This document shows, in pieces, positions 1 to 64,000 of a stretch of DNA of 64,000 bases (its first letter is position 1; each line of letters starts with the position of its first letter). A program made the translations under genes and the position numbers. Source of the DNA: Christiangramia fulva (GTDB lineage: Bacteria; Bacteroidota; Bacteroidia; Flavobacteriales; Flavobacteriaceae). The DNA is taken from NCBI RefSeq assembly GCF_003024155.1, contig NZ_CP028136.1, positions 3,782,001-3,846,000 of the forward strand, read 5' to 3'. The notes under the pieces are model-generated. The model saw nothing but the letters and a program-made list of their open reading frames with translations. It was not told where the DNA came from and did no database searches.

Positions 1-165
1 AGCTATTGAAAGATCCGGTAAAGCAATCCGGAGGTAGAAAAAGCAATAGTATCCTTAATAGAACCCCTTATTTTGTGGTCCGGCTTTAATTTTATATCGA
101 AAAAATCTATTCTGTGATCATACCTACCCCCCTTTCCCTGAATTAACATCTCTTTAGTAAAAATA
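1..165. other. Upstream segment; possible tail of a preceding gene
   Basis: No complete gene is visible here. On the + strand one frame is open from base 3 to a TAA at 87-89, about 28 codons, and another is open from base 2 to a TAG at 35-37, about 11 codons. Either could be the C-terminus of a gene entering from the left, and I cannot tell which from so little sequence. After base 90 the DNA is AT-rich apart from a C-run near 127-137. It looks like a promoter-proximal spacer leading to the regulatory elements at 166-234. Confidence 0.3.
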
Positions 166-181
166 TGTGACATAGATCACA
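166..181. promoter_or_regulatory. CRP/FNR-type palindrome upstream of yceI
   Basis: TGTGACATAGATCACA is a perfect TGTGA-N6-TCACA dyad, identical to the consensus half-sites bound by CRP-superfamily regulators. It ends 45 bases before the predicted -7 element and about 90 bases before the yceI start codon. The -33 element lies 21 bases downstream, which suits an upstream activator position. Which Crp/Fnr regulator would use it in this organism is unknown, and none is encoded in this window. Confidence 0.55.
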
Positions 182-202
182 CCCATTTCTTATCATAGGT
201 CA

Positions 203-234
203 TTGTTCTTAAGAGGGGTATCCCCTTAAATTTG
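203..234 (+). promoter_or_regulatory. Bacteroidota promoter of the yceI-frnE cluster
   Basis: TAAATTTG at 227-234 fits the Bacteroidota -7 consensus TAnnTTTG exactly. A TTG at 203-205 lies 21 bases upstream of it, the usual -33 spacing. Transcription would start around 241, leaving a leader of about 30 bases before the yceI ATG at 272. Confidence 0.6.
214..226. promoter_or_regulatory. Candidate operator between -33 and -7
   Basis: AGGGG-TAT-CCCCT is a perfect 5-3-5 inverted repeat. It is further flanked by TTAA-type bases on both sides (209-213 and 226-229). It fills the spacer between the -33 and -7 elements, so a bound protein would either block polymerase or, as MerR-type activators do, remodel the spacer. 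The cognate regulator is not identifiable. Confidence 0.4.
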
Positions 235-271
235 CACTATAAATAAATTAGTAATCTAAAAACCGAAAATT

Positions 272-799
272 ATGGCAGCTACAAAATGGAATATCGATCC
301 TTCACACAGTGAAGTAACTTTTAAAGTAAAACATTTAATGATCTCTACCGTAACCGGAAAATTTAAAGTTTTTGAAGGCGAGGTTGAAAGCGAAGGCGAG
401 GATTTTAAAAAGGTAAAGAATATTGAATTTAAAGCCGACGTAAAATCTATAGATACTAACAACAAAGATCGTGATGAACACCTGAAATCTGACGATTTCT
501 TTGCAGCAGAAGAACACCCTCAACTGGTCTTTAAAGCTGAAAGTTTTGATGTGGATTCAGATGAAATCCAGGGTGAATTAACTATAAGGAACACGACCAA
601 ACCTGTCACTCTTGATGTTGATTTTGGAGGAGTAGTAGAAGATCCTTACGGTCAGACAAAAGCAGGATTGACAGTAAGCGGAAAGATCAGCCGAAAAGAT
701 TTCGGATTAAAATGGAATGCTGTTACCGAGGCAGGTAGCGTGGTAGTGAGCGACCAGGTAAGAATAAACGTAGAGGTTCAGTTCATAAAACAGGCATAA
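272..799 (+). CDS. YceI family protein, cytoplasmic form
   Basis: A 175-residue YceI-like protein. The family is a lipocalin-like beta-barrel that binds long amphiphilic molecules such as polyisoprenoids and is often induced by oxidative, acid or nitrosative stress. The protein opens with the family signature (WNIDPSHSEVTFKVKHLMIS), followed by the D-x-R-D-x-H-L and F-F-A-A-E-x-P stretches near residues 65-85 and a TVSGKISRKDFG-type strand near 135-145. Its length is normal. There is no signal peptide, unlike the second YceI copy at 2210, so it should stay in the cytoplasm. It is the first gene behind the 203-234 promoter and is followed by a hairpin and two same-strand genes. Family assignment is firm; the ligand is unknown. 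Confidence 0.9.
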   Translation: MAATKWNIDPSHSEVTFKVKHLMISTVTGKFKVFEGEVESEGEDFKKVKNIEFKADVKSIDTNNKDRDEHLKSDDFFAAEEHPQLVFKAESFDVDSDEIQGELTIRNTTKPVTLDVDFGGVVEDPYGQTKAGLTVSGKISRKDFGLKWNAVTEAGSVVVSDQVRINVEVQFIKQA

Positions 800-813
800 A
801 TCATTAGCAGCAG

Positions 814-838
814 CGGAAGGTGAAATAGTCACCTTCCG
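814..838 (+). other. Intergenic hairpin after yceI
   Basis: A perfect 10-bp stem (814-823 with 829-838, CGGAAGGTGA / TCACCTTCCG) closes a five-base loop. Outside it, CAGCAG (808-813) can pair with CTGCTG-type bases near 843-849. No T-run follows, so it is a poor intrinsic terminator. It more likely protects or processes the mRNA between yceI and the next gene. Confidence 0.45.
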
Positions 839-867
839 GGGAACTGCTGAAAAAAATAACAAAACTG

Positions 868-1347
868 ATGGCGACGAAAACAATAGCAATTTTGGCAGAG
901 AGCTGGAAAATATCCCCTGAACTATTAAAGGTTCTGGATAAGCCTAAGCTCCGGTTGCTCTTTGTTGCGAAAGATGAAGACAACAAAAAAGGTCTTATTG
1001 AAGTATTAAAACCCTTAGAGCTTAATGCCGAGATCGATTTCACCAGTTGTGAAAAAGAAGGATGCTGGGAAGCCGATAGGATCGTGGTTCTGAAACCAGA
1101 ACAGCCTTCGGTAGAACTCATTGAAAAAATAAAAGAGGTTGCTACTCAAAAACCTGTCTGGGTAATTTCAGAAGATCCTGAAGCCACAAAACAGGTCGAC
1201 CTTAAGCAACTGCTTCCTAATTCACGGGTAATAGAAATTGGCCTGAAGGAAAAGACACAAGAAATTTCTCTTTGCGGTAAAGATGCCGAAGCTAAGTCAG
1301 AGATTCGTCAGTTTTTTGAAAATTCAGACTATCAAATTAAAGAATAA
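868..1347 (+). CDS. Hypothetical protein, possible Rossmann-like fold
   Basis: A 159-residue soluble protein without signal peptide or membrane segments. I do not recognise the family. The N-terminus (TIAILAESW) and the alternation of predicted strands and helices (RLLFVAKDED, DRIVVLKP, PVWVISED) suggest an alpha/beta fold, loosely like the coenzyme-binding half of F420/NADP-dependent oxidoreductases. No clear GxGxxG is present. Three cysteines are visible, two in a C-x4-C arrangement near residues 61-66. It lies 68 bases after the YceI gene and ends 4 bases before the FrnE-like gene, so it is probably co-transcribed with a thiol-redox function. The functional link is inference from position only. 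Confidence 0.6.
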   Translation: MATKTIAILAESWKISPELLKVLDKPKLRLLFVAKDEDNKKGLIEVLKPLELNAEIDFTSCEKEGCWEADRIVVLKPEQPSVELIEKIKEVATQKPVWVISEDPEATKQVDLKQLLPNSRVIEIGLKEKTQEISLCGKDAEAKSEIRQFFENSDYQIKE

Positions 1348-1351
1348 AATT

Positions 1352-2044
1352 ATGCAGGTAAAGATCTGGTCAGATGTAAGATGTCCTTTCTGTTATATAG
1401 GAAAGAAAAAATTGGAGGCAGCGCTTGAAAAGTTTCCGCAGCGAGATGAGGTAGAGATCATCTGGAAAAGCTTTCAGTTAGATCCCTCGCTGAAAACAGA
1501 TGCAAGCTCCAGCACTCTTGAGTATTTTGTAAAGACCAAAGGTGTAAGTGAAGAACAGGCACGACAAATGTTTAGCGGAGCTGCAAACATGGCGAAAGAA
1601 GCAGGAATAAACCTGAATATCGAAAAAGGGATCCTGGCTAATTCGTTTATGGCACATCGACTCATTCAACTTGCCAAAACCAAAGATTTGGGAAATGAGA
1701 TCGAAGAAGTCCTTTTTAAAGCTCATTTTGAAGAAGCAAAGAATATTGATGATATCGAAGTTCTTGTACAGCTAGCCGAATCTATAGGAATGGAGACTGA
1801 AGAAGTACGTGATACTTTAAAATCTGATGCTTTCGCTTACGAGGTGAAACAGGATGAAATGGAAGCCCGGAATATTGGCGTGAGAGGAGTTCCTTTTTTT
1901 GTATTTGAAGATAAATATGCCATCTCCGGAGCCCAGCCCACCGAAGCATTCTTACAGACCCTTGAAAAAGTTTGGGAAGAAAGAAATCCGGAATTAAAGA
2001 TATCCGAAGGTGATTCCTGTTCTACGGATGGAACCTGTGATTAG
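1352..2044 (+). CDS. FrnE/DsbA-family thiol oxidoreductase
   Basis: A 230-residue 2-hydroxychromene-2-carboxylate isomerase/DsbA-like protein of the FrnE type. The ATG at 1352 is preferred over an upstream in-frame ATG at 1283 because the longer start overlaps the previous gene and adds an unrelated leader. The thioredoxin-fold active site C-P-F-C is at residues 11-14 after the first strand (MQVKIWSDVR). The cis-Pro loop (G-V-R-G-V-P-F-F-V-F) is near residues 175-185. The tail carries two more cysteines (GDSCSTDGTCD), an arrangement seen in FrnE proteins. There is no signal peptide, so it acts on cytoplasmic dithiols. FrnE relatives contribute to oxidative stress tolerance. It sits between two YceI genes and before doxX, consistent with a redox-stress operon. 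Confidence 0.88.
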   Translation: MQVKIWSDVRCPFCYIGKKKLEAALEKFPQRDEVEIIWKSFQLDPSLKTDASSSTLEYFVKTKGVSEEQARQMFSGAANMAKEAGINLNIEKGILANSFMAHRLIQLAKTKDLGNEIEEVLFKAHFEEAKNIDDIEVLVQLAESIGMETEEVRDTLKSDAFAYEVKQDEMEARNIGVRGVPFFVFEDKYAISGAQPTEAFLQTLEKVWEERNPELKISEGDSCSTDGTCD

Positions 2045-2125
2045 AAAAGAGTAAAATAAAACTGCAATTTTAGACACTACGGGATTTGTAGGTCCAGAAG
2101 TTTTAGAAAAAAAATCCTTGAAAAA

Positions 2126-2185
2126 AAAAGAGCGCTACGCTTTATGAAAATAGAGAAAAGACCGCTGCGCTTCTTAAAAAAAACA
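2126..2185 (+). repeat. 30-bp imperfect direct repeat
   Basis: Two abutting 30-base units (2126-2155 and 2156-2185) share the pattern AAAAGA-s-CGCT-r-CGCTT followed by an A-rich half. The cores GAGCGCTACGC and GACCGCTGCGC can each form a short stem. The unit sits in the 165-base gap between the FrnE-like gene and the secreted YceI gene, directly upstream of the latter's leader. It may be a small dispersed repeat that has duplicated once. Confidence 0.5.
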
Positions 2186-2209
2186 GATAAATTAAACTTT
2201 ACTTTAAAA

Positions 2210-2791
2210 ATGAATAAAATGAAACAAGTATTTACTTTATTAACAATTGCGTTTTTTAGCGTCCCCATCTTTGCACAAACCAGCTGGAAAGCCGACCCGG
2301 CACATACACAGATATCTTTTGGAGTAACCCATATGGGAATTTCTGAAGTGGAAGGAAAATTTGACAAATTCGATGGCAGTATTACAGCAACTAAAGATGA
2401 TTTTAGCGACGCTCAATATGAAATGGTCATTGATGTTCCTTCTATTAATACTGGAGTAGAAATGCGTGATAACCACTTAAGAAGTGCCGATTTCTTTGAC
2501 GCAGAAAAGTATCCAAAAATGACTTTTAAGAGCACCTCTTCTAAAAAAATTGATGACAATAAATATGCCGTTACTGGAGACCTTACTTTCCACGGAATTA
2601 CCAAACCGGTAACTCTCGAAGTATGGTACCGCGGTCAGGTGAAAAATCCTCAAAACGGTCAGATCAGTTCGGGTTTTGCCATTTCAGGAAATGTAAAAAG
2701 ATCTGATTACAATTTAGGGTCAGGTTTTCCTGAAGCTGTACTGAGCGACAACATATTGCTTGATATCGATACCGAGTTCAAGAAACAATAG
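2210..2791 (+). CDS. YceI family protein, exported form
   Basis: A 193-residue YceI-like protein with a Sec signal peptide (hydrophobic core VFTLLTIAFFSVPIFA followed by QTSW), so the mature barrel is periplasmic or secreted. The start at 2210 (MNKMKQ) is chosen because the longer in-frame reading from 2144 runs through the 30-bp repeat. An alternative ATG lies three codons further on. Mature landmarks are W-K-A-D-P-A-H-T near residue 25, R-D-N-H-L-R-S-A-D-F-F near 85-95 and F-H-G-I-T-K-P-V-T near 125-135, all YceI signatures. It pairs with the cytoplasmic YceI at 272, giving one copy for each compartment. Ligand unknown; the family call is firm. Confidence 0.9.
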   Translation: MNKMKQVFTLLTIAFFSVPIFAQTSWKADPAHTQISFGVTHMGISEVEGKFDKFDGSITATKDDFSDAQYEMVIDVPSINTGVEMRDNHLRSADFFDAEKYPKMTFKSTSSKKIDDNKYAVTGDLTFHGITKPVTLEVWYRGQVKNPQNGQISSGFAISGNVKRSDYNLGSGFPEAVLSDNILLDIDTEFKKQ

Positions 2792-2819
2792 ATCTTTTTC
2801 AGGAGGGAGCTGAAGATCT
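2790..2819 (+). other. Hairpin-forming spacer before doxX
   Basis: AGATCTTTTTCAG and CTGAAGATCT (2790-2802 and 2810-2819) pair with a two-base bulge, starting at the last base of the yceI stop codon. No T-run follows. The remaining spacer to 2926 contains a looser ACCGGC/GCCGGGT pairing. I see no gene in it. Confidence 0.35.
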
Positions 2820-2926
2820 CAAAGCTTCAGAGATTTGGATCACCCTACCGGCTTCCTCTCTTTAAAATTCAGCAGTAGCCGGGTCTTTAACAATGACTTC
2901 AGTAAAAATTGGTTAAAATAAATAAT

Positions 2927-3364
2927 ATGAATAAAATATTTAAAATTGACTTTTCACCCTCACAGGTTGACGGTGCATTATTGATCATAAGAGTAGCGGT
3001 AGCAACTTTAATGCTTACCCACGGAATTCCAAAACTGCAAAGCCTTTTGGCTGGCGGTGAAATCCAGTTTCCGGGCGTAATGGGATTAAGCCCTGCTTTT
3101 TCGCTTGGCCTTGCAGTCTTTGCTGAATTTTTCTGTTCCATATTGATCCTGTTAGGACTGGCAACCAGATTAGCCGTAATTCCTCCCATTATCACCATGT
3201 TAATAGCGGTATTTATGATCCACCTCAGTGATCCCTTTGCAAACCAGGAATTAGGATTGCTTTATCTCTTCCTTTACCTGCCTTTGCTGATCCTGGGCAG
3301 CGGAAGATATTCAGTTGATCAGATGCTTCGATCCGTACAACGCCCGGTAACAACTGAAAGTTAA
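2927..3364 (+). CDS. DoxX family membrane protein
   Basis: A 145-residue integral membrane protein of the DoxX/SURF4 superfamily with four predicted membrane helices. The first (DGALLIIRVAVATLMLTHGIPK) carries the family's R-x5-L-x2-H-G-I-P-K pattern. The others cover SLGLAVFAEFFCSILILLGL, LAVIPPIITMLIAVFMIHL and LGLLYLFLYLPLLILGSGRY, ending with the usual G-x-G-x-x-S-x-D-x-x-L motif. The ATG at 2927 is preferred over a TTG at 2909 that adds six residues. DoxX-type proteins have been linked to thiosulfate oxidation in archaea and to thiol/oxidative stress complexes in actinobacteria. Here it closes the YceI-FrnE cluster and is followed by a strong terminator. Confidence 0.85.
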   Translation: MNKIFKIDFSPSQVDGALLIIRVAVATLMLTHGIPKLQSLLAGGEIQFPGVMGLSPAFSLGLAVFAEFFCSILILLGLATRLAVIPPIITMLIAVFMIHLSDPFANQELGLLYLFLYLPLLILGSGRYSVDQMLRSVQRPVTTES

Positions 3365-3390
3365 GCTAGCTCAAATCTGAATAAAAAAAA

Positions 3391-3419
3391 GTCCTGCGGC
3401 TCAAGCGCGGGACTTTTTT
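3391..3419. terminator. Bidirectional intrinsic terminator
   Basis: GTCCTGCG (3391-3398) pairs with CGCGGGAC (3406-3413) around a seven-base loop, with one G-T wobble. An A-run lies at 3383-3390 and a T-run at 3414-3419. It can therefore end transcripts from doxX on the + strand and from the cation ATPase arriving on the - strand. Confidence 0.8.
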
Positions 3420-3456
3420 GGTTTTATCCTTTCCCATAATGCAGGTAATCTGAAGC

Positions 3457-6096
3457 TTAAATAATTCCTCCTGCCCTTTTTATTATTTGTGTAAGAATGA
3501 CGGAAGAGATTCCAAAAATGATCACTGCCAAAATTTGGTTAACACTTAATGGAATAAGAGAAAGCATGGTATTTAAAAAAGGGATCCAATAAGCCAGTAC
3601 CATAATGAGCAAAGATATTAGAATGGCGCCCCATACCCACAGGTTTCGTGTCACTTTGTTCTTAATAAACGATGTTTTCCGTTCCGGCAGGTTAAAAACA
3701 TTTAAAAGTTGTCCTAAGATTAAGGTATAAAAAGCCATGTTATTAATTATCGCATTACTATAATCCTGATAAAAAGCCGCATAAACGCTAATACCAATTA
3801 CTGAAGCTATAATAGAAAAACTGTACATTGCAATGGAACGCCATAATTCTGGAGTAATTATAGCTTCATCTGAAGGACGCGGTGGTTGTTTCATAACATT
3901 TTTATTGCCTTTTCCCATTCCCAGTGCCAAAGCAGGAAAAACATCGGTTACCAGATTTAGAAAAAGTATTTGTAATGGCTGCAGTGGTAGCGGTAAATTT
4001 GAGACAGCGGCAATAGCCACTGTGATGATCTCTGCCAAATTGCAGGACAACAAGAATATCACAAAATGCCGAATATTATCAAAAATATCCCTGCCCTGCC
4101 TGATAGCAAGTTCAGTAGAAGTGAATTTGTCGTCCATGAGTATCACATCGGCAACCTCTTTGGCGGCTTCAGTACCTCTTATCCCCATGGCGATACCAAT
4201 ATCGGCTTTTTTTAAGGCGGGAGTATCATTGACCCCATCACCAAGCATACCTACCACGTAATTATTTCCCTGATAAAATTTTACAAGTTGCAACTTTTGT
4301 TCGGGAATCATTCGGGCGTAGATATCGGCCTTTAAAAACCTGCTTTTTTCTTCCTTACTGCAGTTTTCCAAATCTGGCAGATCAGTACCAGTCACTATAT
4401 TTTCTGAAGTGGTTTCAGGCGTTAACAAACCTATTTCCTGTCCTATTTTTTGCGCCGTCTTGGGATGATCGCCGGTGATCATTACTACTTTTACTCCTGC
4501 ATTTCGGTAGGTCTGGATGGCTTTAAAAATATCCTTCCTGGGAGGATCTTCAAAGCCGAGGATACCCAAAAGCACCAGGTCATCACCGACATCCGTTCTT
4601 TTTATTTTATCATTTCGGTAAGCAAAAACCAGCGTGCGTAAACCTTCAGAAGCCATCTGCTCCCCCATTTCCATCCAGGTTTTCTTATTCGGTAAAGGAA
4701 CGATCCTGTTTCCCTGTTGAACCCTGTTGCAATGTGGCACCACGGCTTCCATAGCCCCTTTTACGCAAAAAAGATATTTTTCATTTTCCTCATTTATGGT
4801 GATCATCCGCTTGCGTTCAGTTTCAAAAGGAATTTCTTTAACACGTGGAAAATTGTTTCTTAACTCCTTTACATTTCCTTTCTGTTCCTTTATAAATTCA
4901 ATAAGTGCTGCTTCTAAAGAATCACCAGAATTATGCTCATCTAAACCCACATTATTACAAAGGGCCGCAATCTTTAAAATCTGATCTTTAACTGCCTTAC
5001 TACATGCCAAACCATCCCTGGCAATACTGGAATTTTTGATCTTTTCTTCCTGAAGGATAATGCTGTCGACCCTCATTTTGTTTTCGGTAAGCGTTCCGGT
5101 TTTATCGGTGCAAATGATCCCAACTTCCCCAAGGGTTTCAACCGACTCTAAATTCTTTATGATCACATTTTCCCTGGATAGTCTGAGCATACCTCTTGCA
5201 AGGGCAATGGTTGAAACGATTGGTAAACCTTCGGGAATAGCGGCCACGGCAAGGGCAATGCCGGTTTTGATCATAAATACAAGATCTTTTCCCTGCAGAT
5301 ATCCGCTAAGAGCAGTAATTGCAGCGAGAATAATGGTGAGCCAGATAAGTTTCCTGCTAAGTTTCCTTAATTTTTTTTCTAATGGTGATCGAGATTTTTC
5401 GGCTTCCTGCGAAAGTTTTGTGATCTCACCTATTTTGGTATGATTGCCAGTAGCTGTAACTATAGCCCTTCCGTTACCCCGGGAGACAATGGTTCCACTA
5501 AAAACCATATTTTTTTGTTCCGGCAGGGAAATTCCATTTTGTAAAACCTCTGCAGTCTTATCAATTTGGTCACTTTCACCGGTCAAAGCCGATTCTTTGA
5601 TCGCCAGGCTGTTCGATTTAATTATTCTCCCATCAGCCGGAATCACATCTCCGGCTTCAAAAAGAATGATATCCCCAGGGACTAATAGACTTGATTTAAT
5701 TTTTTGAATGCCTGAATCCCGTAAAACCCTGCACATGGCAGGCGAAAGTTTCTGAAGTGCCTCTACCGATCTTACTGCCTGTAACTCCATAAAAAAACCT
5801 ATAAGAGCTGTCATGACAATGACAAAAAGTACCGCCAGGCCTTCGATCCAATTTTGGAAAATGAAAGCCAGGAACATGGCCGCAGTTAAAATGTAAATTA
5901 TAGGATCGAGGAACTGGCTAACAAAAATGAGAAAGACGCTTTTTTTCTTCTGCTTTTGGAGTATGTTTTTTCCGAATTTTAATTGCCGCTCTATTACCTC
6001 ATCCTGGCCAAGCCCTTCATCTGTATCAGATTGGATTTGTTCTACAACCTCATCTATGGTCGCAGCATAAGGAGCTTGGATATTTTGAATTTTCAT
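3457..6096 (-). CDS. P-type cation-transporting ATPase (P2, Ca2+-like)
   Basis: An 879-residue P-type ATPase that would use ATP to pump a cation, most likely Ca2+, across the inner membrane. In order: cation-ATPase N-terminal domain (1-70), membrane helices M1-M2 (about 55-105), actuator domain with T-G-E-S at 172-175, M3-M4 with the P-E-G-L-P ion-binding motif at 288-292, the phosphorylated aspartate in D-K-T-G-T at 331-335, a nucleotide-binding domain, the G-D-G-V-N-D-T-P hinge near 620, then six C-terminal helices. P-E-G-L-P in M4 and the overall length match the PMR1/SERCA-like P2A and Na+-type P2 pumps, not heavy-metal P1B pumps, and no CxxC metal-binding domain is present. It is 35 bases downstream of the flavin-binding protein gene on the same strand, so the two may be co-transcribed. 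Ion specificity is inferred. Confidence 0.9.
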   Translation of the reverse strand: MKIQNIQAPYAATIDEVVEQIQSDTDEGLGQDEVIERQLKFGKNILQKQKKKSVFLIFVSQFLDPIIYILTAAMFLAFIFQNWIEGLAVLFVIVMTALIGFFMELQAVRSVEALQKLSPAMCRVLRDSGIQKIKSSLLVPGDIILFEAGDVIPADGRIIKSNSLAIKESALTGESDQIDKTAEVLQNGISLPEQKNMVFSGTIVSRGNGRAIVTATGNHTKIGEITKLSQEAEKSRSPLEKKLRKLSRKLIWLTIILAAITALSGYLQGKDLVFMIKTGIALAVAAIPEGLPIVSTIALARGMLRLSRENVIIKNLESVETLGEVGIICTDKTGTLTENKMRVDSIILQEEKIKNSSIARDGLACSKAVKDQILKIAALCNNVGLDEHNSGDSLEAALIEFIKEQKGNVKELRNNFPRVKEIPFETERKRMITINEENEKYLFCVKGAMEAVVPHCNRVQQGNRIVPLPNKKTWMEMGEQMASEGLRTLVFAYRNDKIKRTDVGDDLVLLGILGFEDPPRKDIFKAIQTYRNAGVKVVMITGDHPKTAQKIGQEIGLLTPETTSENIVTGTDLPDLENCSKEEKSRFLKADIYARMIPEQKLQLVKFYQGNNYVVGMLGDGVNDTPALKKADIGIAMGIRGTEAAKEVADVILMDDKFTSTELAIRQGRDIFDNIRHFVIFLLSCNLAEIITVAIAAVSNLPLPLQPLQILFLNLVTDVFPALALGMGKGNKNVMKQPPRPSDEAIITPELWRSIAMYSFSIIASVIGISVYAAFYQDYSNAIINNMAFYTLILGQLLNVFNLPERKTSFIKNKVTRNLWVWGAILISLLIMVLAYWIPFLNTMLSLIPLSVNQILAVIIFGISSVILTQIIKRAGGII

Positions 6097-6131
6097 ACTC
6101 CATGGCTTAAGGATGGTAAAAATGGATTTAG

Positions 6132-6599
6132 TTATTCGGAAATTTCATTGTCCTCTCTTTTTCTTCCCTGGATATCACTTATTTTGATCCGGTAAATGAT
6201 TGATTCATCCGGGGCATCCATTTTTGCTGAGAATTCTTTTAAATAGGTGAGATTTTTATTTTTCTTATCCAAAATTATTTTTTTCACTCCTTCCGAAAAA
6301 CTGTGCAACATATGTTTGGCATCGCTCCTGCTTAATTCTTCAAAAGAACCTTTTACCAGAACCGATTTCCATTTTACCAGGGTTTCAATTTCATCAACCT
6401 GGAAGGAAACTATAGGATTTTTACGCATGCAATTAATCTTATTTCCTTCACCGGAATAACTGATGATTGCTTCCTGAGCCGGATCAAAATAATAGGTAAT
6501 GGGAACGATCTCGGGATTTCCCTTCGCTGTATAAGCAATTCGGCCAATATAATTGTGGCTAAGAATATTGAGGCATTCTTCTCTGGTTAAAGTTTTCAT
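6132..6599 (-). CDS. Pyridoxamine 5'-phosphate oxidase-like flavoprotein
   Basis: A 155-residue protein of the split-barrel FMN-binding superfamily, closest in feel to the NimA/HugZ-type 'pyridoxamine 5'-phosphate oxidase family' proteins. Signature features are the N-terminal L-T-R-E-E-C-L-N-I-L helix, G-R-I-A-Y-T-A-K-G-N-P-E-I-V-P-I-T-Y strand pair near residues 19-37, G-N-K-I-N-C-M-R-K-N-P near 52-62 and the V-S-F-Q-V-D-E-I strand near 64-72. The C-terminal 35 residues are charged and less conserved. Members bind flavin or F420 and often reduce small molecules; no specific substrate can be read from the sequence. It is divergent from nothing and lies between the TauE-like gene and the cation ATPase, all on the - strand. 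Confidence 0.8.
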   Translation of the reverse strand: MKTLTREECLNILSHNYIGRIAYTAKGNPEIVPITYYFDPAQEAIISYSGEGNKINCMRKNPIVSFQVDEIETLVKWKSVLVKGSFEELSRSDAKHMLHSFSEGVKKIILDKKNKNLTYLKEFSAKMDAPDESIIYRIKISDIQGRKREDNEISE

Positions 6600-6738
6600 A
6601 CCTGAAGTATTAATAGAATAACAGAGTTAAATTAATGTATAACATGCCCTTAACCAATGACACTTATCATACTTTATATAATTTATTTTGGTTATTTAAA
6701 GGGAAGATTTTCGATTTATGGAAAGCTTATTTTATCTA

Positions 6739-7494
6739 CTAAATATGAATTCCAAATCCATTTAATAATATCAACCTCAGACCCACATAGAAAACCAGAA
6801 TAGCGGTGAGAATTCCTAAAAATTTCAGGTTGAATTTTTTATTGGAAAGGTAAGAGCCCAGACTTCCTCCCAGTACTACAGCGATGATCAGTTTGAAAAT
6901 AAGTTCACCATCTACCCGAAAGGTCCCCGCGACATTGAGTCCAACCAGTCCGGCAACCGAATTCACCAGAATAAAGACCGAAGCCAGGGAAGCTATGATT
7001 CGCGGATCTTTCCACTTAAGTAAATTTAAAACGGGAGACAGGAAAATTCCGCCTCCGATTCCCGAAACCCCGGATAATAAACCAATACTTCCTCCTAATA
7101 AAAACTTTTTAGGATTTGAAAAATCATGAGATTCCAGCTTGCTTTGTACAAATTTTAAGATCATAAAAAACCCGGCAAGAACCAGCGCACTTCCCAGGAT
7201 CAAAAAGAAAACTTTTTGTGAAAGCCTGATCTGTGCACCCAGGTAGGCCATAGGAATACTAAAAATAAAAAATGGCCATATCAACTTTAGTTTTAAAACG
7301 CCGTTTTTTATAAAAACCATCGTCCCAATGGTCACCACACAAATATTGAGAATTAGCGCCGTGGAGCGTATTTCGTAAAAATCGGTAAGGACAAGGCTCA
7401 GAATTGCCAGGTAACTGGAGCCGCCTCCAAAACCAACCGAACTGTAGAAAAGGGCGATAAAGAAGAAAATGAACGGCAGGTATTCTATGGGCAT
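6739..7494 (-). CDS. TauE/SafE family anion exporter
   Basis: A 251-residue integral membrane protein with about eight hydrophobic segments. It carries both TauE/SafE signatures: F-Y-S-S-V-G-F-G-G-G-S near residues 16-26 and G-V-S-G-I-G-G-G-I-F-L-S-P near 141-153, the glycine-rich re-entrant halves of the duplicated domain. The family exports sulfite, sulfoacetate and related organosulfur anions. It begins one base past the moeA stop at the end of the cofactor operon. Cofactor synthesis handles sulfide carriers, so export of a sulfur oxyanion, or movement of molybdate itself, is conceivable. The substrate cannot be read from sequence. Confidence 0.85.
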   Translation of the reverse strand: MPIEYLPFIFFFIALFYSSVGFGGGSSYLAILSLVLTDFYEIRSTALILNICVVTIGTMVFIKNGVLKLKLIWPFFIFSIPMAYLGAQIRLSQKVFFLILGSALVLAGFFMILKFVQSKLESHDFSNPKKFLLGGSIGLLSGVSGIGGGIFLSPVLNLLKWKDPRIIASLASVFILVNSVAGLVGLNVAGTFRVDGELIFKLIIAVVLGGSLGSYLSNKKFNLKFLGILTAILVFYVGLRLILLNGFGIHI

Positions 7495-7495
7495 A

Positions 7496-8662
7496 TTATG
7501 AAATTAGATAGCATTCTATTTTTTCCTTTTTTTTAACTGAAGTTTCAGCATCAACAAAAGCCAGGGCATTTCCAACCGCCATAGATTGGATCATTGACGA
7601 ACTCTGTCCATCCAAAATTTCCACCTCGCTATTGATAATTCTTGCTTTAAGGAAAGCAGGCCGATCCCCTCTGTTTTCAAAATCATGTTTTACAGGAAAT
7701 GAATATTTAGGAAGTCCGATTTTTTTAGAGCCGCTGAATTTCTGAAGGAACGGCAATACATAAATGTAAAAACAACTTAATGAAGACGCAGGATTCCCGG
7801 GCAGTGCGAATATGAACTTATTGCCTTTTCTTCCAAAATAAAGCGGTTTTCCCGGCTTTTGAAAAACCTTATAAAATTGTTCTTCCACGCCATTTTCTTC
7901 CAGTGCCTGTTTTACAAAATCATAATCTCCAACCGAAATTCCACCGGAAAGTATCAAAACATCAGCATTTTCAATGGATTCTTTACTTCCAGCTTTAATC
8001 GCCTCAAAGTCATCCTTAATCTGTTTCTTGTTTTCACACTTAAACCCAAACTGTGCGCAGGCGGTCTCCAGGGCGTAACTGTTCGATTCATAGATCTGTC
8101 CTTCCCTTTTAGGTTTCCCGGGTTCTACCAGTTCGTTTCCGGTGGTGATCAGGTTAACTAAAGGATTTTTAAAAACCTCTATTTTATTAAATCCGAGACT
8201 TCCCATCAATCCTATTCCGGCTGGCGTAATGGAGTAACCTCTTTCGAGAACCACCTGTCCTTTTTCAAACTCCCCGCCTTTTTTTCGAATATACTGGGCT
8301 ACTTTAGGCTCCAGTTCCAGAAAAAGCTTACTTCCTTCCACACTGGTTCTTTCCTGCATCATCACAGCCGTAGTATTTTCCGGGACTTTAGCGCCTGTGA
8401 AGATCCTGACAGCTTCCCCGTCCTTCAGTTTTATTTCGCTCATATCTCCTGCCGCGACCTCCCCTACGATGTCATATTCAGAAAATATTCCGCATAAGGC
8501 GTAACCATCCATAGCTGAATTATCAAAAGCAGGCATATCAAAAGGCGCAATAATATCTTTGGAAAGGGAATATCCTAAACAATCATGGAGCTGCCGGAAT
8601 TCAGATTTTAGTTCCACCTGCTGTTCTGAAATGATCTTTAAAGCTTCTTCGATGCTTACCAT
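7496..8662 (-). CDS. moeA: Molybdopterin molybdenumtransferase MoeA
   Basis: A 388-residue MoeA, which inserts molybdate into adenylylated molybdopterin. The N-terminal domain shows P-F-D-M-P-A-F-D-N-S-A-M-D-G-Y-A near residues 40-55, the hallmark of the family. This is followed by R-I-F-T-G-A-K-V-P, the molybdopterin-binding domain with T-T-G-N-E-L-V-E-P-G near 184-193 and S-G-G-I-S-V-G-D-Y-D-F-V near 240-251, then L-P-G-N-P-A-S-S near 288-295, and a C-terminal beta domain. All usual domains are present and the length is normal. Its ATG overlaps the moaA stop by one base, showing tight translational coupling. It is followed by the TauE-like gene. No second moeA is seen in the window. Confidence 0.95.
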   Translation of the reverse strand: MVSIEEALKIISEQQVELKSEFRQLHDCLGYSLSKDIIAPFDMPAFDNSAMDGYALCGIFSEYDIVGEVAAGDMSEIKLKDGEAVRIFTGAKVPENTTAVMMQERTSVEGSKLFLELEPKVAQYIRKKGGEFEKGQVVLERGYSITPAGIGLMGSLGFNKIEVFKNPLVNLITTGNELVEPGKPKREGQIYESNSYALETACAQFGFKCENKKQIKDDFEAIKAGSKESIENADVLILSGGISVGDYDFVKQALEENGVEEQFYKVFQKPGKPLYFGRKGNKFIFALPGNPASSLSCFYIYVLPFLQKFSGSKKIGLPKYSFPVKHDFENRGDRPAFLKARIINSEVEILDGQSSSMIQSMAVGNALAFVDAETSVKKKEKIECYLIS

Positions 8663-9666
8663 TAGCCTCCTATTGAAATCATTGATCTGTTCTTTTCGTA
8701 ATGTTCGGGATCCATTTTCACATCCATTCCGTCCCGGGAATATTTCTTGCTTTTGATCGCATTTATGATAATTGGATCCATTTCTTCGCCATTGCGCAGC
8801 GGCGTTAAAAGATCGGTTTCAGAATTGGCAAAAAGGCAATTCTTCATTTTCCCGTCGGCCGTTAACCTGATTCTATTGCACTCAGAACAAAACGGATTGG
8901 TAATGGTGCTCACAATTGCGAAACTTCCGGCATGTCCTTTTACCTTAAAATTATTGGATGTGCTGTGTTTCGGATTTTTTAATTCCTCAATATTCCCGAA
9001 CTTTTCTGAAACTATATCTAGAATTTCCTTTTCTGAAACACCCTTACTCCAGTCCCATTTATTACCCTTAAAAGGCATAAATTCGATGAATTTAACGGTT
9101 AGGTTTTTATAGCGCGTAAGTTCTATAAAATCATTGATCTCATTATCATTGACACCTTTTATCAAAACGATATTCAGCTTGACCTGCATGTCCATCTCCA
9201 GCGCCTTTTCAAGATTCTTCATGATCCGGTCAAAATAGTCACGCTTGGTGATGAAAACAGATTTCGCCTTATTAAGGGTATCAAGACTCAGATTGATCTT
9301 TTTTAAACCAATCTTCTGAAAAAGATCCAAATATTTATCGAGCATGATCCCGTTCGTGGTGATCTTTAAAGTCACTCCGAGTTTTGCCAGTTCCTCCACC
9401 AGGTAACCGAAATTTTTTCTCACCAAAGGCTCCCCACCGGTTAATCGAATCGTATCCACCCCCAAATCCCGGAATTTTGTGGCCAGTTTTATGATTTCCT
9501 CCAGGCTCATGATATTTTCTTTTTCCATTAGCTCGATCCCTTCTTCCGGCATACAATAGAAACATCGAAGATTACACCTATCGGTCAGGGAAATCCTGAG
9601 ATACGTATGCTTTCTTCCAAAATTGTCTACTATTTGCTTCTTTTCTTCAATCATGTCTTTTTCCAT
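8662..9666 (-). CDS. moaA: GTP 3',8-cyclase MoaA
   Basis: A 334-residue radical-SAM enzyme that, with MoaC, converts GTP to cyclic pyranopterin monophosphate. The SAM-binding 4Fe-4S cysteines C31, C35 and C38 lie in C-N-L-R-C-F-Y-C, followed by the L-T-G-G-E-P motif. The C-terminal substrate cluster is present as C-x2-C-x13-C (N-P-F-C-S-E-C-N-R near residue 260), and the chain ends in the conserved Gly-Gly. Two starts are possible: the 9666 ATG overlaps the preceding fusion gene by 20 bases, and an ATG four codons later (9654) gives a shorter overlap. Either way it is embedded in the moco operon between moaCB and moeA. Confidence 0.96.
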   Translation of the reverse strand: MEKDMIEEKKQIVDNFGRKHTYLRISLTDRCNLRCFYCMPEEGIELMEKENIMSLEEIIKLATKFRDLGVDTIRLTGGEPLVRKNFGYLVEELAKLGVTLKITTNGIMLDKYLDLFQKIGLKKINLSLDTLNKAKSVFITKRDYFDRIMKNLEKALEMDMQVKLNIVLIKGVNDNEINDFIELTRYKNLTVKFIEFMPFKGNKWDWSKGVSEKEILDIVSEKFGNIEELKNPKHSTSNNFKVKGHAGSFAIVSTITNPFCSECNRIRLTADGKMKNCLFANSETDLLTPLRNGEEMDPIIINAIKSKKYSRDGMDVKMDPEHYEKNRSMISIGG

Positions 9667-10543
9667 CTATCACTTTAAAAACGTGCAATACATGCGGAAA
9701 TATCGCATCCATGCACTCTGCGGCACCTTTCGTCGAACCTGGCAATGCCAGTACCACTTTTCCGTCCATTATCCCGGCTACAGATCTTGACAACATCGCG
9801 TAGGGCATTCGCTGCTGCCCATAATTCCTCATTTGCTCCTCTACGCCTTTTAGTTTCAGATCCAGCAATGGTTCTATGGTTTGAGGAGTTACATCACGTG
9901 GGCCAACTCCCGTGCCACCGGTGAAAATGACCAAATCGGTTTTGGCATTTTTTAAAGCCGATTTAATTTCTTCGGGTTCATCGGGAATAATGATAATATC
10001 TGAATTGATTCCGAATTCCTTCAATTTTGAAGCAATTGCCTTCCCGGCTTTATCTTCACCCTCACCTTTTGAAATAGTATCTGAACAAACCACAATTTTG
10101 GCAGTCAATCCTTCAGAATTGACCTTAAAAGATGATTTTCCACCTTTTTTATTCAGAAGCCGAATTGTCCCAATCTCCACATTCTTATCGATTGGTTTCA
10201 GCATATCGTACATCGTAAGCGCAACGACACTGGCGCCGTGCATGGCTTCCACCTCCACACCGGTCTTATAGATGGTCTTCACGGTCATCGAAATGGTAAT
10301 TTCAAGTCCGTGAATTTCATACTCGATTTCAGAATATTCAATAGGCAGCGGATGACAATCGGGAAGTAGATCAGGTGTTTTCTTGACGCCCAACAAGCCG
10401 GCGGCCCTGGCCATTTCAAAAACATTCCCTTTGGGAACCTTATTTTCTCTAATCGCTTTTATTGTTTCTTCTCTCGAAGTTCGTACGACAGCAATTGCGG
10501 TAGCTTCCCGTAGCGTTTTTATCTTATGCGTTATATCTACCAT
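9647..10543 (-). CDS. MoaC-MoaB/MogA fusion protein
   Basis: A 298-residue bifunctional protein. Residues 1-145 are MoaC, cyclic pyranopterin monophosphate synthase, which finishes the MoaA reaction. Visible landmarks are K-G-N-V-F-E-M-A-R-A-A-G near 38-49, the L-P-D-C-H-P-L-P loop near 59-66 and G-V-E-V-E-A-M-H-G-A-S-V-A near 95-107. Residues about 150-298 form a MoaB/MogA-type molybdopterin adenylyltransferase with T-G-G-T-G-V-G-P-R-D-V-T-P-Q near 208-221 and L-P-G-S-T-K-G-A near 267-274. The fusion puts an early and a late step on one chain. It begins one base after the moaE stop and overlaps moaA. No separate moaC, moaB or mogA is seen nearby. Confidence 0.94.
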   Translation of the reverse strand: MVDITHKIKTLREATAIAVVRTSREETIKAIRENKVPKGNVFEMARAAGLLGVKKTPDLLPDCHPLPIEYSEIEYEIHGLEITISMTVKTIYKTGVEVEAMHGASVVALTMYDMLKPIDKNVEIGTIRLLNKKGGKSSFKVNSEGLTAKIVVCSDTISKGEGEDKAGKAIASKLKEFGINSDIIIIPDEPEEIKSALKNAKTDLVIFTGGTGVGPRDVTPQTIEPLLDLKLKGVEEQMRNYGQQRMPYAMLSRSVAGIMDGKVVLALPGSTKGAAECMDAIFPHVLHVFKVIDGKRHD

Positions 10544-10987
10544 CTATTTATTCACTTTCCATTGATGAGTTTCATCCTCGAAAATCTCTTTTCCGAAAAT
10601 TGGTACATTCGCCTTAATTTCCTCTACAAAATAATTGCAGGCCTCTATGGCTATTTTTCTATGCGCCGAAGAGGTGAACACGAAAAGACAAATTTCCCCG
10701 GTTTTCACTTTGCCAAGGCTATGATAAATATGGGCGCAGGTAATATCAAATTTCGAAAAGGTAGCTTCCCTGATCTCATGGAATACATTTTCGGCCATTT
10801 CTTCATAAGCCGAATAGTCTATCGCGCTTACTGTTTTGCCATCAATCTCATCGGCTCGAATCTGACCCAGAAAAATGCTGTGCGCACCAATATTTGTTTT
10901 AGATTGATGATTCCCAATGGAATTCGCGATCTTTTCCGGCGGAATCGCACCCTGAACGAATACTTTTTTTGGTTTTTTCTTATTCAT
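10544..10987 (-). CDS. moaE: Molybdopterin synthase catalytic subunit MoaE
   Basis: A 147-residue large subunit of molybdopterin synthase, which with thiocarboxylated MoaD adds the two dithiolene sulfurs to cyclic pyranopterin monophosphate. Landmarks are R-A-D-E-I-D-G-K-T-V near residues 44-53, the Y-E-x-M-A helix, H-S-L-G-K-V-K-T-G-E near 88-97, S-A-H-R-K near 107-111 and the catalytic-lysine segment V-P-I-F-G-K-E-I near 128-135. Its N-terminus (M-N-K-K-K-P-K-K) is lysine-rich. The partner moaD is 1.3 kb upstream on the same strand, separated by moeB and a palindromic repeat, so the two subunits are not adjacent. Confidence 0.92.
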   Translation of the reverse strand: MNKKKPKKVFVQGAIPPEKIANSIGNHQSKTNIGAHSIFLGQIRADEIDGKTVSAIDYSAYEEMAENVFHEIREATFSKFDITCAHIYHSLGKVKTGEICLFVFTSSAHRKIAIEACNYFVEEIKANVPIFGKEIFEDETHQWKVNK

Positions 10988-11024
10988 CGATTAATACCTT
11001 TTCTTATTATCGTCTTTTTTTTAG

Positions 11025-11250
11025 CGTCACCCTGAGCTTGACTCAGGGTCTCATTAATTAACGTTTTTCTCTTCGATCTCATTAGATGCTGAATCAAGTT
11101 CAGCATGACGTTCTTCTAAGTTCAGCATGACGTGCTAATTTCTATCGTCACCCTGAGCTTGACTCAGGGTCTCATCATAAATGTTTTTCCCTTCGATCTC
11201 AATAGATGCTGAACAAGTTCAGCATGACGTTCTTCTGAGTTCAGCATGAC
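11025..11250. repeat. Duplicated palindromic repeat (REP-like) in the moco operon
   Basis: Two copies about 121 bases apart (from 11025 and 11146) each contain CACCCTGAG-CTTGA-CTCAGGGT, a perfect 8-bp stem. After about 40 bases comes a second palindrome of the form ATGCTGAAC-AA-GTTCAGCAT (11207-11226 in copy two; one base longer on the left in copy one). A further GTTCAGCATGAC half follows. This fills the 282-base gap between moeB and moaE, the only large gap in the cluster. Such elements are widespread in flavobacterial intergenic DNA. The hairpins could attenuate or stabilise the operon transcript. Confidence 0.85.
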
Positions 11251-11269
11251 TGGAAATAACAGTTTAATT

Positions 11270-12280
11270 TCATTCATCAATAATTGTTTCTATTCCTCCT
11301 TCAACATTCTTTAAATTTTCGAAGCCATATTCTGCTTTTAATAAATCCACGACTTTACGGCTTCTCTTACCCGACTGGCAGAAGACCAGGATTTCTTCCT
11401 CCTTCGGAATTTCCCATAAACGCTCATCAAGATCACTCATGGGAATTTGAATAACATTTTCTGAATTTATCTTCGGCTGCTCAAAGATTTCCCGGATGTC
11501 CAGATACTTCCTGTTCTCATCCTTTACTTTACATTCTATACGAACCGGAATAATTCCGTGGTCTTTGATCTTCCCGATCTCCTCTTCTCTCTTTGAAATA
11601 GATAAAAGTTGATCCTGCCCAGATAGGACATGGATCAGTTTTAATTTTCCTGAAAGTACATTTCCTGCACCCAGAATGATTTTTAAAATTTCAGTGGCCT
11701 GCATGGTTCCGAGGATTCCGGGTGTCACGCCAAGAACTCCAGTCGCTTCACAGCTGATATTCTGCCGTGTGGTCTTTGGAAAAAGACAGCGATAAGAAGG
11801 CCCATTCTGATAATTAAAAACCGAAAGCTGACCTTCATTTTTATAGATAGAAGCATACACCCAGGGTTTATCGGCAAGAATGCAGGCATCATTAATAAGG
11901 TATTTGGTCTCGAAATTGTCGGTTCCATCCAGAATTAGGTCATATTCCCCACAAATTTTCTGCGCATTTTCGATACTCAAAGCCTCCGGAATAGCCTCCA
12001 GTGAGATCTCTGAATTCAGTCGCTGCAGCTTTTGTTGAGCTACCTCAGCCTTGGATTTTCCAATATCCCCTTCATTAAATAAGGTTTGTCGATGCAGGTT
12101 AGAAAGAGAAACCCTGTCATGGTCCATCAATCCTATTCTGCCTACACCAGCACCTGCCAGGTATTGCGCGGCGGGGCAACCAAGTCCGCCAACGCCAAGA
12201 ATTAGCACGCTGGCATTACGAAGTTTCTCCTGTCCGGAAACCCCAACCTCATCTAGTTTAATTTGTCGGTCGTATCTCAT
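11270..12280 (-). CDS. MoeB/ThiF-type activating enzyme with C-terminal rhodanese domain
   Basis: A 336-residue adenylyltransferase-rhodanese fusion. Residues 1-240 are a ThiF/MoeB E1-like domain with nucleotide motif G-V-G-G-L-G-C near 29-35, the D-x-V-x-x-S-N-L-x-R-Q motif near 55-65 and an I-S-C segment near 175. Residues about 250-336 are a rhodanese domain with the persulfide loop C-Q-S-G-K-R-S-R. It would adenylate the Gly-Gly end of MoaD and, like eukaryotic MOCS3, could also transfer sulfur to it. E. coli MoeB binds zinc through two CxxC pairs. Here the first pair is reduced to S-Y-R-C and the second is absent, so a zinc site is unlikely. The start overlaps the moaD stop by one base. 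Confidence 0.9.
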   Translation of the reverse strand: MRYDRQIKLDEVGVSGQEKLRNASVLILGVGGLGCPAAQYLAGAGVGRIGLMDHDRVSLSNLHRQTLFNEGDIGKSKAEVAQQKLQRLNSEISLEAIPEALSIENAQKICGEYDLILDGTDNFETKYLINDACILADKPWVYASIYKNEGQLSVFNYQNGPSYRCLFPKTTRQNISCEATGVLGVTPGILGTMQATEILKIILGAGNVLSGKLKLIHVLSGQDQLLSISKREEEIGKIKDHGIIPVRIECKVKDENRKYLDIREIFEQPKINSENVIQIPMSDLDERLWEIPKEEEILVFCQSGKRSRKVVDLLKAEYGFENLKNVEGGIETIIDE

Positions 12281-12516
12281 CAGCCTCCTGCAAAGGGTGG
12301 TAAAAATGCCACCTCATCGCCTTCTTTTAATTCTACTTCAGTCTTCAAATCGTGGTTAACTGCAATCTGTACAGCATCCGGATCTGGAATTTTATAGTTT
12401 ACTATTTGTCTTTTTTTTAATTCGGAAACCGAAAGCTTATTTTCAAGCTCCAGCACTTCTTCACTCTTTCCTGCTGCCTCGGCGATCATTCCGAAATATT
12501 TTACCTTCACTTTCAT
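12280..12516 (-). CDS. moaD: Molybdopterin synthase sulfur carrier MoaD
   Basis: A 78-residue ubiquitin-fold sulfur carrier. The first strand is M-K-V-K-V-K-Y-F-G-M-I-A-E, and the C-terminus is F-L-P-P-F-A-G-G, the exposed Gly-Gly that MoeB adenylates and that becomes a thiocarboxylate. The length and the K-E-G-D-E-V-A-F-L-P-P block are typical. It overlaps the nucleotidyltransferase gene upstream by four bases and moeB downstream by one base, so its translation is coupled to both. Confidence 0.93.
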   Translation of the reverse strand: MKVKVKYFGMIAEAAGKSEEVLELENKLSVSELKKRQIVNYKIPDPDAVQIAVNHDLKTEVELKEGDEVAFLPPFAGG

Positions 12517-13118
12517 TTCTTTTCCAACTGCTTTAATAATTCCACATCTTCTTTGGTGTCCACATCAAAATTTCCTTTTTCAAATTTTATTGTCTGAAAC
12601 TCTATTTTATCATTATAAATGAGTTTTTTGGCACCGTGATCTCCCTTTAGCTCTTTCAATTTTTGAAAAACCGACCTGGAAAAAATCGCGGGAACACCAA
12701 TGTCTCCCTCATATTCAGAAAAAGTTGCCTCACTTTTATTTTCAATCTGAAGCCGTATCAACTGCTCGATTTTTTCGCGATTTACAAACGGCTGATCTGA
12801 AAGAAGGATAAGGAGATGATCCAGTTTTTCAAGTTCTTCGGAAGAGGTTATTCCTTTTATAATACTCGAGGACATTCCCTGATTCCATTCTCCGTTGATA
12901 GCTATACTAAAATTTTTACTGTCGATCTCTTTTTTAATTTCATTCGCATTTGCTCCTAAAACCAGCACTTTGGAATCGAAAGAAAAATCATCGGCCAGAT
13001 CGATCATTTTTTGAAGCAATTTTTTCCCTTCAAACTCCACCAGTTGTTTTGGATAACCAAGCCGACTGGAAGCTCCCGCCGCCAGGATCACTACTCCTAT
13101 TTTTTTATTTTCGATCAA
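12513..13118 (-). CDS. MocA/MobA-like nucleotidyltransferase
   Basis: A 201-residue NTP-transferase. The N-terminal nucleotide-binding motif V-V-I-L-A-A-G-A-S-S-R-L-G-Y-P-K-Q spans about residues 9-25, and the metal-binding S-D-Q-P-F-V motif is near 107-112, both as in MocA and MobA. In the xanthine-dehydrogenase and aldehyde-oxidoreductase families MocA adds CMP to give the molybdopterin cytosine dinucleotide. The neighbouring iorAB and xdhC genes make MocA, rather than the GMP-adding MobA, the better guess. It sits between xdhC and moaD, with a four-base overlap to the latter. The choice of nucleotide is inference from context. Confidence 0.85.
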   Translation of the reverse strand: MIENKKIGVVILAAGASSRLGYPKQLVEFEGKKLLQKMIDLADDFSFDSKVLVLGANANEIKKEIDSKNFSIAINGEWNQGMSSSIIKGITSSEELEKLDHLLILLSDQPFVNREKIEQLIRLQIENKSEATFSEYEGDIGVPAIFSRSVFQKLKELKGDHGAKKLIYNDKIEFQTIKFEKGNFDVDTKEDVELLKQLEKK

Positions 13119-13146
13119 ACTCTATATTTAATTTTTAAAACGCGTT

Positions 13147-13167
13147 ATCCTGAATTTCTCTCAGGAT
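13147..13167. repeat. Single REP-like hairpin at the xdhC 3' end
   Basis: ATCCTGA (13147-13153) and TCAGGAT (13161-13167) form a perfect 7-bp stem around a seven-base loop. This resembles the CCTGAG...CTCAGG half of the repeats at 11025-11250. The xdhC stop codon TGA (complement of 13161-13163) lies inside the right arm. Confidence 0.55.
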
Positions 13168-14339
13168 CTCGTAAACTTACTATCATACGTTAATACTTTT
13201 TGAAAGCGATTATTCTTCTTTTCATGTATCGGCGTTTCTTTATCACGCAAGGATCTGGCACTTTTCCCTGTCAAAACCATTTGAATTTCAGCTAAAATGG
13301 ATAACCCAATTTCTGCCGGCGTTTCCGCGCCGATTTCTAGCCCAACAGGAGCATGAATTTTATCCAAAAACCCTTCTTTTAGTTCAAAGCCTTCATCCGA
13401 AAGATCATCAAGCATTCGCTGGTATTTTTTCTTCGGACCAAGAATTCCGATATACGGAATCTCATTTTTGTCTAAAAGGAGCTTCAAAACAGCCAGATCA
13501 TAATTGTAATTATGACTCATCAGCACAAAACAACTTCGGTTATCGATTTCAATATTTTCCAGGGTTTTCTCCGGTTTTGAAACGATCACCTGGCAGGAAC
13601 TCGTAAATCTCTCTTTATTGGCATGAGTGGGCCTTCCATCGGTCACGATCACATCCCAGCCAAGTAATTCAGCCTGTTGTGCAAGGATCTGAGCATCATT
13701 CCCTGCGCCGACAATTATGAGTTTCACCGGTGGCTGATAGTTCTGAATAAAAACATGGCTGGTTTCTTCCCCGAAGCCATATTCCAAAAAATCAGAATTA
13801 TTGTTTTTTAATACGGTTTCTGAATGTTCCAGGATCTTTTTAAATATATCCTTTTCGGGATATTTTCCGGTTTTCTCTAAATCCTTATTGATCACAAGGC
13901 TTGTTCCCGGCTGAACTTTCGTTTTATTCAAATTAAACTGGATCAAAACCGCTACAGGTTCGTTTCTGGTTATAATCAACTTTAATAACTCGCAAGGATT
14001 CAGATGATCATCATAATTAATAGGTTCAAACAAAACCTGAATAATACCGTTACAGCCTAACTGTGCACCTATCACCGCGTCATCTTCATCACTGGTGTCA
14101 TACGTGATCAACTTATTCTTTTGCTGATGCAGGGCAAGAAGTGCTTTGCGCAAAGCATCACCTTCCAGGCAGCCCCCGCTGATTGCGCCGGTAATATTAC
14201 CGAATTCATCGATGAGCATCCTGGCGCCGGCACGTCGGTAAGAAGAGCCTTCAACATGAACCACCGTGGCCAGAACACAGCCGGTTCCGCTCTTTTTCAG
14301 GCGTTCATATTCCGTTATGATTGCATCGAGTTCTCTCAT
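13161..14339 (-). CDS. XdhC family cofactor-insertion chaperone
   Basis: A 392-residue XdhC/CoxI protein. These bind sulfurated molybdenum cofactor and hand it to xanthine-dehydrogenase-type enzymes. The N-terminal XdhC/CoxI domain shows T-V-V-H-V-E-G-S-S-Y-R-R-A-G near residues 25-38 and the cofactor-binding cysteine C57 in I-S-G-G-C-L-E-G. The C-terminal Rossmann domain starts near residue 210 with L-I-I-V-G-A-G-N-D-A and continues to V-T-D-G-R-P. The gene overlaps the cysteine desulfurase by four bases, so sulfur donor and chaperone are made together. The final codons and the stop come from a palindromic repeat, suggesting that the C-terminus was rewritten by an inserted repeat. Confidence 0.92.
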   Translation of the reverse strand: MRELDAIITEYERLKKSGTGCVLATVVHVEGSSYRRAGARMLIDEFGNITGAISGGCLEGDALRKALLALHQQKNKLITYDTSDEDDAVIGAQLGCNGIIQVLFEPINYDDHLNPCELLKLIITRNEPVAVLIQFNLNKTKVQPGTSLVINKDLEKTGKYPEKDIFKKILEHSETVLKNNNSDFLEYGFGEETSHVFIQNYQPPVKLIIVGAGNDAQILAQQAELLGWDVIVTDGRPTHANKERFTSSCQVIVSKPEKTLENIEIDNRSCFVLMSHNYNYDLAVLKLLLDKNEIPYIGILGPKKKYQRMLDDLSDEGFELKEGFLDKIHAPVGLEIGAETPAEIGLSILAEIQMVLTGKSARSLRDKETPIHEKKNNRFQKVLTYDSKFTRS

Positions 14340-15490
14340 ACTTTTGCTGTTCTAAGCATAGTTACCTGTGCTTTTATTTCGTCAGCTGCGAATTTGATAT
14401 CGGCAAAATTCGTATTTCTCCCCAGACTTATCCGCAGTGAAGCCAAAGCCTGCTCATCGCTTAAACCCATCGCTTTTAAAACATGGGAAGGCTGAACAGT
14501 ATTGGAAGTACAGGCAGAACCCCGGGATACAGCAAGTGAATTAAGCCTTCTAAGAAGCTGAGTACCATCTATATTTTCAAAAGTGACATTCACTGTATTG
14601 GGTAGCCGTTGGGAATTTTTAGAATTGATTTGAGCACCTTCAATACTTCCAAGTAGTTCTTCAAGTTTAATTCGCAATTCTTCTGACCTGGTCGATTGCT
14701 CTTCCAATTCAGAAAAAGCAATTTCCGATGCCTTACCAAATCCCACGATTCCCGGAACATTCAGGGTGCCGGGACGCAATGCTTTTTCCTGTCCGCCACC
14801 GAATACCTGAGGTTCTATCTCCACCTTATTTTTTTTATTGATATATAAAGCGCCAACACCTTTGGGTCCGTAGATTTTGTGAGAAGAAAAAACCGCGAGA
14901 TCTAAATTCAGCTGACCAATGTCAACCTGAATCTTTCCTACTGCCTGAGTAATGTCGCTCATAAGCTTCGAGCCTTTAGAATGAACTATTTTTTCAATTT
15001 TTCGCAAAGGATGGATAAGTCCGGTTTCGTTATTGGCGAGCATCAGGCAAACCAGAATAGTTTCAGAAGTAATAGAATTCTCCAGCTCATTCAAATCGAT
15101 ATTTCCTTCAGAATCCACATTCAGAAAACTGACCTGAAAACCTCTTTTTTGCAAAGCTTTTACAGTATCAAGTACAGCTTTGTGTTCGGTTTTACAGGTG
15201 ATAATGTGTCTCCCTTTAGAACGATTTTTTTCACAGAAACCGAATAAAGCAAGATTTGCAGCTTCCGTCGCACCCGAAGTAAAGGTTAATTCTGTCGGTT
15301 TACATTGGAGAAGGTTCGCTATTCTTTCTCTTGAGGTCTCCACGGCCTCTTCGGCGTCCCAGCCAAACACATGGTCGCTACTGGCATTTCCGAATTTTTC
15401 AGTAAAGTAAGGCAAAATCTCATCCAGCACCCGGCTATCCACCGGTGTGGTCGCGTTATAATCAAGATATATTTTCTTCTCTACTGGCAT
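14336..15490 (-). CDS. Cysteine desulfurase (NifS/IscS family)
   Basis: A 384-residue PLP-dependent enzyme that removes sulfur from cysteine as a persulfide. It opens with Y-L-D-Y-N-A-T-T-P-V, has the T-S-G-A-T-E-A-A-N phosphate-binding loop near 71-79, the PLP lysine K205 in S-S-H-K-I-Y-G-P-K-G, and the catalytic cysteine C327 in R-G-S-A-C-T-S-N. In Rhodobacter, NifS4 sulfurates Moco bound to XdhC before delivery to xanthine dehydrogenase. The four-base overlap with xdhC here suggests the same job. It might also feed MoaD through the MoeB-rhodanese. No iscU or suf gene is adjacent, so a general Fe-S role is less likely. Confidence 0.92.
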   Translation of the reverse strand: MPVEKKIYLDYNATTPVDSRVLDEILPYFTEKFGNASSDHVFGWDAEEAVETSRERIANLLQCKPTELTFTSGATEAANLALFGFCEKNRSKGRHIITCKTEHKAVLDTVKALQKRGFQVSFLNVDSEGNIDLNELENSITSETILVCLMLANNETGLIHPLRKIEKIVHSKGSKLMSDITQAVGKIQVDIGQLNLDLAVFSSHKIYGPKGVGALYINKKNKVEIEPQVFGGGQEKALRPGTLNVPGIVGFGKASEIAFSELEEQSTRSEELRIKLEELLGSIEGAQINSKNSQRLPNTVNVTFENIDGTQLLRRLNSLAVSRGSACTSNTVQPSHVLKAMGLSDEQALASLRISLGRNTNFADIKFAADEIKAQVTMLRTAKV

Positions 15491-15534
15491 TGAAAAGCGT
15501 TATGTATTTGTAAATATATCGCTGTTTAAAATTT

Positions 15535-15560
15535 AAGGCTCAGGACGATCCTGAAGCCTT
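15535..15560 (-). terminator. Hairpin between the ModE-like gene and cysteine desulfurase
   Basis: AAGGCTCAGGA (15535-15545) pairs with TCCTGAAGCCTT (15549-15560) with a one-base bulge. On the - strand it follows the ModE-like stop and is followed by an AT-rich stretch instead of a clean T-run. It could be a weak terminator or attenuator dividing the enzyme genes from the cofactor genes. Confidence 0.45.
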
Positions 15561-15566
15561 TCATTT

Positions 15567-15905
15567 TTATTTTAAGCTTTTGATCAAACCGGTTTGCTGA
15601 TCAACTAATTCCTTCATTTTTCCCTGAAGGTTTTCATATTCTTTTATAATTCCCAAACCTCTGGGAGTCACCTCGGCTCCTCCGCCATGCTGACCGCCTT
15701 TTTTCAAAATCACCAGTGGTTCTTCAGAATGTTCGTTCAGCCTTTGAACGAGTTCCCAGGCTTTTTTATAAGACATGTGCATCTGCTCTGCCGCCTTCGA
15801 TAAAGAACCTTGCTTTTGAATCAACTTTAAAAGCTCATTGGGCCCGGGGCCATAAAACTTTTCTCCATCATCTTCCACCCAGCATTTAAATTTGACCTTT
15901 TTCAT
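15567..15905 (-). CDS. ModE-type winged-helix regulator, DNA-binding domain only
   Basis: A 112-residue protein matching the N-terminal LysR-like winged helix of ModE: G-P-G-P-N-E-L-L-K-L-I near 20-30, the recognition region G-S-L-S-K-A-A-E-Q-M-H-M-S-Y-K-K-A-W near 33-50 and G-G-Q-H-G-G-G-A-E-V-T-P-R-G near 70-83. The last feature is the wing typical of ModE, MopB and LysR-like molybdate regulators. The molybdate-binding TOBE/Mop domains are missing, so metal sensing, if any, must be indirect. It lies 17 bases after the iorB-like gene and before the cofactor genes, so it probably regulates this cluster. The target sites are not identifiable from this window alone. Confidence 0.85.
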   Translation of the reverse strand: MKKVKFKCWVEDDGEKFYGPGPNELLKLIQKQGSLSKAAEQMHMSYKKAWELVQRLNEHSEEPLVILKKGGQHGGGAEVTPRGLGIIKEYENLQGKMKELVDQQTGLIKSLK

Positions 15906-15921
15906 ATTGAAAGTGATCTAA

Positions 15922-18204
15922 TTATGTCTTCAAATCACTTTGCCCCGCACTATTTCTTAACTGATTAATGAACGGCTGATTGTAAAATCTTTTTCCGGTG
16001 GCTTTATAAAGGGCGTTAGCAAGGGCTCCCTGCACAGGAGGAAATGGTGGTTCACCAAGACCCGTGGGATCTATATCGTTCTTCACAAAATGAACTTCCA
16101 CCTCTTTCGGCGCCTCTTTATGACGAATCAACCTGTAGGTATCAAAATTGCTCTTTTGAGGCACTCCATCTTTAAAAGTCATTTCGCTGTATAGAGCATG
16201 GCCAATACCATCAATGGTACCACCTTCCACCATATTTTTAGCCGCATCGGGATTCACCACGATTCCGCAGTCAACGGCACAGGTGACCTTATCAATAATG
16301 GGTTCGTTATTTTTCACCGTCATATCCAGAATTTGGGCAACGTATGAATTATGGCAATAATAGGCAGAAACGCCACGGCTTAAAGAGGAATTTCCGTTTT
16401 CCCAACCAGATTTATCCCTTACCACTTTCAATACGCCTGCATACCGGGCGGCATCGTAATCATTTTCCTTGCCCACGGGATTCTTTTCAGCACGATCGAG
16501 CAGATCAAGGCGGAATTGAATAGGATCTTTTCCCATTTCTTCGGCAAGTTCATCTAAAAACGATTGCTCAGCTCCAGCAATAAAGTTAGACCGTGGAGCC
16601 CGAAAAGCTCCGGTAGAAATATTCGAACCAATGGTCCAGCTCTCAGCGAGGTAATTATCTACCGCGCCAGCCGGAAAACGATTGGCAAAAAGCGGACTTT
16701 CAGGAATTCCACCGGCATTCACATGAAAGGCCAGAAGGTTATTATTTTCATCAAGGGCTGCACGATATTTTACGTGATAAGCAGGACGGTAAACACCATC
16801 TGTCATATCATCTTCACGGGAATATACCAGTTTGATAGGTTTTTCCATTTTCTCTGAAATCACCGCGGCTTCAACTAAAAAATGACCATACAACCTACGG
16901 CCGAATCCACCACCCATTCGGGTCATCTGGATATCTATATCTTCCAATGGCATTCCCAGGCGTTTATTCACGCTCTTTTCGGCATATTCAGGAGTTTGAA
17001 CAGGACCGAGTAATTCAGCTTTACCATTGCTAACATCTGCATAAAAATTCATGGGTTCCATACAGTTATGGGCAAGAAACGGACAGGTATATGATCTTTC
17101 GATCACTTTCGCCGCGTTTTTAAATGCTTTTTCAGGATCACCATCTTTCCTGACCACCTCCGATTTTTTCGCTTTTCCTTCTTCCATCAGCGCACTGTGA
17201 ATAGCCGTACTCTCCAGTCCCGTAGCACCTTTCATTCCCGCAGATTTCTCGAGTATCTGGATTTCTTTGGTAAGCTCTGGATTTAATTCCCATTCCACAT
17301 TGAGCTCTTTCTTCGCCTGCATCACCTGCCAGGTGGATTCACCCACGATAACCACGGGATTCGGAAAAGCATCCACGTCACTCCATTCCTTTTCCATATC
17401 TTCAGGATAGGTAGTAATAGTGAAAACATCCTTAATGCCCGGCATGTTTTTGACTTTTTCAGCATCCATAGATTTGAACTGCATTCCAAAAGCCGGAGGG
17501 TGCACTACCATGGCGATAAGCATCCCATCTTTATAGGTGTCAAGGCCGTAAAGCGGCTGACCGGTAACAATTTTCTTGGCATCGACATTTTTCCGCGAGG
17601 TTCCGATGATTTTAAATTCATCTTTGCTCTTCAGCTCTACTTCCCCGGGGACTTCCAGCTTGGAAGCCGCACTGGCAACATCTCCATAGCCCAAAGTTTC
17701 ATCACTCCCCGAATGCCTGATAACACCATTTTCAACTGTTAATTCTGAAACAGGAACGTTCCATTGATTCGCCGCAGCAGTCAATAACATATATCTTGCT
17801 GTAGCTCCCGCCATTCGTAAAGATTCCCATCCCTGGCGGATAGACTGACTTCCTCCGGCAAGCTGACGAGTGAAAATATCGGTATTCAAAGGTGCCTGCT
17901 CCACGATCACATTGTTCCAGTCTACATCGAGCTCTTCGGCCACGATCATAGGCATAGAGGTTTTGACATTCTGGCCTATCTCCGGATTGGGCGAATAGAT
18001 GGTCACCACGCCGTTGTCTCCGATTTTCAGATAACCATTAATTTCAAACCACTCATCAGGCATTTCCATTGCCATTTCTTCAGCGCCTGCTTCTTCAGCA
18101 CGTTTACATGCCAGCCAGTTGAATCCTATCACCAAACCGCCACCTGCAATAGATACCGTTTTTAAAAAGGATCTTCTTCCTATTCCTGTTTTTACAATAC
18201 TCAT
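15922..18204 (-). CDS. Molybdopterin-binding aldehyde/isoquinoline oxidoreductase large subunit
   Basis: A 760-residue molybdenum hydroxylase of the isoquinoline 1-oxidoreductase beta (IorB) type. A twin-arginine signal (R10-R11-S-F-L-K) directs folded export, and a cysteine (C33, in W-L-A-C) could allow lipid attachment. Substrate/cofactor landmarks include M-G-G-G-F-G-R-R near residue 425, G-A-F-R-A-P-R near 540 and the base-containing G-L-G-E-P-P-F-P-P-V-Q-G-A near 715-727, whose glutamate is the usual catalytic base. The 2Fe-2S partner is encoded 24 bases upstream. No FAD-subunit gene is present, as in IorAB enzymes, which pass electrons to a cytochrome or other acceptor. Substrate unknown; aldehydes or N-heterocycles are usual. 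Confidence 0.9.
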   Translation of the reverse strand: MSIVKTGIGRRSFLKTVSIAGGGLVIGFNWLACKRAEEAGAEEMAMEMPDEWFEINGYLKIGDNGVVTIYSPNPEIGQNVKTSMPMIVAEELDVDWNNVIVEQAPLNTDIFTRQLAGGSQSIRQGWESLRMAGATARYMLLTAAANQWNVPVSELTVENGVIRHSGSDETLGYGDVASAASKLEVPGEVELKSKDEFKIIGTSRKNVDAKKIVTGQPLYGLDTYKDGMLIAMVVHPPAFGMQFKSMDAEKVKNMPGIKDVFTITTYPEDMEKEWSDVDAFPNPVVIVGESTWQVMQAKKELNVEWELNPELTKEIQILEKSAGMKGATGLESTAIHSALMEEGKAKKSEVVRKDGDPEKAFKNAAKVIERSYTCPFLAHNCMEPMNFYADVSNGKAELLGPVQTPEYAEKSVNKRLGMPLEDIDIQMTRMGGGFGRRLYGHFLVEAAVISEKMEKPIKLVYSREDDMTDGVYRPAYHVKYRAALDENNNLLAFHVNAGGIPESPLFANRFPAGAVDNYLAESWTIGSNISTGAFRAPRSNFIAGAEQSFLDELAEEMGKDPIQFRLDLLDRAEKNPVGKENDYDAARYAGVLKVVRDKSGWENGNSSLSRGVSAYYCHNSYVAQILDMTVKNNEPIIDKVTCAVDCGIVVNPDAAKNMVEGGTIDGIGHALYSEMTFKDGVPQKSNFDTYRLIRHKEAPKEVEVHFVKNDIDPTGLGEPPFPPVQGALANALYKATGKRFYNQPFINQLRNSAGQSDLKT

Positions 18205-18228
18205 TTTCTGGATTTTTAATTAAACTGA

Positions 18229-18687
18229 CTAAACGATCTGGGAAGCTTTTTTAATAGCAGCTTTTATTCTTGTATAGGTTCCGCAACGGCAAATATTTCC
18301 GTTCATGGCGTTTTCTATTTCTTCATCACTCGGATTCGGATTTCTTTTCAGCAAAGCAGAAGCAGTCATAATCTGCCCGGCCTGGCAATAACCACACTGT
18401 GGAACATCAACCTCCAGCCATGCTTTCTGCACCGGGTGATCCCCATTTTCTGAAAGTCCTTCAATGGTAGTAATCTCATTACCTGCAGCCGATGATATCG
18501 GAAGCTGGCAGGATCTAATGGCAGAACCATTGAGATGAACGGTACAGGCACCACATTGGGCGATCCCACAACCGTATTTTGTACCCACCATTTTAAGGTG
18601 ATCTCTTAGAACCCAGAGTAAGGGAGTTTGGGGATCCACGTCAATAGTATGACTTTTTCCATTAATTTTTAAACTGATTTCTGCCAT
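18229..18687 (-). CDS. 2Fe-2S subunit of the molybdenum hydroxylase
   Basis: A 152-residue protein with two 2Fe-2S clusters. The plant-ferredoxin-type set C40, C45, C48 and C60 is in C-G-I-A-Q-C-G-A-C, and the second set C98, C101, C133 and C135 is in C-G-Y-C and C-R-C-G. This arrangement is that of IorA/XdhC-family small subunits (CoxS-like). It lacks its own signal peptide, so it would be exported by riding on the Tat-targeted large subunit, as known for this enzyme class. It is the first gene of the island. The - strand upstream DNA to 18844 should hold the promoter, but I saw no convincing TAnnTTTG. Confidence 0.93.
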
Positions 18688-18844
18688 GATACGTGAGATT
18701 TAATTTTAATCCTGTTAAAATACTAAAAATATCCGTTTTTATAATAGTAGAAAAGCTGAATTAACAAGTGTCAATCCTACTATTTTTCCCATATAAATAG
18801 TGAAGATCATTGAAATTCTCTCCAAAGACATTGGCCAGATAAGG

Positions 18845-19690
18845 TCATCTTACCAAACCAGCCATCCATTTTACTTTTTCCGGATCGCGATGATCAAAGA
18901 ATTTACTTTTATGGGTATCCAGTTTTTGAATATTTTCCATGTCTTCGGGGCTAAGTTGAAAATCGAAAACATCGATATTTTCCTTAATTCGTGATGGGGT
19001 AACCGATTTGGGGATTACGACAATGTCTCGCTGCAACATCCACCGAAGACTAACCTGGGCCACCGATTTATTATATTTTTCTCCAATTTTCGACAGAACC
19101 TGATTGCTGAAAAAGTCGCTCTTGCCTTCGGCGAAAGGTGCCCAGGACTCATGTTGAACATTGTATTCCTTCATCACTTTATGCGCTTTTTCTCTCTGGT
19201 AAAACGGGTTTGTTTCTATTTGATTCAAAGCCGGTGGGATTTCATTATAACAAATAAGATCAACAAGACGGTCGGGAAAGAAATTACTAACTCCAATCGC
19301 CCTTATCTTCCCTTCATTGTTCAATTCTTCCATAGCTTTCCAGGATCCATAAATATCATTGAAGGGTTGATGCAAAAGGTAAAGGTCAAGGTAATCTAAT
19401 TGCAATCTTTCCATGGAAGCTGAAAATGCTTTTTTCGCTTTCTCGTAGCCATAGTCAGAAATCCAGAGTTTTGTGGTCACAAATATTTCTTCTCTTGGGA
19501 TTCCGCTTTCTTTAATGGCATCTCCCACAGCTTTTTCGTTCTGGTAGGCCTGCGCCGTATCAATGCTTCTATAGCCGGCTTCGAGTGCCGCCAATACACT
19601 TTTTTTACATTCATCGTAGTCAGGAATCTGGTAAACCCCATAACCTAAAACCGGCATTTCAACTCCGTTATTCAGTTTTACTTTTTTCAT
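18845..19690 (-). CDS. Aldo/keto reductase (AKR5-like)
   Basis: A 281-residue NADPH-dependent aldo/keto reductase. The catalytic tetrad is visible as D44, Y49, K74 and H107 in [14 protein letters not shown] and L-Y-L-L-H-Q-P. The NADP-binding end has V-I-P-K-S-V near residues 235-240. Its length and the start [16 protein letters not shown] match the 2,5-diketo-gluconate reductase (DkgA) subgroup, which detoxifies methylglyoxal and other carbonyls. It is the last gene of a four-gene - strand set divergent from an AraC regulator. Confidence 0.9.
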
Positions 19691-19767
19691 TACAACATTA
19701 AATTTTTCAACTTCTTAATTTTCATCAATTACCGGATCCTTCGGTTTAGGATCTTAATCTCTTTCTA

Positions 19768-20379
19768 CTATAAAACTCCAATATCTCTTAACCAGTTCTC
19801 TACCTTTTTCGCTACTTTTTCTTCCCTGTCGCCTTTTATCGCCAGAAAAACGCCTCTCTTTTCATAACCTCCTTCTACCGAAAATCCTTCGAGTATTTTG
19901 CTATTAGGGCATAATCTTTTGAGCTGCTCAAATCCCTGGCCCACACCGTAACCAGCATTGGTATTAAAAGGTATGACCGTTTTCCCGCTTAGATCATTTT
20001 CGGTTAGAAAACTTTTCATTGGCGGAGGCATTTGCATATCCCAGGTGGGAAATCCAACAAATACCGTATCATAGGCTTCAAGATTTTCAATTTTTGTCTT
20101 TAGAGGTGGCAGATAGCCCTCCTCATTTTCACGATCTACCTGTGCCACTATCTGCTGGTAATTCTCCGGGTAAGGATTTTCTTTTTCCAAAGCGACTAAC
20201 CTGCCTCCCACTTTATCCTGAATGATCTCAGCAACGGCTTTTGTATTATTGGTCCGGGTTAGGTAAATGATCAGAATATTTCCTGACTTTGACATGGGCA
20301 TATTTTTTACCTCATTTTCAGTTTTTGTATTACTACATACTGAAAGCAAAAGGCAGAATATGATCAACAAAGGCTTCAT
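19768..20379 (-). CDS. Flavodoxin-like lipoprotein
   Basis: A 203-residue protein with a lipoprotein signal (L-L-S-V-C, cysteine near residue 15). A flavodoxin domain follows, with the FMN phosphate loop Y-L-T-R-T-N-N-T-K near 34-42, the V-G-F-P-T-W-D loop near 112-118 and N-T-N-A-G-Y-G near 140-146. Exported flavodoxin-family proteins of this type are common near carbonyl-stress genes in Bacteroidota. It ends 77 bases before the aldo/keto reductase and starts two bases after the cupin gene stop, so it is part of the same operon. Electron partners are unknown. Confidence 0.85.
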   Translation of the reverse strand: MKPLLIIFCLLLSVCSNTKTENEVKNMPMSKSGNILIIYLTRTNNTKAVAEIIQDKVGGRLVALEKENPYPENYQQIVAQVDRENEEGYLPPLKTKIENLEAYDTVFVGFPTWDMQMPPPMKSFLTENDLSGKTVIPFNTNAGYGVGQGFEQLKRLCPNSKILEGFSVEGGYEKRGVFLAIKGDREEKVAKKVENWLRDIGVL

Positions 20380-20381
20380 AA

Positions 20382-21221
20382 TTAATCTTCTCGTGGACCT
20401 CTAAGCTGATTTACAAACGACAGATTGGCAAGTTTCCAGTCACCTCCTTCTTTAACGTACACTTCAGTAACTATAAAATCGTGGGAAACCTCATTGCCGC
20501 CCACCTCTGCCAGCAAGGTGATATTGCTGAGTACAATGGCGGTATTTCCTATAATATCAACTGAAACATCATGAACATCGGCTTTTTTATACCATATTCC
20601 TCCACTTTTTATTACAGGAATTTCGCGGTCTTTCCCCCAGCTGCCGCCCATATGAACGAACTGCGCTTTGTCATGGAAAAGAACGGCAAGAGAATCGGTA
20701 TTTTTTTCGGCCATCCAGTCCCATTTCTTTTGGGAAAGATCGAGAATTTCCTGTTTGGTGTCTTTTTGAGACAATTCCGGGGCTTTGATCGCGTTGTAGG
20801 CTTCAGCGCTAAGCGTATCAGTCCAGACGGTGGGCTCATTCATGGTGATGGCCAGGTAAGCAAAGTCGCTGTTAGGTGCCGCAGCGTGCCAGTGCTCAAT
20901 ATTAGGATCGCATTTTATAACATCACCTTTTCTAACCACCTGGACCTCTTTCCCTTTTTCCTGATAATAACCCACACCCTGGGTAATATATAATTGCTGA
21001 CCTTTTGGATGATAATGCCAGTTGAGTTTCGCTCCGGGAGCAAAAGTGGCAAGGGTCCCGTTAAAATCGAAGGTCTCATCGGCCTCGGCCAGATGGTTAA
21101 GCCAAACATCACCGGTATGGTGCACATTTGGTGCTTTTTCTCCTATCGGAAAAATATTTGCCTCCTGTGAAAATCCGGGCGTAGAAAGTATTCCAAGGAA
21201 TAAAATAAGTAACTTTTTCAT
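20382..21221 (-). CDS. Secreted cupin-SnoaL-like fusion protein
   Basis: A 279-residue exported protein (signal peptide ends near F-S-Q-E at residue 20). Residues 30-130 form a cupin barrel with metal ligands H69 and H71 in W-H-Y-H, Q75 and H110/H112, in the arrangement of manganese cupins related to hydroxynitrile lyases and carboxymuconolactone-decarboxylase-associated cupins. Residues 150-279 form a SnoaL/DUF4440-like alpha-beta barrel (K-K-W-D-W-M-A-E, F-V-H-M-G-G, D-W-K-L-A-N). The fusion of two small-molecule-binding barrels suggests an enzyme or binding protein for a secreted aromatic or carbonyl compound. The specific reaction cannot be read. It is in an operon with flavodoxin and two aldo/keto reductases. 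Confidence 0.85.
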   Translation of the reverse strand: MKKLLILFLGILSTPGFSQEANIFPIGEKAPNVHHTGDVWLNHLAEADETFDFNGTLATFAPGAKLNWHYHPKGQQLYITQGVGYYQEKGKEVQVVRKGDVIKCDPNIEHWHAAAPNSDFAYLAITMNEPTVWTDTLSAEAYNAIKAPELSQKDTKQEILDLSQKKWDWMAEKNTDSLAVLFHDKAQFVHMGGSWGKDREIPVIKSGGIWYKKADVHDVSVDIIGNTAIVLSNITLLAEVGGNEVSHDFIVTEVYVKEGGDWKLANLSFVNQLRGPRED

Positions 21222-21245
21222 GTTTTTGTGTATTAGGTTTTTCTG

Positions 21246-22265
<1,020 letters not shown>

Positions 22266-22360
22266 TTAAGATAAAGATTTTTGAAGTATATAAATTACTG
22301 GGATCACAACCATTTTTACTGATTTGGTGAATTCAATTAACGTTCTCATAATCTGAACCC

Positions 22361-22368
22361 TATATTTG
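22361..22368 (+). promoter_or_regulatory. -7 element of the AraC-family gene
   Basis: TATATTTG fits the Bacteroidota TAnnTTTG consensus and lies 25 bases before the ATG at 22393. No TTG is found at the ideal -33 distance, which fits a promoter that needs an activator or is autoregulated. Confidence 0.5.
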
Positions 22369-22392
22369 TAGAGCATATAAGATTTGAAAAAA

Positions 22393-23286
22393 ATGGAAGA
22401 TATTTTAAAACTGGAGACGATTTCTCAGTACAACGCTTTGAAGGAAGTTAAAACCAGACACCCGCTTATCACGTTTTTTGATAGCGCGAATGCTAAACCT
22501 CTTCCCAGCGGCAAGTTCAACTTTGGCTTTTATGCCGTTTTTTTAAAAGGTGTGAATTGCGGTGAACTGAAGTATGGCCGGAATTCTTATGACTATGAGG
22601 AAGGAACCCTGGTTTTTGTAGGTCCCGGACAAACGGTGGGCATCAAAAGCCAGAAAGATTATAACCCAAAAGGCTACGCGCTGCTATTTCACCCCGATTT
22701 TATAAAAGGCACCGCCCTGGGAGCAAAAATGAGCAATTATTCCTTCTTTTCTTACGAATTGTATGAAGCGCTGCATTTATCGGAAAAGGAACAGCAGATC
22801 ATCAAAGACCTGTTTTCAAAAATAGATTATGAATTAGATCAGTCTATAGATAAGCACAGCAAAACCATCATTGCTAATAATATCGAATTGCTGTTGAACT
22901 ATTGTGAACGCTTTTACGACCGGCAGTTCATCACCCGTGAAAACCTTAACCAGGGAGTTTTGGCGAATTTTGAAAAGTTATTGAATGATTATTTTCAATC
23001 TGAAAATCCACAAAAATACGGTCTTCCTTCAGTGAGTTATTTCGCGGGAGAACTGAATCTGTCTCCTAATTATTTCGGCGACCTCGTTAAAAAGGAAACC
23101 GGAAAATCGGCGATGGAGCATATTCAGTTAAAATTGATCGATATCGCTAAAGACAGGATCTTCGATGCCGATAAATCTATTAGCCAGATCGCCTATGAAT
23201 TAGGTTTTAAATATCCGCAACACTTCAGCAGGGTTTTTAAGAAGAATACCGGCTATTCTCCCAATGAATACAGGTCGCTGAATTAA
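22393..23286 (+). CDS. AraC family transcriptional regulator
   Basis: A 297-residue regulator counted from the ATG at 22393; a TTG three codons earlier is rejected. The N-terminal 180 residues form a cupin-like sensing domain (G-K-F-N-F-G-F-Y-A-V, then V-F-V-G-P-G-Q). The C-terminal 100 residues are two helix-turn-helix motifs: V-S-Y-F-A-G-E-L-N-L-S-P-N-Y-F near 215-230 and I-S-Q-I-A-Y-E-L-G-F-K-Y-P-Q-H-F-S-R near 265-282. It is divergent from the aldo/keto reductase-flavodoxin operon, the layout seen for carbonyl-responsive regulators such as YqhC. It probably activates that operon. The inducer is unknown. Confidence 0.9.
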   Translation: MEDILKLETISQYNALKEVKTRHPLITFFDSANAKPLPSGKFNFGFYAVFLKGVNCGELKYGRNSYDYEEGTLVFVGPGQTVGIKSQKDYNPKGYALLFHPDFIKGTALGAKMSNYSFFSYELYEALHLSEKEQQIIKDLFSKIDYELDQSIDKHSKTIIANNIELLLNYCERFYDRQFITRENLNQGVLANFEKLLNDYFQSENPQKYGLPSVSYFAGELNLSPNYFGDLVKKETGKSAMEHIQLKLIDIAKDRIFDADKSISQIAYELGFKYPQHFSRVFKKNTGYSPNEYRSLN

Positions 23287-23343
23287 AAAGGCATTAAAAG
23301 GATCTTTAAAAGTTATATTAAAATCTTCCTAAAAAAAGCCTTT

Positions 23344-23359
23344 AGTAACTATTGTTACT
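23344..23359. promoter_or_regulatory. Palindrome upstream of the DUF302 gene
   Basis: AGTAAC-TATT-GTTACT is a perfect 6-4-6 inverted repeat. A TTG at 23352-23354 falls within it, and TAAATTTC (one mismatch to TAnnTTTG) lies at 23372-23379. The dyad would overlap the -33 region, so a repressor bound there could block transcription. Inverted repeats of this kind are used by HxlR- and MarR-type repressors; none is encoded nearby. Confidence 0.4.
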
Positions 23360-23413
23360 TTCTAAGAGCATTAAATTTCTGAAATTATGGTCTAATTTTA
23401 AATACAGAAACTA

Positions 23414-23800
23414 ATGAAATATTATAATGTAAAGAAAGTCAAAGGTTCTTTTGAAGAGGTGATTGAAAAAACAAAAAAGGAACTTGAAAAAGAAGGTTTT
23501 GGCGTGCTTACCGAGATCAATGTCAACGAGACCTTTAAAAAGAAACTCGATATTGATTTTAGAAAATACAGGATCCTTGGCGCCTGCAATGCTCCTTATG
23601 CCCATAAAGCGCTGACCGCTGAAGATAAAGTTGGAACCATGTTACCCTGTAATGTGATCGTTCAGGAAACTGACGCAGGTGAAGTTGAGGTCGCGGCTAT
23701 AAATCCCATCGCCTCTATGATGGCTATTGATAATGAGAAACTAAAACCTATTGCTGAGGAAATTAAAAATAAACTTGACAAAGTGATCAAAAACTTATAA
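23414..23800 (+). CDS. DUF302 family protein
   Basis: A 128-residue soluble protein of the DUF302 family: F-E-E-V-I-E-K-T-K-K-E-L-E-K-E-G-F-G-V-L-T-E-I-N near residues 13-36, D-F-R-K-Y-R-I-L-G-A-C-N-A-P-Y-A-H-K near 49-66 and L-P-C-N-V-I-V near 78-84. The conserved cysteines and histidine in the A-C-N-P-x-x-A and P-C-N segments suggest a ligand or metal site. The biochemical role of the family is not settled. A single gene with its own likely promoter and a nearby palindrome. Confidence 0.85.
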   Translation: MKYYNVKKVKGSFEEVIEKTKKELEKEGFGVLTEINVNETFKKKLDIDFRKYRILGACNAPYAHKALTAEDKVGTMLPCNVIVQETDAGEVEVAAINPIASMMAIDNEKLKPIAEEIKNKLDKVIKNL

Positions 23801-23882
23801 AAAAAGGGAAAAGCAGCAAAGCTTCTGGAAAATATCAATGTTATTTTGAAAATTTCGTACTTTTCTTTCAAATTTTAAAAAA

Positions 23883-24668
23883 ATGAAAAAATCCAGACTT
23901 TACCTCTTTATCTTTTGCCTGTTTGGCATCACAAGTTTATCCAACGCCCAGGAATACCCAAACACTCCTCCTGAAGTTTCACCCATGCCAATGAAACCGG
24001 AAATGACTGAGATCTGGGAACCTGAAGTTCCTGTCATCACTCCCGGAGAAAAGCCTGGAGATGCGCCTTCAGATGCCATTATTTTATTCGGTGGTAAAAA
24101 CCTTGATCAGTGGGTAAGCCAAAATGACACCACCAAAACCGCTCCATGGGCGATAAAAGATGGTTATTTTGAAGTGGTTCCCGGAAGTGGTGGGATTCAG
24201 ACAAAGATGAAATTTGGTGACCTCCAGCTGCATTTAGAATTCAGTGCACCTGATAATTCAGATAACCAGGGACAGGGACGTGGTAACAGCGGACTCTTTT
24301 TCCAAAATCGGTACGAACTCCAGATCCTGGATTCCTATAAAAACCGAACCTACCGTAATGGTCAGGCAGCCAGTATCTATAAAGATCATGCTCCATTGGT
24401 CAATGCCATGCGTCCGCCCAATGAATGGAATAGTTATGACGTGATTTACACCGCGCCTCGCTTTGACGATAATGGAAAGGTAGAATATCCGGCTAGAATA
24501 ACCGTGCTTCATAACGGAGTGGTTGTTCAAAATAATTCTATAATTAATGGCCTTACCCTTTATATCGGGCTGCACCATTATCCCGAAGCCCACGGTAAAG
24601 ATGTAATTTCCCTTCAGGATCATGGCACTCCGGTTCAATTCAGAAATATCTGGGTCAGACCACTGTAA
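23883..24668 (+). CDS. Secreted DUF1080 (3-keto-disaccharide hydrolase) protein
   Basis: A 261-residue exported protein (signal peptide through L-S-N-A-Q near residue 22). Its DUF1080 domain has a concanavalin-like beta-sandwich. Landmarks are L-F-G-G-K-N-L-D-Q-W near 67-76, W-A-I-K-D-G-Y-F near 89-96, G-N-S-G-L-F-F near 137-143 and the closing G-T-P-V-Q-F-R-N-I-W-V. DUF1080 proteins include hydrolases of 3-keto-glycosides and are abundant in Bacteroidota that degrade polysaccharides. A proline-rich linker (residues 25-60) precedes the domain. No carbohydrate genes are adjacent, so the substrate is open. Confidence 0.88.
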   Translation: MKKSRLYLFIFCLFGITSLSNAQEYPNTPPEVSPMPMKPEMTEIWEPEVPVITPGEKPGDAPSDAIILFGGKNLDQWVSQNDTTKTAPWAIKDGYFEVVPGSGGIQTKMKFGDLQLHLEFSAPDNSDNQGQGRGNSGLFFQNRYELQILDSYKNRTYRNGQAASIYKDHAPLVNAMRPPNEWNSYDVIYTAPRFDDNGKVEYPARITVLHNGVVVQNNSIINGLTLYIGLHHYPEAHGKDVISLQDHGTPVQFRNIWVRPL

Positions 24669-24690
24669 ATTTTCTGAAATTAAGCAATAA

Positions 24691-24715
24691 AAAATCCCGC
24701 ATTAAGCGGGATTTT
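24691..24715. terminator. Bidirectional terminator between DUF1080 and csp genes
   Basis: AAAATCCCGC (24691-24700) and GCGGGATTTT (24706-24715) form a perfect 10-bp stem around a five-base loop. A/T runs on both sides serve the converging DUF1080 (+) and cold-shock (-) genes. Confidence 0.85.
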
Positions 24716-24739
24716 ACCTTTTGAATATAAACTTCTGGA

Positions 24740-24934
24740 TTAGTCGATTAACTCAACATTGATCGCGTTCAATCCTTTTTTTCCTTCACTTACATCAAAT
24801 TTTACGTGGTCATCTTCACGAATATCATCGATAAGTCCACTGTGGTGAACGAAGATATCTTCATCTGAATCACTTGGTTTAATAAATCCAAATCCTTTGG
24901 AAGTATTAAAAAACTTTACTTTTCCTTCTTGCAT
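24740..24934 (-). CDS. Cold-shock protein, CspA family
   Basis: A 64-residue single cold-shock domain counted from the ATG at 24934 (M-Q-E-G-K-V-K-F-F). A longer in-frame start at 24994 adds 20 atypical residues. RNP1 is K-G-F-G-F-I near 13-18 and RNP2 is D-I-F-V-H-H near 26-31, the nucleic-acid-binding surface. It would act as an RNA chaperone in the cytoplasm. It lies 74 bases downstream of the fatty-acid desaturase on the same strand. That pairing makes sense for cold adaptation, since both membrane fluidity and RNA structure need adjustment. Confidence 0.92.
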   Translation of the reverse strand: MQEGKVKFFNTSKGFGFIKPSDSDEDIFVHHSGLIDDIREDDHVKFDVSEGKKGLNAINVELID

Positions 24935-25008
24935 TACTTTGCGTATTAATATTATTACTTCGCCATTTTCGTTTTTAGATTGTATGGCCTCCAATCCTTA
25001 TCTTTATT

Positions 25009-25992
25009 TTATCCCGCGCTCAGGCCGTCTTTTTGTCCTAACTGACGTAACATTTTAAAATGCTGACCTATAGCGGTGAAAAAAGTGTGTTTGTTATGAT
25101 ATGGTAACCCATATTCCCGTGCGGTTTCTGCCACGATATGGGAAATCTTACGATAATGTACATGACATACATTAGGTAATAAATGATGTTCTATCTGGTA
25201 ATTTAATCCTCCTATGAACCATGAAAAAATGCGGCTTTTTGGAGAAAAATTGCTGGTGGTCATCAGCTGATGGCTCGCCCAGTCGCCTTCGATAAACCCG
25301 TTTTCATCGGGTAAAGGATATTCGCTGTTGGGTACAATATGCGCCAGCTGAAAAACAGTGGTAATAAGTAAACCGGTAACGAAATGCATGCTTAAAAAGG
25401 CCAGAACAATTATCCACCAGGATATAGGAACCACAATAATGGGTACTATCAATACCAGTGAAAATGAAATCAACTTCCACATGATCGCCTTCATAAGCTC
25501 ATTGCTGAAATATTTTTGATCTTTAAAGAATCCCATTTTACGATAGCGTGCCATTCTCACAAAATCTTTTACCGTCACCCATGAAACAGTAGACAATCCA
25601 TAAAAAAACCAGGAGTAAATATGCTGAAATTTATGGATTCCATACCTGCGGGTATGAGGTGTAAATCTTAAAAAGAAAGGCGGGTTAATATCGTCATCAG
25701 CTTCCTCTACATTGGTAAAGGTATGATGCAAAACGTTGTGCTGGATTCGCCAAACACTCGCATTGGCACCGATTAAATTCAAGGTATAACCAAGATATTT
25801 ATTTACCCGGCTGTTTTTGGAATACGAATTATGAATGGCATCATGCATGATCCCCATACCAATTCCGGCCATTCCAAAACCACTTAAAATATAAAGGCTA
25901 AAAAGAAGCCAAATACTCTCCACGATCCCAGTATTGATGACAACAAGCGGAACCAGGTACAACAGGCACATGATCACTGTCTTCGCGATCAT
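25009..25992 (-). CDS. Fatty acid desaturase, first in-frame ATG; real N-terminus upstream
   Basis: A membrane-bound di-iron acyl-lipid/acyl-CoA desaturase. From the ATG at 25992 it has 327 residues, with the three histidine boxes H-D-A-I-H, H-N-V-L-H-H and Q-I-E-H-H, and several membrane helices. The same frame remains open upstream for 52 codons, to a TAA at 26149-26151. It encodes a stretch (S-D-F-S-K-T-L-R-Q-R-V-N-S-Y-F-K-K-N-N) that matches the usual N-terminus of these desaturases. No in-frame ATG, GTG or TTG exists there. An ATA at 26113-26115 reads M-like into S-I-K-S-N-P-R-F, so a non-AUG start or a start-loss mutation is likely. See findings. The csp gene follows. Confidence 0.85.
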   Translation of the reverse strand: MIAKTVIMCLLYLVPLVVINTGIVESIWLLFSLYILSGFGMAGIGMGIMHDAIHNSYSKNSRVNKYLGYTLNLIGANASVWRIQHNVLHHTFTNVEEADDDINPPFFLRFTPHTRRYGIHKFQHIYSWFFYGLSTVSWVTVKDFVRMARYRKMGFFKDQKYFSNELMKAIMWKLISFSLVLIVPIIVVPISWWIIVLAFLSMHFVTGLLITTVFQLAHIVPNSEYPLPDENGFIEGDWASHQLMTTSNFSPKSRIFSWFIGGLNYQIEHHLLPNVCHVHYRKISHIVAETAREYGLPYHNKHTFFTAIGQHFKMLRQLGQKDGLSAG

Positions 25993-26209
25993 ACTGCCAT
26001 TGGCATGTTTACTCAGGTTATTTTTCTTGAAATAGGAATTTACCCGTTGTCTCAGAGTCTTTGAAAAATCAGATCCTCTGTTTTGACTGAATCTTGGATT
26101 ACTTTTGATACTTATTATTTTTAAACGTCGTCTTTTTGGTAATTCAGATTAACTTGAGAAGATCCTGTAAGAAATTAAAAAGTGAAGAATACTAAATTGA
26201 ACAACGCAG

Positions 26210-26217
26210 CAAATATA
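26210..26217 (-). promoter_or_regulatory. -7 element of the desaturase gene
   Basis: On the - strand TATATTTG fits TAnnTTTG exactly and lies about 95 bases before the candidate ATA start and just outside the open desaturase frame. The transcript would therefore include all of the upstream coding-like stretch, which supports its being translated. Confidence 0.5.
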
Positions 26218-26282
26218 GTCTTATTTAAATAGCTTAAACTATTTTATCAGATTAATTTTCAATAAACTACAGAATAAGGATA

Positions 26283-26741
26283 TTAAGAAGCTAATTTTTT
26301 CACATTTACAGCCGTCATTCCTTTCATTCCTCTTTCAAGATCGAAACTCACTTTATCGTTTTCCTGAATTTCATCCACGAGGCCGCTGATATGAACAAAA
26401 TATTCTTCGCCGAATTTGGTTCCTTTAATAAAGCCATATCCCTTGGAATGATTGAAAAAGGTAACTTTTCCTTCGGTTTCAACTTCTTCGGGCTCGCGAT
26501 CTTCTTTTTTGGGAACATTGATTTCAATGTCTTCGGCGGCAACTTCAACTTTTTGGGAAGGATCCGGAGGCGTATCGGTGAGATTTCCGTCGGCATCTAC
26601 ATAGGCGATCATATCTTCAAAAGAAGCACCTTTATTAGAATTATCTTTACGCTCCTGCTTTTTGCGTTCTTTTTCTTTACGCTTTTTTAATTTTTTTTTC
26701 TCTTTTTCAATTTTACTTTGTGTTTGTCTGGATTTTGCCAT
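26283..26741 (-). CDS. Cold-shock domain protein with basic N-terminal extension
   Basis: A 152-residue protein. Residues 1-36 are almost entirely lysine, arginine, glutamate and glutamine (K-E-K-K-K-L-K-K-R-K-E-K-E-R), likely a charged helix that binds nucleic acid. Residues about 37-87 are an acidic linker, and residues 88-152 form a cold-shock domain with K-G-Y-G-F-I (RNP1) and E-Y-F-V-H-I (RNP2). This extended form is common in Bacteroidota and may be a general RNA chaperone. It ends 131 bases before the desaturase reading frame on the same strand. Confidence 0.9.
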   Translation of the reverse strand: MAKSRQTQSKIEKEKKKLKKRKEKERKKQERKDNSNKGASFEDMIAYVDADGNLTDTPPDPSQKVEVAAEDIEINVPKKEDREPEEVETEGKVTFFNHSKGYGFIKGTKFGEEYFVHISGLVDEIQENDKVSFDLERGMKGMTAVNVKKLAS

Positions 26742-27023
26742 ATATGTTATTTAATGAATACTCTTTTTCATGTTTTGAACCACTAAACGAATTCCGGTAA
26801 ATGAGCGGGAAGTATCTTTTTGAAGGATGTATTCGGATAGTTGGGGGATTTTTTCTGTCCCACACTAAAATTTTTCAAAAGTAATTATAAAAACTGACAA
26901 ATCTTAGCACTTCAACTTATAATATTGAGAATTATTCCTTCCTATTATTCATTTTTATTTCCTATTCTGAAACTACAGATCCTGAATTTTTCTCCAAATT
27001 CGAAAATTGCATATCTTCCGGAT

Positions 27024-27458
27024 ATGAAATTCCGGTTCAGATTTTTAATTCTTTCCCTACTGATTTTCTGCAGTGCGCAAGCTCAGACCTTCAATTCTTC
27101 ACTTACCGAATACCGTTACGGCAGTTACGAATTAGATTCCCCGTATAAATGGAAAAATACTTCAATTACCATTACCGATGATACCATTACCGTTATTACC
27201 CATCAAAAAAATGGTATGGAAGCGCAGCGTTGGGCCGTCAATAATCAGGAAATTGTCAAAAAAGAAAATTCAACTGTTCATCAATATTTCACACAACTGA
27301 TCAATGCTCCAAAAAACAAACTGCTACCTACAATATTCAGTGTTTGGAAGAATAATAACGGAAAAATCGAATTTATAGATATGGAAATCCCACCATTATC
27401 AAAAAGAGAAGAAGCTCCTCATATTACGGCCAGATTTCATATTGACTATACTTTTTAA
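27024..27458 (+). CDS. Hypothetical secreted protein
   Basis: A 144-residue protein from the ATG at 27024, which gives a good signal peptide (F-L-I-L-S-L-L-I-F-C-S-A-Q-A ending before Q-T-F). An in-frame ATG at 26925 would add an implausible hydrophobic leader. The mature part has repeated S-I-T-I-T-D-D-T-I-T-V-I-T-type beta strands and no motif I recognise. It lies 68 bases upstream of the M49 peptidase gene on the same strand and may be co-transcribed. Function unknown. Confidence 0.65.
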   Translation: MKFRFRFLILSLLIFCSAQAQTFNSSLTEYRYGSYELDSPYKWKNTSITITDDTITVITHQKNGMEAQRWAVNNQEIVKKENSTVHQYFTQLINAPKNKLLPTIFSVWKNNNGKIEFIDMEIPPLSKREEAPHITARFHIDYTF

Positions 27459-27526
27459 ACCGGCAACCTGTTACCTACACAGAAAAACCACTAACTTTAA
27501 GCTCGATTTAACCAAAAACACAAAAA

Positions 27527-29197
27527 ATGAATAAATACTTTTTTTCTTCATTATTACTAGCTTCAATTCTATTGACAGGCTGTAAAAATGAAAGCCGGGA
27601 AAATGATGAAACTATCGAAAAACAGGATTCCACTATGGTGGCTTCAGGAATTGATATTCAGAAAAAGGTGAACCAATATGCCGAAGTGAAACTCACTTCA
27701 GATGTTTCTAAGCTCACCGAAAATCAGAAGAAAATAATTCCTCTTTTGATTGAAGCAGCAAAAATTACCGACAGCCTTTTCTGGTATCAGTCTTTTGGCG
27801 GCAGGGATACTTTAATGCCGAAACTTGATGAAACCGCTGCAAAGTATGTTCAGATCAATTATGGTCCGTGGGACAGGCTGAATAATCTTGAGCCTTTTAT
27901 CAAGGGCTACGGAGAAAAACCGGAAGGGGCTAATTTTTATCCGGTAGATATGACCAAAGAAGAATTTAAATCGGCAGATGTCTCTGATAAAGACAGCCAG
28001 TACACTTTTATCAGGAGGGATGAAAACGGAAACCTGAAAGGGATCTGGTACCATGAAATGTTTCCTGAAAAAGTGAAAAAAGCAGCCGATCTTTTAAAGC
28101 AGGCTGCCGAACTGGCTGAAGACCCAGGATTTAAAAAATACCTTAAGCTTCGTGCCGAAGCTTTGCTAACCGATGAATATTACCAGAGTGACGTGGCCTG
28201 GATGCAAATGAAGAACAATTCGCTAGATATGGTTACCGGGCCTATAGAGTCTTATGAAGATCGTCTTTTTGGAACCAAGACCTCTTACGAATCGTATGTA
28301 CTTATCAAAGACAAAGAATGGAGCGAAAAACTGGCAAAATATATCGCCTTTCTTCCCATGCTTCAAAAAGAATTACCGGTAAAAGCGAAATATAAAACCG
28401 AAAAGCCCGGAACGGAATCTGATCTTAACGCCTATGACGTGGTCTATTATGCGGGTGATTCGAATGCCGGAAGTAAGACCATTGCCATTAATCTGCCAAA
28501 CGATGAACGGGTTCAGGGTAAATATGGCAGCAGGCGTCTTCAGCTAAAAAATGCGATGCGCGCGAAATATGATAAGATCCTCGTTCCTATTGCCAATGAA
28601 CTTATTGCCGAAGACCAGCAAAAGAACATCACTTTTGACGCCTTCTTTGCCAATACAATGTTCCACGAGGTCGCTCACGGCCTGGGAATTAAAAATACCA
28701 TCAATAAAAAAGGTACCGTTCGCGAGGCGTTGAAAGAAAACTATTCGGCTTTAGAGGAAGGAAAAGCTGACGTGCTTGGGATTTATATGATCACCAAACT
28801 TCACGAAAAAGGTGAATTAAAAGACGCCGATTTAAAGGATTATTACGTGACCTTTCTTGCCAGTATCTTTCGTTCAGTGAGATTTGGAGCTTCTGAAGCC
28901 CATGGAAAGGCCAATATCGTTCGTTTTAATTATTTTAAAGACAAAGGCGCCTTTACCCTCAATGAAAATGGCCGTTACAGCGTAAATATGGAAAAATTCA
29001 AAGATGCCATTAATGCTCTTTCCAATGATATTCTCGTGCTCCAGGGAGAAGGTGATTATGAAGGCACTGGAAAATTATTCGAAGAAAAAGGAAAGATCGA
29101 CGAACAGCTTAAAGCTGCCCTTCAACAGCTCCAGGATAAAAATATTCCTGTAGACGTGGTTTTTGACCAGGGAGTGAATGTACTGGGCCTCGAATAA
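27527..29197 (+). CDS. M49-type (dipeptidyl-peptidase III-like) zinc peptidase lipoprotein
   Basis: A 556-residue lipoprotein (signal ends at L-T-G-C, cysteine near residue 19) of the M49 metallopeptidase family. The zinc site is H-E-V-A-H at residues 380-384 with the second motif E-E-G-K-A-D at 410-415, which supplies the third ligand. Most DPP III enzymes have the six-residue H-E-x-x-G-H. Here it is the five-residue form, reported for some bacterial members. The enzyme would release dipeptides from short peptides at the cell envelope. A strong terminator follows. Confidence 0.87.
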   Translation: MNKYFFSSLLLASILLTGCKNESRENDETIEKQDSTMVASGIDIQKKVNQYAEVKLTSDVSKLTENQKKIIPLLIEAAKITDSLFWYQSFGGRDTLMPKLDETAAKYVQINYGPWDRLNNLEPFIKGYGEKPEGANFYPVDMTKEEFKSADVSDKDSQYTFIRRDENGNLKGIWYHEMFPEKVKKAADLLKQAAELAEDPGFKKYLKLRAEALLTDEYYQSDVAWMQMKNNSLDMVTGPIESYEDRLFGTKTSYESYVLIKDKEWSEKLAKYIAFLPMLQKELPVKAKYKTEKPGTESDLNAYDVVYYAGDSNAGSKTIAINLPNDERVQGKYGSRRLQLKNAMRAKYDKILVPIANELIAEDQQKNITFDAFFANTMFHEVAHGLGIKNTINKKGTVREALKENYSALEEGKADVLGIYMITKLHEKGELKDADLKDYYVTFLASIFRSVRFGASEAHGKANIVRFNYFKDKGAFTLNENGRYSVNMEKFKDAINALSNDILVLQGEGDYEGTGKLFEEKGKIDEQLKAALQQLQDKNIPVDVVFDQGVNVLGLE

Positions 29198-29222
29198 GAA
29201 ATTTCACTGAAAACATTTAAAG

Positions 29223-29261
29223 AATCTGGCGGAGTAAATCTTATTACCCGCCAGATTTTTT
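29223..29261 (+). terminator. Terminator after the M49 peptidase gene
   Basis: AATCTGGCGG (29223-29232) and CCGCCAGATT (29248-29257) form a perfect 10-bp stem around a 15-base loop, followed by a T-run to 29262. The converging amine oxidase gene ends at 29265, so the same stem may serve both strands. Confidence 0.82.
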
Positions 29262-29264
29262 TGC

Positions 29265-30749
29265 TTAAGCCAAATCATGAATTTCCTTTGCTGCTCTGGC
29301 TCCCGAGCGCAGGGCTCCTTCCATGGTACTTCTCAAAATACTGGTATGCTCCCCGGCAAAATGAACTCTTCCATGCGGTGCCTGAAGATCTTTCAGATAT
29401 TTGGTAACATCCCCTGGGCCAGGCCAGCTTGGCCCTCCAAGAGCATAAGGATCTTCGCTCCAGGCCTTGGAATAGAATTTCTGAAAATGTCCGTCGATAT
29501 TTGGATACACTATCGCCAGATTATCATGGGCCATTTTTTTGAGTTCAGCATCAGTTTTGCGGCCAATCTCACCAGCAGGCGGACCGGCAGTCATAGTTTC
29601 CAGCACAGCCGGTTGAGTCATGGATGTGCCGTTTGTTAAATGCGGATAAACCTGCTCTATTGGCAGATCGGTAATTGCAACCCCCGATATTTTTTCATCC
29701 CAAACAGGTTTGTCTATTTGCGAATATGTACGCGTAATATTTAGATAAGGCCAGTTTTCAGACGCGCGTTTTTTTGACGCACTCAGCTCCGGACTAAATT
29801 CTATTTTATTCATGACCTTTAAAGGAATGGTGGAAATCACATAATCTGCTTCGTGGACTTCAGGCATTCCACCCATGGTAGTAACTTTAACTCCTGATCC
29901 CGTATCTTCAATTTTCTTTACCTCTTTTTCATAATGTATGATATTACCAAGTTTTTCAGCCATTTTACGTGGAAGTTTATCATTCCCTCCCGCAAGTACA
30001 AAGGGAGTACCACCCATAAATAAACCAAAATCTGAAACCGCCATCGATAAAGCAGAAGTTTTTGTTGGAACAGCTCCAAACCATTGTGTTGCCTGTATAA
30101 GGTTTACAGCGCCTTCGCTGGCTCCCTGATTTTTCAGGTATTCGGCCATAGAATTTTTATCAAGAGTGACCAGGGGTTCTTTATCCCACAGATCAGGGTC
30201 GCCAATTTCCTGGGGAAGAGTGTCTATAATATATTTTTTCACTATTCCCATGGGTCCTAATTTCTGCTCTTCTTCGGTGAGGTCATAAGGCCATTTCACA
30301 TTTTCTGCACCTCCCACCGTAAATTGCTTTCCGTTCAGATAATAGATGACAGGTTTTTCAGGTAATGGATACGGTGCTTTTTCCAGCCCAAATTCGTTGA
30401 TATACTTTTTCGCATGCGTATAAGCATCAGAATATCCTGCAGCACCTCCCTCAGCATATAGTCCTTCAGAAAAAGGTTTTCTAATAGTGGAAACCCTGCC
30501 TCCTGGACGATTTCTTGCTTCAAGAATGGTCACATCATGACCGGCGTTCTTAAGTTCCCATGCCGCAGCCAGGCCGGCAAGACCAGCCCCAAGAACCAGC
30601 ACTTTTTTAGGCTTATTAGTTTTGTCGTTAATAAAACTTTGAGCTGCAAGCATGTTTGGAAAGAAAATTCCTGTTCCCAGGGCTCCAGCTCCCAGACCGA
30701 GGCTTTTTAAGAATTGCTTACGTGAAATTTGTGTTCCTTTTTTTTTCAT
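29265..30749 (-). CDS. Flavin-containing amine oxidase, Tat-exported
   Basis: A 494-residue FAD-dependent amine oxidase. The N-terminus carries an S-R-K-Q-F-L-K motif at residues 9-15, a variant twin-arginine signal (RK), then a glycine/alanine-rich hydrophobic stretch. The FAD dinucleotide fold V-L-G-A-G-L-A-G-L-A-A-A is at 52-63, followed by the E-A-R-x-R-x-G-G-R motif at 77-85. The C-terminal F-A-G-E-H-T-S motif near 465 is also typical, as in L-amino-acid oxidases and monoamine oxidases. It would deaminate amino acids or amines outside the cytoplasm, releasing H2O2 and ammonia. Substrate unknown. Confidence 0.88.
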   Translation of the reverse strand: MKKKGTQISRKQFLKSLGLGAGALGTGIFFPNMLAAQSFINDKTNKPKKVLVLGAGLAGLAAAWELKNAGHDVTILEARNRPGGRVSTIRKPFSEGLYAEGGAAGYSDAYTHAKKYINEFGLEKAPYPLPEKPVIYYLNGKQFTVGGAENVKWPYDLTEEEQKLGPMGIVKKYIIDTLPQEIGDPDLWDKEPLVTLDKNSMAEYLKNQGASEGAVNLIQATQWFGAVPTKTSALSMAVSDFGLFMGGTPFVLAGGNDKLPRKMAEKLGNIIHYEKEVKKIEDTGSGVKVTTMGGMPEVHEADYVISTIPLKVMNKIEFSPELSASKKRASENWPYLNITRTYSQIDKPVWDEKISGVAITDLPIEQVYPHLTNGTSMTQPAVLETMTAGPPAGEIGRKTDAELKKMAHDNLAIVYPNIDGHFQKFYSKAWSEDPYALGGPSWPGPGDVTKYLKDLQAPHGRVHFAGEHTSILRSTMEGALRSGARAAKEIHDLA

Positions 30750-30964
30750 GAGTAAAGGTTTTTGGTTAGTTATTTTCTTAATCTGCTTAGTAAAACCAAA
30801 TGTGGAAATGATATGGTGTAGGGAAGATTCATTTCCTTCATTAATGAGGGACTCTTAAATTTAATAATTTTTTTTAAATAAAGCTCGTATTTACTGAAAA
30901 TCAGGTAAATGAAATTTTTTTTATAAATTGTAGTTCAACCATAATTAACCAAAATCCAATTTTT

Positions 30965-31423
30965 ATGAAAAATTTATTTCAGCTAAGTTTATTATTCATA
31001 CTCATTACCAATTTTGTTTTTGCGCAGGAAAACAACGAGGCAAAGACGGCTATAGAAAATAATCTTCAAAAGCTTGAGAATGCTCTGCAACAAAAGGATT
31101 TTCAGAAATTCGGTTCCGTTTGGACCGAAGATGCAATGATAAAGTTTTCGGGCAAAGACCCCGTTACGAGTCGGCAGGCAATTATAGATATGCACCGACC
31201 TATGGCAGAGCATGGAATTAGAATCGACGCAACTACCAAAGAGGTCTATGCCAATAATAAATTTGCTACAGAAATAGGTACTTATAAGGTTATAAATGCC
31301 GATGATCAAACTATCGACACGGGCTACTACTCTACTCTCTGGAAAAAGGTAAATGGCGACTGGCTTATCTTTCGCGATATAATTAGCTCTTCCGTGCCAC
31401 CACAAAAGGCAGAAGGAAAATAA
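30965..31423 (+). CDS. Secreted SnoaL/DUF4440-like protein
   Basis: A 152-residue exported protein (signal F-I-L-I-T-N-F-V-F-A before Q-E-N). The mature part is a single NTF2-like alpha-beta barrel: A-I-E-N-N-L-Q-K-L-E-N-A-L-Q-Q-K-D near 30-46, W-T-E-D-A-M-I-K near 53-60 and a closing W-K-K-V-N-G-D-W-L-I-F-R-D. Such domains bind or isomerise small hydrophobic molecules; no catalytic residues can be assigned. It stands alone between an amine oxidase and a converging esterase. Confidence 0.8.
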   Translation: MKNLFQLSLLFILITNFVFAQENNEAKTAIENNLQKLENALQQKDFQKFGSVWTEDAMIKFSGKDPVTSRQAIIDMHRPMAEHGIRIDATTKEVYANNKFATEIGTYKVINADDQTIDTGYYSTLWKKVNGDWLIFRDIISSSVPPQKAEGK

Positions 31424-31432
31424 AATTTTTTT

Positions 31433-31472
31433 AAGTGCCAGGCTATAAGTTTAGGCTTCCGGCCCGGCACTT
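31433..31472. terminator. Hairpin between converging DUF4440 and esterase genes
   Basis: AAGTGCC (31433-31439) pairs with GGCACTT (31466-31472), with GGC/GCC bases inside adding to the stem. A T-run lies at 31426-31432. The right arm lies in the last codons of the esterase gene, so the element works from the - strand side as well. Confidence 0.5.
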
Positions 31473-32158
31473 TCTTTTAGTAAAGGTTTAAGCACTTCCC
31501 AGACATTTTTGGCTACGATCTTATCGCCTTCCGCAGTGGGATGAATCCCGTCCTGCTGATTAAGCTCAGAGTTTCCGGCCACACCTTTTAATAAAAACGG
31601 GATCAGGTACACATTGTTCTTTTCAGCCAATTCTGGAAAAATTTTACGGAACTTCTCCGTATAATCCTGTCCCATATTAGGCGGGATCTGCATTCCGGCG
31701 AGAATGATCTTTACCTCCGGATTCTTTTTTCTCACCTTATCAATGATGTCCTGGAGGTTTTTTCGCGTTTCTTCCAGGGGTATTCCCCTTAAGCCGTCAT
31801 TGGCCCCCAATTCGAGAACAAAAATATCCACGCCCTGTTTCAGCACCCAATCCAGGCGATTTTTACCCGCAGCCGTAGTCTCCCCGCTCAGCCCGGCATT
31901 TATCACTTCATAATTCAGTCCCAACGAATCTATTTTTTTCTGAATTAATTCCGGAAAAGCCTGCCCTTCCTCCAAACCATAACCGGCCGTTAGACTGTTG
32001 CCGAAAAAAAGGATGGTTTTTTCCTGGTTTTGATCTTTGGAAACCAGCGTTTTCGCTTCTGATTCTTCTGAAGTTTTCTGCTCCTTTTTTTCAGAATTCC
32101 CGCAGGAAGTGATCAATAACAGTAGAACAAGCGTTAAACTTTTGAAAGTTTCGTTCAT
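31451..32158 (-). CDS. TesA-like SGNH esterase/lipase lipoprotein
   Basis: A 235-residue SGNH hydrolase from the ATG at 32158, which puts the lipoprotein cysteine in L-L-I-T-S-C. A longer start at 32185 is possible. The catalytic serine is in F-F-G-N-S-L-T-A-G-Y, block III is G-A-N-D-G-L and the catalytic Asp/His are in D-G-I-H-P-T. This set matches TesA-type lysophospholipase/arylesterases. A charged linker (E-K-K-E-Q-K-T-S-E-E) tethers the enzyme at the envelope. It is divergent from an ABC transporter whose components match YbbA/YbbP, the E. coli neighbours of tesA. Confidence 0.88.
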   Translation of the reverse strand: MNETFKSLTLVLLLLITSCGNSEKKEQKTSEESEAKTLVSKDQNQEKTILFFGNSLTAGYGLEEGQAFPELIQKKIDSLGLNYEVINAGLSGETTAAGKNRLDWVLKQGVDIFVLELGANDGLRGIPLEETRKNLQDIIDKVRKKNPEVKIILAGMQIPPNMGQDYTEKFRKIFPELAEKNNVYLIPFLLKGVAGNSELNQQDGIHPTAEGDKIVAKNVWEVLKPLLKESAGPEA

Positions 32159-32317
32159 TGAAAGGTATTTATTTTTAAAAACCATTTGTTTGTTTAGCTT
32201 TATACTTCAACTCTCCCGGATTGCGAGAGAAGTTTTTAATGAGGTGGTTAATTTTTTAGTTCTTTATTCCCGGGCCATAAAATCCTCCTGTGAGTAAAGA
32301 AAACCAAAAGCTGTGAA

Positions 32318-33007
32318 ATGGCAAAAATTTTAAAAATCGAAAACCTGAATAAATCCTATAAAAGCGGATCGAAAAATATAAAAGTGCTCGAAAATATCAA
32401 TTTTGAGGTTGAAAAAGGTGAAACTTTTGCCATTGTAGGGCCTTCCGGAAGTGGGAAAACCACGCTTCTAGGCCTTTGCGCCGGACTGGATAATCCCGAT
32501 AGCGGAATGGTCGAGATTGCCGGCACTGACCTCCGGCTGTTAAATGAAGATGAAAAAGCGGCCCTGAGAAATGAAAAAATAGGATTTGTTTTTCAAAATT
32601 TTCAGCTTATACCTACGCTTACGGCAATTGAAAACGTGGCGGTGCCTCTTGAACTGCGAGGCGATAAAAAAGCCGTTGAAAAAAGCAGGAAATTACTGGA
32701 AAAGGTAGGCCTTGGCGACAGGCTTGACCACTACCCTTCTCAACTTTCGGGTGGAGAACAGCAGCGAGTGGCGGTGGCAAGAGCTTTTAGCAATTCCCCT
32801 GAAATTCTTTTTGCCGATGAACCTACCGGGAATTTGGATGCGGAGACCGGCGGCAATGTAATTCAACTGTTACTGGAACTAAATCAGCTTTCAAATACCA
32901 CGCTTGTGATCGTCACTCACGATATGGAACTGGCCCAGAAAACCGAAAATATCCTGCATATCAAAGGTGGAAAAACTTCCGGAGTTAGTAAAAACCTCCG
33001 GCCATGA
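32318..33007 (+). CDS. ABC transporter ATP-binding protein (YbbA/LolD type)
   Basis: A 229-residue ATPase. Walker A is G-P-S-G-S-G-K-T at 41-48, the signature L-S-G-G-E-Q-Q is at 143-149 and Walker B is I-L-F-A-D-E at 163-168, followed by the D-loop. It belongs to the MacB/LolD/YbbA branch that powers FtsX-like permeases. Its stop overlaps the permease start by four bases, so the two are translated together. It faces the TesA-like esterase gene across a divergent promoter region. Confidence 0.93.
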   Translation: MAKILKIENLNKSYKSGSKNIKVLENINFEVEKGETFAIVGPSGSGKTTLLGLCAGLDNPDSGMVEIAGTDLRLLNEDEKAALRNEKIGFVFQNFQLIPTLTAIENVAVPLELRGDKKAVEKSRKLLEKVGLGDRLDHYPSQLSGGEQQRVAVARAFSNSPEILFADEPTGNLDAETGGNVIQLLLELNQLSNTTLVIVTHDMELAQKTENILHIKGGKTSGVSKNLRP

Positions 33008-35550
33008 GCAAAAGCTTTAAAAATTCAGGATCTTCCGGCTGGTTGCTGAAAATGGCATGGCGCGATGGTAAAGCCAGCCTGGGCAGACTTTTCCTCTTTA
33101 TGGCATCTATAGTGCTGGGAATTGCTGCCGTGGTTTCCATCCAGTCTTTTAGCGATAATTTGAAGAAGAATATTTCGCTGCAATCCAAATCCTTAATGGG
33201 TGCCGATTATATAATTGAAAGCAACCATCCACCGGATGAAAGAGTGCAGGAGATCATCGATTCCCTTGGAGGGGCCGATGCGCGGGAAATTAGTTTTGCT
33301 TCCATGATGGCGACTTCCAGAACCGGAAATACAAAGCTCATGCAGGTGCGGGGAATTGAAAAAGCTTTTCCGTTTTACGGAAAGTTGGAAACAACACCTT
33401 CAGGAGCTTCCGAAAGTTTGAAAAATGGAAAAGCCCTGGTAGATGCCACTACTATGCTTCAAATGAATCTAAAAGTTGGCGATAGTATCAAAATCGGGAA
33501 AGTAATTTTACCTGTTGGAGGCGCCTTGAATTCCACACCGGGAAGTTCTGGCTTATTCAGTTCTATCGCGCCGCCGGTGTTTATTCCATACGGGTTCATT
33601 GAGGAAACGGAACTGGTCAAAACCGGAAGCAGGATCGATTATAAATTTTATTTTAAAGCGAACGCGAGTACCGATTTGGAAAAACTGGAAAAAAAACTGA
33701 ATCCTATTCTGGATGCTCACGATGCCGATATAGATACGCACCTTTCTACCAGCAGACGGCTGGGCAGGCGCTATGAAAACTTCGGAAAATTCCTGAATCT
33801 GGTAGCCTTTGTGGCGCTTCTGCTAGGTTGTATCGGGATCGCGAGCGCCATCCATATTTATATCCAGGAAAAACTGAAATCGGTAGCGATTTTAAAATGT
33901 CTCGGGGCCAGCAGCAGGCAAACTTTCATCATATTCCTTATACAACTTATCGCTATCGGATTGCTTGGAAGCATCCTCGGAATTCTGGTGGGGCTTGGCC
34001 TGCAACAGCTTTTCCCGCTAATTATGCAGGATTTTCTTCCTCTTGAACTTGAAATATCCATCGCCTGGAAAGTGATATTTATGGGAATGATCATAGGAGT
34101 ATCAATGGCGGTGCTTTTTGGACTCTATCCACTCACTTTCACTCTTAAAACTTCTCCGCTCCAGGCATTGCGAATTGATGAAAGCAAAACTTCCGGTTCT
34201 AAAAAAGCCGGAGCAATAATAGGAGGCCTCCTGGTGCTTTTCCTTTTTGGCTTTTCCTTTTGGCTGCTTGAAGACTGGAAGTATTCTTTATCATTTTTAG
34301 GTGGAATAGCGGTGGTTTTTCTATGTCTTGCCGGAATCGCAGGTTTGTTTATTTATCTGATTAGGCATTTTTTTCCTTCGAAATGGAGTTTCGAGGCAAG
34401 ACAAAGTTTACTGAATCTTTTCAGGCCGCAAAACCAAACCCTGATCCTGATCCTTGCCATTGGCCTTGGAGCATTTTTAATTAGTACGCTTTATTTTACC
34501 AAAGATATGCTGCTTTCTCAGGCAAAACTGGAAGATCAGGCTAATAGTCCGAATCTCATCCTGCTTGACGTACAAACCAATCAGAAAGATTCGGTAGCTC
34601 AAACCGTAAGAGCACAGGATCTGCCGGTGATCGAAGCAATTCCAATTGTGACGATGAAGGTGAAAAGTCTTGCCGGAAAACCGGTTGAAGAGATCAGAAA
34701 AGACACGACTTCCCAAATTAACCGCTGGATCCTGGATCATGAATTTCGCACTACATACCGTGATTCATTAATTTCTTCCGAATCTATAAGCAATGGCAAT
34801 TGGGTGCCAAAAATGAAAGATGATCAGGAAATCGTACCTATTTCGGTGAGCGAAGATTTTGCAAAAGACGCTGAAGTTTCAGTAGGTGATGAAATTATTT
34901 TTAATGTCCAGGGAGTTCTTTTGAAAACGAACGTGGAAAGCATTAGAAAAGTTGACTGGAGCAGGATGCAGATGAATTTTTCGATCGTTTTTCCGAAAGG
35001 AGTACTTGAAGAGGCGCCACAATTCCTGGTATTAACAACAAAAACCCCCAACCCGCAGAAATCGGCTGAATTACAGCAGGCTATTGTAGAAAAATTTCCA
35101 AATGTTTCAATTATTGATCTGCGGCAGGTGCTAAGCGTCATTCAGGAAATTTTAAATAAAATCTCCTGGCTGATCAATTTTATGTCGGCTTTCAGTATCA
35201 TCACAGGAATAATAGTTTTAATCGGCGCCGTTAGGACGAGTAAATATCAGCGTATAAAGGAAAGTGTGCTGTTGAGAACGCTCGGGGCCAGGAAAGAACA
35301 GATCCTGAAAATTCTTGCGCTGGAATATCTTTTTTTAGGAATGATAGGTTGTATTACGGGAATATTCCTCTCTCTTTTGGGAAGCCTGTTATTAGCCTAT
35401 TTTGTATTTGATTCCACCTTTATTCCATCTGTAGGCCCCTTTGTGTTCCTGCTTCCGGCCATTGTAATACTTGTGGTGGTCATAGGCCTGTCAAGTAGTT
35501 TGAGCGTATTAAAAAGTCCACCACTTCAGGTTTTGAGAAAAGAAGTTTAG
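33004..35550 (+). CDS. ABC transporter permease with two FtsX domains (YbbP type)
   Basis: An 848-residue membrane protein. After a short cytoplasmic start (M-S-K-S-F-K-N) there is a membrane helix near residues 28-45 and a MacB-like periplasmic domain (about 50-250). The first FtsX-like bundle is near 260-395, further helices near 410-465, a second periplasmic domain (about 490-700) and a second FtsX bundle near 710-840, ending P-P-L-Q-V-L-R-K-E-V. The duplicated core is characteristic of YbbP and LolC/E-type exporters. With the ATPase and the neighbouring esterase it may move lipids or lipoproteins. The substrate is unproven. Confidence 0.9.
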   Translation: MSKSFKNSGSSGWLLKMAWRDGKASLGRLFLFMASIVLGIAAVVSIQSFSDNLKKNISLQSKSLMGADYIIESNHPPDERVQEIIDSLGGADAREISFASMMATSRTGNTKLMQVRGIEKAFPFYGKLETTPSGASESLKNGKALVDATTMLQMNLKVGDSIKIGKVILPVGGALNSTPGSSGLFSSIAPPVFIPYGFIEETELVKTGSRIDYKFYFKANASTDLEKLEKKLNPILDAHDADIDTHLSTSRRLGRRYENFGKFLNLVAFVALLLGCIGIASAIHIYIQEKLKSVAILKCLGASSRQTFIIFLIQLIAIGLLGSILGILVGLGLQQLFPLIMQDFLPLELEISIAWKVIFMGMIIGVSMAVLFGLYPLTFTLKTSPLQALRIDESKTSGSKKAGAIIGGLLVLFLFGFSFWLLEDWKYSLSFLGGIAVVFLCLAGIAGLFIYLIRHFFPSKWSFEARQSLLNLFRPQNQTLILILAIGLGAFLISTLYFTKDMLLSQAKLEDQANSPNLILLDVQTNQKDSVAQTVRAQDLPVIEAIPIVTMKVKSLAGKPVEEIRKDTTSQINRWILDHEFRTTYRDSLISSESISNGNWVPKMKDDQEIVPISVSEDFAKDAEVSVGDEIIFNVQGVLLKTNVESIRKVDWSRMQMNFSIVFPKGVLEEAPQFLVLTTKTPNPQKSAELQQAIVEKFPNVSIIDLRQVLSVIQEILNKISWLINFMSAFSIITGIIVLIGAVRTSKYQRIKESVLLRTLGARKEQILKILALEYLFLGMIGCITGIFLSLLGSLLLAYFVFDSTFIPSVGPFVFLLPAIVILVVVIGLSSSLSVLKSPPLQVLRKEV

Positions 35551-35671
35551 CCCGTATCGTTTTATAAGTAACTGTATCCAACAAAGTTCAATTTCTAAAA
35601 TGCTCATAATCAAATTTTACATATCTTTAAGATTACTTTAACTTTTAATCTGTTTTCCTATAAAAAATTAT

Positions 35672-37939
35672 ATGCCTGCCAGCTCTGCAAAACTATCCTC
35701 GATCACCTCGAGTGAATTGTTGATCATCACTGATCTGGATGACCATAAAATCGTTTATTGCAACGATAAAATTCGGTTGGAGCAGGAAAAAAACTGGAAA
35801 AATAGACCCTGTATGGAAGATTTTTATGAAAATCTGGTGCATCAGGACGACCTTTCAGATTTTCTAAAAACTTTGAAAAGAGTTAAAAAACCGGCAAGTA
35901 GTTTTGGACGGGAACAGGTTGTTCGATTCAGAAAAAATCCTGATTCCAATTGGGAAGAATATGTATTTCAGCATCGGCCATACAAAGGCCATAAAGATCA
36001 GCAGAAAAATATGCTTCTCAGCATTGCGGCAAAAAATAATAAGAAAGAGCCAAAAGATGATGATTATCGGCAGATGTTCAATACTATAGATGAGGCTTTC
36101 TGTATTTTTGAAATGATCTACGATTGCGATGGGAAAGCGACCGATTATTTATTCCTGGAAACAAATCCCGCTTTTGAAAAACAGATAGGACTCGGAAATG
36201 TTGTGGGGAAAACCATGCGGGAACTCATCCCTGACCATGAAGATTACTGGTTTGAAGTCTATGGTAAGGTCGCGCTTTCAGGCAAATCAGTTCGTTTTCA
36301 GTATCAGGCGAAAAAAACCAAGCAGCGCTGGTTTGATCTTTTTGCCTTAAGAAGAGGTGACCAAAACAGCAGACAGGTAGCGGTTCTTTTTCGGGATATA
36401 ACCGAGGAGAAAATGGCAAAACTCAGCCAGAAGGAAACTTCAGAAAAACTGCAACAAAATATTCTAAGTCACCAGCAGGAGCTTCAGAAATCAAAAGAGC
36501 TGCTTCAAACTGTTTTTGATACTACTAACCTCGGAATTGCCGTTTTAAAAGCCCAATTTGATGACAAGGGAGAGATAAAAGATTTCTTATACCTGCGCAT
36601 CAATAAAGTATTGAAAGACTTATATAAAAAGGTTGATCCGCTTGGCAAGACCTTTCTGGAAGTTGCTAAATTTGGATTCCGTCCGGAATTATTTGAAGAT
36701 TTCAGCGAAGTGATACGCAGTGGGAATGACATGGATAAGGAGATCCATCTTGACCGTGCAGGAAAAAATTTATGGTTCAGAATAACCGCAAGGCCTCATT
36801 CCGATCTTCTAATCGTAAGTATTGAAGATATTACCGGGGTAAAACTCGCAGCCCAAAAGCTTGTCGAGGCTTTACGCTTCAAAAAACATTTGGTAAGGAC
36901 CACGCCGGAAACTATTATGATCGTCAATCTCAATAGTTTTTCTGTGCGATATCTCAATAAGGACCTTTTTTCAGAAGAAGGCATGACGAAAGAAAGGATT
37001 GAGGGAACTTCCCTTCCTGAGATTTTGCCATACATTCATCCGCAAGACAGGGAAAAAATTACAGGTCTCCACCGCACACTTCTTAAATCTGGTGAAGAGG
37101 AAATTCATGATACAGAAATCCGTTTAAAACTTGATGGTTCCACCTGGGAATGGTTTAGCGTTCGTGGCTCTATTTTTCAAAGGCGGGATGAGAATTGGGT
37201 AGATGAATATGTGCTCCTTTTAAGAAATATTCATCAGCAGAAGAAAACAAATCAGGCATTATTGAAAGCCGAAAAATTTTCGATCCAGGGAGAAATTGCC
37301 CGTACACTTGCCCATGAATTACGAAATCCGATTGCAAGTATAGGAATGGCTACCGAGGTCATCGGCCATAAAATGGAAAAAAAACAAAAAGAAGATCTGA
37401 AGAATTATTTGGATATTCTCACTCGCTGCACCAAAAGATTGAATGTACTGGTTGGTGATCTATTGAACTCTTCTAACTATTCGCCAACGGTACTTCGCAA
37501 GGAAGATCTGGGGAAAATTGTGGAGGCCAGTATTGAAAAAGCTGCAGACAGGATTTATCTCGCAGGCATCGATCTAAAGAAAAATTTCGATGGTGTCTAT
37601 TCAATAAAGGCAGATAAAGAAAAACTGGAAATCGCGATCCTTAATATTCTTGTAAACGCCAGCGAAGCAACTCCTCCCGAAAAAGGGAAAGTTGAAATTA
37701 CGATCAAAAGTGAAAATTCTTCATTTATCCTCATCATAAAAGACAATGGAATTGGGATGAAAAAAGAAGAAAAAGAACGATTATTCGATGCTTTTTACAC
37801 CAATAAAAAAACAGGTACCGGTATTGGTCTAAATTCGGTAAAAAACATTCTGGAAGAACACGATGCGAAGATCGAAGTATGTAGCCAACCTAAAAAAGGA
37901 TCTACTTTTATGATCCATTTTCCTAAAATTAAAAGTTAG
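35672..37939 (+). CDS. Multi-PAS sensor histidine kinase, soluble
   Basis: A 755-residue kinase without signal peptide or membrane helices, so it senses inside the cell. PAS-like domains occupy about 1-125, 130-245, 270-385 and 395-525, the last with the PAC-like W-E-W-F-S-V-R-G-S pattern. The dimerisation domain follows with the phosphorylated histidine H548 in L-A-H-E-L-R-N-P. The ATPase domain has N-boxes and D-N-G-I-G-M near residue 695, plus T-G-I-G-L-N near 715. No response regulator is adjacent, so it is an orphan here. Its stop overlaps the converging membrane-protein gene by 11 bases. The signal is unknown. Confidence 0.88.
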   Translation: MPASSAKLSSITSSELLIITDLDDHKIVYCNDKIRLEQEKNWKNRPCMEDFYENLVHQDDLSDFLKTLKRVKKPASSFGREQVVRFRKNPDSNWEEYVFQHRPYKGHKDQQKNMLLSIAAKNNKKEPKDDDYRQMFNTIDEAFCIFEMIYDCDGKATDYLFLETNPAFEKQIGLGNVVGKTMRELIPDHEDYWFEVYGKVALSGKSVRFQYQAKKTKQRWFDLFALRRGDQNSRQVAVLFRDITEEKMAKLSQKETSEKLQQNILSHQQELQKSKELLQTVFDTTNLGIAVLKAQFDDKGEIKDFLYLRINKVLKDLYKKVDPLGKTFLEVAKFGFRPELFEDFSEVIRSGNDMDKEIHLDRAGKNLWFRITARPHSDLLIVSIEDITGVKLAAQKLVEALRFKKHLVRTTPETIMIVNLNSFSVRYLNKDLFSEEGMTKERIEGTSLPEILPYIHPQDREKITGLHRTLLKSGEEEIHDTEIRLKLDGSTWEWFSVRGSIFQRRDENWVDEYVLLLRNIHQQKKTNQALLKAEKFSIQGEIARTLAHELRNPIASIGMATEVIGHKMEKKQKEDLKNYLDILTRCTKRLNVLVGDLLNSSNYSPTVLRKEDLGKIVEASIEKAADRIYLAGIDLKKNFDGVYSIKADKEKLEIAILNILVNASEATPPEKGKVEITIKSENSSFILIIKDNGIGMKKEEKERLFDAFYTNKKTGTGIGLNSVKNILEEHDAKIEVCSQPKKGSTFMIHFPKIKS

Positions 37940-38465
37940 AAAATATTTTCCGGAGATATTTTATAGAAGTACCAGGTAGAAAGACCATGGAAAAACCTCT
38001 TATCAGCTCATCCTTTTTCTCCAGCAACTTCCAAAGTTCAAAATATTTAATAGCCTGATCTACAAGGAAGCATACTCCTTGTATTATTTTACCTCCCAAT
38101 AAAAATAAAACAACCAGAGACACCAGGATTTTCAGCATAATAATGGTTGGTTTAATCAAGCCTACCATCAAAATTGCAGAAATTATTCCCAGAATAAAGG
38201 CGTTAAAAGATGACAAATGCAGTCCGAAAATGGCGAAAAAAGCAACACCGGAAGTAGTTAGAAAAGAAGTGCTTTCCCTAAGGCCGCCTACATTATCGTA
38301 AAAAGATACTTTAGCTTTTTTCGTCTTATTTTCCGAAGAAGAATGATCTATTCTTTCTTCTTCAGGCTTAACAGGCCGCATACAATAAGCACAAATCTTA
38401 TATTTCCCGCCCACATACCTCTTTTCCTCGAACTCGCAATAATGGCAACTTTGCTGAGATTTCAT
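37929..38465 (-). CDS. Zinc-ribbon membrane protein of unknown function
   Basis: A 178-residue protein from the ATG at 38465; a longer in-frame start at 38549 would add 28 hydrophobic residues. The N-terminus carries C-H-Y-C (residues 7 and 10) and C-A-Y-C, a CxxC pair likely to bind zinc, and then a charged linker (P-E-E-E-R-I-D-H). Three predicted membrane helices follow (T-S-G-V-A-F-F-A-I-F-G-L, L-G-I-I-S-A-I-L-M-V-G and I-L-V-S-L-V-V-L-F-L-L-G). The C-terminus is basic. I do not recognise the family. It lies downstream of the larger T9SS protein gene and its promoter region holds one copy of the GGGGAAAAWCACCC motif. Confidence 0.65.
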   Translation of the reverse strand: MKSQQSCHYCEFEEKRYVGGKYKICAYCMRPVKPEEERIDHSSSENKTKKAKVSFYDNVGGLRESTSFLTTSGVAFFAIFGLHLSSFNAFILGIISAILMVGLIKPTIIMLKILVSLVVLFLLGGKIIQGVCFLVDQAIKYFELWKLLEKKDELIRGFSMVFLPGTSIKYLRKIFSNF

Positions 38466-38537
38466 TTGAATACATTTTAAATTGATTCTTTCCGGGGATG
38501 AGAAACATAAAGTATTAAAAATAAAGATTGTAAAAAA

Positions 38538-38551
38538 GGGGAAAAACACCC
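38538..38551. promoter_or_regulatory. GGGGAAAAACACCC motif, copy 1
   Basis: An imperfect inverted repeat (GGGG-N7-CCC) between the terminator of the 2538-residue protein gene and the zinc-ribbon gene. The identical motif is at 46705, in the matching position after the other giant gene. A one-base variant lies at 63967, upstream of the sensor kinase. Confidence 0.5.
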
Positions 38552-38572
38552 TAATTGACTAATAATCAATAA

Positions 38573-38600
38573 AAAAGACTCCCGAAAATGGGAGTCTTTT
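38573..38600 (-). terminator. Terminator of the 2538-residue protein gene
   Basis: AAAAGACTCCC (38573-38583) and GGGAGTCTTTT (38590-38600) form a perfect 11-bp stem around a six-base loop. On the - strand it lies 17 bases after the stop codon. The corresponding stem after the 3136-residue gene has compensating changes. Confidence 0.88.
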
Positions 38601-38616
38601 ACTCATTGAGCTATTT

Positions 38617-41600
38617 TTATTTAATAACCTTAATTTGATATTCCTGGGTTGAACTTTTCACCACAAAGAGATAGATTCCTTCCTCCCATCCACTATGATC
38701 TAGTGGCCAGTAGTATTCTCCCCCATCTTTACTTACGTCAATTGAAGTTTCATCCAGTTGTCTTCCGTAGAGATCGTAAGCTCCTATGTGGAATGTTTCG
38801 TCAATTTCTCTTGGTGAAAAATTAAACCACACACCTTCTGGCTGAAGAGGGTTGGGATAAACGGTTAATCGATAGCTGTTCGAGTATAAGGACAAACTTG
38901 CTGAATAACAGCCAGTAGAAACCATGGTCCTTTTCTTTTCCTTTCCTTTGCTATCTTTCCAGGAAATAGTTACCTGAGTGATTCCTTTGGGATGTACAGG
39001 AGTATAGAAATAATTATCTCCGGGATTTGCTATAAAGGATCCTCTTCCTGCACTTCCTTTATATTTCTTAACCTGCCAATTCACCTCTACACTACATGAA
39101 GAAGGATTGTTGACCAGCCAACGGCTCATATTTTCGACATCTGAGCATACTTCCGAAATATTAAGTATATCATTACCTATACATTCAAGAGGTTCGTCAA
39201 TTCCATCACAATTCTGATCTATTCCATCTCCACGAACATCAAAGGCTCCTGGATAAATGGAATTATCTGAATCATCACAATCAGTGTTTAATAAACTGTA
39301 ACCTTCTCCAGGATCTGAACAATAAGTTTCCCCAGAATCAGATTGAGCTCCAAAGCCATCATTGTCATTATCAACATAATAAATTGTGGTAGCCCTACCG
39401 ATATTTTCATCGAAAGGATCACAATCTTCTTCATCAGCAATTCCATCATTATCATCATCTGGATCACAGATATCTCCCTCTGCATCCCGGTCATAATTTT
39501 CCTGAAGTGGATTATACGTAAAAGGACAATTATCCAGAGAATCAACTATTCCATCACCATCAGAATCTGTTCCTTCCACAGTATCAGGTGTATTAGGGTC
39601 ACAATCATCGTCAATTCCGTTCCCTAAAATTTCGGTTACGGAAGGATTAATAGCAGAATTGCTATCATTACAATCGGTGTTGTCGGCAACATATCCTGAA
39701 GGAGCTGAGCAAGCCTGAACAGAAGTGGCCGCATCTCCATATCCATCAGAATCGATATCTGCATACCAAGTAGAGGCGGTACTCAGGTCAAGATTAGGAT
39801 CCTCATCATCAATCAATCCATCGCAGTCATTGTCAATACCATCACAGACTTCTGTAGCTCCCGGATGAATGGTTGCATTATTATCAACACAATCGGTGTT
39901 ATTTAAAACATAACCGGAAGGTTGTGTACAAGAAGTAGTCGAGACTGCAGGATCACCATAACCGTCACTATCAACATCCGCATACCATACCGTATCAGGA
40001 TTGATAGTAGCATCCGTATCATCACAATCGTTATTATCTAAAACATACCCGGAAGGAGCTGAACAAGCCTCAATAGTATTTCCGGGATCGCCGTAGCTAT
40101 CATTATCAGTGTCGGCATAATACGTAGTTTTCACGCCTTCATCTACCTGTCCGTCACAGTTATTATCTACACCGTCACAGACTTCTATAGCTCCGGGATG
40201 AATGGCAGCATTGCTATCATCACAATCGGTGTTGTTCAAAACATAACCCGTGGGCTGTGTACAAGAATTAGTCGAGACTGCAGGATCACCATATCCATCA
40301 CCATCGGTATCTACATACCAGGTTGCAGGAGAAGCGCCATCATCAATTTGACTATTACAGTCATTATCTTTTCCGTCACAAATCTCTGGAGCTCCGGGAT
40401 AAACCGTATTGTCGTTATCATCACAATCGGTGTTGTCGCCAACATATCCTGAAGGAGCTGAGCAAGCCTGAACAGAAGTGGCCGGATCTCCATATCCATC
40501 AGAATCGCTATCTGCATACCAAGTAGAGGCGGTACTCAGGTCAAGATTAGGATCCTCATCATCAATCAATCCATCGCAGTCATTGTCAATACCATCACAG
40601 ACTTCTGTAGCTCCCGGATGAATGGCAGCATTGCTATCATCACAATCGGTGTTGTTCAAAACATATCCCGTGGGTTGTGTACAAGAATTAGTCGAGACTG
40701 CAGGATCACCATATCCATCACCATCGGTATCTACATACCAGGTTGCAGGAGAAGCGCCATCATCAATTTGACCATTACAGTTATTATCTTTTCCGTCACA
40801 AATCTCCGGTGCTCCGGGATAAACCGTGTTGTCGTTATCATCACAGTCCGTGTTATCGGACACATATCCTGAAGGAGCTGAACAAGCCTCAATAGTATTT
40901 CCAGGATCACCGTATCCATCATTATCAGTGTCGGCATAATACGTAGTTTTTACGCCTTCGTCAATTTGTCCGTCACAGTTGTTATCCACACCGTCACAGA
41001 CTTCTGTAGCTCCCGGATGAATGGCTGCATTATTATCATCACAATCGGTGTTGTTCAAAACATAACCCGTGGGCTGTGTACAAGAAGTAGTCGAGACTGC
41101 AGGATCACCATAGCCATCTCCATCGGTATCTGCATACCAGGTTGTGGGAGAGGCACCATCATCAATTTGACCATTACAGTCATTATCTTTTCCGTCACAA
41201 ATCTCCGGTGCTCCGGGATAAACCGTGTTGTCGTTATCATCACAGTCCGTGTTATCGGACACATATCCTGAAGGAGCTGAACAAGCCTCAATAGTATTTC
41301 CAGGATCACCGTATCCATCATTATCAGTGTCGGCATAATACGTAGTTTTCACGCCTTCATCTACCTGTCCGTCACAGTTATTATCTACACCGTCACAGAC
41401 TTCTATAGCTCCGGGATGAATGGCAGCATTGCTATCATCACAATCGGTGTTGTTCAAAACATAACCCGTGGGCTGTGTACAAGAATTAGTCGAGACTGCA
41501 GGATCACCATATCCATCACCATCGGTATCTACATACCAGGTTGCAGGAGAAGCGCCATCATCAATTTGACCATTACAGTTATTATCTTTTCCGTCACAAA

Positions 41601-44600
41601 TCTCCGGTGCTCCGGGATAAACCGTGTTGTCGTTATCATCACAGTCCGTGTTATCGGACACATATCCTGAAGGAGCTGAACAAGCCTCAATAGTATTTCC
41701 AGGATCACCGTATCCATCATTATCAGTGTCGGCATAATACGTAGTTTTCACGCCTTCATCTACCTGTCCGTCACAGTTATTATCTACACCGTCACAGACT
41801 TCTATAGCTCCGGGATGAATGGCAGCATTGCTATCATCACAATCGGTGTTGTTCAAAACATAACCCGTGGGCTGTGTACAAGAATTAGTCGAGACTGCAG
41901 GATCACCATATCCATCACCATCGGTATCTACATACCAGGTTGCAGGAGAAGCGCCATCATCAATTTGACCATTACAGTTATTATCTTTTCCGTCACAAAT
42001 CTCCGGTGCTCCGGGATAAACCGTGTTGTCGTTATCATCACAGTCCGTGTTATCGGACACATATCCTGAAGGAGCTGAACAAGCCTCAATAGTATTTCCA
42101 GGATCACCGTATCCATCATTATCAGTGTCGGCATAATACGTAGTTTTTACGCCTTCGTCAATTTGTCCGTCACAGTTGTTATCTACACCATCACAGACTT
42201 CTTTAGCTCCCGGATTGACTGTAGCATCATTGTCGTCACAATCAGTGTTGTCGGCAACATATCCTGAAGGAGCTGAACAAGCCTGAACAGAAGTGGCCAG
42301 ATCTCCATATCCATCAGAATCGTTATCTGCATACCACGTGGAGGCAGTACTCAGGTCAAGATCAGGATCCTCATCATCAATCAATCCATCACAGTCATTG
42401 TCAATACCATCACAGACTTCTGTAGCTCCCGGATGAATGGCTGCATTATTATCATCACAATCGGTGTTGTTCAAAACATAACCCGTGGGCTGTGTACAAG
42501 AATTAGTCGAGACTGCAGGATCACCATAGCCATCTCCATCGCTATCTGCATACCAAGTAGAGGCGGTACTCAGGTCAAGATTAGGATCCTCATCATCAAT
42601 CAATCCATCGCAGTCATTGTCAATACCATCACAGACTTCTGTAGCTCCCGGATGAATGGCTGCATTGCTATCATCACAATCGGTGTTGTTCAAAACATAA
42701 CCCGTGGGCTGTGTACAAGAATTAGTCGAGACTGCAGGATCACCATATCCATCACTATCAACATCTGCATACCATACCGTTTCTGGATTGATAGTAGCAT
42801 CCGTATCATCACAATCGGTATTATCTAACACATAACCGGAAGGTTGTGTACAAGAAGTAATCGAGACTGCAGGATCACCATATCCATCACTATCAACATC
42901 TGCATACCATACCGTTTCTGGATTGATAGTAGCATCCGTATCATCACAATCGGTATTATCTAAAACATATCCTCTAGGTTGTGTACAAGAAGTAGTCGAG
43001 ACTGCGGGATCTCCATATCCATCACTATCAACATCTGCATACCATACCGTTTCTGGATTGATAGTAGCATCCGTATCATCACAATCGGTATTATCTAAAA
43101 CATAACCGGAAGGTTGTGTACAAGAAGTAGTCGAGACTGCGGGATCACCATATCCATCACTATCAACATCTGCATACCATACCGTATCAGGATTGATAGT
43201 AGCATCCGTATCATCACAATCGGTATTATCTAAAACATAACCGGAAGGTTGTGTACAAGAAGTAGTCGATACTGCGGGATCTCCATATCCGTCACTATCA
43301 GCATCTGCATACCATACCGTTTCTGGATTGATAGTAGCATCCGTATCATCACAATCGGTATTATCTAAAACATATCCTGTAGGTTGTGTACAAGAGGTAG
43401 TCGATACAGCCGGGTTACCATAACCATCACCATCCGTATCTGCATACCATACCGTTTCTGGATTGATAGTAGCATCCGTATCATCACAATCGGTGTTATT
43501 TAAAACATAACCGGAAGGTTGTGTACAAGAGGTAGTCGATACTGCGGGATCTCCATATCCGTCACTATCAACATCTGCATACCATACCGTTTCTGGATTG
43601 ATAGTAGCATCCGTATCATCACAATCATCATTGGTTGAACTCCAGCCGGTACCAGGATCACTACAGAATAAGGTCCCTGGATCACTGCTATCTCCATAGG
43701 TATCACCATCGCTATCAACATAATAACGTAATGGAGTCTCACAATTAGGAAGAATGTTAACGGTATAATCCTCAACTTCGCCATACTGAAATTCCTCACA
43801 TGGAGAAGGCTTAGAATACATTTTCATAGAAATCCGCATCCTCGTTGGCCCTAAATTAGTAGTGGCAGGAACGGTAAAATCAGCACTGGCTACATTATTA
43901 GAACTACTAATATCTATTGCCAATTCTCCGGGATCTTCAAAATCTCCATCAGCATTATAATCAATCCACGCCCTATAACTTTTTGGAAAGCCTGAACCGG
44001 AAGGACCGGTGTTTTCAATTGTAATATTGTAAAGATTTTCCTGTTGAAGATCTGTAGAAATTGACGTGAAATCTGTATATCCTGAATCATCCCCAGTAGA
44101 TGAGTTATCAATTGTAGAAAATGCAACTCTAGTAATAGAAACGCTAGCATTTGTTCCACTGGATGAACAATAGTCGGTGGTAGAAAAAATCACCGAATTA
44201 GTATAGTCAGATGGACTTCCAGCACATATACTTCGAATCTGAACTTCATATTCGGTTAAAAGTTCGAGGCCATTCAACGTATAAAAAGGATATCGAATAT
44301 CGGGAATATTATTCCAAATTGTAGATCCGGTTTTTCGATATCTTAATTCATAAGATGTGACCCCCTCAATAGGATCCCATGAAAAGGAAGCATAATTGCT
44401 TCCCGCGCCGGTAAGAATAAAGTTTTGAGGTACTGTTGGCCCCGTACAGGCAGCGGCCTCACCAAGAAAAATGGTATAATCTTCAACTTCACCATAATTA
44501 TCACCATTACAGGGATCTCCAACTGACGTATAATGAGTTCGTATTCGCATTCGTTTTGGACCGGCAGGATAACCTACAGGAGCCGTTATATCTGCCAGAA

Positions 44601-46233
44601 ACTGATTACCTCCATTCTCTGACTCATACATTAATTCCGAAGAATCAAAAATTTTATTATCATTCCAGTCAATCCAAACAGACAAGTAGGGATTATAATC
44701 CTGGGTTTCTCCCACATCAACAGTTAAAGCCTGGATTTCTCCTGGAAGAATACATGTTGCTAAAGAAGTATAATCAGCATACCCCTCTCCAATACTAGTG
44801 TTGGAGATTCCCCCTATATTAACAGAGGCTATGTAAAATTCATCTAAATAATTGTTTGGAGGATTAAATAAACAATATTGCGCTGATTCGTCATAATTCG
44901 CTACATAATGTTTCATCTCCCTGACTGTCCTCGCCCCATCTCCTTCAACAGGATCGCCAGCCGCTTGTCCTAAATGAGTAACACCCGGATCTGAAAAATA
45001 GGGTATGTGTGTTGTTGGATTTCCATCAGTAAATTCTGTTGAATTCTGATAGGTCATTATATCAGAATAATATAAGCCATCAGAACCCTGCCATCTCCAT
45101 CCTGCAGACCAGGTATTTTCCGGCCAGTCATACCAGTTTGTGGGCCCCGGATCGGTGGCTTGATATTTATTATGTCCAACGCCCATCATATGTCCGATCT
45201 CATGAATAAATGCATCGGTATATAAGGCATAATTTACCCTGACGTTAGAAAAGGCTTGTGCAGGTGCTCCGAAACGAGATTTTAACGGAGTAGAAATACC
45301 TCCATTACCAGAGGTGGGATAAGATGTAAGCATAATTACCAAATCCCCAGCATAATTTTTTCGGAGCTCATGAACATTATCTAAAATTCCGTCATTAATC
45401 TGCAAAAGAGCTCCCCAATCTGTACCCAGGCTTTGTTCGGTGTAATTTACCTGTTCCGAATGACTTAAATTAAATACTACGCCTACGCCATTGTTAGTTA
45501 CAACCTGATTCGCCTGAGAAATTGCACTTGCTATTACTGCATCTATATCGGTGCCATTGTCTATAGCCCATGTTGAGGCTGCCGGAGTGTAAACTACCAA
45601 CAAATTTATTGTTGCTGTTTCCTGTTCTCCTGGTAAAGTGACTGAACAACTTGAAGGGTCAACAATAATATTTGATGCCTTAAAAGAATTATTTAAATTT
45701 TTTGAGGTTTTTTTCTGTATTCCATCTGAAGAAGTTCCACATTTAAAGTCTTTATATATTTTTTCATCCAGGCGAAATAAATAAGTTTTACCTGTAGCAA
45801 TATTTTTCTTTGTAATATACCGGGCATTTAACTCAGGTATTTCAATATTTATTAAATAAGAACTTTTCGAAATAGTGATATACCCGAAGGCATATTCATA
45901 ATTTTTAAGTTTTAAATTTATTGAGGTTACTCCGTTAACATCAGTATTCATATTCTGAATAACAGAATTGAATTTCCTATTGTCAAATAATTCCAATTTG
46001 ATGAGATCACCTTTGTTTAACCTTTTATAATTTTTAATTTCCGAATTAAGCTGAAAAGGCCTTGCTCTACTTGCATTGGAGAAAAAAGGCCGATTTCTCT
46101 CTGCCGATCCAATTTCGCCAGGAATTGAACCTCCCTCATTAATATTAATTTGATTTTGCGCAGTTATTGTTAAAGACAATAAAATTGAAAGATAAAATAG
46201 ATTATCTCTTAAGAAAAGGTAAAAATTTCCCAT
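38617..46233 (-). CDS. Giant secreted metzincin protein with MopE-type repeats and T9SS sorting domain
   Basis: A 2538-residue secreted protein (signal L-F-Y-L-S-I-L-L-S-L-T-I-T-A before Q-N). Residues about 205-450 are a reprolysin-like metalloprotease with zinc motif H-E-I-G-H-M-M-G-V-G-H at 344-354 and Met-turn M393 in D-I-M-T-Y. Two GEVED domains (about 465-590 and 695-830) flank a fibronectin type III domain. From about 836 to 2350 there are some two dozen D-C-D-D... / D-G-D-G-Y-G-D repeats of the MopE putative metal-binding type, many with C-D-G-x-D-N-x-C-D-G. The last 80 residues are a type A T9SS sorting domain, so it should be exported and anchored on the cell surface. Likely an adhesin or surface protease needing Ca2+; cofactor binding is inferred. 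Confidence 0.9.
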   Translation of the reverse strand: MGNFYLFLRDNLFYLSILLSLTITAQNQININEGGSIPGEIGSAERNRPFFSNASRARPFQLNSEIKNYKRLNKGDLIKLELFDNRKFNSVIQNMNTDVNGVTSINLKLKNYEYAFGYITISKSSYLINIEIPELNARYITKKNIATGKTYLFRLDEKIYKDFKCGTSSDGIQKKTSKNLNNSFKASNIIVDPSSCSVTLPGEQETATINLLVVYTPAASTWAIDNGTDIDAVIASAISQANQVVTNNGVGVVFNLSHSEQVNYTEQSLGTDWGALLQINDGILDNVHELRKNYAGDLVIMLTSYPTSGNGGISTPLKSRFGAPAQAFSNVRVNYALYTDAFIHEIGHMMGVGHNKYQATDPGPTNWYDWPENTWSAGWRWQGSDGLYYSDIMTYQNSTEFTDGNPTTHIPYFSDPGVTHLGQAAGDPVEGDGARTVREMKHYVANYDESAQYCLFNPPNNYLDEFYIASVNIGGISNTSIGEGYADYTSLATCILPGEIQALTVDVGETQDYNPYLSVWIDWNDNKIFDSSELMYESENGGNQFLADITAPVGYPAGPKRMRIRTHYTSVGDPCNGDNYGEVEDYTIFLGEAAACTGPTVPQNFILTGAGSNYASFSWDPIEGVTSYELRYRKTGSTIWNNIPDIRYPFYTLNGLELLTEYEVQIRSICAGSPSDYTNSVIFSTTDYCSSSGTNASVSITRVAFSTIDNSSTGDDSGYTDFTSISTDLQQENLYNITIENTGPSGSGFPKSYRAWIDYNADGDFEDPGELAIDISSSNNVASADFTVPATTNLGPTRMRISMKMYSKPSPCEEFQYGEVEDYTVNILPNCETPLRYYVDSDGDTYGDSSDPGTLFCSDPGTGWSSTNDDCDDTDATINPETVWYADVDSDGYGDPAVSTTSCTQPSGYVLNNTDCDDTDATINPETVWYADTDGDGYGNPAVSTTSCTQPTGYVLDNTDCDDTDATINPETVWYADADSDGYGDPAVSTTSCTQPSGYVLDNTDCDDTDATINPDTVWYADVDSDGYGDPAVSTTSCTQPSGYVLDNTDCDDTDATINPETVWYADVDSDGYGDPAVSTTSCTQPRGYVLDNTDCDDTDATINPETVWYADVDSDGYGDPAVSITSCTQPSGYVLDNTDCDDTDATINPETVWYADVDSDGYGDPAVSTNSCTQPTGYVLNNTDCDDSNAAIHPGATEVCDGIDNDCDGLIDDEDPNLDLSTASTWYADSDGDGYGDPAVSTNSCTQPTGYVLNNTDCDDNNAAIHPGATEVCDGIDNDCDGLIDDEDPDLDLSTASTWYADNDSDGYGDLATSVQACSAPSGYVADNTDCDDNDATVNPGAKEVCDGVDNNCDGQIDEGVKTTYYADTDNDGYGDPGNTIEACSAPSGYVSDNTDCDDNDNTVYPGAPEICDGKDNNCNGQIDDGASPATWYVDTDGDGYGDPAVSTNSCTQPTGYVLNNTDCDDSNAAIHPGAIEVCDGVDNNCDGQVDEGVKTTYYADTDNDGYGDPGNTIEACSAPSGYVSDNTDCDDNDNTVYPGAPEICDGKDNNCNGQIDDGASPATWYVDTDGDGYGDPAVSTNSCTQPTGYVLNNTDCDDSNAAIHPGAIEVCDGVDNNCDGQVDEGVKTTYYADTDNDGYGDPGNTIEACSAPSGYVSDNTDCDDNDNTVYPGAPEICDGKDNDCNGQIDDGASPTTWYADTDGDGYGDPAVSTTSCTQPTGYVLNNTDCDDNNAAIHPGATEVCDGVDNNCDGQIDEGVKTTYYADTDNDGYGDPGNTIEACSAPSGYVSDNTDCDDNDNTVYPGAPEICDGKDNNCNGQIDDGASPATWYVDTDGDGYGDPAVSTNSCTQPTGYVLNNTDCDDSNAAIHPGATEVCDGIDNDCDGLIDDEDPNLDLSTASTWYADSDSDGYGDPATSVQACSAPSGYVGDNTDCDDNDNTVYPGAPEICDGKDNDCNSQIDDGASPATWYVDTDGDGYGDPAVSTNSCTQPTGYVLNNTDCDDSNAAIHPGAIEVCDGVDNNCDGQVDEGVKTTYYADTDNDSYGDPGNTIEACSAPSGYVLDNNDCDDTDATINPDTVWYADVDSDGYGDPAVSTTSCTQPSGYVLNNTDCVDNNATIHPGATEVCDGIDNDCDGLIDDEDPNLDLSTASTWYADIDSDGYGDAATSVQACSAPSGYVADNTDCNDSNSAINPSVTEILGNGIDDDCDPNTPDTVEGTDSDGDGIVDSLDNCPFTYNPLQENYDRDAEGDICDPDDDNDGIADEEDCDPFDENIGRATTIYYVDNDNDGFGAQSDSGETYCSDPGEGYSLLNTDCDDSDNSIYPGAFDVRGDGIDQNCDGIDEPLECIGNDILNISEVCSDVENMSRWLVNNPSSCSVEVNWQVKKYKGSAGRGSFIANPGDNYFYTPVHPKGITQVTISWKDSKGKEKKRTMVSTGCYSASLSLYSNSYRLTVYPNPLQPEGVWFNFSPREIDETFHIGAYDLYGRQLDETSIDVSKDGGEYYWPLDHSGWEEGIYLFVVKSSTQEYQIKVIK
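40070..42300 (-). repeat. 399-bp higher-order coding repeats in the giant metzincin gene
   Basis: The region repeats a 133-residue superunit made of three MopE-type motifs. Two adjacent copies, 41340-41738 and 41739-42137, are identical by eye; those on either side are close but diverged. Such identity means recent unequal crossing-over or gene conversion. Exact copy number may be uncertain in assemblies. Confidence 0.8.
42690..43630 (-). repeat. Seven 135-bp tandem coding repeats in the giant metzincin gene
   Basis: GGATTGATAGTAGCATCC recurs at 42785, 42920, 43055, 43190, 43325, 43460 and 43595, exactly 135 bases apart (one copy begins CAGGATTG). Each unit encodes 45 residues of the form D-C-D-D-T-D-A-T-I-N-P ... 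Y-A-D-x-D-S-D-G-Y-G-D. An eighth isolated copy is near 39998. These short units lack the C-D-G-x-D-N half of the full MopE motif. Confidence 0.85.
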
Positions 46234-46704
46234 TGTTAGAAGTGTTAGTTAGTAAAATTACCTGTAGGAAAAAGCAGATCAATTTTAAAAGAAAAGGGAC
46301 AACTTGTAGGGAATTTAATATTATACAATTTCTTGTATAAATTTTAAATAATTGGATACCAATTATTTGGAAGTTTAAATTAAGGGCTTTTATCGTTTTC
46401 CTATATAAAGGAAAACCCTTTATTTTAGTTTTTCCTTATCATTATTTTCATAGCTATAAATTTTATAAAGGTTCTCTCTATCTCTTAGGAAATCAGTTAA
46501 TAAGGATCTTTCAAATTTGCTTCGATTGAAAGCTTTCTAGCGGTTATTTTTTTTCAGTTCAATCCAATCTTGCTTAGAATTTGATTATAAATATCTTTAA
46601 TTATAAGTAAAGAGTCTCGTAGGGAATACCGAATGGGATTTGTAATCTTTCTGTATCAAAAAAGTAGGTTGGTGCAATATAAATAATCATGTAAATTCTG
46701 AAAA

Positions 46705-46718
46705 GGGGAAAAACACCC
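46705..46718. promoter_or_regulatory. GGGGAAAAACACCC motif, copy 2
   Basis: Identical to the copy at 38538 and differing by one base from 63967. It lies after the terminator of the 3136-residue gene and about 470 bases upstream of the metzincin gene start. Confidence 0.5.
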
Positions 46719-46739
46719 TAATTAACTAATAATCAATAA

Positions 46740-46767
46740 AAAAGACTCTCTAAAGTGAGAGTCTTTT
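46740..46767 (-). terminator. Terminator of the 3136-residue protein gene
   Basis: AAAAGACTCTC (46740-46750) and GAGAGTCTTTT (46757-46767) form a perfect 11-bp stem with a six-base loop. It lies 17 bases past the stop codon on the - strand. Confidence 0.88.
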
Positions 46768-46783
46768 ACTTATTGAGCTAATT

Positions 46784-49700
46784 TTATTTAATAACCTTAA
46801 TTTGATATTCCTGGGTTGAACTTTTCACCACAAAGAGGTAGATTCCTTCCTCCCATCCACTATGATCTAGTGGCCAGTAGTATTCTCCCCCATTATTACT
46901 AACTTCAAGAGAAGTCTCATCCAGCTGTCTTCCGTAGAGATCGTAAGCTCCTACGTGGAATGTTTCGTCAATTTCTCTTGGCGAAAAATTAAACCACACA
47001 CCTTCTGGCTGAAGAGGGTTGGGATAAATATCTAATGTCATCCCTATATCGCTTGATAAAGTACTTGCCATTTGTAATGAAGCTGCGAGCGGACAATTAG
47101 CATTATTTGCGTTGGCATACAAAGAACTCAGGTCATTAGCCTCTTTGTTCCCATATACAGGATTATCAAAAAGTTCTCTCGTTCCATCAAGAATTTGATT
47201 TGCAGTTAATGGAAAGTCCACGCCGGTATTACAGGCATTTAAAAGAGCAGCTGTTGCTTCTTTAGCTAATTTATTAAAGCCTCCGCCTTTTAATGTCAAA
47301 GCTTCTTGCAAGGTCAATGATGGGGCTCCTATTCTTGAGGTATTCGTAATTGCAAAAACAGTGAAAAAACTTTGATTTTGGGAATAACTTGAGCACCAAA
47401 GATTTGTGGTAAACCAATAATCTGTACTACATCCTTCTCGATCAACAACTACCTGATTAAGAGGACAAACTGCATTATTAGCTAATTCAAGTTCCCCTCT
47501 TAAGGCCTTTGCTTCATTTCTACCGGCAGCAGGATCATCAAAAACAGCCTGCACGCGTGAAACTATATCAACTTCCGTAATGGAATATAAAACACCTGTA
47601 TCACAAGAGTTAAGAATTGCAGCTGTAGCCTGTTGCGCCAGTTTTCCCCATTCTCCTTTTTTACCATCCAGGGAAGAAAGGAGTGTAAGATGACCAAGTC
47701 CCTGTTCATTTGTAATTCCAAAAGTAGAATAGAAATCGTCCTGTTGATTATGACTATCACACCAGGTAATCCTATTTTTCCAGAAATCGGCTGAGCAACC
47801 TTCATCACCCAGAGTAATAAGATCTCCATCTAAACAATCATTATCAATACCATCGTTAGGAATTTCTGTCATGCCGGGATTGATTTCTGGGTCAGAATCA
47901 TCGCAATCACCTGCCCTGGAAGTGTAACCAGGTTCTGAAGCATTACAAGTTTCAATAGCTCCGGTCTCGGTACCGTATGTATCTCCATCTTCATCCGGAT
48001 ACCACGTATAAAGTGAATAGTCTCCTAATGTAACTTCAAAGATCACCTCCTGCTCTACTGAGTTTCCATTTGAATCGGTAACTGTAAAGAGAACAGTCTG
48101 TACACCAAGATCTTCGCAGGTAAAATCTACACGATCGAATATCATTGTAGATATGGCACAATTATCTGTACTTCCATTATCAATATCATCAACTGTTAAT
48201 GTAGCTATTCCATCAACATTAAGAGATAGCGTAGCATTTTCCTGAACTACAATGGTTGGTGGTTCGTTATCTTCCACTACTATTTCAGCAGTTAATTGAG
48301 CGGTAAAACCATTGATATCAGTAACGAAAACTGTATAAGTACCACTTGAGACATTTTTTAAGTCTTTTGAGTCAGCTTCAGTATCTTCTGGTGCTAATCC
48401 ATCATTATCCCAGTCGTAACGATAAGGCAAAGTACCTCCGCTAACATTCAATATCACCGAACCATCTGCTGCAGAACTACAGCTTTCATTAATTACTGAT
48501 GAAGAAAGATGAAGATTTTCGACAAACACAGCTACAATAGATTTATTAGCATCCATGGTAACACTTGTACTGCTATTACTTTGGGAGATATCGCCGCGCC
48601 ATTCCAGGAATGTCCAACCTTCAGCAGCAGTCGCAGTTAATTGTACTGTCTCATCTGAGCTATAAGTTAAATTATCAGGTAACTTTGCTACGGTTCCCTG
48701 TCCCTGAATATCAACCGCCAAGGTATAGGAGGCATCTGGAATAGGTTCAAAAATTGCAGTAAAATTCTTATCTGCATCTACTAAAACAGAGGCTGGATTT
48801 TCAGAACCGGTAAGGTCTCCAGTCCAATTTTTAAAGTACCATCCCTGTGCAGGAATCGCCTGAACAGTTACCTGATCATCCTGTGCATATTTGTATAGGA
48901 GAGGATCTTTTTTAATTATACCCTGACCTTGAGTATTCCCCTTAAGGACAAACTGGGCTGCAGTGCAAAATTCCCCGGTTATAGAATTATCAAGAATATC
49001 ATATTCAGGTAAAGATGTATTTTGAATTTCAGCATATATTTTATAATCTGTATTAACTACAGTCCATTGAATTGCCGTAGACAAACTACCGTTGGCTGCT
49101 GCTGAAATCGAGTTTTTGGCTATAGGAATCGTATCGTTTTGGGCTATATAATAAAACTGAATATCAGCATCTACATCAAGATCTCCTTCATTGACCAGAT
49201 TTGCTGTAATATTCACTTCTTCTCCACCAACCGGACATTCAATATCAAAATTAAGGCTTTCAAATGTCAGGTTTGGAGCATCACCAACTATAATAGCCCT
49301 CGAAGCTTCGTTATTAGATTCATTAGATTCACCAATAAGATTATCAGGATCTACAAATCCCCTAATAATCCTGGTTCCTCCAGTCGAACTTGCAAACGGA
49401 GCTGAAATTGCAATAGTTCCATCCTGACCAGGATCAAGTGCCGGTATTTCAATTTCTTCACCTAATAAAACATCATCGACTACTACTTTCGCCATAAAAG
49501 GATCTGATCTCATTACTCCTATATTTTCATACGATAGGAATATATTAATAGGTTCATCTATGTCTGGATTCAACTCGGTAGGTGAAATATACTCAGACAA
49601 AACTCTTAGATCTGGCTGTGGTTCCCTGATAAAGATTGATTTTTCATAACTGTTATTGGCTTCATTACATTCTACATAATTATCAGGGTCATCTACAGTA

Positions 49701-52700
49701 ACCTTCAAAATATGTTCTCCGGCTTCTGAAAATGTATAAGGAATCTGCACCACAATGCCTGAGGAGTAAAAAGTTGGTCCCACATTAGTTAAAGTTGTAC
49801 TGGCTATAGGTTCACCATCCAGATAAAAATTAACTTCAGCATCGGGAGCTGTAAAAAGACCCTTATTTTTAATAAAGGCTTCGAGTTGCTGCTGAGTATC
49901 ACGATAAAATCCGCCATTCCAAACTCTTCCTGCAGGATCCGGCTTGAAGTCAATACATAAAGGCATAGTTGCCTGATTGTCATTTTCAGATACTTCAACT
50001 ATAGAAAAACCGGGGTCAAGTACTACTTGTACATTATGATTACCATAGCTGGCAATACTGGTTTGGACAGAACGGGAAATAGTCATTCCCGGATCAACAT
50101 TTTCTGTGATCGTTAGTGATTCTTCTCGCTGCTGCCCATTTTCAGTAATAATAAATTTGATATCAAAAGGGGCTATAGCCGTACCTGTACCATTATTTCT
50201 AAAAGTAGCCTGTATCTCAAAATTTGTACTTTCAAGAGGTAAGACCGGATTTACCGTCAAATTATCAACGTTAATCTTAAGATTGGGAAGCTCCGGCGGA
50301 GGTGGTAAATGTGATATTGTTTTAGAATAGTTGTTATTAGACTCTGAATATTCGGTAATTGCTCCTTCTTCATCAACTTTTACAGATAATACGTGATCAT
50401 TAGTATCATTAAAATTATAAGGAACTTCAAAAACAAAAGCTCCGCATTTATCTATTTCCGAAACAGTTTCAGTATGAATTAGATTATCATCTATATAAAC
50501 ATTGGCGTTAAATGCTGATGTCACACCTACTCCACCAATATTATTCACACGAATATTAAAAGTGGTTGCCTCCAACATATTCACCCGTGAAGGAATGCTT
50601 GACTGATATGATATAAGATCCGGAGAATTTGGAAGAACCGTTACTGCCCTATTTGTTGAATTATTGTATTCACTGCTTTCGGCTACGGTATTATTTGAAT
50701 CAGCAGTAGAAATAAAACTACAATTGTTAGGATTCAGGCAATTGGTAACAGAATTCACAGTGACTGAAAATGGAAAGCTTTGAGAAGCTCCGGGTTCTAA
50801 AGAGCTTATAGCTACTTCCCCTATCACTTGCTCACAATTATAATATTTGAAGGTGAAATTTTCAGCAGTTAAATTGCCTATATTTTTAACTGTAGCCGTT
50901 CCGGAAACCTGTTCCCCTGCTAAAAGATTAGCGTTAGAAAGACTAATGTCTGATATTAAATCGGGGCTTGGAGGAGTTTCTAAAACCTCAAATGTCAAAG
51001 GTCCATACTCTTGTGATAATGTATAATCTGTAATGTCGCCCGATACTGAATAAGTTCCAGGAGTATCTGGTACCTGAATATACAGGTCAAACGTCCCATC
51101 TGATCTGGAATAGGTTTGACCGGACCTTCCTCCTTCTATTGTGCCGGTTAAAGTTGCTCCTGCTACATCTGGATCTACTCCTTCAGCAATTCCATAATAG
51201 ATTGAATTACCAGTAATATGAATATAATCTTTTGGATATAATTGATTTTCTGTTAAAGAAGCGTTGATCGTTATACCTCCGGGAATTACATAATCTCCTA
51301 CTATAACCGGCCTAATTGCAAAATTGTCAAGTTCATTCTGCTCATCAAGTAAATCAGTTTCATCGATAACAACCTTTATTGGGTAAAATTCAGCTATAGC
51401 AAAGCTATGCTCCCACTCAAGGGTCAAGGTTGAATTTGCTTCAATTAAAGGAACAGTTTGTGAAAATAATTGCTGATCTTCCGCATAGACCGAAACCACA
51501 AAATTCTCAGCCGGATAATCTGAAGGATTATGAATTCGCGCATAAATTTTTATGGGTTCGTCTAATGCCGGATTTTCTTTACTAAAGGAAATATCACTTG
51601 CAAATATTGATAGATCCAGTAGATTATCGGAAACAAAAGGAGCCGCACTAAAAGAGGTTTCTACCATACAGCCATCTGCAGTTTCAGTTATAATTCTGGA
51701 ATACCATTGTAATTCTTCGAGATTTGTAACGCTGGCCGTATATATTTTTCCATCAGTAACGTCAGTATCTGTGACATCTAATTCCTGCATACTTATTATT
51801 CGATCAAGTGGATCTAAAGCATCCCCATCACCGTTAGCATCTAATTCGACTTTTGGGAAACCATTCGCAGGTAATGAGCCATCAGGATTGGAATAAACCA
51901 CCTTAAATTCAAAATTGGCATCAGTAGTTCCATTTTGAGGTGAGACGAATTGATCAAGGTTGTAGGAAGCTACAGAAGATAAAGTAGCCGTAGCTGCAAC
52001 TTTTACGTCAAACGTCTGATCTTTTGTGGCAATATTTCCGACCGCATCACTAACTTTCCAGGTGATCACTGTTGTTCCTTGAGGTAATGTATAATTATCG
52101 AGGGAAATTAATTGATTTCCAACAAAGGCTTCAACAGTATATCCGCTACAGTTATCTATTACAGTAGGCTCTACGATTTGAACCTCTCCTGAACAGGCAG
52201 AAGTAACAATCGGATCGTTTAATGTAATTGCAGGAGAAAAATTATCACTAACCTTTACGTTTACTGTACAGGTTCCAACGTTGCCGTAATAATCGGTAAC
52301 ACTCAAAGTTACGGGAATTGTTTTACCGGCGTCCGTACAAGAGAAGCTCGAAATACTAAGTTCTTTAGTATCAATTCCGCAGTTATCCGTAGAACTCACC
52401 TCTATATCAGAAAGATTAATACTGGCGCCTCCATTTTCATCCAAAAACACCTCAAAATCCTCGTTGCATTGTACCTGAGGAGATTCGGTATCTCCTAACA
52501 TACCATTCAAGGGTGTCATATTGTATAGAGGGCCATCAAGAGAAGTATTATATTCAAAGACGTTCACGTAATATTCCTGGTATTGTTCTAATCCTGAAAC
52601 TGCAACCGAACTTCCTGTTCCGTCAAACACAACATATCCTCCTCCTAACAAATCACCATTACCATACACAGCATTTGCAGAATATGTCGTTAGATTTGTA

Positions 52701-55700
52701 GGAGTAACATTTATAGGTTCATTACTTAACACAACAATACGTCCGTCCCCGTCTCCATTCGTCCATGAAATAGTAGGGTTTGTAGTGCAATTATCAGTAA
52801 CACTTAAATTTGATGAAATGGTGGTTGGTGGTCCAAGGGTTTTTTGGCTAGAGGTGTAGGCGGGAACCATGTAGAGCTCTCCTGTACTGGATAGGGAATA
52901 TTCATAGAACGAAAAATAATATTCTTTACCAGCGTTTAAACCGTCAAGGCTAAAACTATTGCCAACATCATCATATACAACGAAATTTCCATTCCCTATT
53001 TCCTGACCTGATCCGAAAGTGGAGTTTGAATTATACGTAGTAAAATCGGCAGGGTCTGTACTAACGGGCCCTCCTTCTCTTGCAAGCACTAACCTTCTGG
53101 AACCATTCCCTGCGACAAAGTTAACATCAAAAGAATTATAATTAATATTGGTGAACTCTGCCGAAGAAACTTGTGTAATAGGTCTTTCTCCATATGTTTC
53201 CAAAGCAAATTTATATCCTGGCCGTAGATAGAGTCTTCCAGAACTTCCATTGTATTCAAACAAAGCAAAATTATAATTAGTTCCAGATTTTAAATTCGAA
53301 ATGTTTACATTATTACCACTTCCAGAATATAAAACAAAGTTACCTGTAGTACCAATTTCATAATAGGAATTGCCCATGCCACCAGCGTAGCTAGAATAAG
53401 ATTTTAAATCTTCAGGTTCAACTGACACGGGGCCTTCTTCTCTTCCAATTAATATTCGAGAAGTTCCGTCACCTTTGGTCCATGAAATATTTATATTACT
53501 TGTGCTTCGGCTACTTATAAACGCATTACTGGCCTGAACAGTAGGAGCAGAAAGCGTAGCGCCACTACCTTCTAAATAAGTATCCGTTAAATAATAAGTC
53601 TCGGTACCACTCCCATTATATTCAAAAACTTTAAAATAATAAGTAGTAGATGGATTTAAACCATAGAGCCAAGTACCAGAACCTCCCGTACCACTATAAA
53701 CTATAAATTCTCCAGGAGCTATTTCTGTACCATTTCCAAAAGTTGCATTTGCAGTATAGTCAATACCATCTTCAGGTACAGCAGTCACAGCACTACCTTG
53801 TTTAGCAATTACTACGCGTTTTTGCCCATCTCCTGGAGTAAAATAATAGACAAAACGATCCCCATCATTATAACTTGTCGAAAAGCTACTACCCGCCACT
53901 GTAGGATAAGAACTGGTAAGCTGACTGCCAGTAGCACCAGGTCTTAAATAAACCGGACCATAATTGCCGTTATATTCAAATAAAGCAAAATGATAGGTCA
54001 CATTCGGATTTAATCCCGTTATCCTTATTGATGTTCCACTTCCTTCGTATAGAACTTTTTGATCATTGGTTTCTATACTGTAGCTATTACTTCCAGAATA
54101 GGCCAGTGCATTGGAATAAGAACTATAATTAATTAAATCCTGAGGCTCTGCGTCCACGGCGATTTCCGGCCGCCCTATCAAAATTCTACGTGTTCCATCG
54201 CCATTGGACCAGTTGACTGTCATCTCTGAGCCTTTTACATTACTAAAAGTAATATTACTCGCCTGCATAGTAGGAGCAGAAAGCGTAGTGCCACTACCTT
54301 CTAAATAAGTATCCGTTAAATAATAAGTCTCGGTACCACTCCCATTATATTCAAAAACTTTAAAATAATAAGTAGTAGATGGATTTAAACCATAGAGCCA
54401 AGTACCAGAACCTCCCGTACCACTATAAACTATAAATTCTCCAGGAGCTATTTCTGTACCATTTCCAAAAGTTGCATTTGCAGTATAGTCAATACCATCT
54501 TCAGGTACAGCAGTCACAGCACTACCTTGTTTAGCAATTACTACGCGTTTTTGCCCATCTCCTGGAGTAAAATAATAGACCAAACGATCCCCATCATTAT
54601 AACTTGTCGAAAAGCTACTACCCGCCACTGTAGGATAAGAACTGGTAAGCTGACTGCCAGTAGCACCAGGTCTTAAATAAACCGGACCATAATTGCCGTT
54701 ATATTCAAATAAAGCAAAATGATAGGTCACATTCGGATTTAATCCCGTTATCCTTATTGATGTTCCACTTCCTTCGTATAGAACTTTTTGATCATTGGTC
54801 TCTATACTGTAGCTATTACTTCCAGAATAGGCCAGTGCATTGGAATAAGAACTATAATTAATTAAATCCTGAGGCTCTGCGTCCACGGCGATTTCCGGCC
54901 GCCCTATCAAAATTCTACGTGTTCCATCGCCATTGGACCAGTTGACTGTCATCTCTGAGCCTTTTACATTACTAAAAGTAATATTACTCGCCTGCATAGT
55001 AGGAGCAGAAAGCGTAGTGCCACTACCTTCTAAATAAGTATCCGTTAAATAATAAGTCTCGGTACCACTCCCATTATATTCAAAAACTTTAAAATAATAA
55101 GTAGTAGATGGATTTAAACCATAGAGCCAAGTACCAGAACCTCCCGTACCACTATAAACTATAAATTCTCCAGGAGCTATTTCTGTACCATTTCCAAAAG
55201 TTGCATTTGCAGTATAGTCAATACCATCTTCAGGTACAGCAGTCACAGCACTACCTTGTTTAGCAATTACTACGCGTTTTTGCCCATCTCCTGGAGTAAA
55301 ATAATAGACCAAACGATCCCCATCATTATAACTTGTCGAAAAGCTACTACCCGCCACTGTAGGATAAGAACTGGTAAGCTGACTGCCAGTAGCACCAGGT
55401 CTTAAATAAACCGGACCATAATTGCCGTTATATTCAAATAAAGCAAAATGATAGGTCACATTCGGATTTAATCCCGTTATCCTTATTGATGTTCCACTTC
55501 CTTCGTATAGAACTTTTTGATCATTGGTCTCTATACTGTAGCTATTACTTCCAGAATAGGCCAGTGCATTGGAATAAGAACTATAATTAATTAAATCCTG
55601 AGGCTCTGCGTCCACGGCGATTTCCGGCCGCCCTATCAAAATTCTACGTGTTCCATCGCCACTGGACCAGTTGACTGTCATCTCTGAGCCTTTTACATTA

Positions 55701-56194
55701 CTAAAAGTAATATTACTCGCCTGCATAGTAGGAGCAGAAAGCGTAGTACCACTACCTTCTAAATAAGTATCGATGAGATATTCAGTAGAAAAATCGCTGC
55801 CGTTGTATTCAAAAACTTTAAAATAATAGGTGGTCGAAGGATTTAAACCGTATATGTAAGCTCCCGTATTGGCATAATAAGAGTTGCCATTATATACAAC
55901 AAACTCTCCAGGAGCAATTTCATTTCCCAGACCAAAGGTAGAATTTGCTAAGTAATCGGTGCCATCCTTGGGAGTAGCTGTTATCGCATTCGTACCGGCT
56001 ATAATTATTCTTTTTTCACCATCACCTTTCGTGAAATTTACGTAAAATCGATCCCCATCTATATTCGAAATACTCCAATTCGAAGAGGCGGTAGTTGGTG
56101 CCTGCGCATAAAAATTAAAACTCAGTAAAAATATAATTCCTACTAAAAGTTTATGCATCCTGCATGCATGGAAGAGGCTAATTTTAGTTTCCAT
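46784..56194 (-). CDS. Giant secreted repeat protein with CARDB, SprB-like and T9SS domains
   Basis: A 3136-residue secreted protein. The signal peptide is L-L-V-G-I-I-F-L-L-S-F-N-F-Y-A before Q; the start may be M1 or M13. Residues 159-887 are three nearly identical 243-residue fibronectin-like repeat units, with diverged copies before and after to about 1210. HYR/Ig-like segments lie near 1230-1420 and several CARDB-type adhesion domains near 1530-2400. Two InlB-like repeats (G-W-Y-F-K-N-W-T-G-D) are near 2420-2560, a SprB-like repeat near 2565-2640, one MopE-type motif near 2740-2790, and two copies of a Cys/Trp domain near 2798-3040. The final 85 residues are the T9SS sorting domain shared with the metzincin protein. 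Likely a surface adhesin; the ligand is unknown. Confidence 0.9.
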   Translation of the reverse strand: METKISLFHACRMHKLLVGIIFLLSFNFYAQAPTTASSNWSISNIDGDRFYVNFTKGDGEKRIIIAGTNAITATPKDGTDYLANSTFGLGNEIAPGEFVVYNGNSYYANTGAYIYGLNPSTTYYFKVFEYNGSDFSTEYLIDTYLEGSGTTLSAPTMQASNITFSNVKGSEMTVNWSSGDGTRRILIGRPEIAVDAEPQDLINYSSYSNALAYSGSNSYSIETNDQKVLYEGSGTSIRITGLNPNVTYHFALFEYNGNYGPVYLRPGATGSQLTSSYPTVAGSSFSTSYNDGDRLVYYFTPGDGQKRVVIAKQGSAVTAVPEDGIDYTANATFGNGTEIAPGEFIVYSGTGGSGTWLYGLNPSTTYYFKVFEYNGSGTETYYLTDTYLEGSGTTLSAPTMQASNITFSNVKGSEMTVNWSNGDGTRRILIGRPEIAVDAEPQDLINYSSYSNALAYSGSNSYSIETNDQKVLYEGSGTSIRITGLNPNVTYHFALFEYNGNYGPVYLRPGATGSQLTSSYPTVAGSSFSTSYNDGDRLVYYFTPGDGQKRVVIAKQGSAVTAVPEDGIDYTANATFGNGTEIAPGEFIVYSGTGGSGTWLYGLNPSTTYYFKVFEYNGSGTETYYLTDTYLEGSGTTLSAPTMQASNITFSNVKGSEMTVNWSNGDGTRRILIGRPEIAVDAEPQDLINYSSYSNALAYSGSNSYSIETNDQKVLYEGSGTSIRITGLNPNVTYHFALFEYNGNYGPVYLRPGATGSQLTSSYPTVAGSSFSTSYNDGDRFVYYFTPGDGQKRVVIAKQGSAVTAVPEDGIDYTANATFGNGTEIAPGEFIVYSGTGGSGTWLYGLNPSTTYYFKVFEYNGSGTETYYLTDTYLEGSGATLSAPTVQASNAFISSRSTSNINISWTKGDGTSRILIGREEGPVSVEPEDLKSYSSYAGGMGNSYYEIGTTGNFVLYSGSGNNVNISNLKSGTNYNFALFEYNGSSGRLYLRPGYKFALETYGERPITQVSSAEFTNINYNSFDVNFVAGNGSRRLVLAREGGPVSTDPADFTTYNSNSTFGSGQEIGNGNFVVYDDVGNSFSLDGLNAGKEYYFSFYEYSLSSTGELYMVPAYTSSQKTLGPPTTISSNLSVTDNCTTNPTISWTNGDGDGRIVVLSNEPINVTPTNLTTYSANAVYGNGDLLGGGYVVFDGTGSSVAVSGLEQYQEYYVNVFEYNTSLDGPLYNMTPLNGMLGDTESPQVQCNEDFEVFLDENGGASINLSDIEVSSTDNCGIDTKELSISSFSCTDAGKTIPVTLSVTDYYGNVGTCTVNVKVSDNFSPAITLNDPIVTSACSGEVQIVEPTVIDNCSGYTVEAFVGNQLISLDNYTLPQGTTVITWKVSDAVGNIATKDQTFDVKVAATATLSSVASYNLDQFVSPQNGTTDANFEFKVVYSNPDGSLPANGFPKVELDANGDGDALDPLDRIISMQELDVTDTDVTDGKIYTASVTNLEELQWYSRIITETADGCMVETSFSAAPFVSDNLLDLSIFASDISFSKENPALDEPIKIYARIHNPSDYPAENFVVSVYAEDQQLFSQTVPLIEANSTLTLEWEHSFAIAEFYPIKVVIDETDLLDEQNELDNFAIRPVIVGDYVIPGGITINASLTENQLYPKDYIHITGNSIYYGIAEGVDPDVAGATLTGTIEGGRSGQTYSRSDGTFDLYIQVPDTPGTYSVSGDITDYTLSQEYGPLTFEVLETPPSPDLISDISLSNANLLAGEQVSGTATVKNIGNLTAENFTFKYYNCEQVIGEVAISSLEPGASQSFPFSVTVNSVTNCLNPNNCSFISTADSNNTVAESSEYNNSTNRAVTVLPNSPDLISYQSSIPSRVNMLEATTFNIRVNNIGGVGVTSAFNANVYIDDNLIHTETVSEIDKCGAFVFEVPYNFNDTNDHVLSVKVDEEGAITEYSESNNNYSKTISHLPPPPELPNLKINVDNLTVNPVLPLESTNFEIQATFRNNGTGTAIAPFDIKFIITENGQQREESLTITENVDPGMTISRSVQTSIASYGNHNVQVVLDPGFSIVEVSENDNQATMPLCIDFKPDPAGRVWNGGFYRDTQQQLEAFIKNKGLFTAPDAEVNFYLDGEPIASTTLTNVGPTFYSSGIVVQIPYTFSEAGEHILKVTVDDPDNYVECNEANNSYEKSIFIREPQPDLRVLSEYISPTELNPDIDEPINIFLSYENIGVMRSDPFMAKVVVDDVLLGEEIEIPALDPGQDGTIAISAPFASSTGGTRIIRGFVDPDNLIGESNESNNEASRAIIVGDAPNLTFESLNFDIECPVGGEEVNITANLVNEGDLDVDADIQFYYIAQNDTIPIAKNSISAAANGSLSTAIQWTVVNTDYKIYAEIQNTSLPEYDILDNSITGEFCTAAQFVLKGNTQGQGIIKKDPLLYKYAQDDQVTVQAIPAQGWYFKNWTGDLTGSENPASVLVDADKNFTAIFEPIPDASYTLAVDIQGQGTVAKLPDNLTYSSDETVQLTATAAEGWTFLEWRGDISQSNSSTSVTMDANKSIVAVFVENLHLSSSVINESCSSAADGSVILNVSGGTLPYRYDWDNDGLAPEDTEADSKDLKNVSSGTYTVFVTDINGFTAQLTAEIVVEDNEPPTIVVQENATLSLNVDGIATLTVDDIDNGSTDNCAISTMIFDRVDFTCEDLGVQTVLFTVTDSNGNSVEQEVIFEVTLGDYSLYTWYPDEDGDTYGTETGAIETCNASEPGYTSRAGDCDDSDPEINPGMTEIPNDGIDNDCLDGDLITLGDEGCSADFWKNRITWCDSHNQQDDFYSTFGITNEQGLGHLTLLSSLDGKKGEWGKLAQQATAAILNSCDTGVLYSITEVDIVSRVQAVFDDPAAGRNEAKALRGELELANNAVCPLNQVVVDREGCSTDYWFTTNLWCSSYSQNQSFFTVFAITNTSRIGAPSLTLQEALTLKGGGFNKLAKEATAALLNACNTGVDFPLTANQILDGTRELFDNPVYGNKEANDLSSLYANANNANCPLAASLQMASTLSSDIGMTLDIYPNPLQPEGVWFNFSPREIDETFHVGAYDLYGRQLDETSLEVSNNGGEYYWPLDHSGWEEGIYLFVVKSSTQEYQIKVIK
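53532..55718 (-). repeat. Three tandem 729-bp coding repeats
   Basis: Copies at 53532-54260, 54261-54989 and 54990-55718 start at the same point (complement of the residues S-A-P-T-[MV]-Q-A-S-N) and differ at only a few bases, for example a single A/C at 53842 against 54571. Each encodes 243 residues. A fourth, clearly diverged half-unit occupies 55719-56100. The near-identity indicates very recent expansion or homogenisation. Confidence 0.92.
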
Positions 56195-56237
56195 AAGTAT
56201 ACTCTTTAATGGTTAGTTATAAATTGAAATATTTAAA

Positions 56238-56259
56238 GAAGAGTATGTAGGGAAACTCT
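56238..56259. promoter_or_regulatory. AAGAGT...ACTCTT dyad containing GTAGGGAA
   Basis: AAGAGT (56238-56243) and ACTCTT (56254-56259) form a perfect inverted repeat around ten bases that hold GTAGGGAA. It lies about 45-65 bases upstream of the 3136-residue gene start (56194). An AAGAGT...GTAGGGAA arrangement also occurs at 46610-46627. A binding site for a regulator of the surface proteins is a reasonable guess. Confidence 0.4.
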
Positions 56260-56295
56260 TTATTTTATAATGGTTATTTTAGATGTATGACTGTA

Positions 56296-58350
56296 TTAAT
56301 ACTCTACCGTTATTTCATTGGAACAATAGGCACTATTGGGAATGCAAACTTTTATAGTTTCTATACCACTACCTTTGCCTATTTGTAAAGTTTCATTTCC
56401 ATCATTTGGTACTGTAACATATAGGCTGCCATTTCTATAGATTTCAATGTTATCGGAAGTACCCGAAGGAGTCCAGGAAAGATTGGCATAAGATCTACCT
56501 CTACTTGTACTTACTTCTGCAGATAATTGAAGGTCTACCGGCTGGGGCTCAGGAAGGGGTTGAACTTTTATATACATCTGTTTATTGTCAGTTCCTCCCC
56601 TATCATCGGTAATAACAAGAGAAACTTCAAATATTCCTTCTGCTTTATAGGTATAAGAAGGATTATGAAGATTAGAGGTCGAACCATCCCCAAAGTCCCA
56701 ACTCCATTTTTGAATTGAACCATCAGGATCCGTACTTCCATCCCAAAAATTAACCTTTAAACCTTCCGAGGAAAATCCAAAATCAGCAATTGGAGACATA
56801 TTGGCCAACAGCGATGGGTCATCTACAAATACTGGAGTAATGGTTTCAGAACAATTAACATAACTCAATTCACATATTTGAAATACATCGTCGCCTTTGC
56901 CTGTGGTCGTCAGTTTGTATACTCCCTCATTATACCATTGGGAATATTTTATGCCGTTTTTATAAATTTCTACCATCTCATCATTGGTCGGATCCCAGGT
57001 GAGTGAGATAGTTATTGTTCTCTTATCTTTATATGCTAGGGCTTTTAAATTAAGATTTGGTGGATCTGGTGGTGTAAAACTAACTTGACCCCACTGGCTA
57101 TTTAAAAAGTTGTTATTACCGTCTACTACGTCATTAATATAGTTCGATGTGGAATTTGCAATAATGGCATTACTGACCTCTTCGGGCGAGGAATCATTAT
57201 TTTTTTCGAGATATAATGCTACTACTCCAGCTACATGAGGTGAAGCCATAGAAGTACCACTTTTTTCAGTTGACGAGGTATTATCTTCGTTCGAAGCAGA
57301 GGTAATATTAACCCCTGGAGCATAGAGATCAACACAGTCACCATAATTAGAAAAATAAGCCGCCCTGTTATAAATATCGCTGGCACCAACTGTCAAAGCT
57401 TCGGGTACTTTTGCCGGGGAATAAAGACATGCATCATCTCTACTGTTTCCGGCCGCTATTACATAATTAATTCCTGTTTGAATAGAGTTTTGAATGGCTA
57501 TGTCTAGGGGATTAGTTCCAGAATTAGATGGACCTCCCAAACTCATATTGACCACAGCTGGTTTAATTGCGTTGGCAGTAACCCAATCTACTGCAGCTAT
57601 CACCCTTGATTCAGGAGTACTACCAATGCAACCAAATACACGCACCGAAACTAATTTGACTTCTTTAGCTACTCCAAAAGTTTTTCCACCAACGGTTGCG
57701 GCTACATGAGTTCCATGACCGAGGCAATCCTCACCAGCATTTTGATTTGGATCAGTATTTCCAGGATCTTCTTCAAGAACAAAATCATGGCCATTGGAAG
57801 CTCTTCCTTCAAATTCTTCATGGGAGTAATTGATCCCAGAGTCAATAATATAAGCGGTTACCCCTTTCCCTGTAGCTGTATAGGTATAAGCCCGATCCAT
57901 TTTGATCTCTCGTTGATCAATTTTGTCAAGTCCCCAGGTAGGATAATCCTGAACGGTAATATCTCCATTGGTAGCCAGAGTTTGATCTTCCTTTATAAAT
58001 TCTACCAACGGATTATGTTTTAATGCTTCTAACTGATTTGGATTTAAGTTAGCAGCAAAACCTGTAAGGGTATGTTTGTATTTATATTTAACCTGACGAT
58101 CAGGAATATTTAGTTTTTGAGAAAGATTGTTCAGTACTGATGCCGCCTGGGAACTCATAGCAGCTGGTTTGGAAGATAAAACAATTATATATCCGGCCGC
58201 AAATTTATCAGAATTTTGCCTTACCGAAAGATCAGATTTATTATAACCATTTTCTTCTACTATATTTTCCCGTGTACAAGACCCAAAAATCAATAAAATA
58301 ATTAATAGGAAAGCAAATCGGAAAAAGCCCTTAAATAAATTAGTTTTCAT
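56296..58350 (-). CDS. Subtilisin-like protease lipoprotein with PKD domain
   Basis: A 684-residue S8 serine protease. A lipoprotein signal (I-F-G-S-C, cysteine near residue 25) is followed by an I9-type propeptide (about 50-120). The catalytic triad is D170 (Y-I-I-D-S-G), H215 (G-H-G-T-H-V) and S367 (G-T-S-M-A-S-P), and N in the oxyanion region is supplied by A-A-G-N-S near residue 305. A beta-sandwich (about 435-510), a PKD domain (about 525-605) and a second sandwich (about 615-684) follow, giving surface-binding modules. No T9SS domain is present; it is held by lipid. It lies just upstream of the giant adhesin gene and could process surface proteins. The target is inferred. Confidence 0.92.
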   Translation of the reverse strand: MKTNLFKGFFRFAFLLIILLIFGSCTRENIVEENGYNKSDLSVRQNSDKFAAGYIIVLSSKPAAMSSQAASVLNNLSQKLNIPDRQVKYKYKHTLTGFAANLNPNQLEALKHNPLVEFIKEDQTLATNGDITVQDYPTWGLDKIDQREIKMDRAYTYTATGKGVTAYIIDSGINYSHEEFEGRASNGHDFVLEEDPGNTDPNQNAGEDCLGHGTHVAATVGGKTFGVAKEVKLVSVRVFGCIGSTPESRVIAAVDWVTANAIKPAVVNMSLGGPSNSGTNPLDIAIQNSIQTGINYVIAAGNSRDDACLYSPAKVPEALTVGASDIYNRAAYFSNYGDCVDLYAPGVNITSASNEDNTSSTEKSGTSMASPHVAGVVALYLEKNNDSSPEEVSNAIIANSTSNYINDVVDGNNNFLNSQWGQVSFTPPDPPNLNLKALAYKDKRTITISLTWDPTNDEMVEIYKNGIKYSQWYNEGVYKLTTTGKGDDVFQICELSYVNCSETITPVFVDDPSLLANMSPIADFGFSSEGLKVNFWDGSTDPDGSIQKWSWDFGDGSTSNLHNPSYTYKAEGIFEVSLVITDDRGGTDNKQMYIKVQPLPEPQPVDLQLSAEVSTSRGRSYANLSWTPSGTSDNIEIYRNGSLYVTVPNDGNETLQIGKGSGIETIKVCIPNSAYCSNEITVEY

Positions 58351-58466
58351 AAGATTCCTTTTAAAAATTAATTTTCTAAATAATTACACTAAAGGATTGA
58401 GGGCTTAAATCCGGCTCAAGCTTGGATTTATAATTTTAAAAATAGATGGAATAAGAATAGTAATCA

Positions 58467-58484
58467 ATCCCCTTTTGGGGGGAT
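58467..58484. promoter_or_regulatory. ATCCCC-TTTTGG-GGGGAT palindrome upstream of the subtilase gene
   Basis: A perfect 6-6-6 inverted repeat, 117-134 bases upstream of the subtilase start, in the 158-base gap after the beta-helix gene. A related CCCC-TTTAT-AGGG element is at 858-877 of the 60 kb block (60858-60877). Such dyads fit a NarL-type response regulator, though none is proven to bind here. Confidence 0.4.
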
Positions 58485-58508
58485 AAAATCCAAAAAGTTA
58501 AAATTAAA

Positions 58509-60188
58509 TTATTTAAAGGTGGTAAGAACTGACTGTTCGCAGGCAGAAAATTTATTATTTTGTTTAAGTGCAGAAATTAAGGGGATAAGGGAATCTGAAG
58601 GTTTTGTATTGATGATTTTTATTCCCACAGGATAATTCTTAATGATATTCTTTTTATCTGGCGTGGCTCCTCCTATTAGATTTTCATTCGCATTTTCCAG
58701 GGAAATAGCATATTTACTCGATGATAGTGATGCTTTAGGTTTAGAAGATGACATGAACTTGTTATCGTAAAAACAATTAAAATCGGCGTTTTTTATTTCA
58801 ATTCCCGCGATTGTGTTGCCTGAAAATAGATTATCGTGTATGGTGTTATATGCGCAAATGGTATCTTCTGCTATCATTTTTATTCCAACTCCATTAGACA
58901 GGTTTATATTTCCAGAACAATCAGTGCCAATGAAGTTATATCTAACGATATTAAGTTGTGTGCTTTCCAGTAAAATACCGGTATCATCGCTATTGGCAAT
59001 TATATTTTCTTCGATGATATTGGAATAGCTCCCAACGCAATGAATTGCAATACCATTCCCAAGATCCAGTTTACCCTCTACATCAGTGCCAAAGAAGTTA
59101 CCCGAGATTCTGTTATTTTTAGAAAATATTCTAAAATTTATCTTTGGATTAAATCTATCTGCAACATATACTCCCGTTTCATTTCCGGCAATAATATTTC
59201 CCTGCCCGGGCAGGCCTATTATATTTTCTTTACTAGCGCGTATAAATATCCCTTTTTTCTGTACTGGAAGAGATATATTTTTATTCACATCAGGACCCAC
59301 TATATTGTTAATAAAGGTAATATTACTACTTCTTATTTCCACACCATACTCATTAGCTGAAATTAAATTTGAACTAATAAAATTATTATTCCCATTAGGA
59401 GAAAAATCTAAACCTGTAATTTGCCCTGTTTCCTTTTTCCCAGTCCAATCTGTTCCTATATAATTTCCTATTATTTTATTTTTGGAAGATGAGATCAACA
59501 TCCCAGCCCAGTTTCCGGAAATAACATTTCGCTCATTCTCATTATAACTTCCTATTTGATTATTTTCAGAAATCACGTAAATCCCAAAAATATTAGGCAA
59601 TCTAGTTTTTCCGTCACCTTCAACTCCAATAAAATTAGATTCTATAAGATTATTTTCCGTATTGATGTTTATTCCACATCCCATACTAAATTCGATAATC
59701 CTACCTTTTGGATCCACAATTTTTTTTCCAAATCCTCCAATGACGAATCCTTTGATAATACTTCCTGAACTATTTCTTTCTAATTTAAAACCCGTTGGAG
59801 TTAAATCTTCATTTTCTATACGCTGTTTTCGAGTAACCCCGCGAACTTCGGCGCCATCCAGAATTATTTGTAAGCAACCGGGTTGATAGTCTTTTTGAGT
59901 AGTCGCATCTAAAATTATTGTTTCGGTTAGTTTGGGAAGATTCTTCTTTAATTTTATACGGTGAGGACCTATGCCGGGAATATTGAAAAAGACGAGTGTC
60001 TTATCTGGATATTTATTAGCGTTTTCTATTGCTGCACGCAGGGTGCAATTTCCATTCTTATCGGCACATACTTTATCAGCCAAATCAATATCGGGATAAT
60101 CATCTGAACTATTGACCGTAAATTGATCCTGAGCAATCAAATTTGCATAGAGAAATAGGAAAGAAAAAAATAGCATCATTTTTTTCAT
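58509..60188 (-). CDS. Secreted right-handed beta-helix (CSLREA/NosD-like) protein
   Basis: A 559-residue exported protein (signal L-F-F-S-F-L-F-L-Y-A-N-L-I-A before Q-D). The N-terminal motif C-x6-C-T-L-R-A-A-I-E-N-A-N near residues 42-55 is a CSLREA variant. The rest is rich in N-x-I/V-x-G-N and N-x-I-x-x-N-x-I patterns of parallel beta-helix coils (for example R-N-V-I-S-G-N-W-A-G). There is no T9SS sorting domain, no catalytic residues are obvious, and the length is plausible for a carbohydrate-binding or structural fold. Its start overlaps the response regulator stop by four bases (60185-60188), so it is co-translated with a regulator, which is unusual for a secreted protein. Confidence 0.88.
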   Translation of the reverse strand: MKKMMLFFSFLFLYANLIAQDQFTVNSSDDYPDIDLADKVCADKNGNCTLRAAIENANKYPDKTLVFFNIPGIGPHRIKLKKNLPKLTETIILDATTQKDYQPGCLQIILDGAEVRGVTRKQRIENEDLTPTGFKLERNSSGSIIKGFVIGGFGKKIVDPKGRIIEFSMGCGININTENNLIESNFIGVEGDGKTRLPNIFGIYVISENNQIGSYNENERNVISGNWAGMLISSSKNKIIGNYIGTDWTGKKETGQITGLDFSPNGNNNFISSNLISANEYGVEIRSSNITFINNIVGPDVNKNISLPVQKKGIFIRASKENIIGLPGQGNIIAGNETGVYVADRFNPKINFRIFSKNNRISGNFFGTDVEGKLDLGNGIAIHCVGSYSNIIEENIIANSDDTGILLESTQLNIVRYNFIGTDCSGNINLSNGVGIKMIAEDTICAYNTIHDNLFSGNTIAGIEIKNADFNCFYDNKFMSSSKPKASLSSSKYAISLENANENLIGGATPDKKNIIKNYPVGIKIINTKPSDSLIPLISALKQNNKFSACEQSVLTTFK

Positions 60189-60826
60189 TCCAGTTCAATT
60201 TTTTCAGATAGTACTTTCGCTATTGCCTCTTTCCCACAGTTTACATGAAGTTTAGTATAAATATTCTTTAAATGCGAACGGCAGGTTTCGTAGGCTATCC
60301 CCAATTCTGATGCCATATATTTTATACTGTAACCTTTTACCAGAAGGTTTAAAACCTGAATTTCTCTTTCAGTAAGATCGTAAGAGAATGTTGATTTTCT
60401 TTCTATCTGTTTGAAAGAGCTTAAGACTTTTTTTGCTATCGAAGGCGACATTGGTGCACCGCCTTTTTCAACTTCTTTAATTGCCTTTACCAATTTGAAA
60501 GGTGAAGTTTTTTTCAGAACGTAGCCATCTGCTCCGGCACATAAACTTTTAAAAAGTTTTTCATCATCTTCAAACTGGGTGTACATCACAATATGAATAA
60601 GTGGATTAAATTCCTTTATTATTGGTATCGCCCAGATACCGTCTTTACCCGGCATATCTATATCTAAAATAACAATATCCGGATTTAACTTTTCCAGTAT
60701 ATTTTTCACATCTAAAACATTTGAAAAATCACCCACAAGAAAATATCCTTCCTCGTTTTGAAGCAAGGAAACCATAGATGCCCTTAGAGAATCATTATCC
60801 TCGAAAATTAAAAGGCGTGAATTCAT
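60185..60826 (-). CDS. NarL/LuxR-type response regulator
   Basis: A 213-residue response regulator. The receiver domain (1-120) has the acidic pair E9/D10, the phosphorylated D55 in V-I-L-D-I-D-M-P-G, T83 in M-Y-T-Q and the conserved lysine in Y-V-L-K-K near 104. The C-terminal LuxR helix-turn-helix covers about 150-213 (L-T-E-R-E-I-Q-V-L-N-L-L, then Y-E-T-C-R-S-H-L-K-N-I-Y-T-K-L). It is 62 bases downstream of the sensor kinase gene and is the obvious partner. Its stop overlaps the beta-helix gene start by four bases. Targets may be the G-run/C-run motifs in this block; that is inference. Confidence 0.93.
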   Translation of the reverse strand: MNSRLLIFEDNDSLRASMVSLLQNEEGYFLVGDFSNVLDVKNILEKLNPDIVILDIDMPGKDGIWAIPIIKEFNPLIHIVMYTQFEDDEKLFKSLCAGADGYVLKKTSPFKLVKAIKEVEKGGAPMSPSIAKKVLSSFKQIERKSTFSYDLTEREIQVLNLLVKGYSIKYMASELGIAYETCRSHLKNIYTKLHVNCGKEAIAKVLSEKIELE

Positions 60827-60857
60827 ACACCAATTTACATATAATCCTAACTCTTAT

Positions 60858-60877
60858 CTATCCCCTTTATAGGGCAG
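60858..60877. promoter_or_regulatory. CTATCCCC-TTTAT-AGGGCAG element before the response regulator gene
   Basis: An imperfect dyad (CCC-TTTATA-GGG) in the 62-base gap between kinase and response regulator genes. It resembles the element at 58467 and raises the possibility of autoregulation. Confidence 0.35.
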
Positions 60878-60887
60878 AATTGATTTT

Positions 60888-63800
60888 CTAGTTCCTTCCT
60901 AAAAATTTTTTCCACAAATTCGGTTTATCAACAGGCAAAGAAATACTTATTGTTGTTCCTTTATTTATTTCGGAAGTTATTTCTAATTGTCCTTTCCAGT
61001 TCTTTATGCGTTTTTTCAGGTTCACCAAACCATTTCGGTGCGTGATCTGCTGAGGATCAAAGCCCCGGCCATCATCATGGTATATTAAACGAATTGAGTT
61101 ACCAATTTTTCTTATTTCAATAGTGACATTTTGAGCATTTGAATGCCTTACAATATTGTTTATGATCTCTTTGCTTATTAAAAAAAGCTCCCGTCTCTTA
61201 TGCATCTTAAGATTTACGGAACTAAAATTTTCATTTTTTATAATCTTATAAGATATATCAGCACTTTCCAGGAATTCTCCGGCATAACGAATTATTTTGG
61301 CTATTATCTCCTCTACAGATTCATCGGTTAACCTAATATTCCAAACAATTTCATCTAAAGCTTCTGAGGACGCCCGAACTTCCTTTTCAATATCTTCCAA
61401 CACTTTCGTAACCGATTCTTTCTGGTTTCTGTAAATAGCTGAAAGCAAATTAATTGAAGTTAAACGTGATCCAAGATCGTCGTGGAGATCTGCTGATATT
61501 TTATCTTTCACCTTCTGCATTTCCATCCATCGGTTTAGTCTATACCTGTAAACGGAGTAAATGACTAAAATTATTAGGGTAATAATTAGAAAAATAAACC
61601 ACCAGGTCCGCCAGAATGGTGTGTCAATATGAATTCCCATGGTACTTACCGGTGCAAATTTATGAATTACATTATTTAAACGGACTTTGAATTTATAATC
61701 TCCCGGTGGCAAATTGGTGTAGGATGTAAAATTACGACTTCCTGAATTTATCCAATTTTTGTCATAACCCTCAAGCATATATTGATAATTAAAGTTATCT
61801 GAAAAAAGATAATTTGGAGCTGAATAGGTTAATGCTAAAGAATTTTGATTGTAACTGAGTTGGATATTTTTAAGATATACAGTATTCGTATCCCTTTTTA
61901 TAGGAATATTGTCTACTAAAACCTCGTTGATCCTAACATCGATCTCTTCGGGTTTATACTTAAAATTATCAGGCGTAAAGAAGTTTAGTCCGTTGATCCC
62001 TCCAAAGTAAATGGTGCCTTCGGTATCTTTATAATATGAACCGGCTATAAATTCCTTACCCTGAAGACCATTAGCAGGATGAAATTGCTGGATTTCCTCA
62101 ATATTTATTTTATCGCCGACCTTTTCGTAAGTCAGACGAAGTAATCCTTCATTGGTGCTGATCCATAATTTTCTGGAATTTTCCTCCACAATCCCATTAA
62201 TGATATTGGTAGTAAGACCACTTTTTTTACCAAAATTTATAAATTTTCCCGTATTTAAATTAATGGCATATAATCCCTTTCCAGAAGTACCGATCCATAA
62301 CCAGTTATTCAGGTAATAAAGAGTATTTATAACCACATTTTTCAACTCTCTGTTTACAGTTTTACTTAACTCTTGAAATTCCAGATCTTTTTCACTGAAA
62401 AGTTGAATTCCTCCAGGATCAAATCCTACAGCGATGAGCGAATCATTAATTCTTGTTATAGATTTAACCGCGCTATTATCCGCGCCATGAGGAGAAAATT
62501 CTTTTACCTCTCCAGATGATTTATTTAAAGAAATTAAACCGGAAGACTGACTACCAGCCCAAAGATTATCCTGCGAGCCTTCCAGTAAACACCAGATGAT
62601 CTTTTTTTTCTCCTCCTCATCGTCAAACACTTTTTTTTCATTGGTTTTTGAATTAATTACGGCAATCCCGCGCCCGTGAGTTCCCATCCAAATATTTCCT
62701 TGCTTATCTGCCCGCAGTGCATTGATTCTCAGTTTATTTTCGGTTTTAAAAAGGGAATCTACTTTGATACGTTGGAAAGAATATTCATCAATCTGTTTGA
62801 TTAGATTCCCATCTGCAGCTAGCCAGAGATTATTATCCTTATCTTTAGTGATGGCCCGCGTTTGATATAATGAAATTTCTTTTGATAGATTTTGGACATC
62901 TAAAAAGTGAAAATCTCTAAAACTCTTATCAAAATAGTTAATACCTCCGCCTTCCGTGCCTATCCAAATAGCGCCTTCACTGTCTTCAAAAATGCACAAA
63001 ATATAATTGCTTGAAAGGGTACCTCGCCTATTTTTATTGGTTACCAAATGCTCATTATTCCTATATTTCTTATCTAAAAGATATAAGCCCTGCCCATAAG
63101 TTCCCAACCATTGCATAGCATCATCTTTATGATGATGTGATAAATGAACATATTTAGGAGCATTGGATTTATGGAATTGGTTTGAATTTACCGGAAGTAC
63201 GAATTGATATTCCTTGGTGTTGCCAAAAAAAAGATTACCAAATAATTCTTCAGCCCATATAATATTTTCACCGGATAAATAAGAAGCGGTATGGTTTTTC
63301 TGTATCTCATTTATCCCGTTATCTGTAAGTATCCAAATTTTATTAGTAGAATCTTTGAAAAGCTTATTGATTTTATCGGAGCTGATTTTATTAGATAAAG
63401 GTGCAGTAGCATAAAAACGACTAATAATATCCATATTCCTATTTACCAGGTAAACTCCATCATTCCTGGTAGCCAGCCATATTTTGTTATCATCTTCTAT
63501 CAATAGGTCTATCAAAGGAGGAATAACAATCTCTGAATTATTAAATTTCAAATACTTGCAAAAATCGCCTGTCTTAAGAGCCATCTTTTCAAGTCTGCCC
63601 CCACGAACTATCATCCATAAATCTTCGCCGTACACTTCTATTCTTCCCGTTCGCACATCAGTTCCGGAAACATTAAAATCAAACGATATAGGATAATAGG
63701 TGAAATTAGTACCATCATATTTGTTAAGGCCATCGGGAGTAGCGATCCACATATAATTTAAACTATCCTGGGTAATATCAAGCACGGTATTTTGAGAAAG

Positions 63801-63911
63801 CCCATTTTCAACACTTATATTCCGGAACCAATAGTTCTGCTCCTGACTGCTTAATAAGTTTGAAAAAAAAAGCAAAAGGTTTAAAAAAATAAATTTCCAA
63901 ATACTTATCAT
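60888..63911 (-). CDS. Y_Y_Y/propeller sensor histidine kinase
   Basis: A 1007-residue membrane kinase. After a signal (W-K-F-I-F-L-N-L-L-L-F-F) the periplasmic part consists of regulatory beta-propeller repeats (about 25-650; for example V-E-N-G-L-S-Q-N-T-V-L-D-I and M-W-I-A-T-P-D-G-L-N) and a Y_Y_Y domain near 690-755 (L-E-G-Y-D-K-N-W-I-N-S-G, Y-T-N-L-P-P-G-D-Y-K-F). A single membrane helix is near 763-785. The HisKA_3 phosphoacceptor is H810 in L-H-D-D-L-G-S-R, and the ATPase domain has K-E-I-I-N-N-I-V-R-H and D-D-G-R-G-F-D. This is the two-protein version of the Bacteroidota hybrid sensors. The ligand is presumably a glycan or envelope signal. Confidence 0.93.
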   Translation of the reverse strand: MISIWKFIFLNLLLFFSNLLSSQEQNYWFRNISVENGLSQNTVLDITQDSLNYMWIATPDGLNKYDGTNFTYYPISFDFNVSGTDVRTGRIEVYGEDLWMIVRGGRLEKMALKTGDFCKYLKFNNSEIVIPPLIDLLIEDDNKIWLATRNDGVYLVNRNMDIISRFYATAPLSNKISSDKINKLFKDSTNKIWILTDNGINEIQKNHTASYLSGENIIWAEELFGNLFFGNTKEYQFVLPVNSNQFHKSNAPKYVHLSHHHKDDAMQWLGTYGQGLYLLDKKYRNNEHLVTNKNRRGTLSSNYILCIFEDSEGAIWIGTEGGGINYFDKSFRDFHFLDVQNLSKEISLYQTRAITKDKDNNLWLAADGNLIKQIDEYSFQRIKVDSLFKTENKLRINALRADKQGNIWMGTHGRGIAVINSKTNEKKVFDDEEEKKKIIWCLLEGSQDNLWAGSQSSGLISLNKSSGEVKEFSPHGADNSAVKSITRINDSLIAVGFDPGGIQLFSEKDLEFQELSKTVNRELKNVVINTLYYLNNWLWIGTSGKGLYAINLNTGKFINFGKKSGLTTNIINGIVEENSRKLWISTNEGLLRLTYEKVGDKINIEEIQQFHPANGLQGKEFIAGSYYKDTEGTIYFGGINGLNFFTPDNFKYKPEEIDVRINEVLVDNIPIKRDTNTVYLKNIQLSYNQNSLALTYSAPNYLFSDNFNYQYMLEGYDKNWINSGSRNFTSYTNLPPGDYKFKVRLNNVIHKFAPVSTMGIHIDTPFWRTWWFIFLIITLIILVIYSVYRYRLNRWMEMQKVKDKISADLHDDLGSRLTSINLLSAIYRNQKESVTKVLEDIEKEVRASSEALDEIVWNIRLTDESVEEIIAKIIRYAGEFLESADISYKIIKNENFSSVNLKMHKRRELFLISKEIINNIVRHSNAQNVTIEIRKIGNSIRLIYHDDGRGFDPQQITHRNGLVNLKKRIKNWKGQLEITSEINKGTTISISLPVDKPNLWKKFLGRN

Positions 63912-63930
63912 AGAAATTGTTACGCGACTA

Positions 63931-63938
63931 CAAATCTA
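63931..63938 (-). promoter_or_regulatory. -7 element of the sensor kinase gene
   Basis: On the - strand TAGATTTG fits TAnnTTTG exactly, 20 bases before the kinase start. Position and strand are right for the main promoter of the kinase-regulator-beta-helix transcript. Confidence 0.55.
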
Positions 63939-63966
63939 ATTTAGTATAATAAACTGGATTTAAACA

Positions 63967-63983
63967 GGGGAAAATCACCCCCC
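63967..63983. promoter_or_regulatory. GGGGAAAATCACCC motif upstream of the kinase promoter
   Basis: GGGG-AAAATCA-CCCCCC lies about 29-45 bases upstream of the -7 element, around where activators bind. Fourteen bases match the copies at 38538 and 46705 apart from one A/T change. This copy is not part of the long duplicated block, so the sequence has been retained or arisen independently. Confidence 0.5.
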
Positions 63984-64000
63984 AATTCAAGTTTGAATAT

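Follow-up and report, generated by a model that had tools for sequence, protein, structure and literature searches.

To our knowledge, the target site is known for few propeller sensor kinases other than those of polysaccharide loci. The Bacteroides HTCS share with the locus described here a sensor built of Reg_prop and Y_Y_Y domains, and two of their structures are PDB relatives of its sensor part (4a2l and 3v9f, E of 6e-69 and 9e-65); the kinase part is related to DesK. The locus is unlike them in having a HisKA_3 kinase, a separate NarL-type regulator and a linked beta-helix protein, and, in contrast to HTCS, none of its six genes is a SusCD or CAZyme gene. The fused receiver and AraC helix-turn-helix of an HTCS are lacking, with no domain past the HATPase (906-995 of 1007 aa). 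In another branch of two-component regulation, PorXY-SigP controls the T9SS in Porphyromonas gingivalis (PMC4800418). A literature search by title and abstract start found nothing on the combination of genes reported here. We propose, with a probability of roughly 0.6, that the kinase, regulator and beta-helix genes encode a three-part envelope signalling module, in which the beta-helix protein would be the partner of the kinase and the regulator would activate through an operator.

Organization of the Locus

The genome is that of Christiangramia fulva (Gramella-like), and the window, meaning the whole stretch of DNA analysed, is 64,000 nt long. Six genes follow one another on the minus strand in the order that the first-pass annotation had given:

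60888..63911, minus strand: HK, sensor kinase with Reg_prop, Y_Y_Y, HisKA_3 and HATPase, 1007 aa
60185..60826, minus strand: RR, NarL/LuxR-type regulator with REC and LuxR HTH, 213 aa
58509..60188, minus strand: HELIX, exported CSLREA-like right-handed beta-helix, 559 aa
56296..58350, minus strand: SUBT, subtilase lipoprotein with I9, S8 and PKD and a lipobox-like LLIFGSC
46784..56194, minus strand: giantA, with PAP-N/fn3, CARDB, Flg_new_2, SprB, MopE and a T9SS tail, 3136 aa
38617..46233, minus strand: giantB, with metzincin (reprolysin), GEVED, fn3, MopE and a T9SS tail, 2538 aa
37929-38549: zinc-ribbon-like ORF, next after giantB, taken from the ORF listing

The low end of the span first reported (38538) falls just inside the zinc-ribbon-like ORF. 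From HK to giantB the intergenic gaps are 61, -4, 158, 101 and 550 bp, the second being a 4 bp overlap of the HELIX start with the RR stop, and a single transcription unit is therefore unlikely. Rfam (gathering threshold) and tRNA scans of the 64-kb window gave no matches.

The Two-Component Pair

HK has a signal peptide and one transmembrane stretch, as judged by eye. Its phospho-accepting histidine lies in LHDDLGS (aa 809-815), and with Reg_prop, Y_Y_Y, HATPase and a HisKA_3 match of 24.4 bits (cut-off 24) it has the make-up of a propeller-type HisKA_3/LuxR kinase. The adjoining REC-LuxR regulator retains its phospho-acceptor, Asp55, as expected of a two-component partner. It is not a PorX (42.9 bits against a cut-off of 300 for NF052313), and the NCBIfam equivalog scores shown are all far under cut-off. 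Kinases of the propeller type abound in such genomes, this one having 20 HK matches. No HK orthologue was found in the genus, the best matches in 23 other genomes being frames of 1345 aa with 28-29% identity. RR had no match at 1e-65 among 396 other family genomes sampled, with seven candidates scored per genome, and none at 1e-50 in the plasmid collection.

Recurrence of the Core

The gene order had been suspected to be conserved. This holds for the linkage of HK, RR and the beta-helix, which recurs in other genera; the complete six-gene order was observed in this genome alone. A profile search of contigs located HK-RR-HELIX in a Gillisia MAG, Cecembia lonarensis and Algoriphagus limi, so that this genome and only these three are the named carriers among the matches listed. 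Identity to the three is 64-69% for RR, 30-41% for HK and 30-39% for HELIX. Regulators of Salinimicrobium and Psychroflexus reach 64-67% identity to RR. In each, HELIX, without a T9SS tail, immediately follows HK or RR: 42 bp after RR in Gillisia, 5 bp after HK in Algoriphagus, and 5 and 82 bp after HK in Cecembia. A sixth HELIX copy (L065) follows a piece of HK with overlapping ORFs. One RR was seen on the Cecembia and Algoriphagus contigs, together with two HK-HELIX pairs that are complete and a third present in parts.

Scanning contigs with the HELIX sequence alone found nothing, whereas the HELIX profile found at least 13 loci. Free-standing HELIX and RR matches agreed exactly in the length of the longest contig in 8 of 20 cases, against 3 of 98 for other helix proteins (Fisher p 2e-5); by the same measure, just 1 of the 20 was also in the HK list. 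The HELIX-linked regulators do not form a single clade in the RR tree, two changes being needed and 0% of bootstraps requiring one. Across 149 family genomes there were our copy of HELIX and three others, each of those covering only parts of 949-967-aa frames; the profile found our copy and two short partial matches across 296 order genomes, and partial matches in 797-1216-aa frames in 35 of 251 genomes around G653. HK-RR-HELIX is a conserved module, its parts found together in distant Bacteroidota, and the giants beside it look like looser additions.

A Predicted Operator

A 7-6-7 inverted repeat, AATCACC-N6-GGKGATT, stands 22-23 nt before a TAnnTT -7 box. The sites in this genome are as follows:

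60860..60877, minus strand: predicted RR operator 5' of RR, CTGCCC-TATAAA-GGGGAT, an imperfect palindrome, 16.2 bits
60830..60837, minus strand: TAAATTGG, the -7 box in the promoter predicted for RR, 3 nt ahead of the RR ATG
58467..58484, minus strand: predicted RR operator 5' of SUBT, ATCCCC-CCAAAA-GGGGAT, 27.9 bits, the best in 80 kb
58437..58444, minus strand: TATTTTTA, the -7 box in the promoter predicted for SUBT

The scoring matrix was made from 14 sites of other genera, with our own sites excluded, although the motif was first spotted by eye in upstream regions that had these among them. On 80 kb of this genome, the matrix picks just these two places; the next-best score is -1.4, and the maximum over 60 simulated 80-kb strands is 7.1. 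With each genus withheld from the matrix one at a time, the sites of that genus (8.6 to 42.1) were the top matches of their loci. The arrangement with the -7 box is present 5' of RR in all four module genomes seen, our own included. The sites that emerged only once the pattern was fixed lie, in Gillisia, 5' of RR and of a giantB homologue and, in Cecembia, 5' of a T9SS protein and of a 356-aa gene. In Cecembia and Algoriphagus the operator occurs at RR, at pseudo-subtilases and at Fib_succ_major lipoproteins, and is absent from the HK-coupled HELIX genes. Among six loci of sister regulators that lack HELIX, five have a site 5' of an exported-looking gene (10.0, 15.5, 4.5, 17.6 and 7.5, of which 4.5 and 7.5 are near the simulated maximum) and one, G567, has none. 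Of the loci L053-L055, the first and last contributed site scores only, and L054 was not included.

The Beta-Helix Protein

No T9SS tail was found on HELIX. It scores 13.7 bits, and the Algoriphagus copy 19.1, against a cut-off of 25 for TIGR04214 and is therefore called CSLREA-like only; a helix inside a Gillisia giantB homologue reaches 25.9. Its predicted model shares a general fold with the AlgE4/AlgG, PL6 and tailspike beta-helices, at TM-scores of about 0.2-0.5. Past residue 59, none of the Asp, Glu, His, Lys or Arg residues is invariant across 21 HELIX sequences, D369 being nearly so. Free-standing HELIX proteins form a group separate from the T9SS-fused helices (87/89, 88% of bootstraps), a clade whose support is not strong.

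HELIX might instead be one more exported output, an adhesin or glycan-binding protein, of an ordinary two-component system whose kinase senses a small ligand directly. We give this a serious place, though at less than even odds. Sensors with the same propellers (those of 4a2l and 3v9f) bind ligands without a partner, our HELIX and that of Gillisia lie downstream of the RR operator, and three sister systems have an exported-looking protein after RR with its own operator-like site. Against this, the Cecembia and Algoriphagus HELIX genes are coupled to HK outside the operator-driven units, and the HK-HELIX pairs have multiplied relative to the one RR seen. We infer a place on the sensor side for HELIX because in those two genera it is coupled to HK without an operator, while RR and the lipoproteins have one.

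Subtilase and Giant Surface Proteins

The SUBT triad D170/H215/S367 is intact, as in an active S8 protease, and is intact too in congeners G157 and G162. All four Cecembia and Algoriphagus relatives lack all three triad residues, and on these residues the Cytophagales relatives are dead pseudo-subtilases; their predicted model is poor (pLDDT 60).

GiantA has six CARDB and two Flg_new_2 stretches; giantB has two GEVED and 16 MopE stretches and the metzincin motif HEIGHMMGVGHN. Both giants qualify as T9SS type A cargo by the C-terminal TIGR04183 tail (cut-off 23 bits), giantA scoring 26.7 and 27.9 and giantB 26.4, but 19.3 in the whole-protein scan. With PF18962, giantA is under cut-off (24.9 of 27), and giantB is not listed. 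The sorting cassettes said to be shared by the giants are real: a 328-bp duplication, 94.5% identical, begins at the T9SS tail (YPNPLQPEG), spans the terminator and extends into the downstream spacer of both.

46701..47028, minus strand: giantA copy of the T9SS tail and terminator duplication
38534..38861, minus strand: giantB copy of the same duplication

The regulator had also been supposed to control the giants. The operator predicts that RR acts on itself and on neighbouring SUBT, but no operator was found at HK, giantA or giantB of this genome; the best scores 5' of the giants are -25.7 and -16.5, where simulated 560-bp stretches have their 95% point at -16.0. Since giantB in addition follows a terminator and the 550-bp gap, control of the giants is not supported here. 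Indirect support comes from Gillisia, in which a giantB homologue is preceded by the operator, some 150 bp from its start.

Another reading, less likely than not, is that the locus is a surface-gene island: a conserved AraC gene would adjoin a hot spot in which unrelated surface genes have collected and only the resident subtilase is old. Congeners have SUBT without the HK-RR-HELIX cassette, namely as AraC-SUBT-zinc ribbon in G157, as AraC-SUBT with SUBT split in two ORFs and no zinc-ribbon ORF found in G152, and as AraC-SUBT and then, where the contig ends, a 302-aa ORF in G162; Gramella KN1008 has a helix-MopE-T9SS protein at that place. HK, RR and HELIX moreover have 34% GC, compared with 38-43% in seven other genes of the window. 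A chance collection accounts poorly for the predicted operator 5' of the resident SUBT, for the SUBT relatives that accompany HK-HELIX in Cytophagales too, or for the giantB homologues, which adjoin propeller kinases or carry the operator. For giantA there is no such counter-point.

Specificity of the Palindrome

The strict pattern has three matches in this genome and three in a reversed control, so the module is separated only by place and score. Matches off the module number one of three here, two of four in Algoriphagus and four of nine in Cecembia; one of five in Gillisia comes after the end of a giantB gene with no same-strand gene nearby. A score of 8.1, over the simulated maximum, occurs inside a gene of G150 (L052). 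Without the -7 box the pattern fails to separate module genomes (9, 17, 11 and 12 matches) from others (10, 5, 12, 12, 9, 6 and 14). That the palindrome is another regulator's site or an RNA hairpin, in these loci by chance, is improbable despite such off-module sites and 7-bp arms able to pair in RNA, for it precedes the -7 box at a fixed 22-23 nt and hence lies outside the predicted transcript, and it is found at RR-HELIX and most sister-RR loci but not at the SUBT genes of three congeners without HK-RR-HELIX there, whose upstream regions score -12.9, -12.8 and -18.3.

Proposed Mechanism

In the three-part module that we favour, the HK propellers and Y_Y_Y domain would sit in the periplasm, and exported HELIX would be a dedicated partner of HK, either a co-sensor or a ligand-presenting subunit, the ligand probably being a glycan. 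Phosphorylated RR would bind the inverted repeat adjoining the -33 region in its target promoters and activate its own operon (RR-HELIX) together with exported outputs. The direct outputs predicted here are RR-HELIX and the subtilase lipoprotein. GiantA is possibly expressed by read-through from SUBT, and giantB would be an associated surface metalloprotease, probably transcribed independently. What the sequence itself shows is the linkage of the genes, the intactness of the phospho and catalytic motifs, and the operator with its spacing; binding by RR, activation as its effect, the sensor-side place of HELIX and the ligand are inferred.

More tentatively, and as a joint reading that we would not favour at even odds, HK may read out the state of a HELIX of its own, which is exported, apparently non-catalytic and related, as a captive form, to the beta-helix domains on T9SS surface proteins; several HK-HELIX pairs would share one RR, expressed from a leaderless mRNA, and the outputs, subtilase or pseudo-subtilase lipoproteins and giant T9SS proteins, would be driven from the conserved operator.

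Comparison with Known Systems

If true, the proposal would explain why free-standing beta-helix proteins without sorting signals travel with sensors. For one subfamily of propeller kinases, an operator, its spacing and a list of targets are now proposed. The giantB protease domain resembles the Mep72 metzincin, yet at 73 bits against a cut-off of 645. Pseudo-subtilases have a sensing role in C. difficile, in CspC/CspBA, and the relatives in Cecembia and Algoriphagus are similarly triad-less, unlike our own SUBT; that they too may be sensors is a guess from this analogy. The likeness to PorXY-SigP lies in a two-component control touching the T9SS in Bacteroidota, but the targets predicted here, lipoproteins and cargo, do not belong to the secretion machine. 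With the NarL/DesR/VraR-type HisKA_3-LuxR systems, the locus shares its kinase and regulator families, and it departs from them in its propeller input, its exported beta-helix partner and its own predicted operator.

Gene Layout of the Locus

The six minus-strand genes that the first-pass annotation described in the window (C1:3782001-3846000 of a one-contig, 4.38 Mb genome), and their domains, agree with the gene calls and domain scans. These are a propeller sensor kinase (HK), a NarL/LuxR-type response regulator (RR), an exported CSLREA-like beta-helix protein (HELIX), a subtilase lipoprotein (SUBT) and two giant surface proteins (giantA and giantB). HK and RR are 61 bp apart, RR and HELIX overlap by 4 bp, and the following spacings are 158 bp (HELIX to SUBT), 101 bp (SUBT to giantA) and 550 bp (giantA to giantB), the last containing a terminator-like stem and T run. 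Since no minus-strand terminator was found in a scan of 55900-58700, transcription of giantA by read-through from SUBT is possible.

A Predicted Operator

Side-by-side reading of upstream regions revealed a recurrent palindrome, AATCACC-N6-GGKGATT, followed by a Bacteroidota -7 box. PMC7366714 gives a -7 consensus of TAnnTTTG with TTTG near -33, and reports failing to find the -33 motif in Flavobacterium johnsoniae. On both strands of seven stretches with module (HK-RR-HELIX) or target genes, CCN6GGKGAT occurs 25 times; TAnnTT follows at 22 nt in 13 and at 23 nt in two, and nine of the remaining 10 look like the same palindromes read in reverse.

Once fixed, the pattern then found sites in Gillisia at RR and at a giantB homologue (46% over 844 aa) lying directly after two pieces of a subtilase relative, and in Cecembia at an 846-aa T9SS protein beside the first HK there and at a 356-aa gene following the third SUBT. 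A matrix of 14 sites, excluding those of the Christiangramia genome, was run along 80 kb of that genome on both strands; SUBT (27.9 bits) and RR (16.2) scored highest and the next match scored -1.4, with a maximum of 7.1 among 60 simulated 80-kb strands. With one genus left out at a time, the omitted sites scored 8.6-42.1 and were the top matches of their loci. Genome counts of the full pattern at 22-nt spacing, with the reversed pattern as control in brackets, were 9 (1) in Cecembia, 5 (0) in Gillisia, 4 (1) in Algoriphagus and 3 (3) in Christiangramia; seven module-less genomes, including two with RR relatives lacking HELIX (sister RRs; G653 and G567), pooled to 12 (11). Fifteen further module-less stretches (L105-L107, L061, L218-L220, L058-L060, L062, L052, L053, L055 and L207, the last being Algoriphagus DNA away from its module) had best matrix scores of -12.3 to 8.1, the highest (L052) falling inside a gene, and the off-module Cecembia and Gillisia stretches L199, L201, L202 and L203 scored 19.1-36.0. 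We put the probability that RR uses this predicted operator at roughly 0.8.

Just past the end of a Gillisia giantB relative, at L203:3063, is an operator with -7 box (36.0 bits) and no close same-strand gene. Four Cecembia sites of the CCTGTAYRGGGGATT type lie outside the module (L199:2716, L200:3824, L201:11202 and L202:9849); two are identical, and another regulator or a repeat may account for the group.

In all four module genomes only 2-3 nt separate the -7 box from the RR start codon (3 nt from the ATG here, at 60826-60840), so that, from where transcription starts relative to a -7 box, the RR transcript is predicted to be leaderless. In the proposed mechanism HK has no operator, and the outputs lie behind the operator.

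At five of six sister-RR loci, a site lies just upstream of an exported-looking gene; matrix scoring found none at the sixth, G567. The genes behind these sites encode a CHU_C T9SS protein, a 121-aa protein and three similar proteins of 177-188 aa with no Pfam match above cut-off. The sites of these three have GGCGATTG in place of GGKGATTG, one also having TC instead of CC.

Small exported-looking proteins after sister HK-RR pairs in Gillisia-group genomes
L212:16514-17047, operator-like site upstream
L214:8634-9200, operator-like site upstream
L215:15534-16079, operator-like site upstream

Distribution and Gene Order

Scoring seven candidates per genome, RR was matched at E 1e-65 in one of 397 family-sample genomes, namely its own, and at 1e-40 in 87 of 395 class-sample genomes, where only G653 (61%), G567 (57%) and G725 (52%) otherwise exceed 50% identity. 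Among the best 120 of 3454 matches in a wide protein search, RRs are 61-82% identical, with Salinimicrobium, Psychroflexus, a Cyclobacteriaceae MAG and Algoriphagus as named sources. The closest relatives of HK (64%), RR (82%) and HELIX (57%) in wide searches all have a longest contig of 7793 in common, which suggests that they lie on one contig.

At least 13 HELIX-like loci turned up when named genomes were scanned with a profile. An HK relative adjoins HELIX at four (L056 and L065 in Cecembia, L057 in Gillisia, L063 in Algoriphagus), three of which also have RR; five have helix proteins of 889-948 aa without an HK-RR pair (three Gelidibacter, Winogradskyella and Gramella KN1008), and four have distant large proteins. 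Upstream of two of the Gelidibacter proteins, and separated from them by one or two genes, is a hybrid propeller kinase. A T9SS tail was found on the KN1008 protein; those of G. gilvus and a Winogradskyella helix entry come from precomputed domains of matching entries.

In Gillisia, HK-RR-HELIX is followed by a PD40 propeller gene; 0.7 kb beyond, on the opposite strand, lies a 1965-aa giantB homologue with a helix domain inside. The Cecembia order is HK-HELIX-RR-SUBT-two Fib_succ_major proteins-HK-HELIX-SUBT-HK (start), with HK (part)-HELIX-SUBT on another contig, and that of Algoriphagus is RR-Fib_succ_major-SUBT-HK-HELIX. HELIX is beside HK in Cytophagales and beside RR in Flavobacteriales. 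In a 27-row tree the HELIX-linked RRs are not monophyletic (two changes needed; 0% of bootstraps with one), and three sister Gillisia-group RRs cluster together outside them.

Origin of the Cassette

Genus-level searches (24 genomes, including this one) found SUBT orthologues, 45-52% identical, in three of 23 congeners (G157, G152 and G162). An AraC gene adjoins SUBT in all three, and no HK, RR, HELIX or giants were found in the stretches read around it; G157 has AraC-SUBT-zinc ribbon, G152 has AraC and then SUBT as two ORFs, with no zinc-ribbon ORF found, and the G162 locus is at a contig end. Because these subtilases adjoin AraC without the cassette, SUBT was probably resident and HK-RR-HELIX (34% GC) probably inserted beside it, the alternative being that the congeners lost the cassette. 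Gramella sp. KN1008 has counterparts of the flanking AraC and pseudouridine-synthase proteins, at 59% and 73% identity. There, a helix-MopE-T9SS fusion protein (L061:9971-12790) occupies the subtilase's place in the same locus.

Four Cytophagales SUBT relatives score 100-167 bits against SUBT of this genome, G157 and G162 versus at most 51 against eight other congener subtilases. All four have lost the catalytic Asp, His and Ser.

The Giant Proteins

T9SS tails, 10 of which were found in the genome, close both giants. Tail and terminator form a 328-bp duplication, 94.5% identical (giantA copy at 46701-47028, giantB copy at 38534-38861), and the terminator stems differ by compensating changes on both sides (GACTCTC...GAGAGTC vs GACTCCC...GGGAGTC). 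Recent duplication or gene conversion is indicated. GiantA (46784-56194) has three closely similar fn3-type repeats of ~243 aa at aa 154, 397 and 640, and its C-terminal region has two copies of a CSxDxW... domain, neither with a listed Pfam match.

With two candidates scored per genome, the N-terminal 680 aa of giantB have relatives in two of 397 family genomes, its own counted. The second, G262, has a 3312-aa frame (L220:5118-9074) followed ~200 bp downstream by a hybrid propeller kinase. In G262 and Gillisia alike, every giantB relative found has a propeller kinase or an operator nearby; the association is only suggestive because cases are few and propeller kinases numerous. Control of giantB by this RR in this strain appears unlikely.

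Role of the Beta-Helix Protein

HELIX has a signal peptide and no sorting tail, making the periplasm its likeliest location. It might be a sensor partner, at slightly less than even odds. Past residue 59, no Asp, Glu, His, Lys or Arg is invariant across an alignment of 21 sequences; on these residues, binding would be a likelier role than catalysis. Foldseek matches to the structure model (pLDDT 85), at low TM-score, are the alginate epimerases AlgE4/AlgG, PL6 lyases, tailspikes and RbmB, and by these matches the modeled fold is a right-handed beta-helix.
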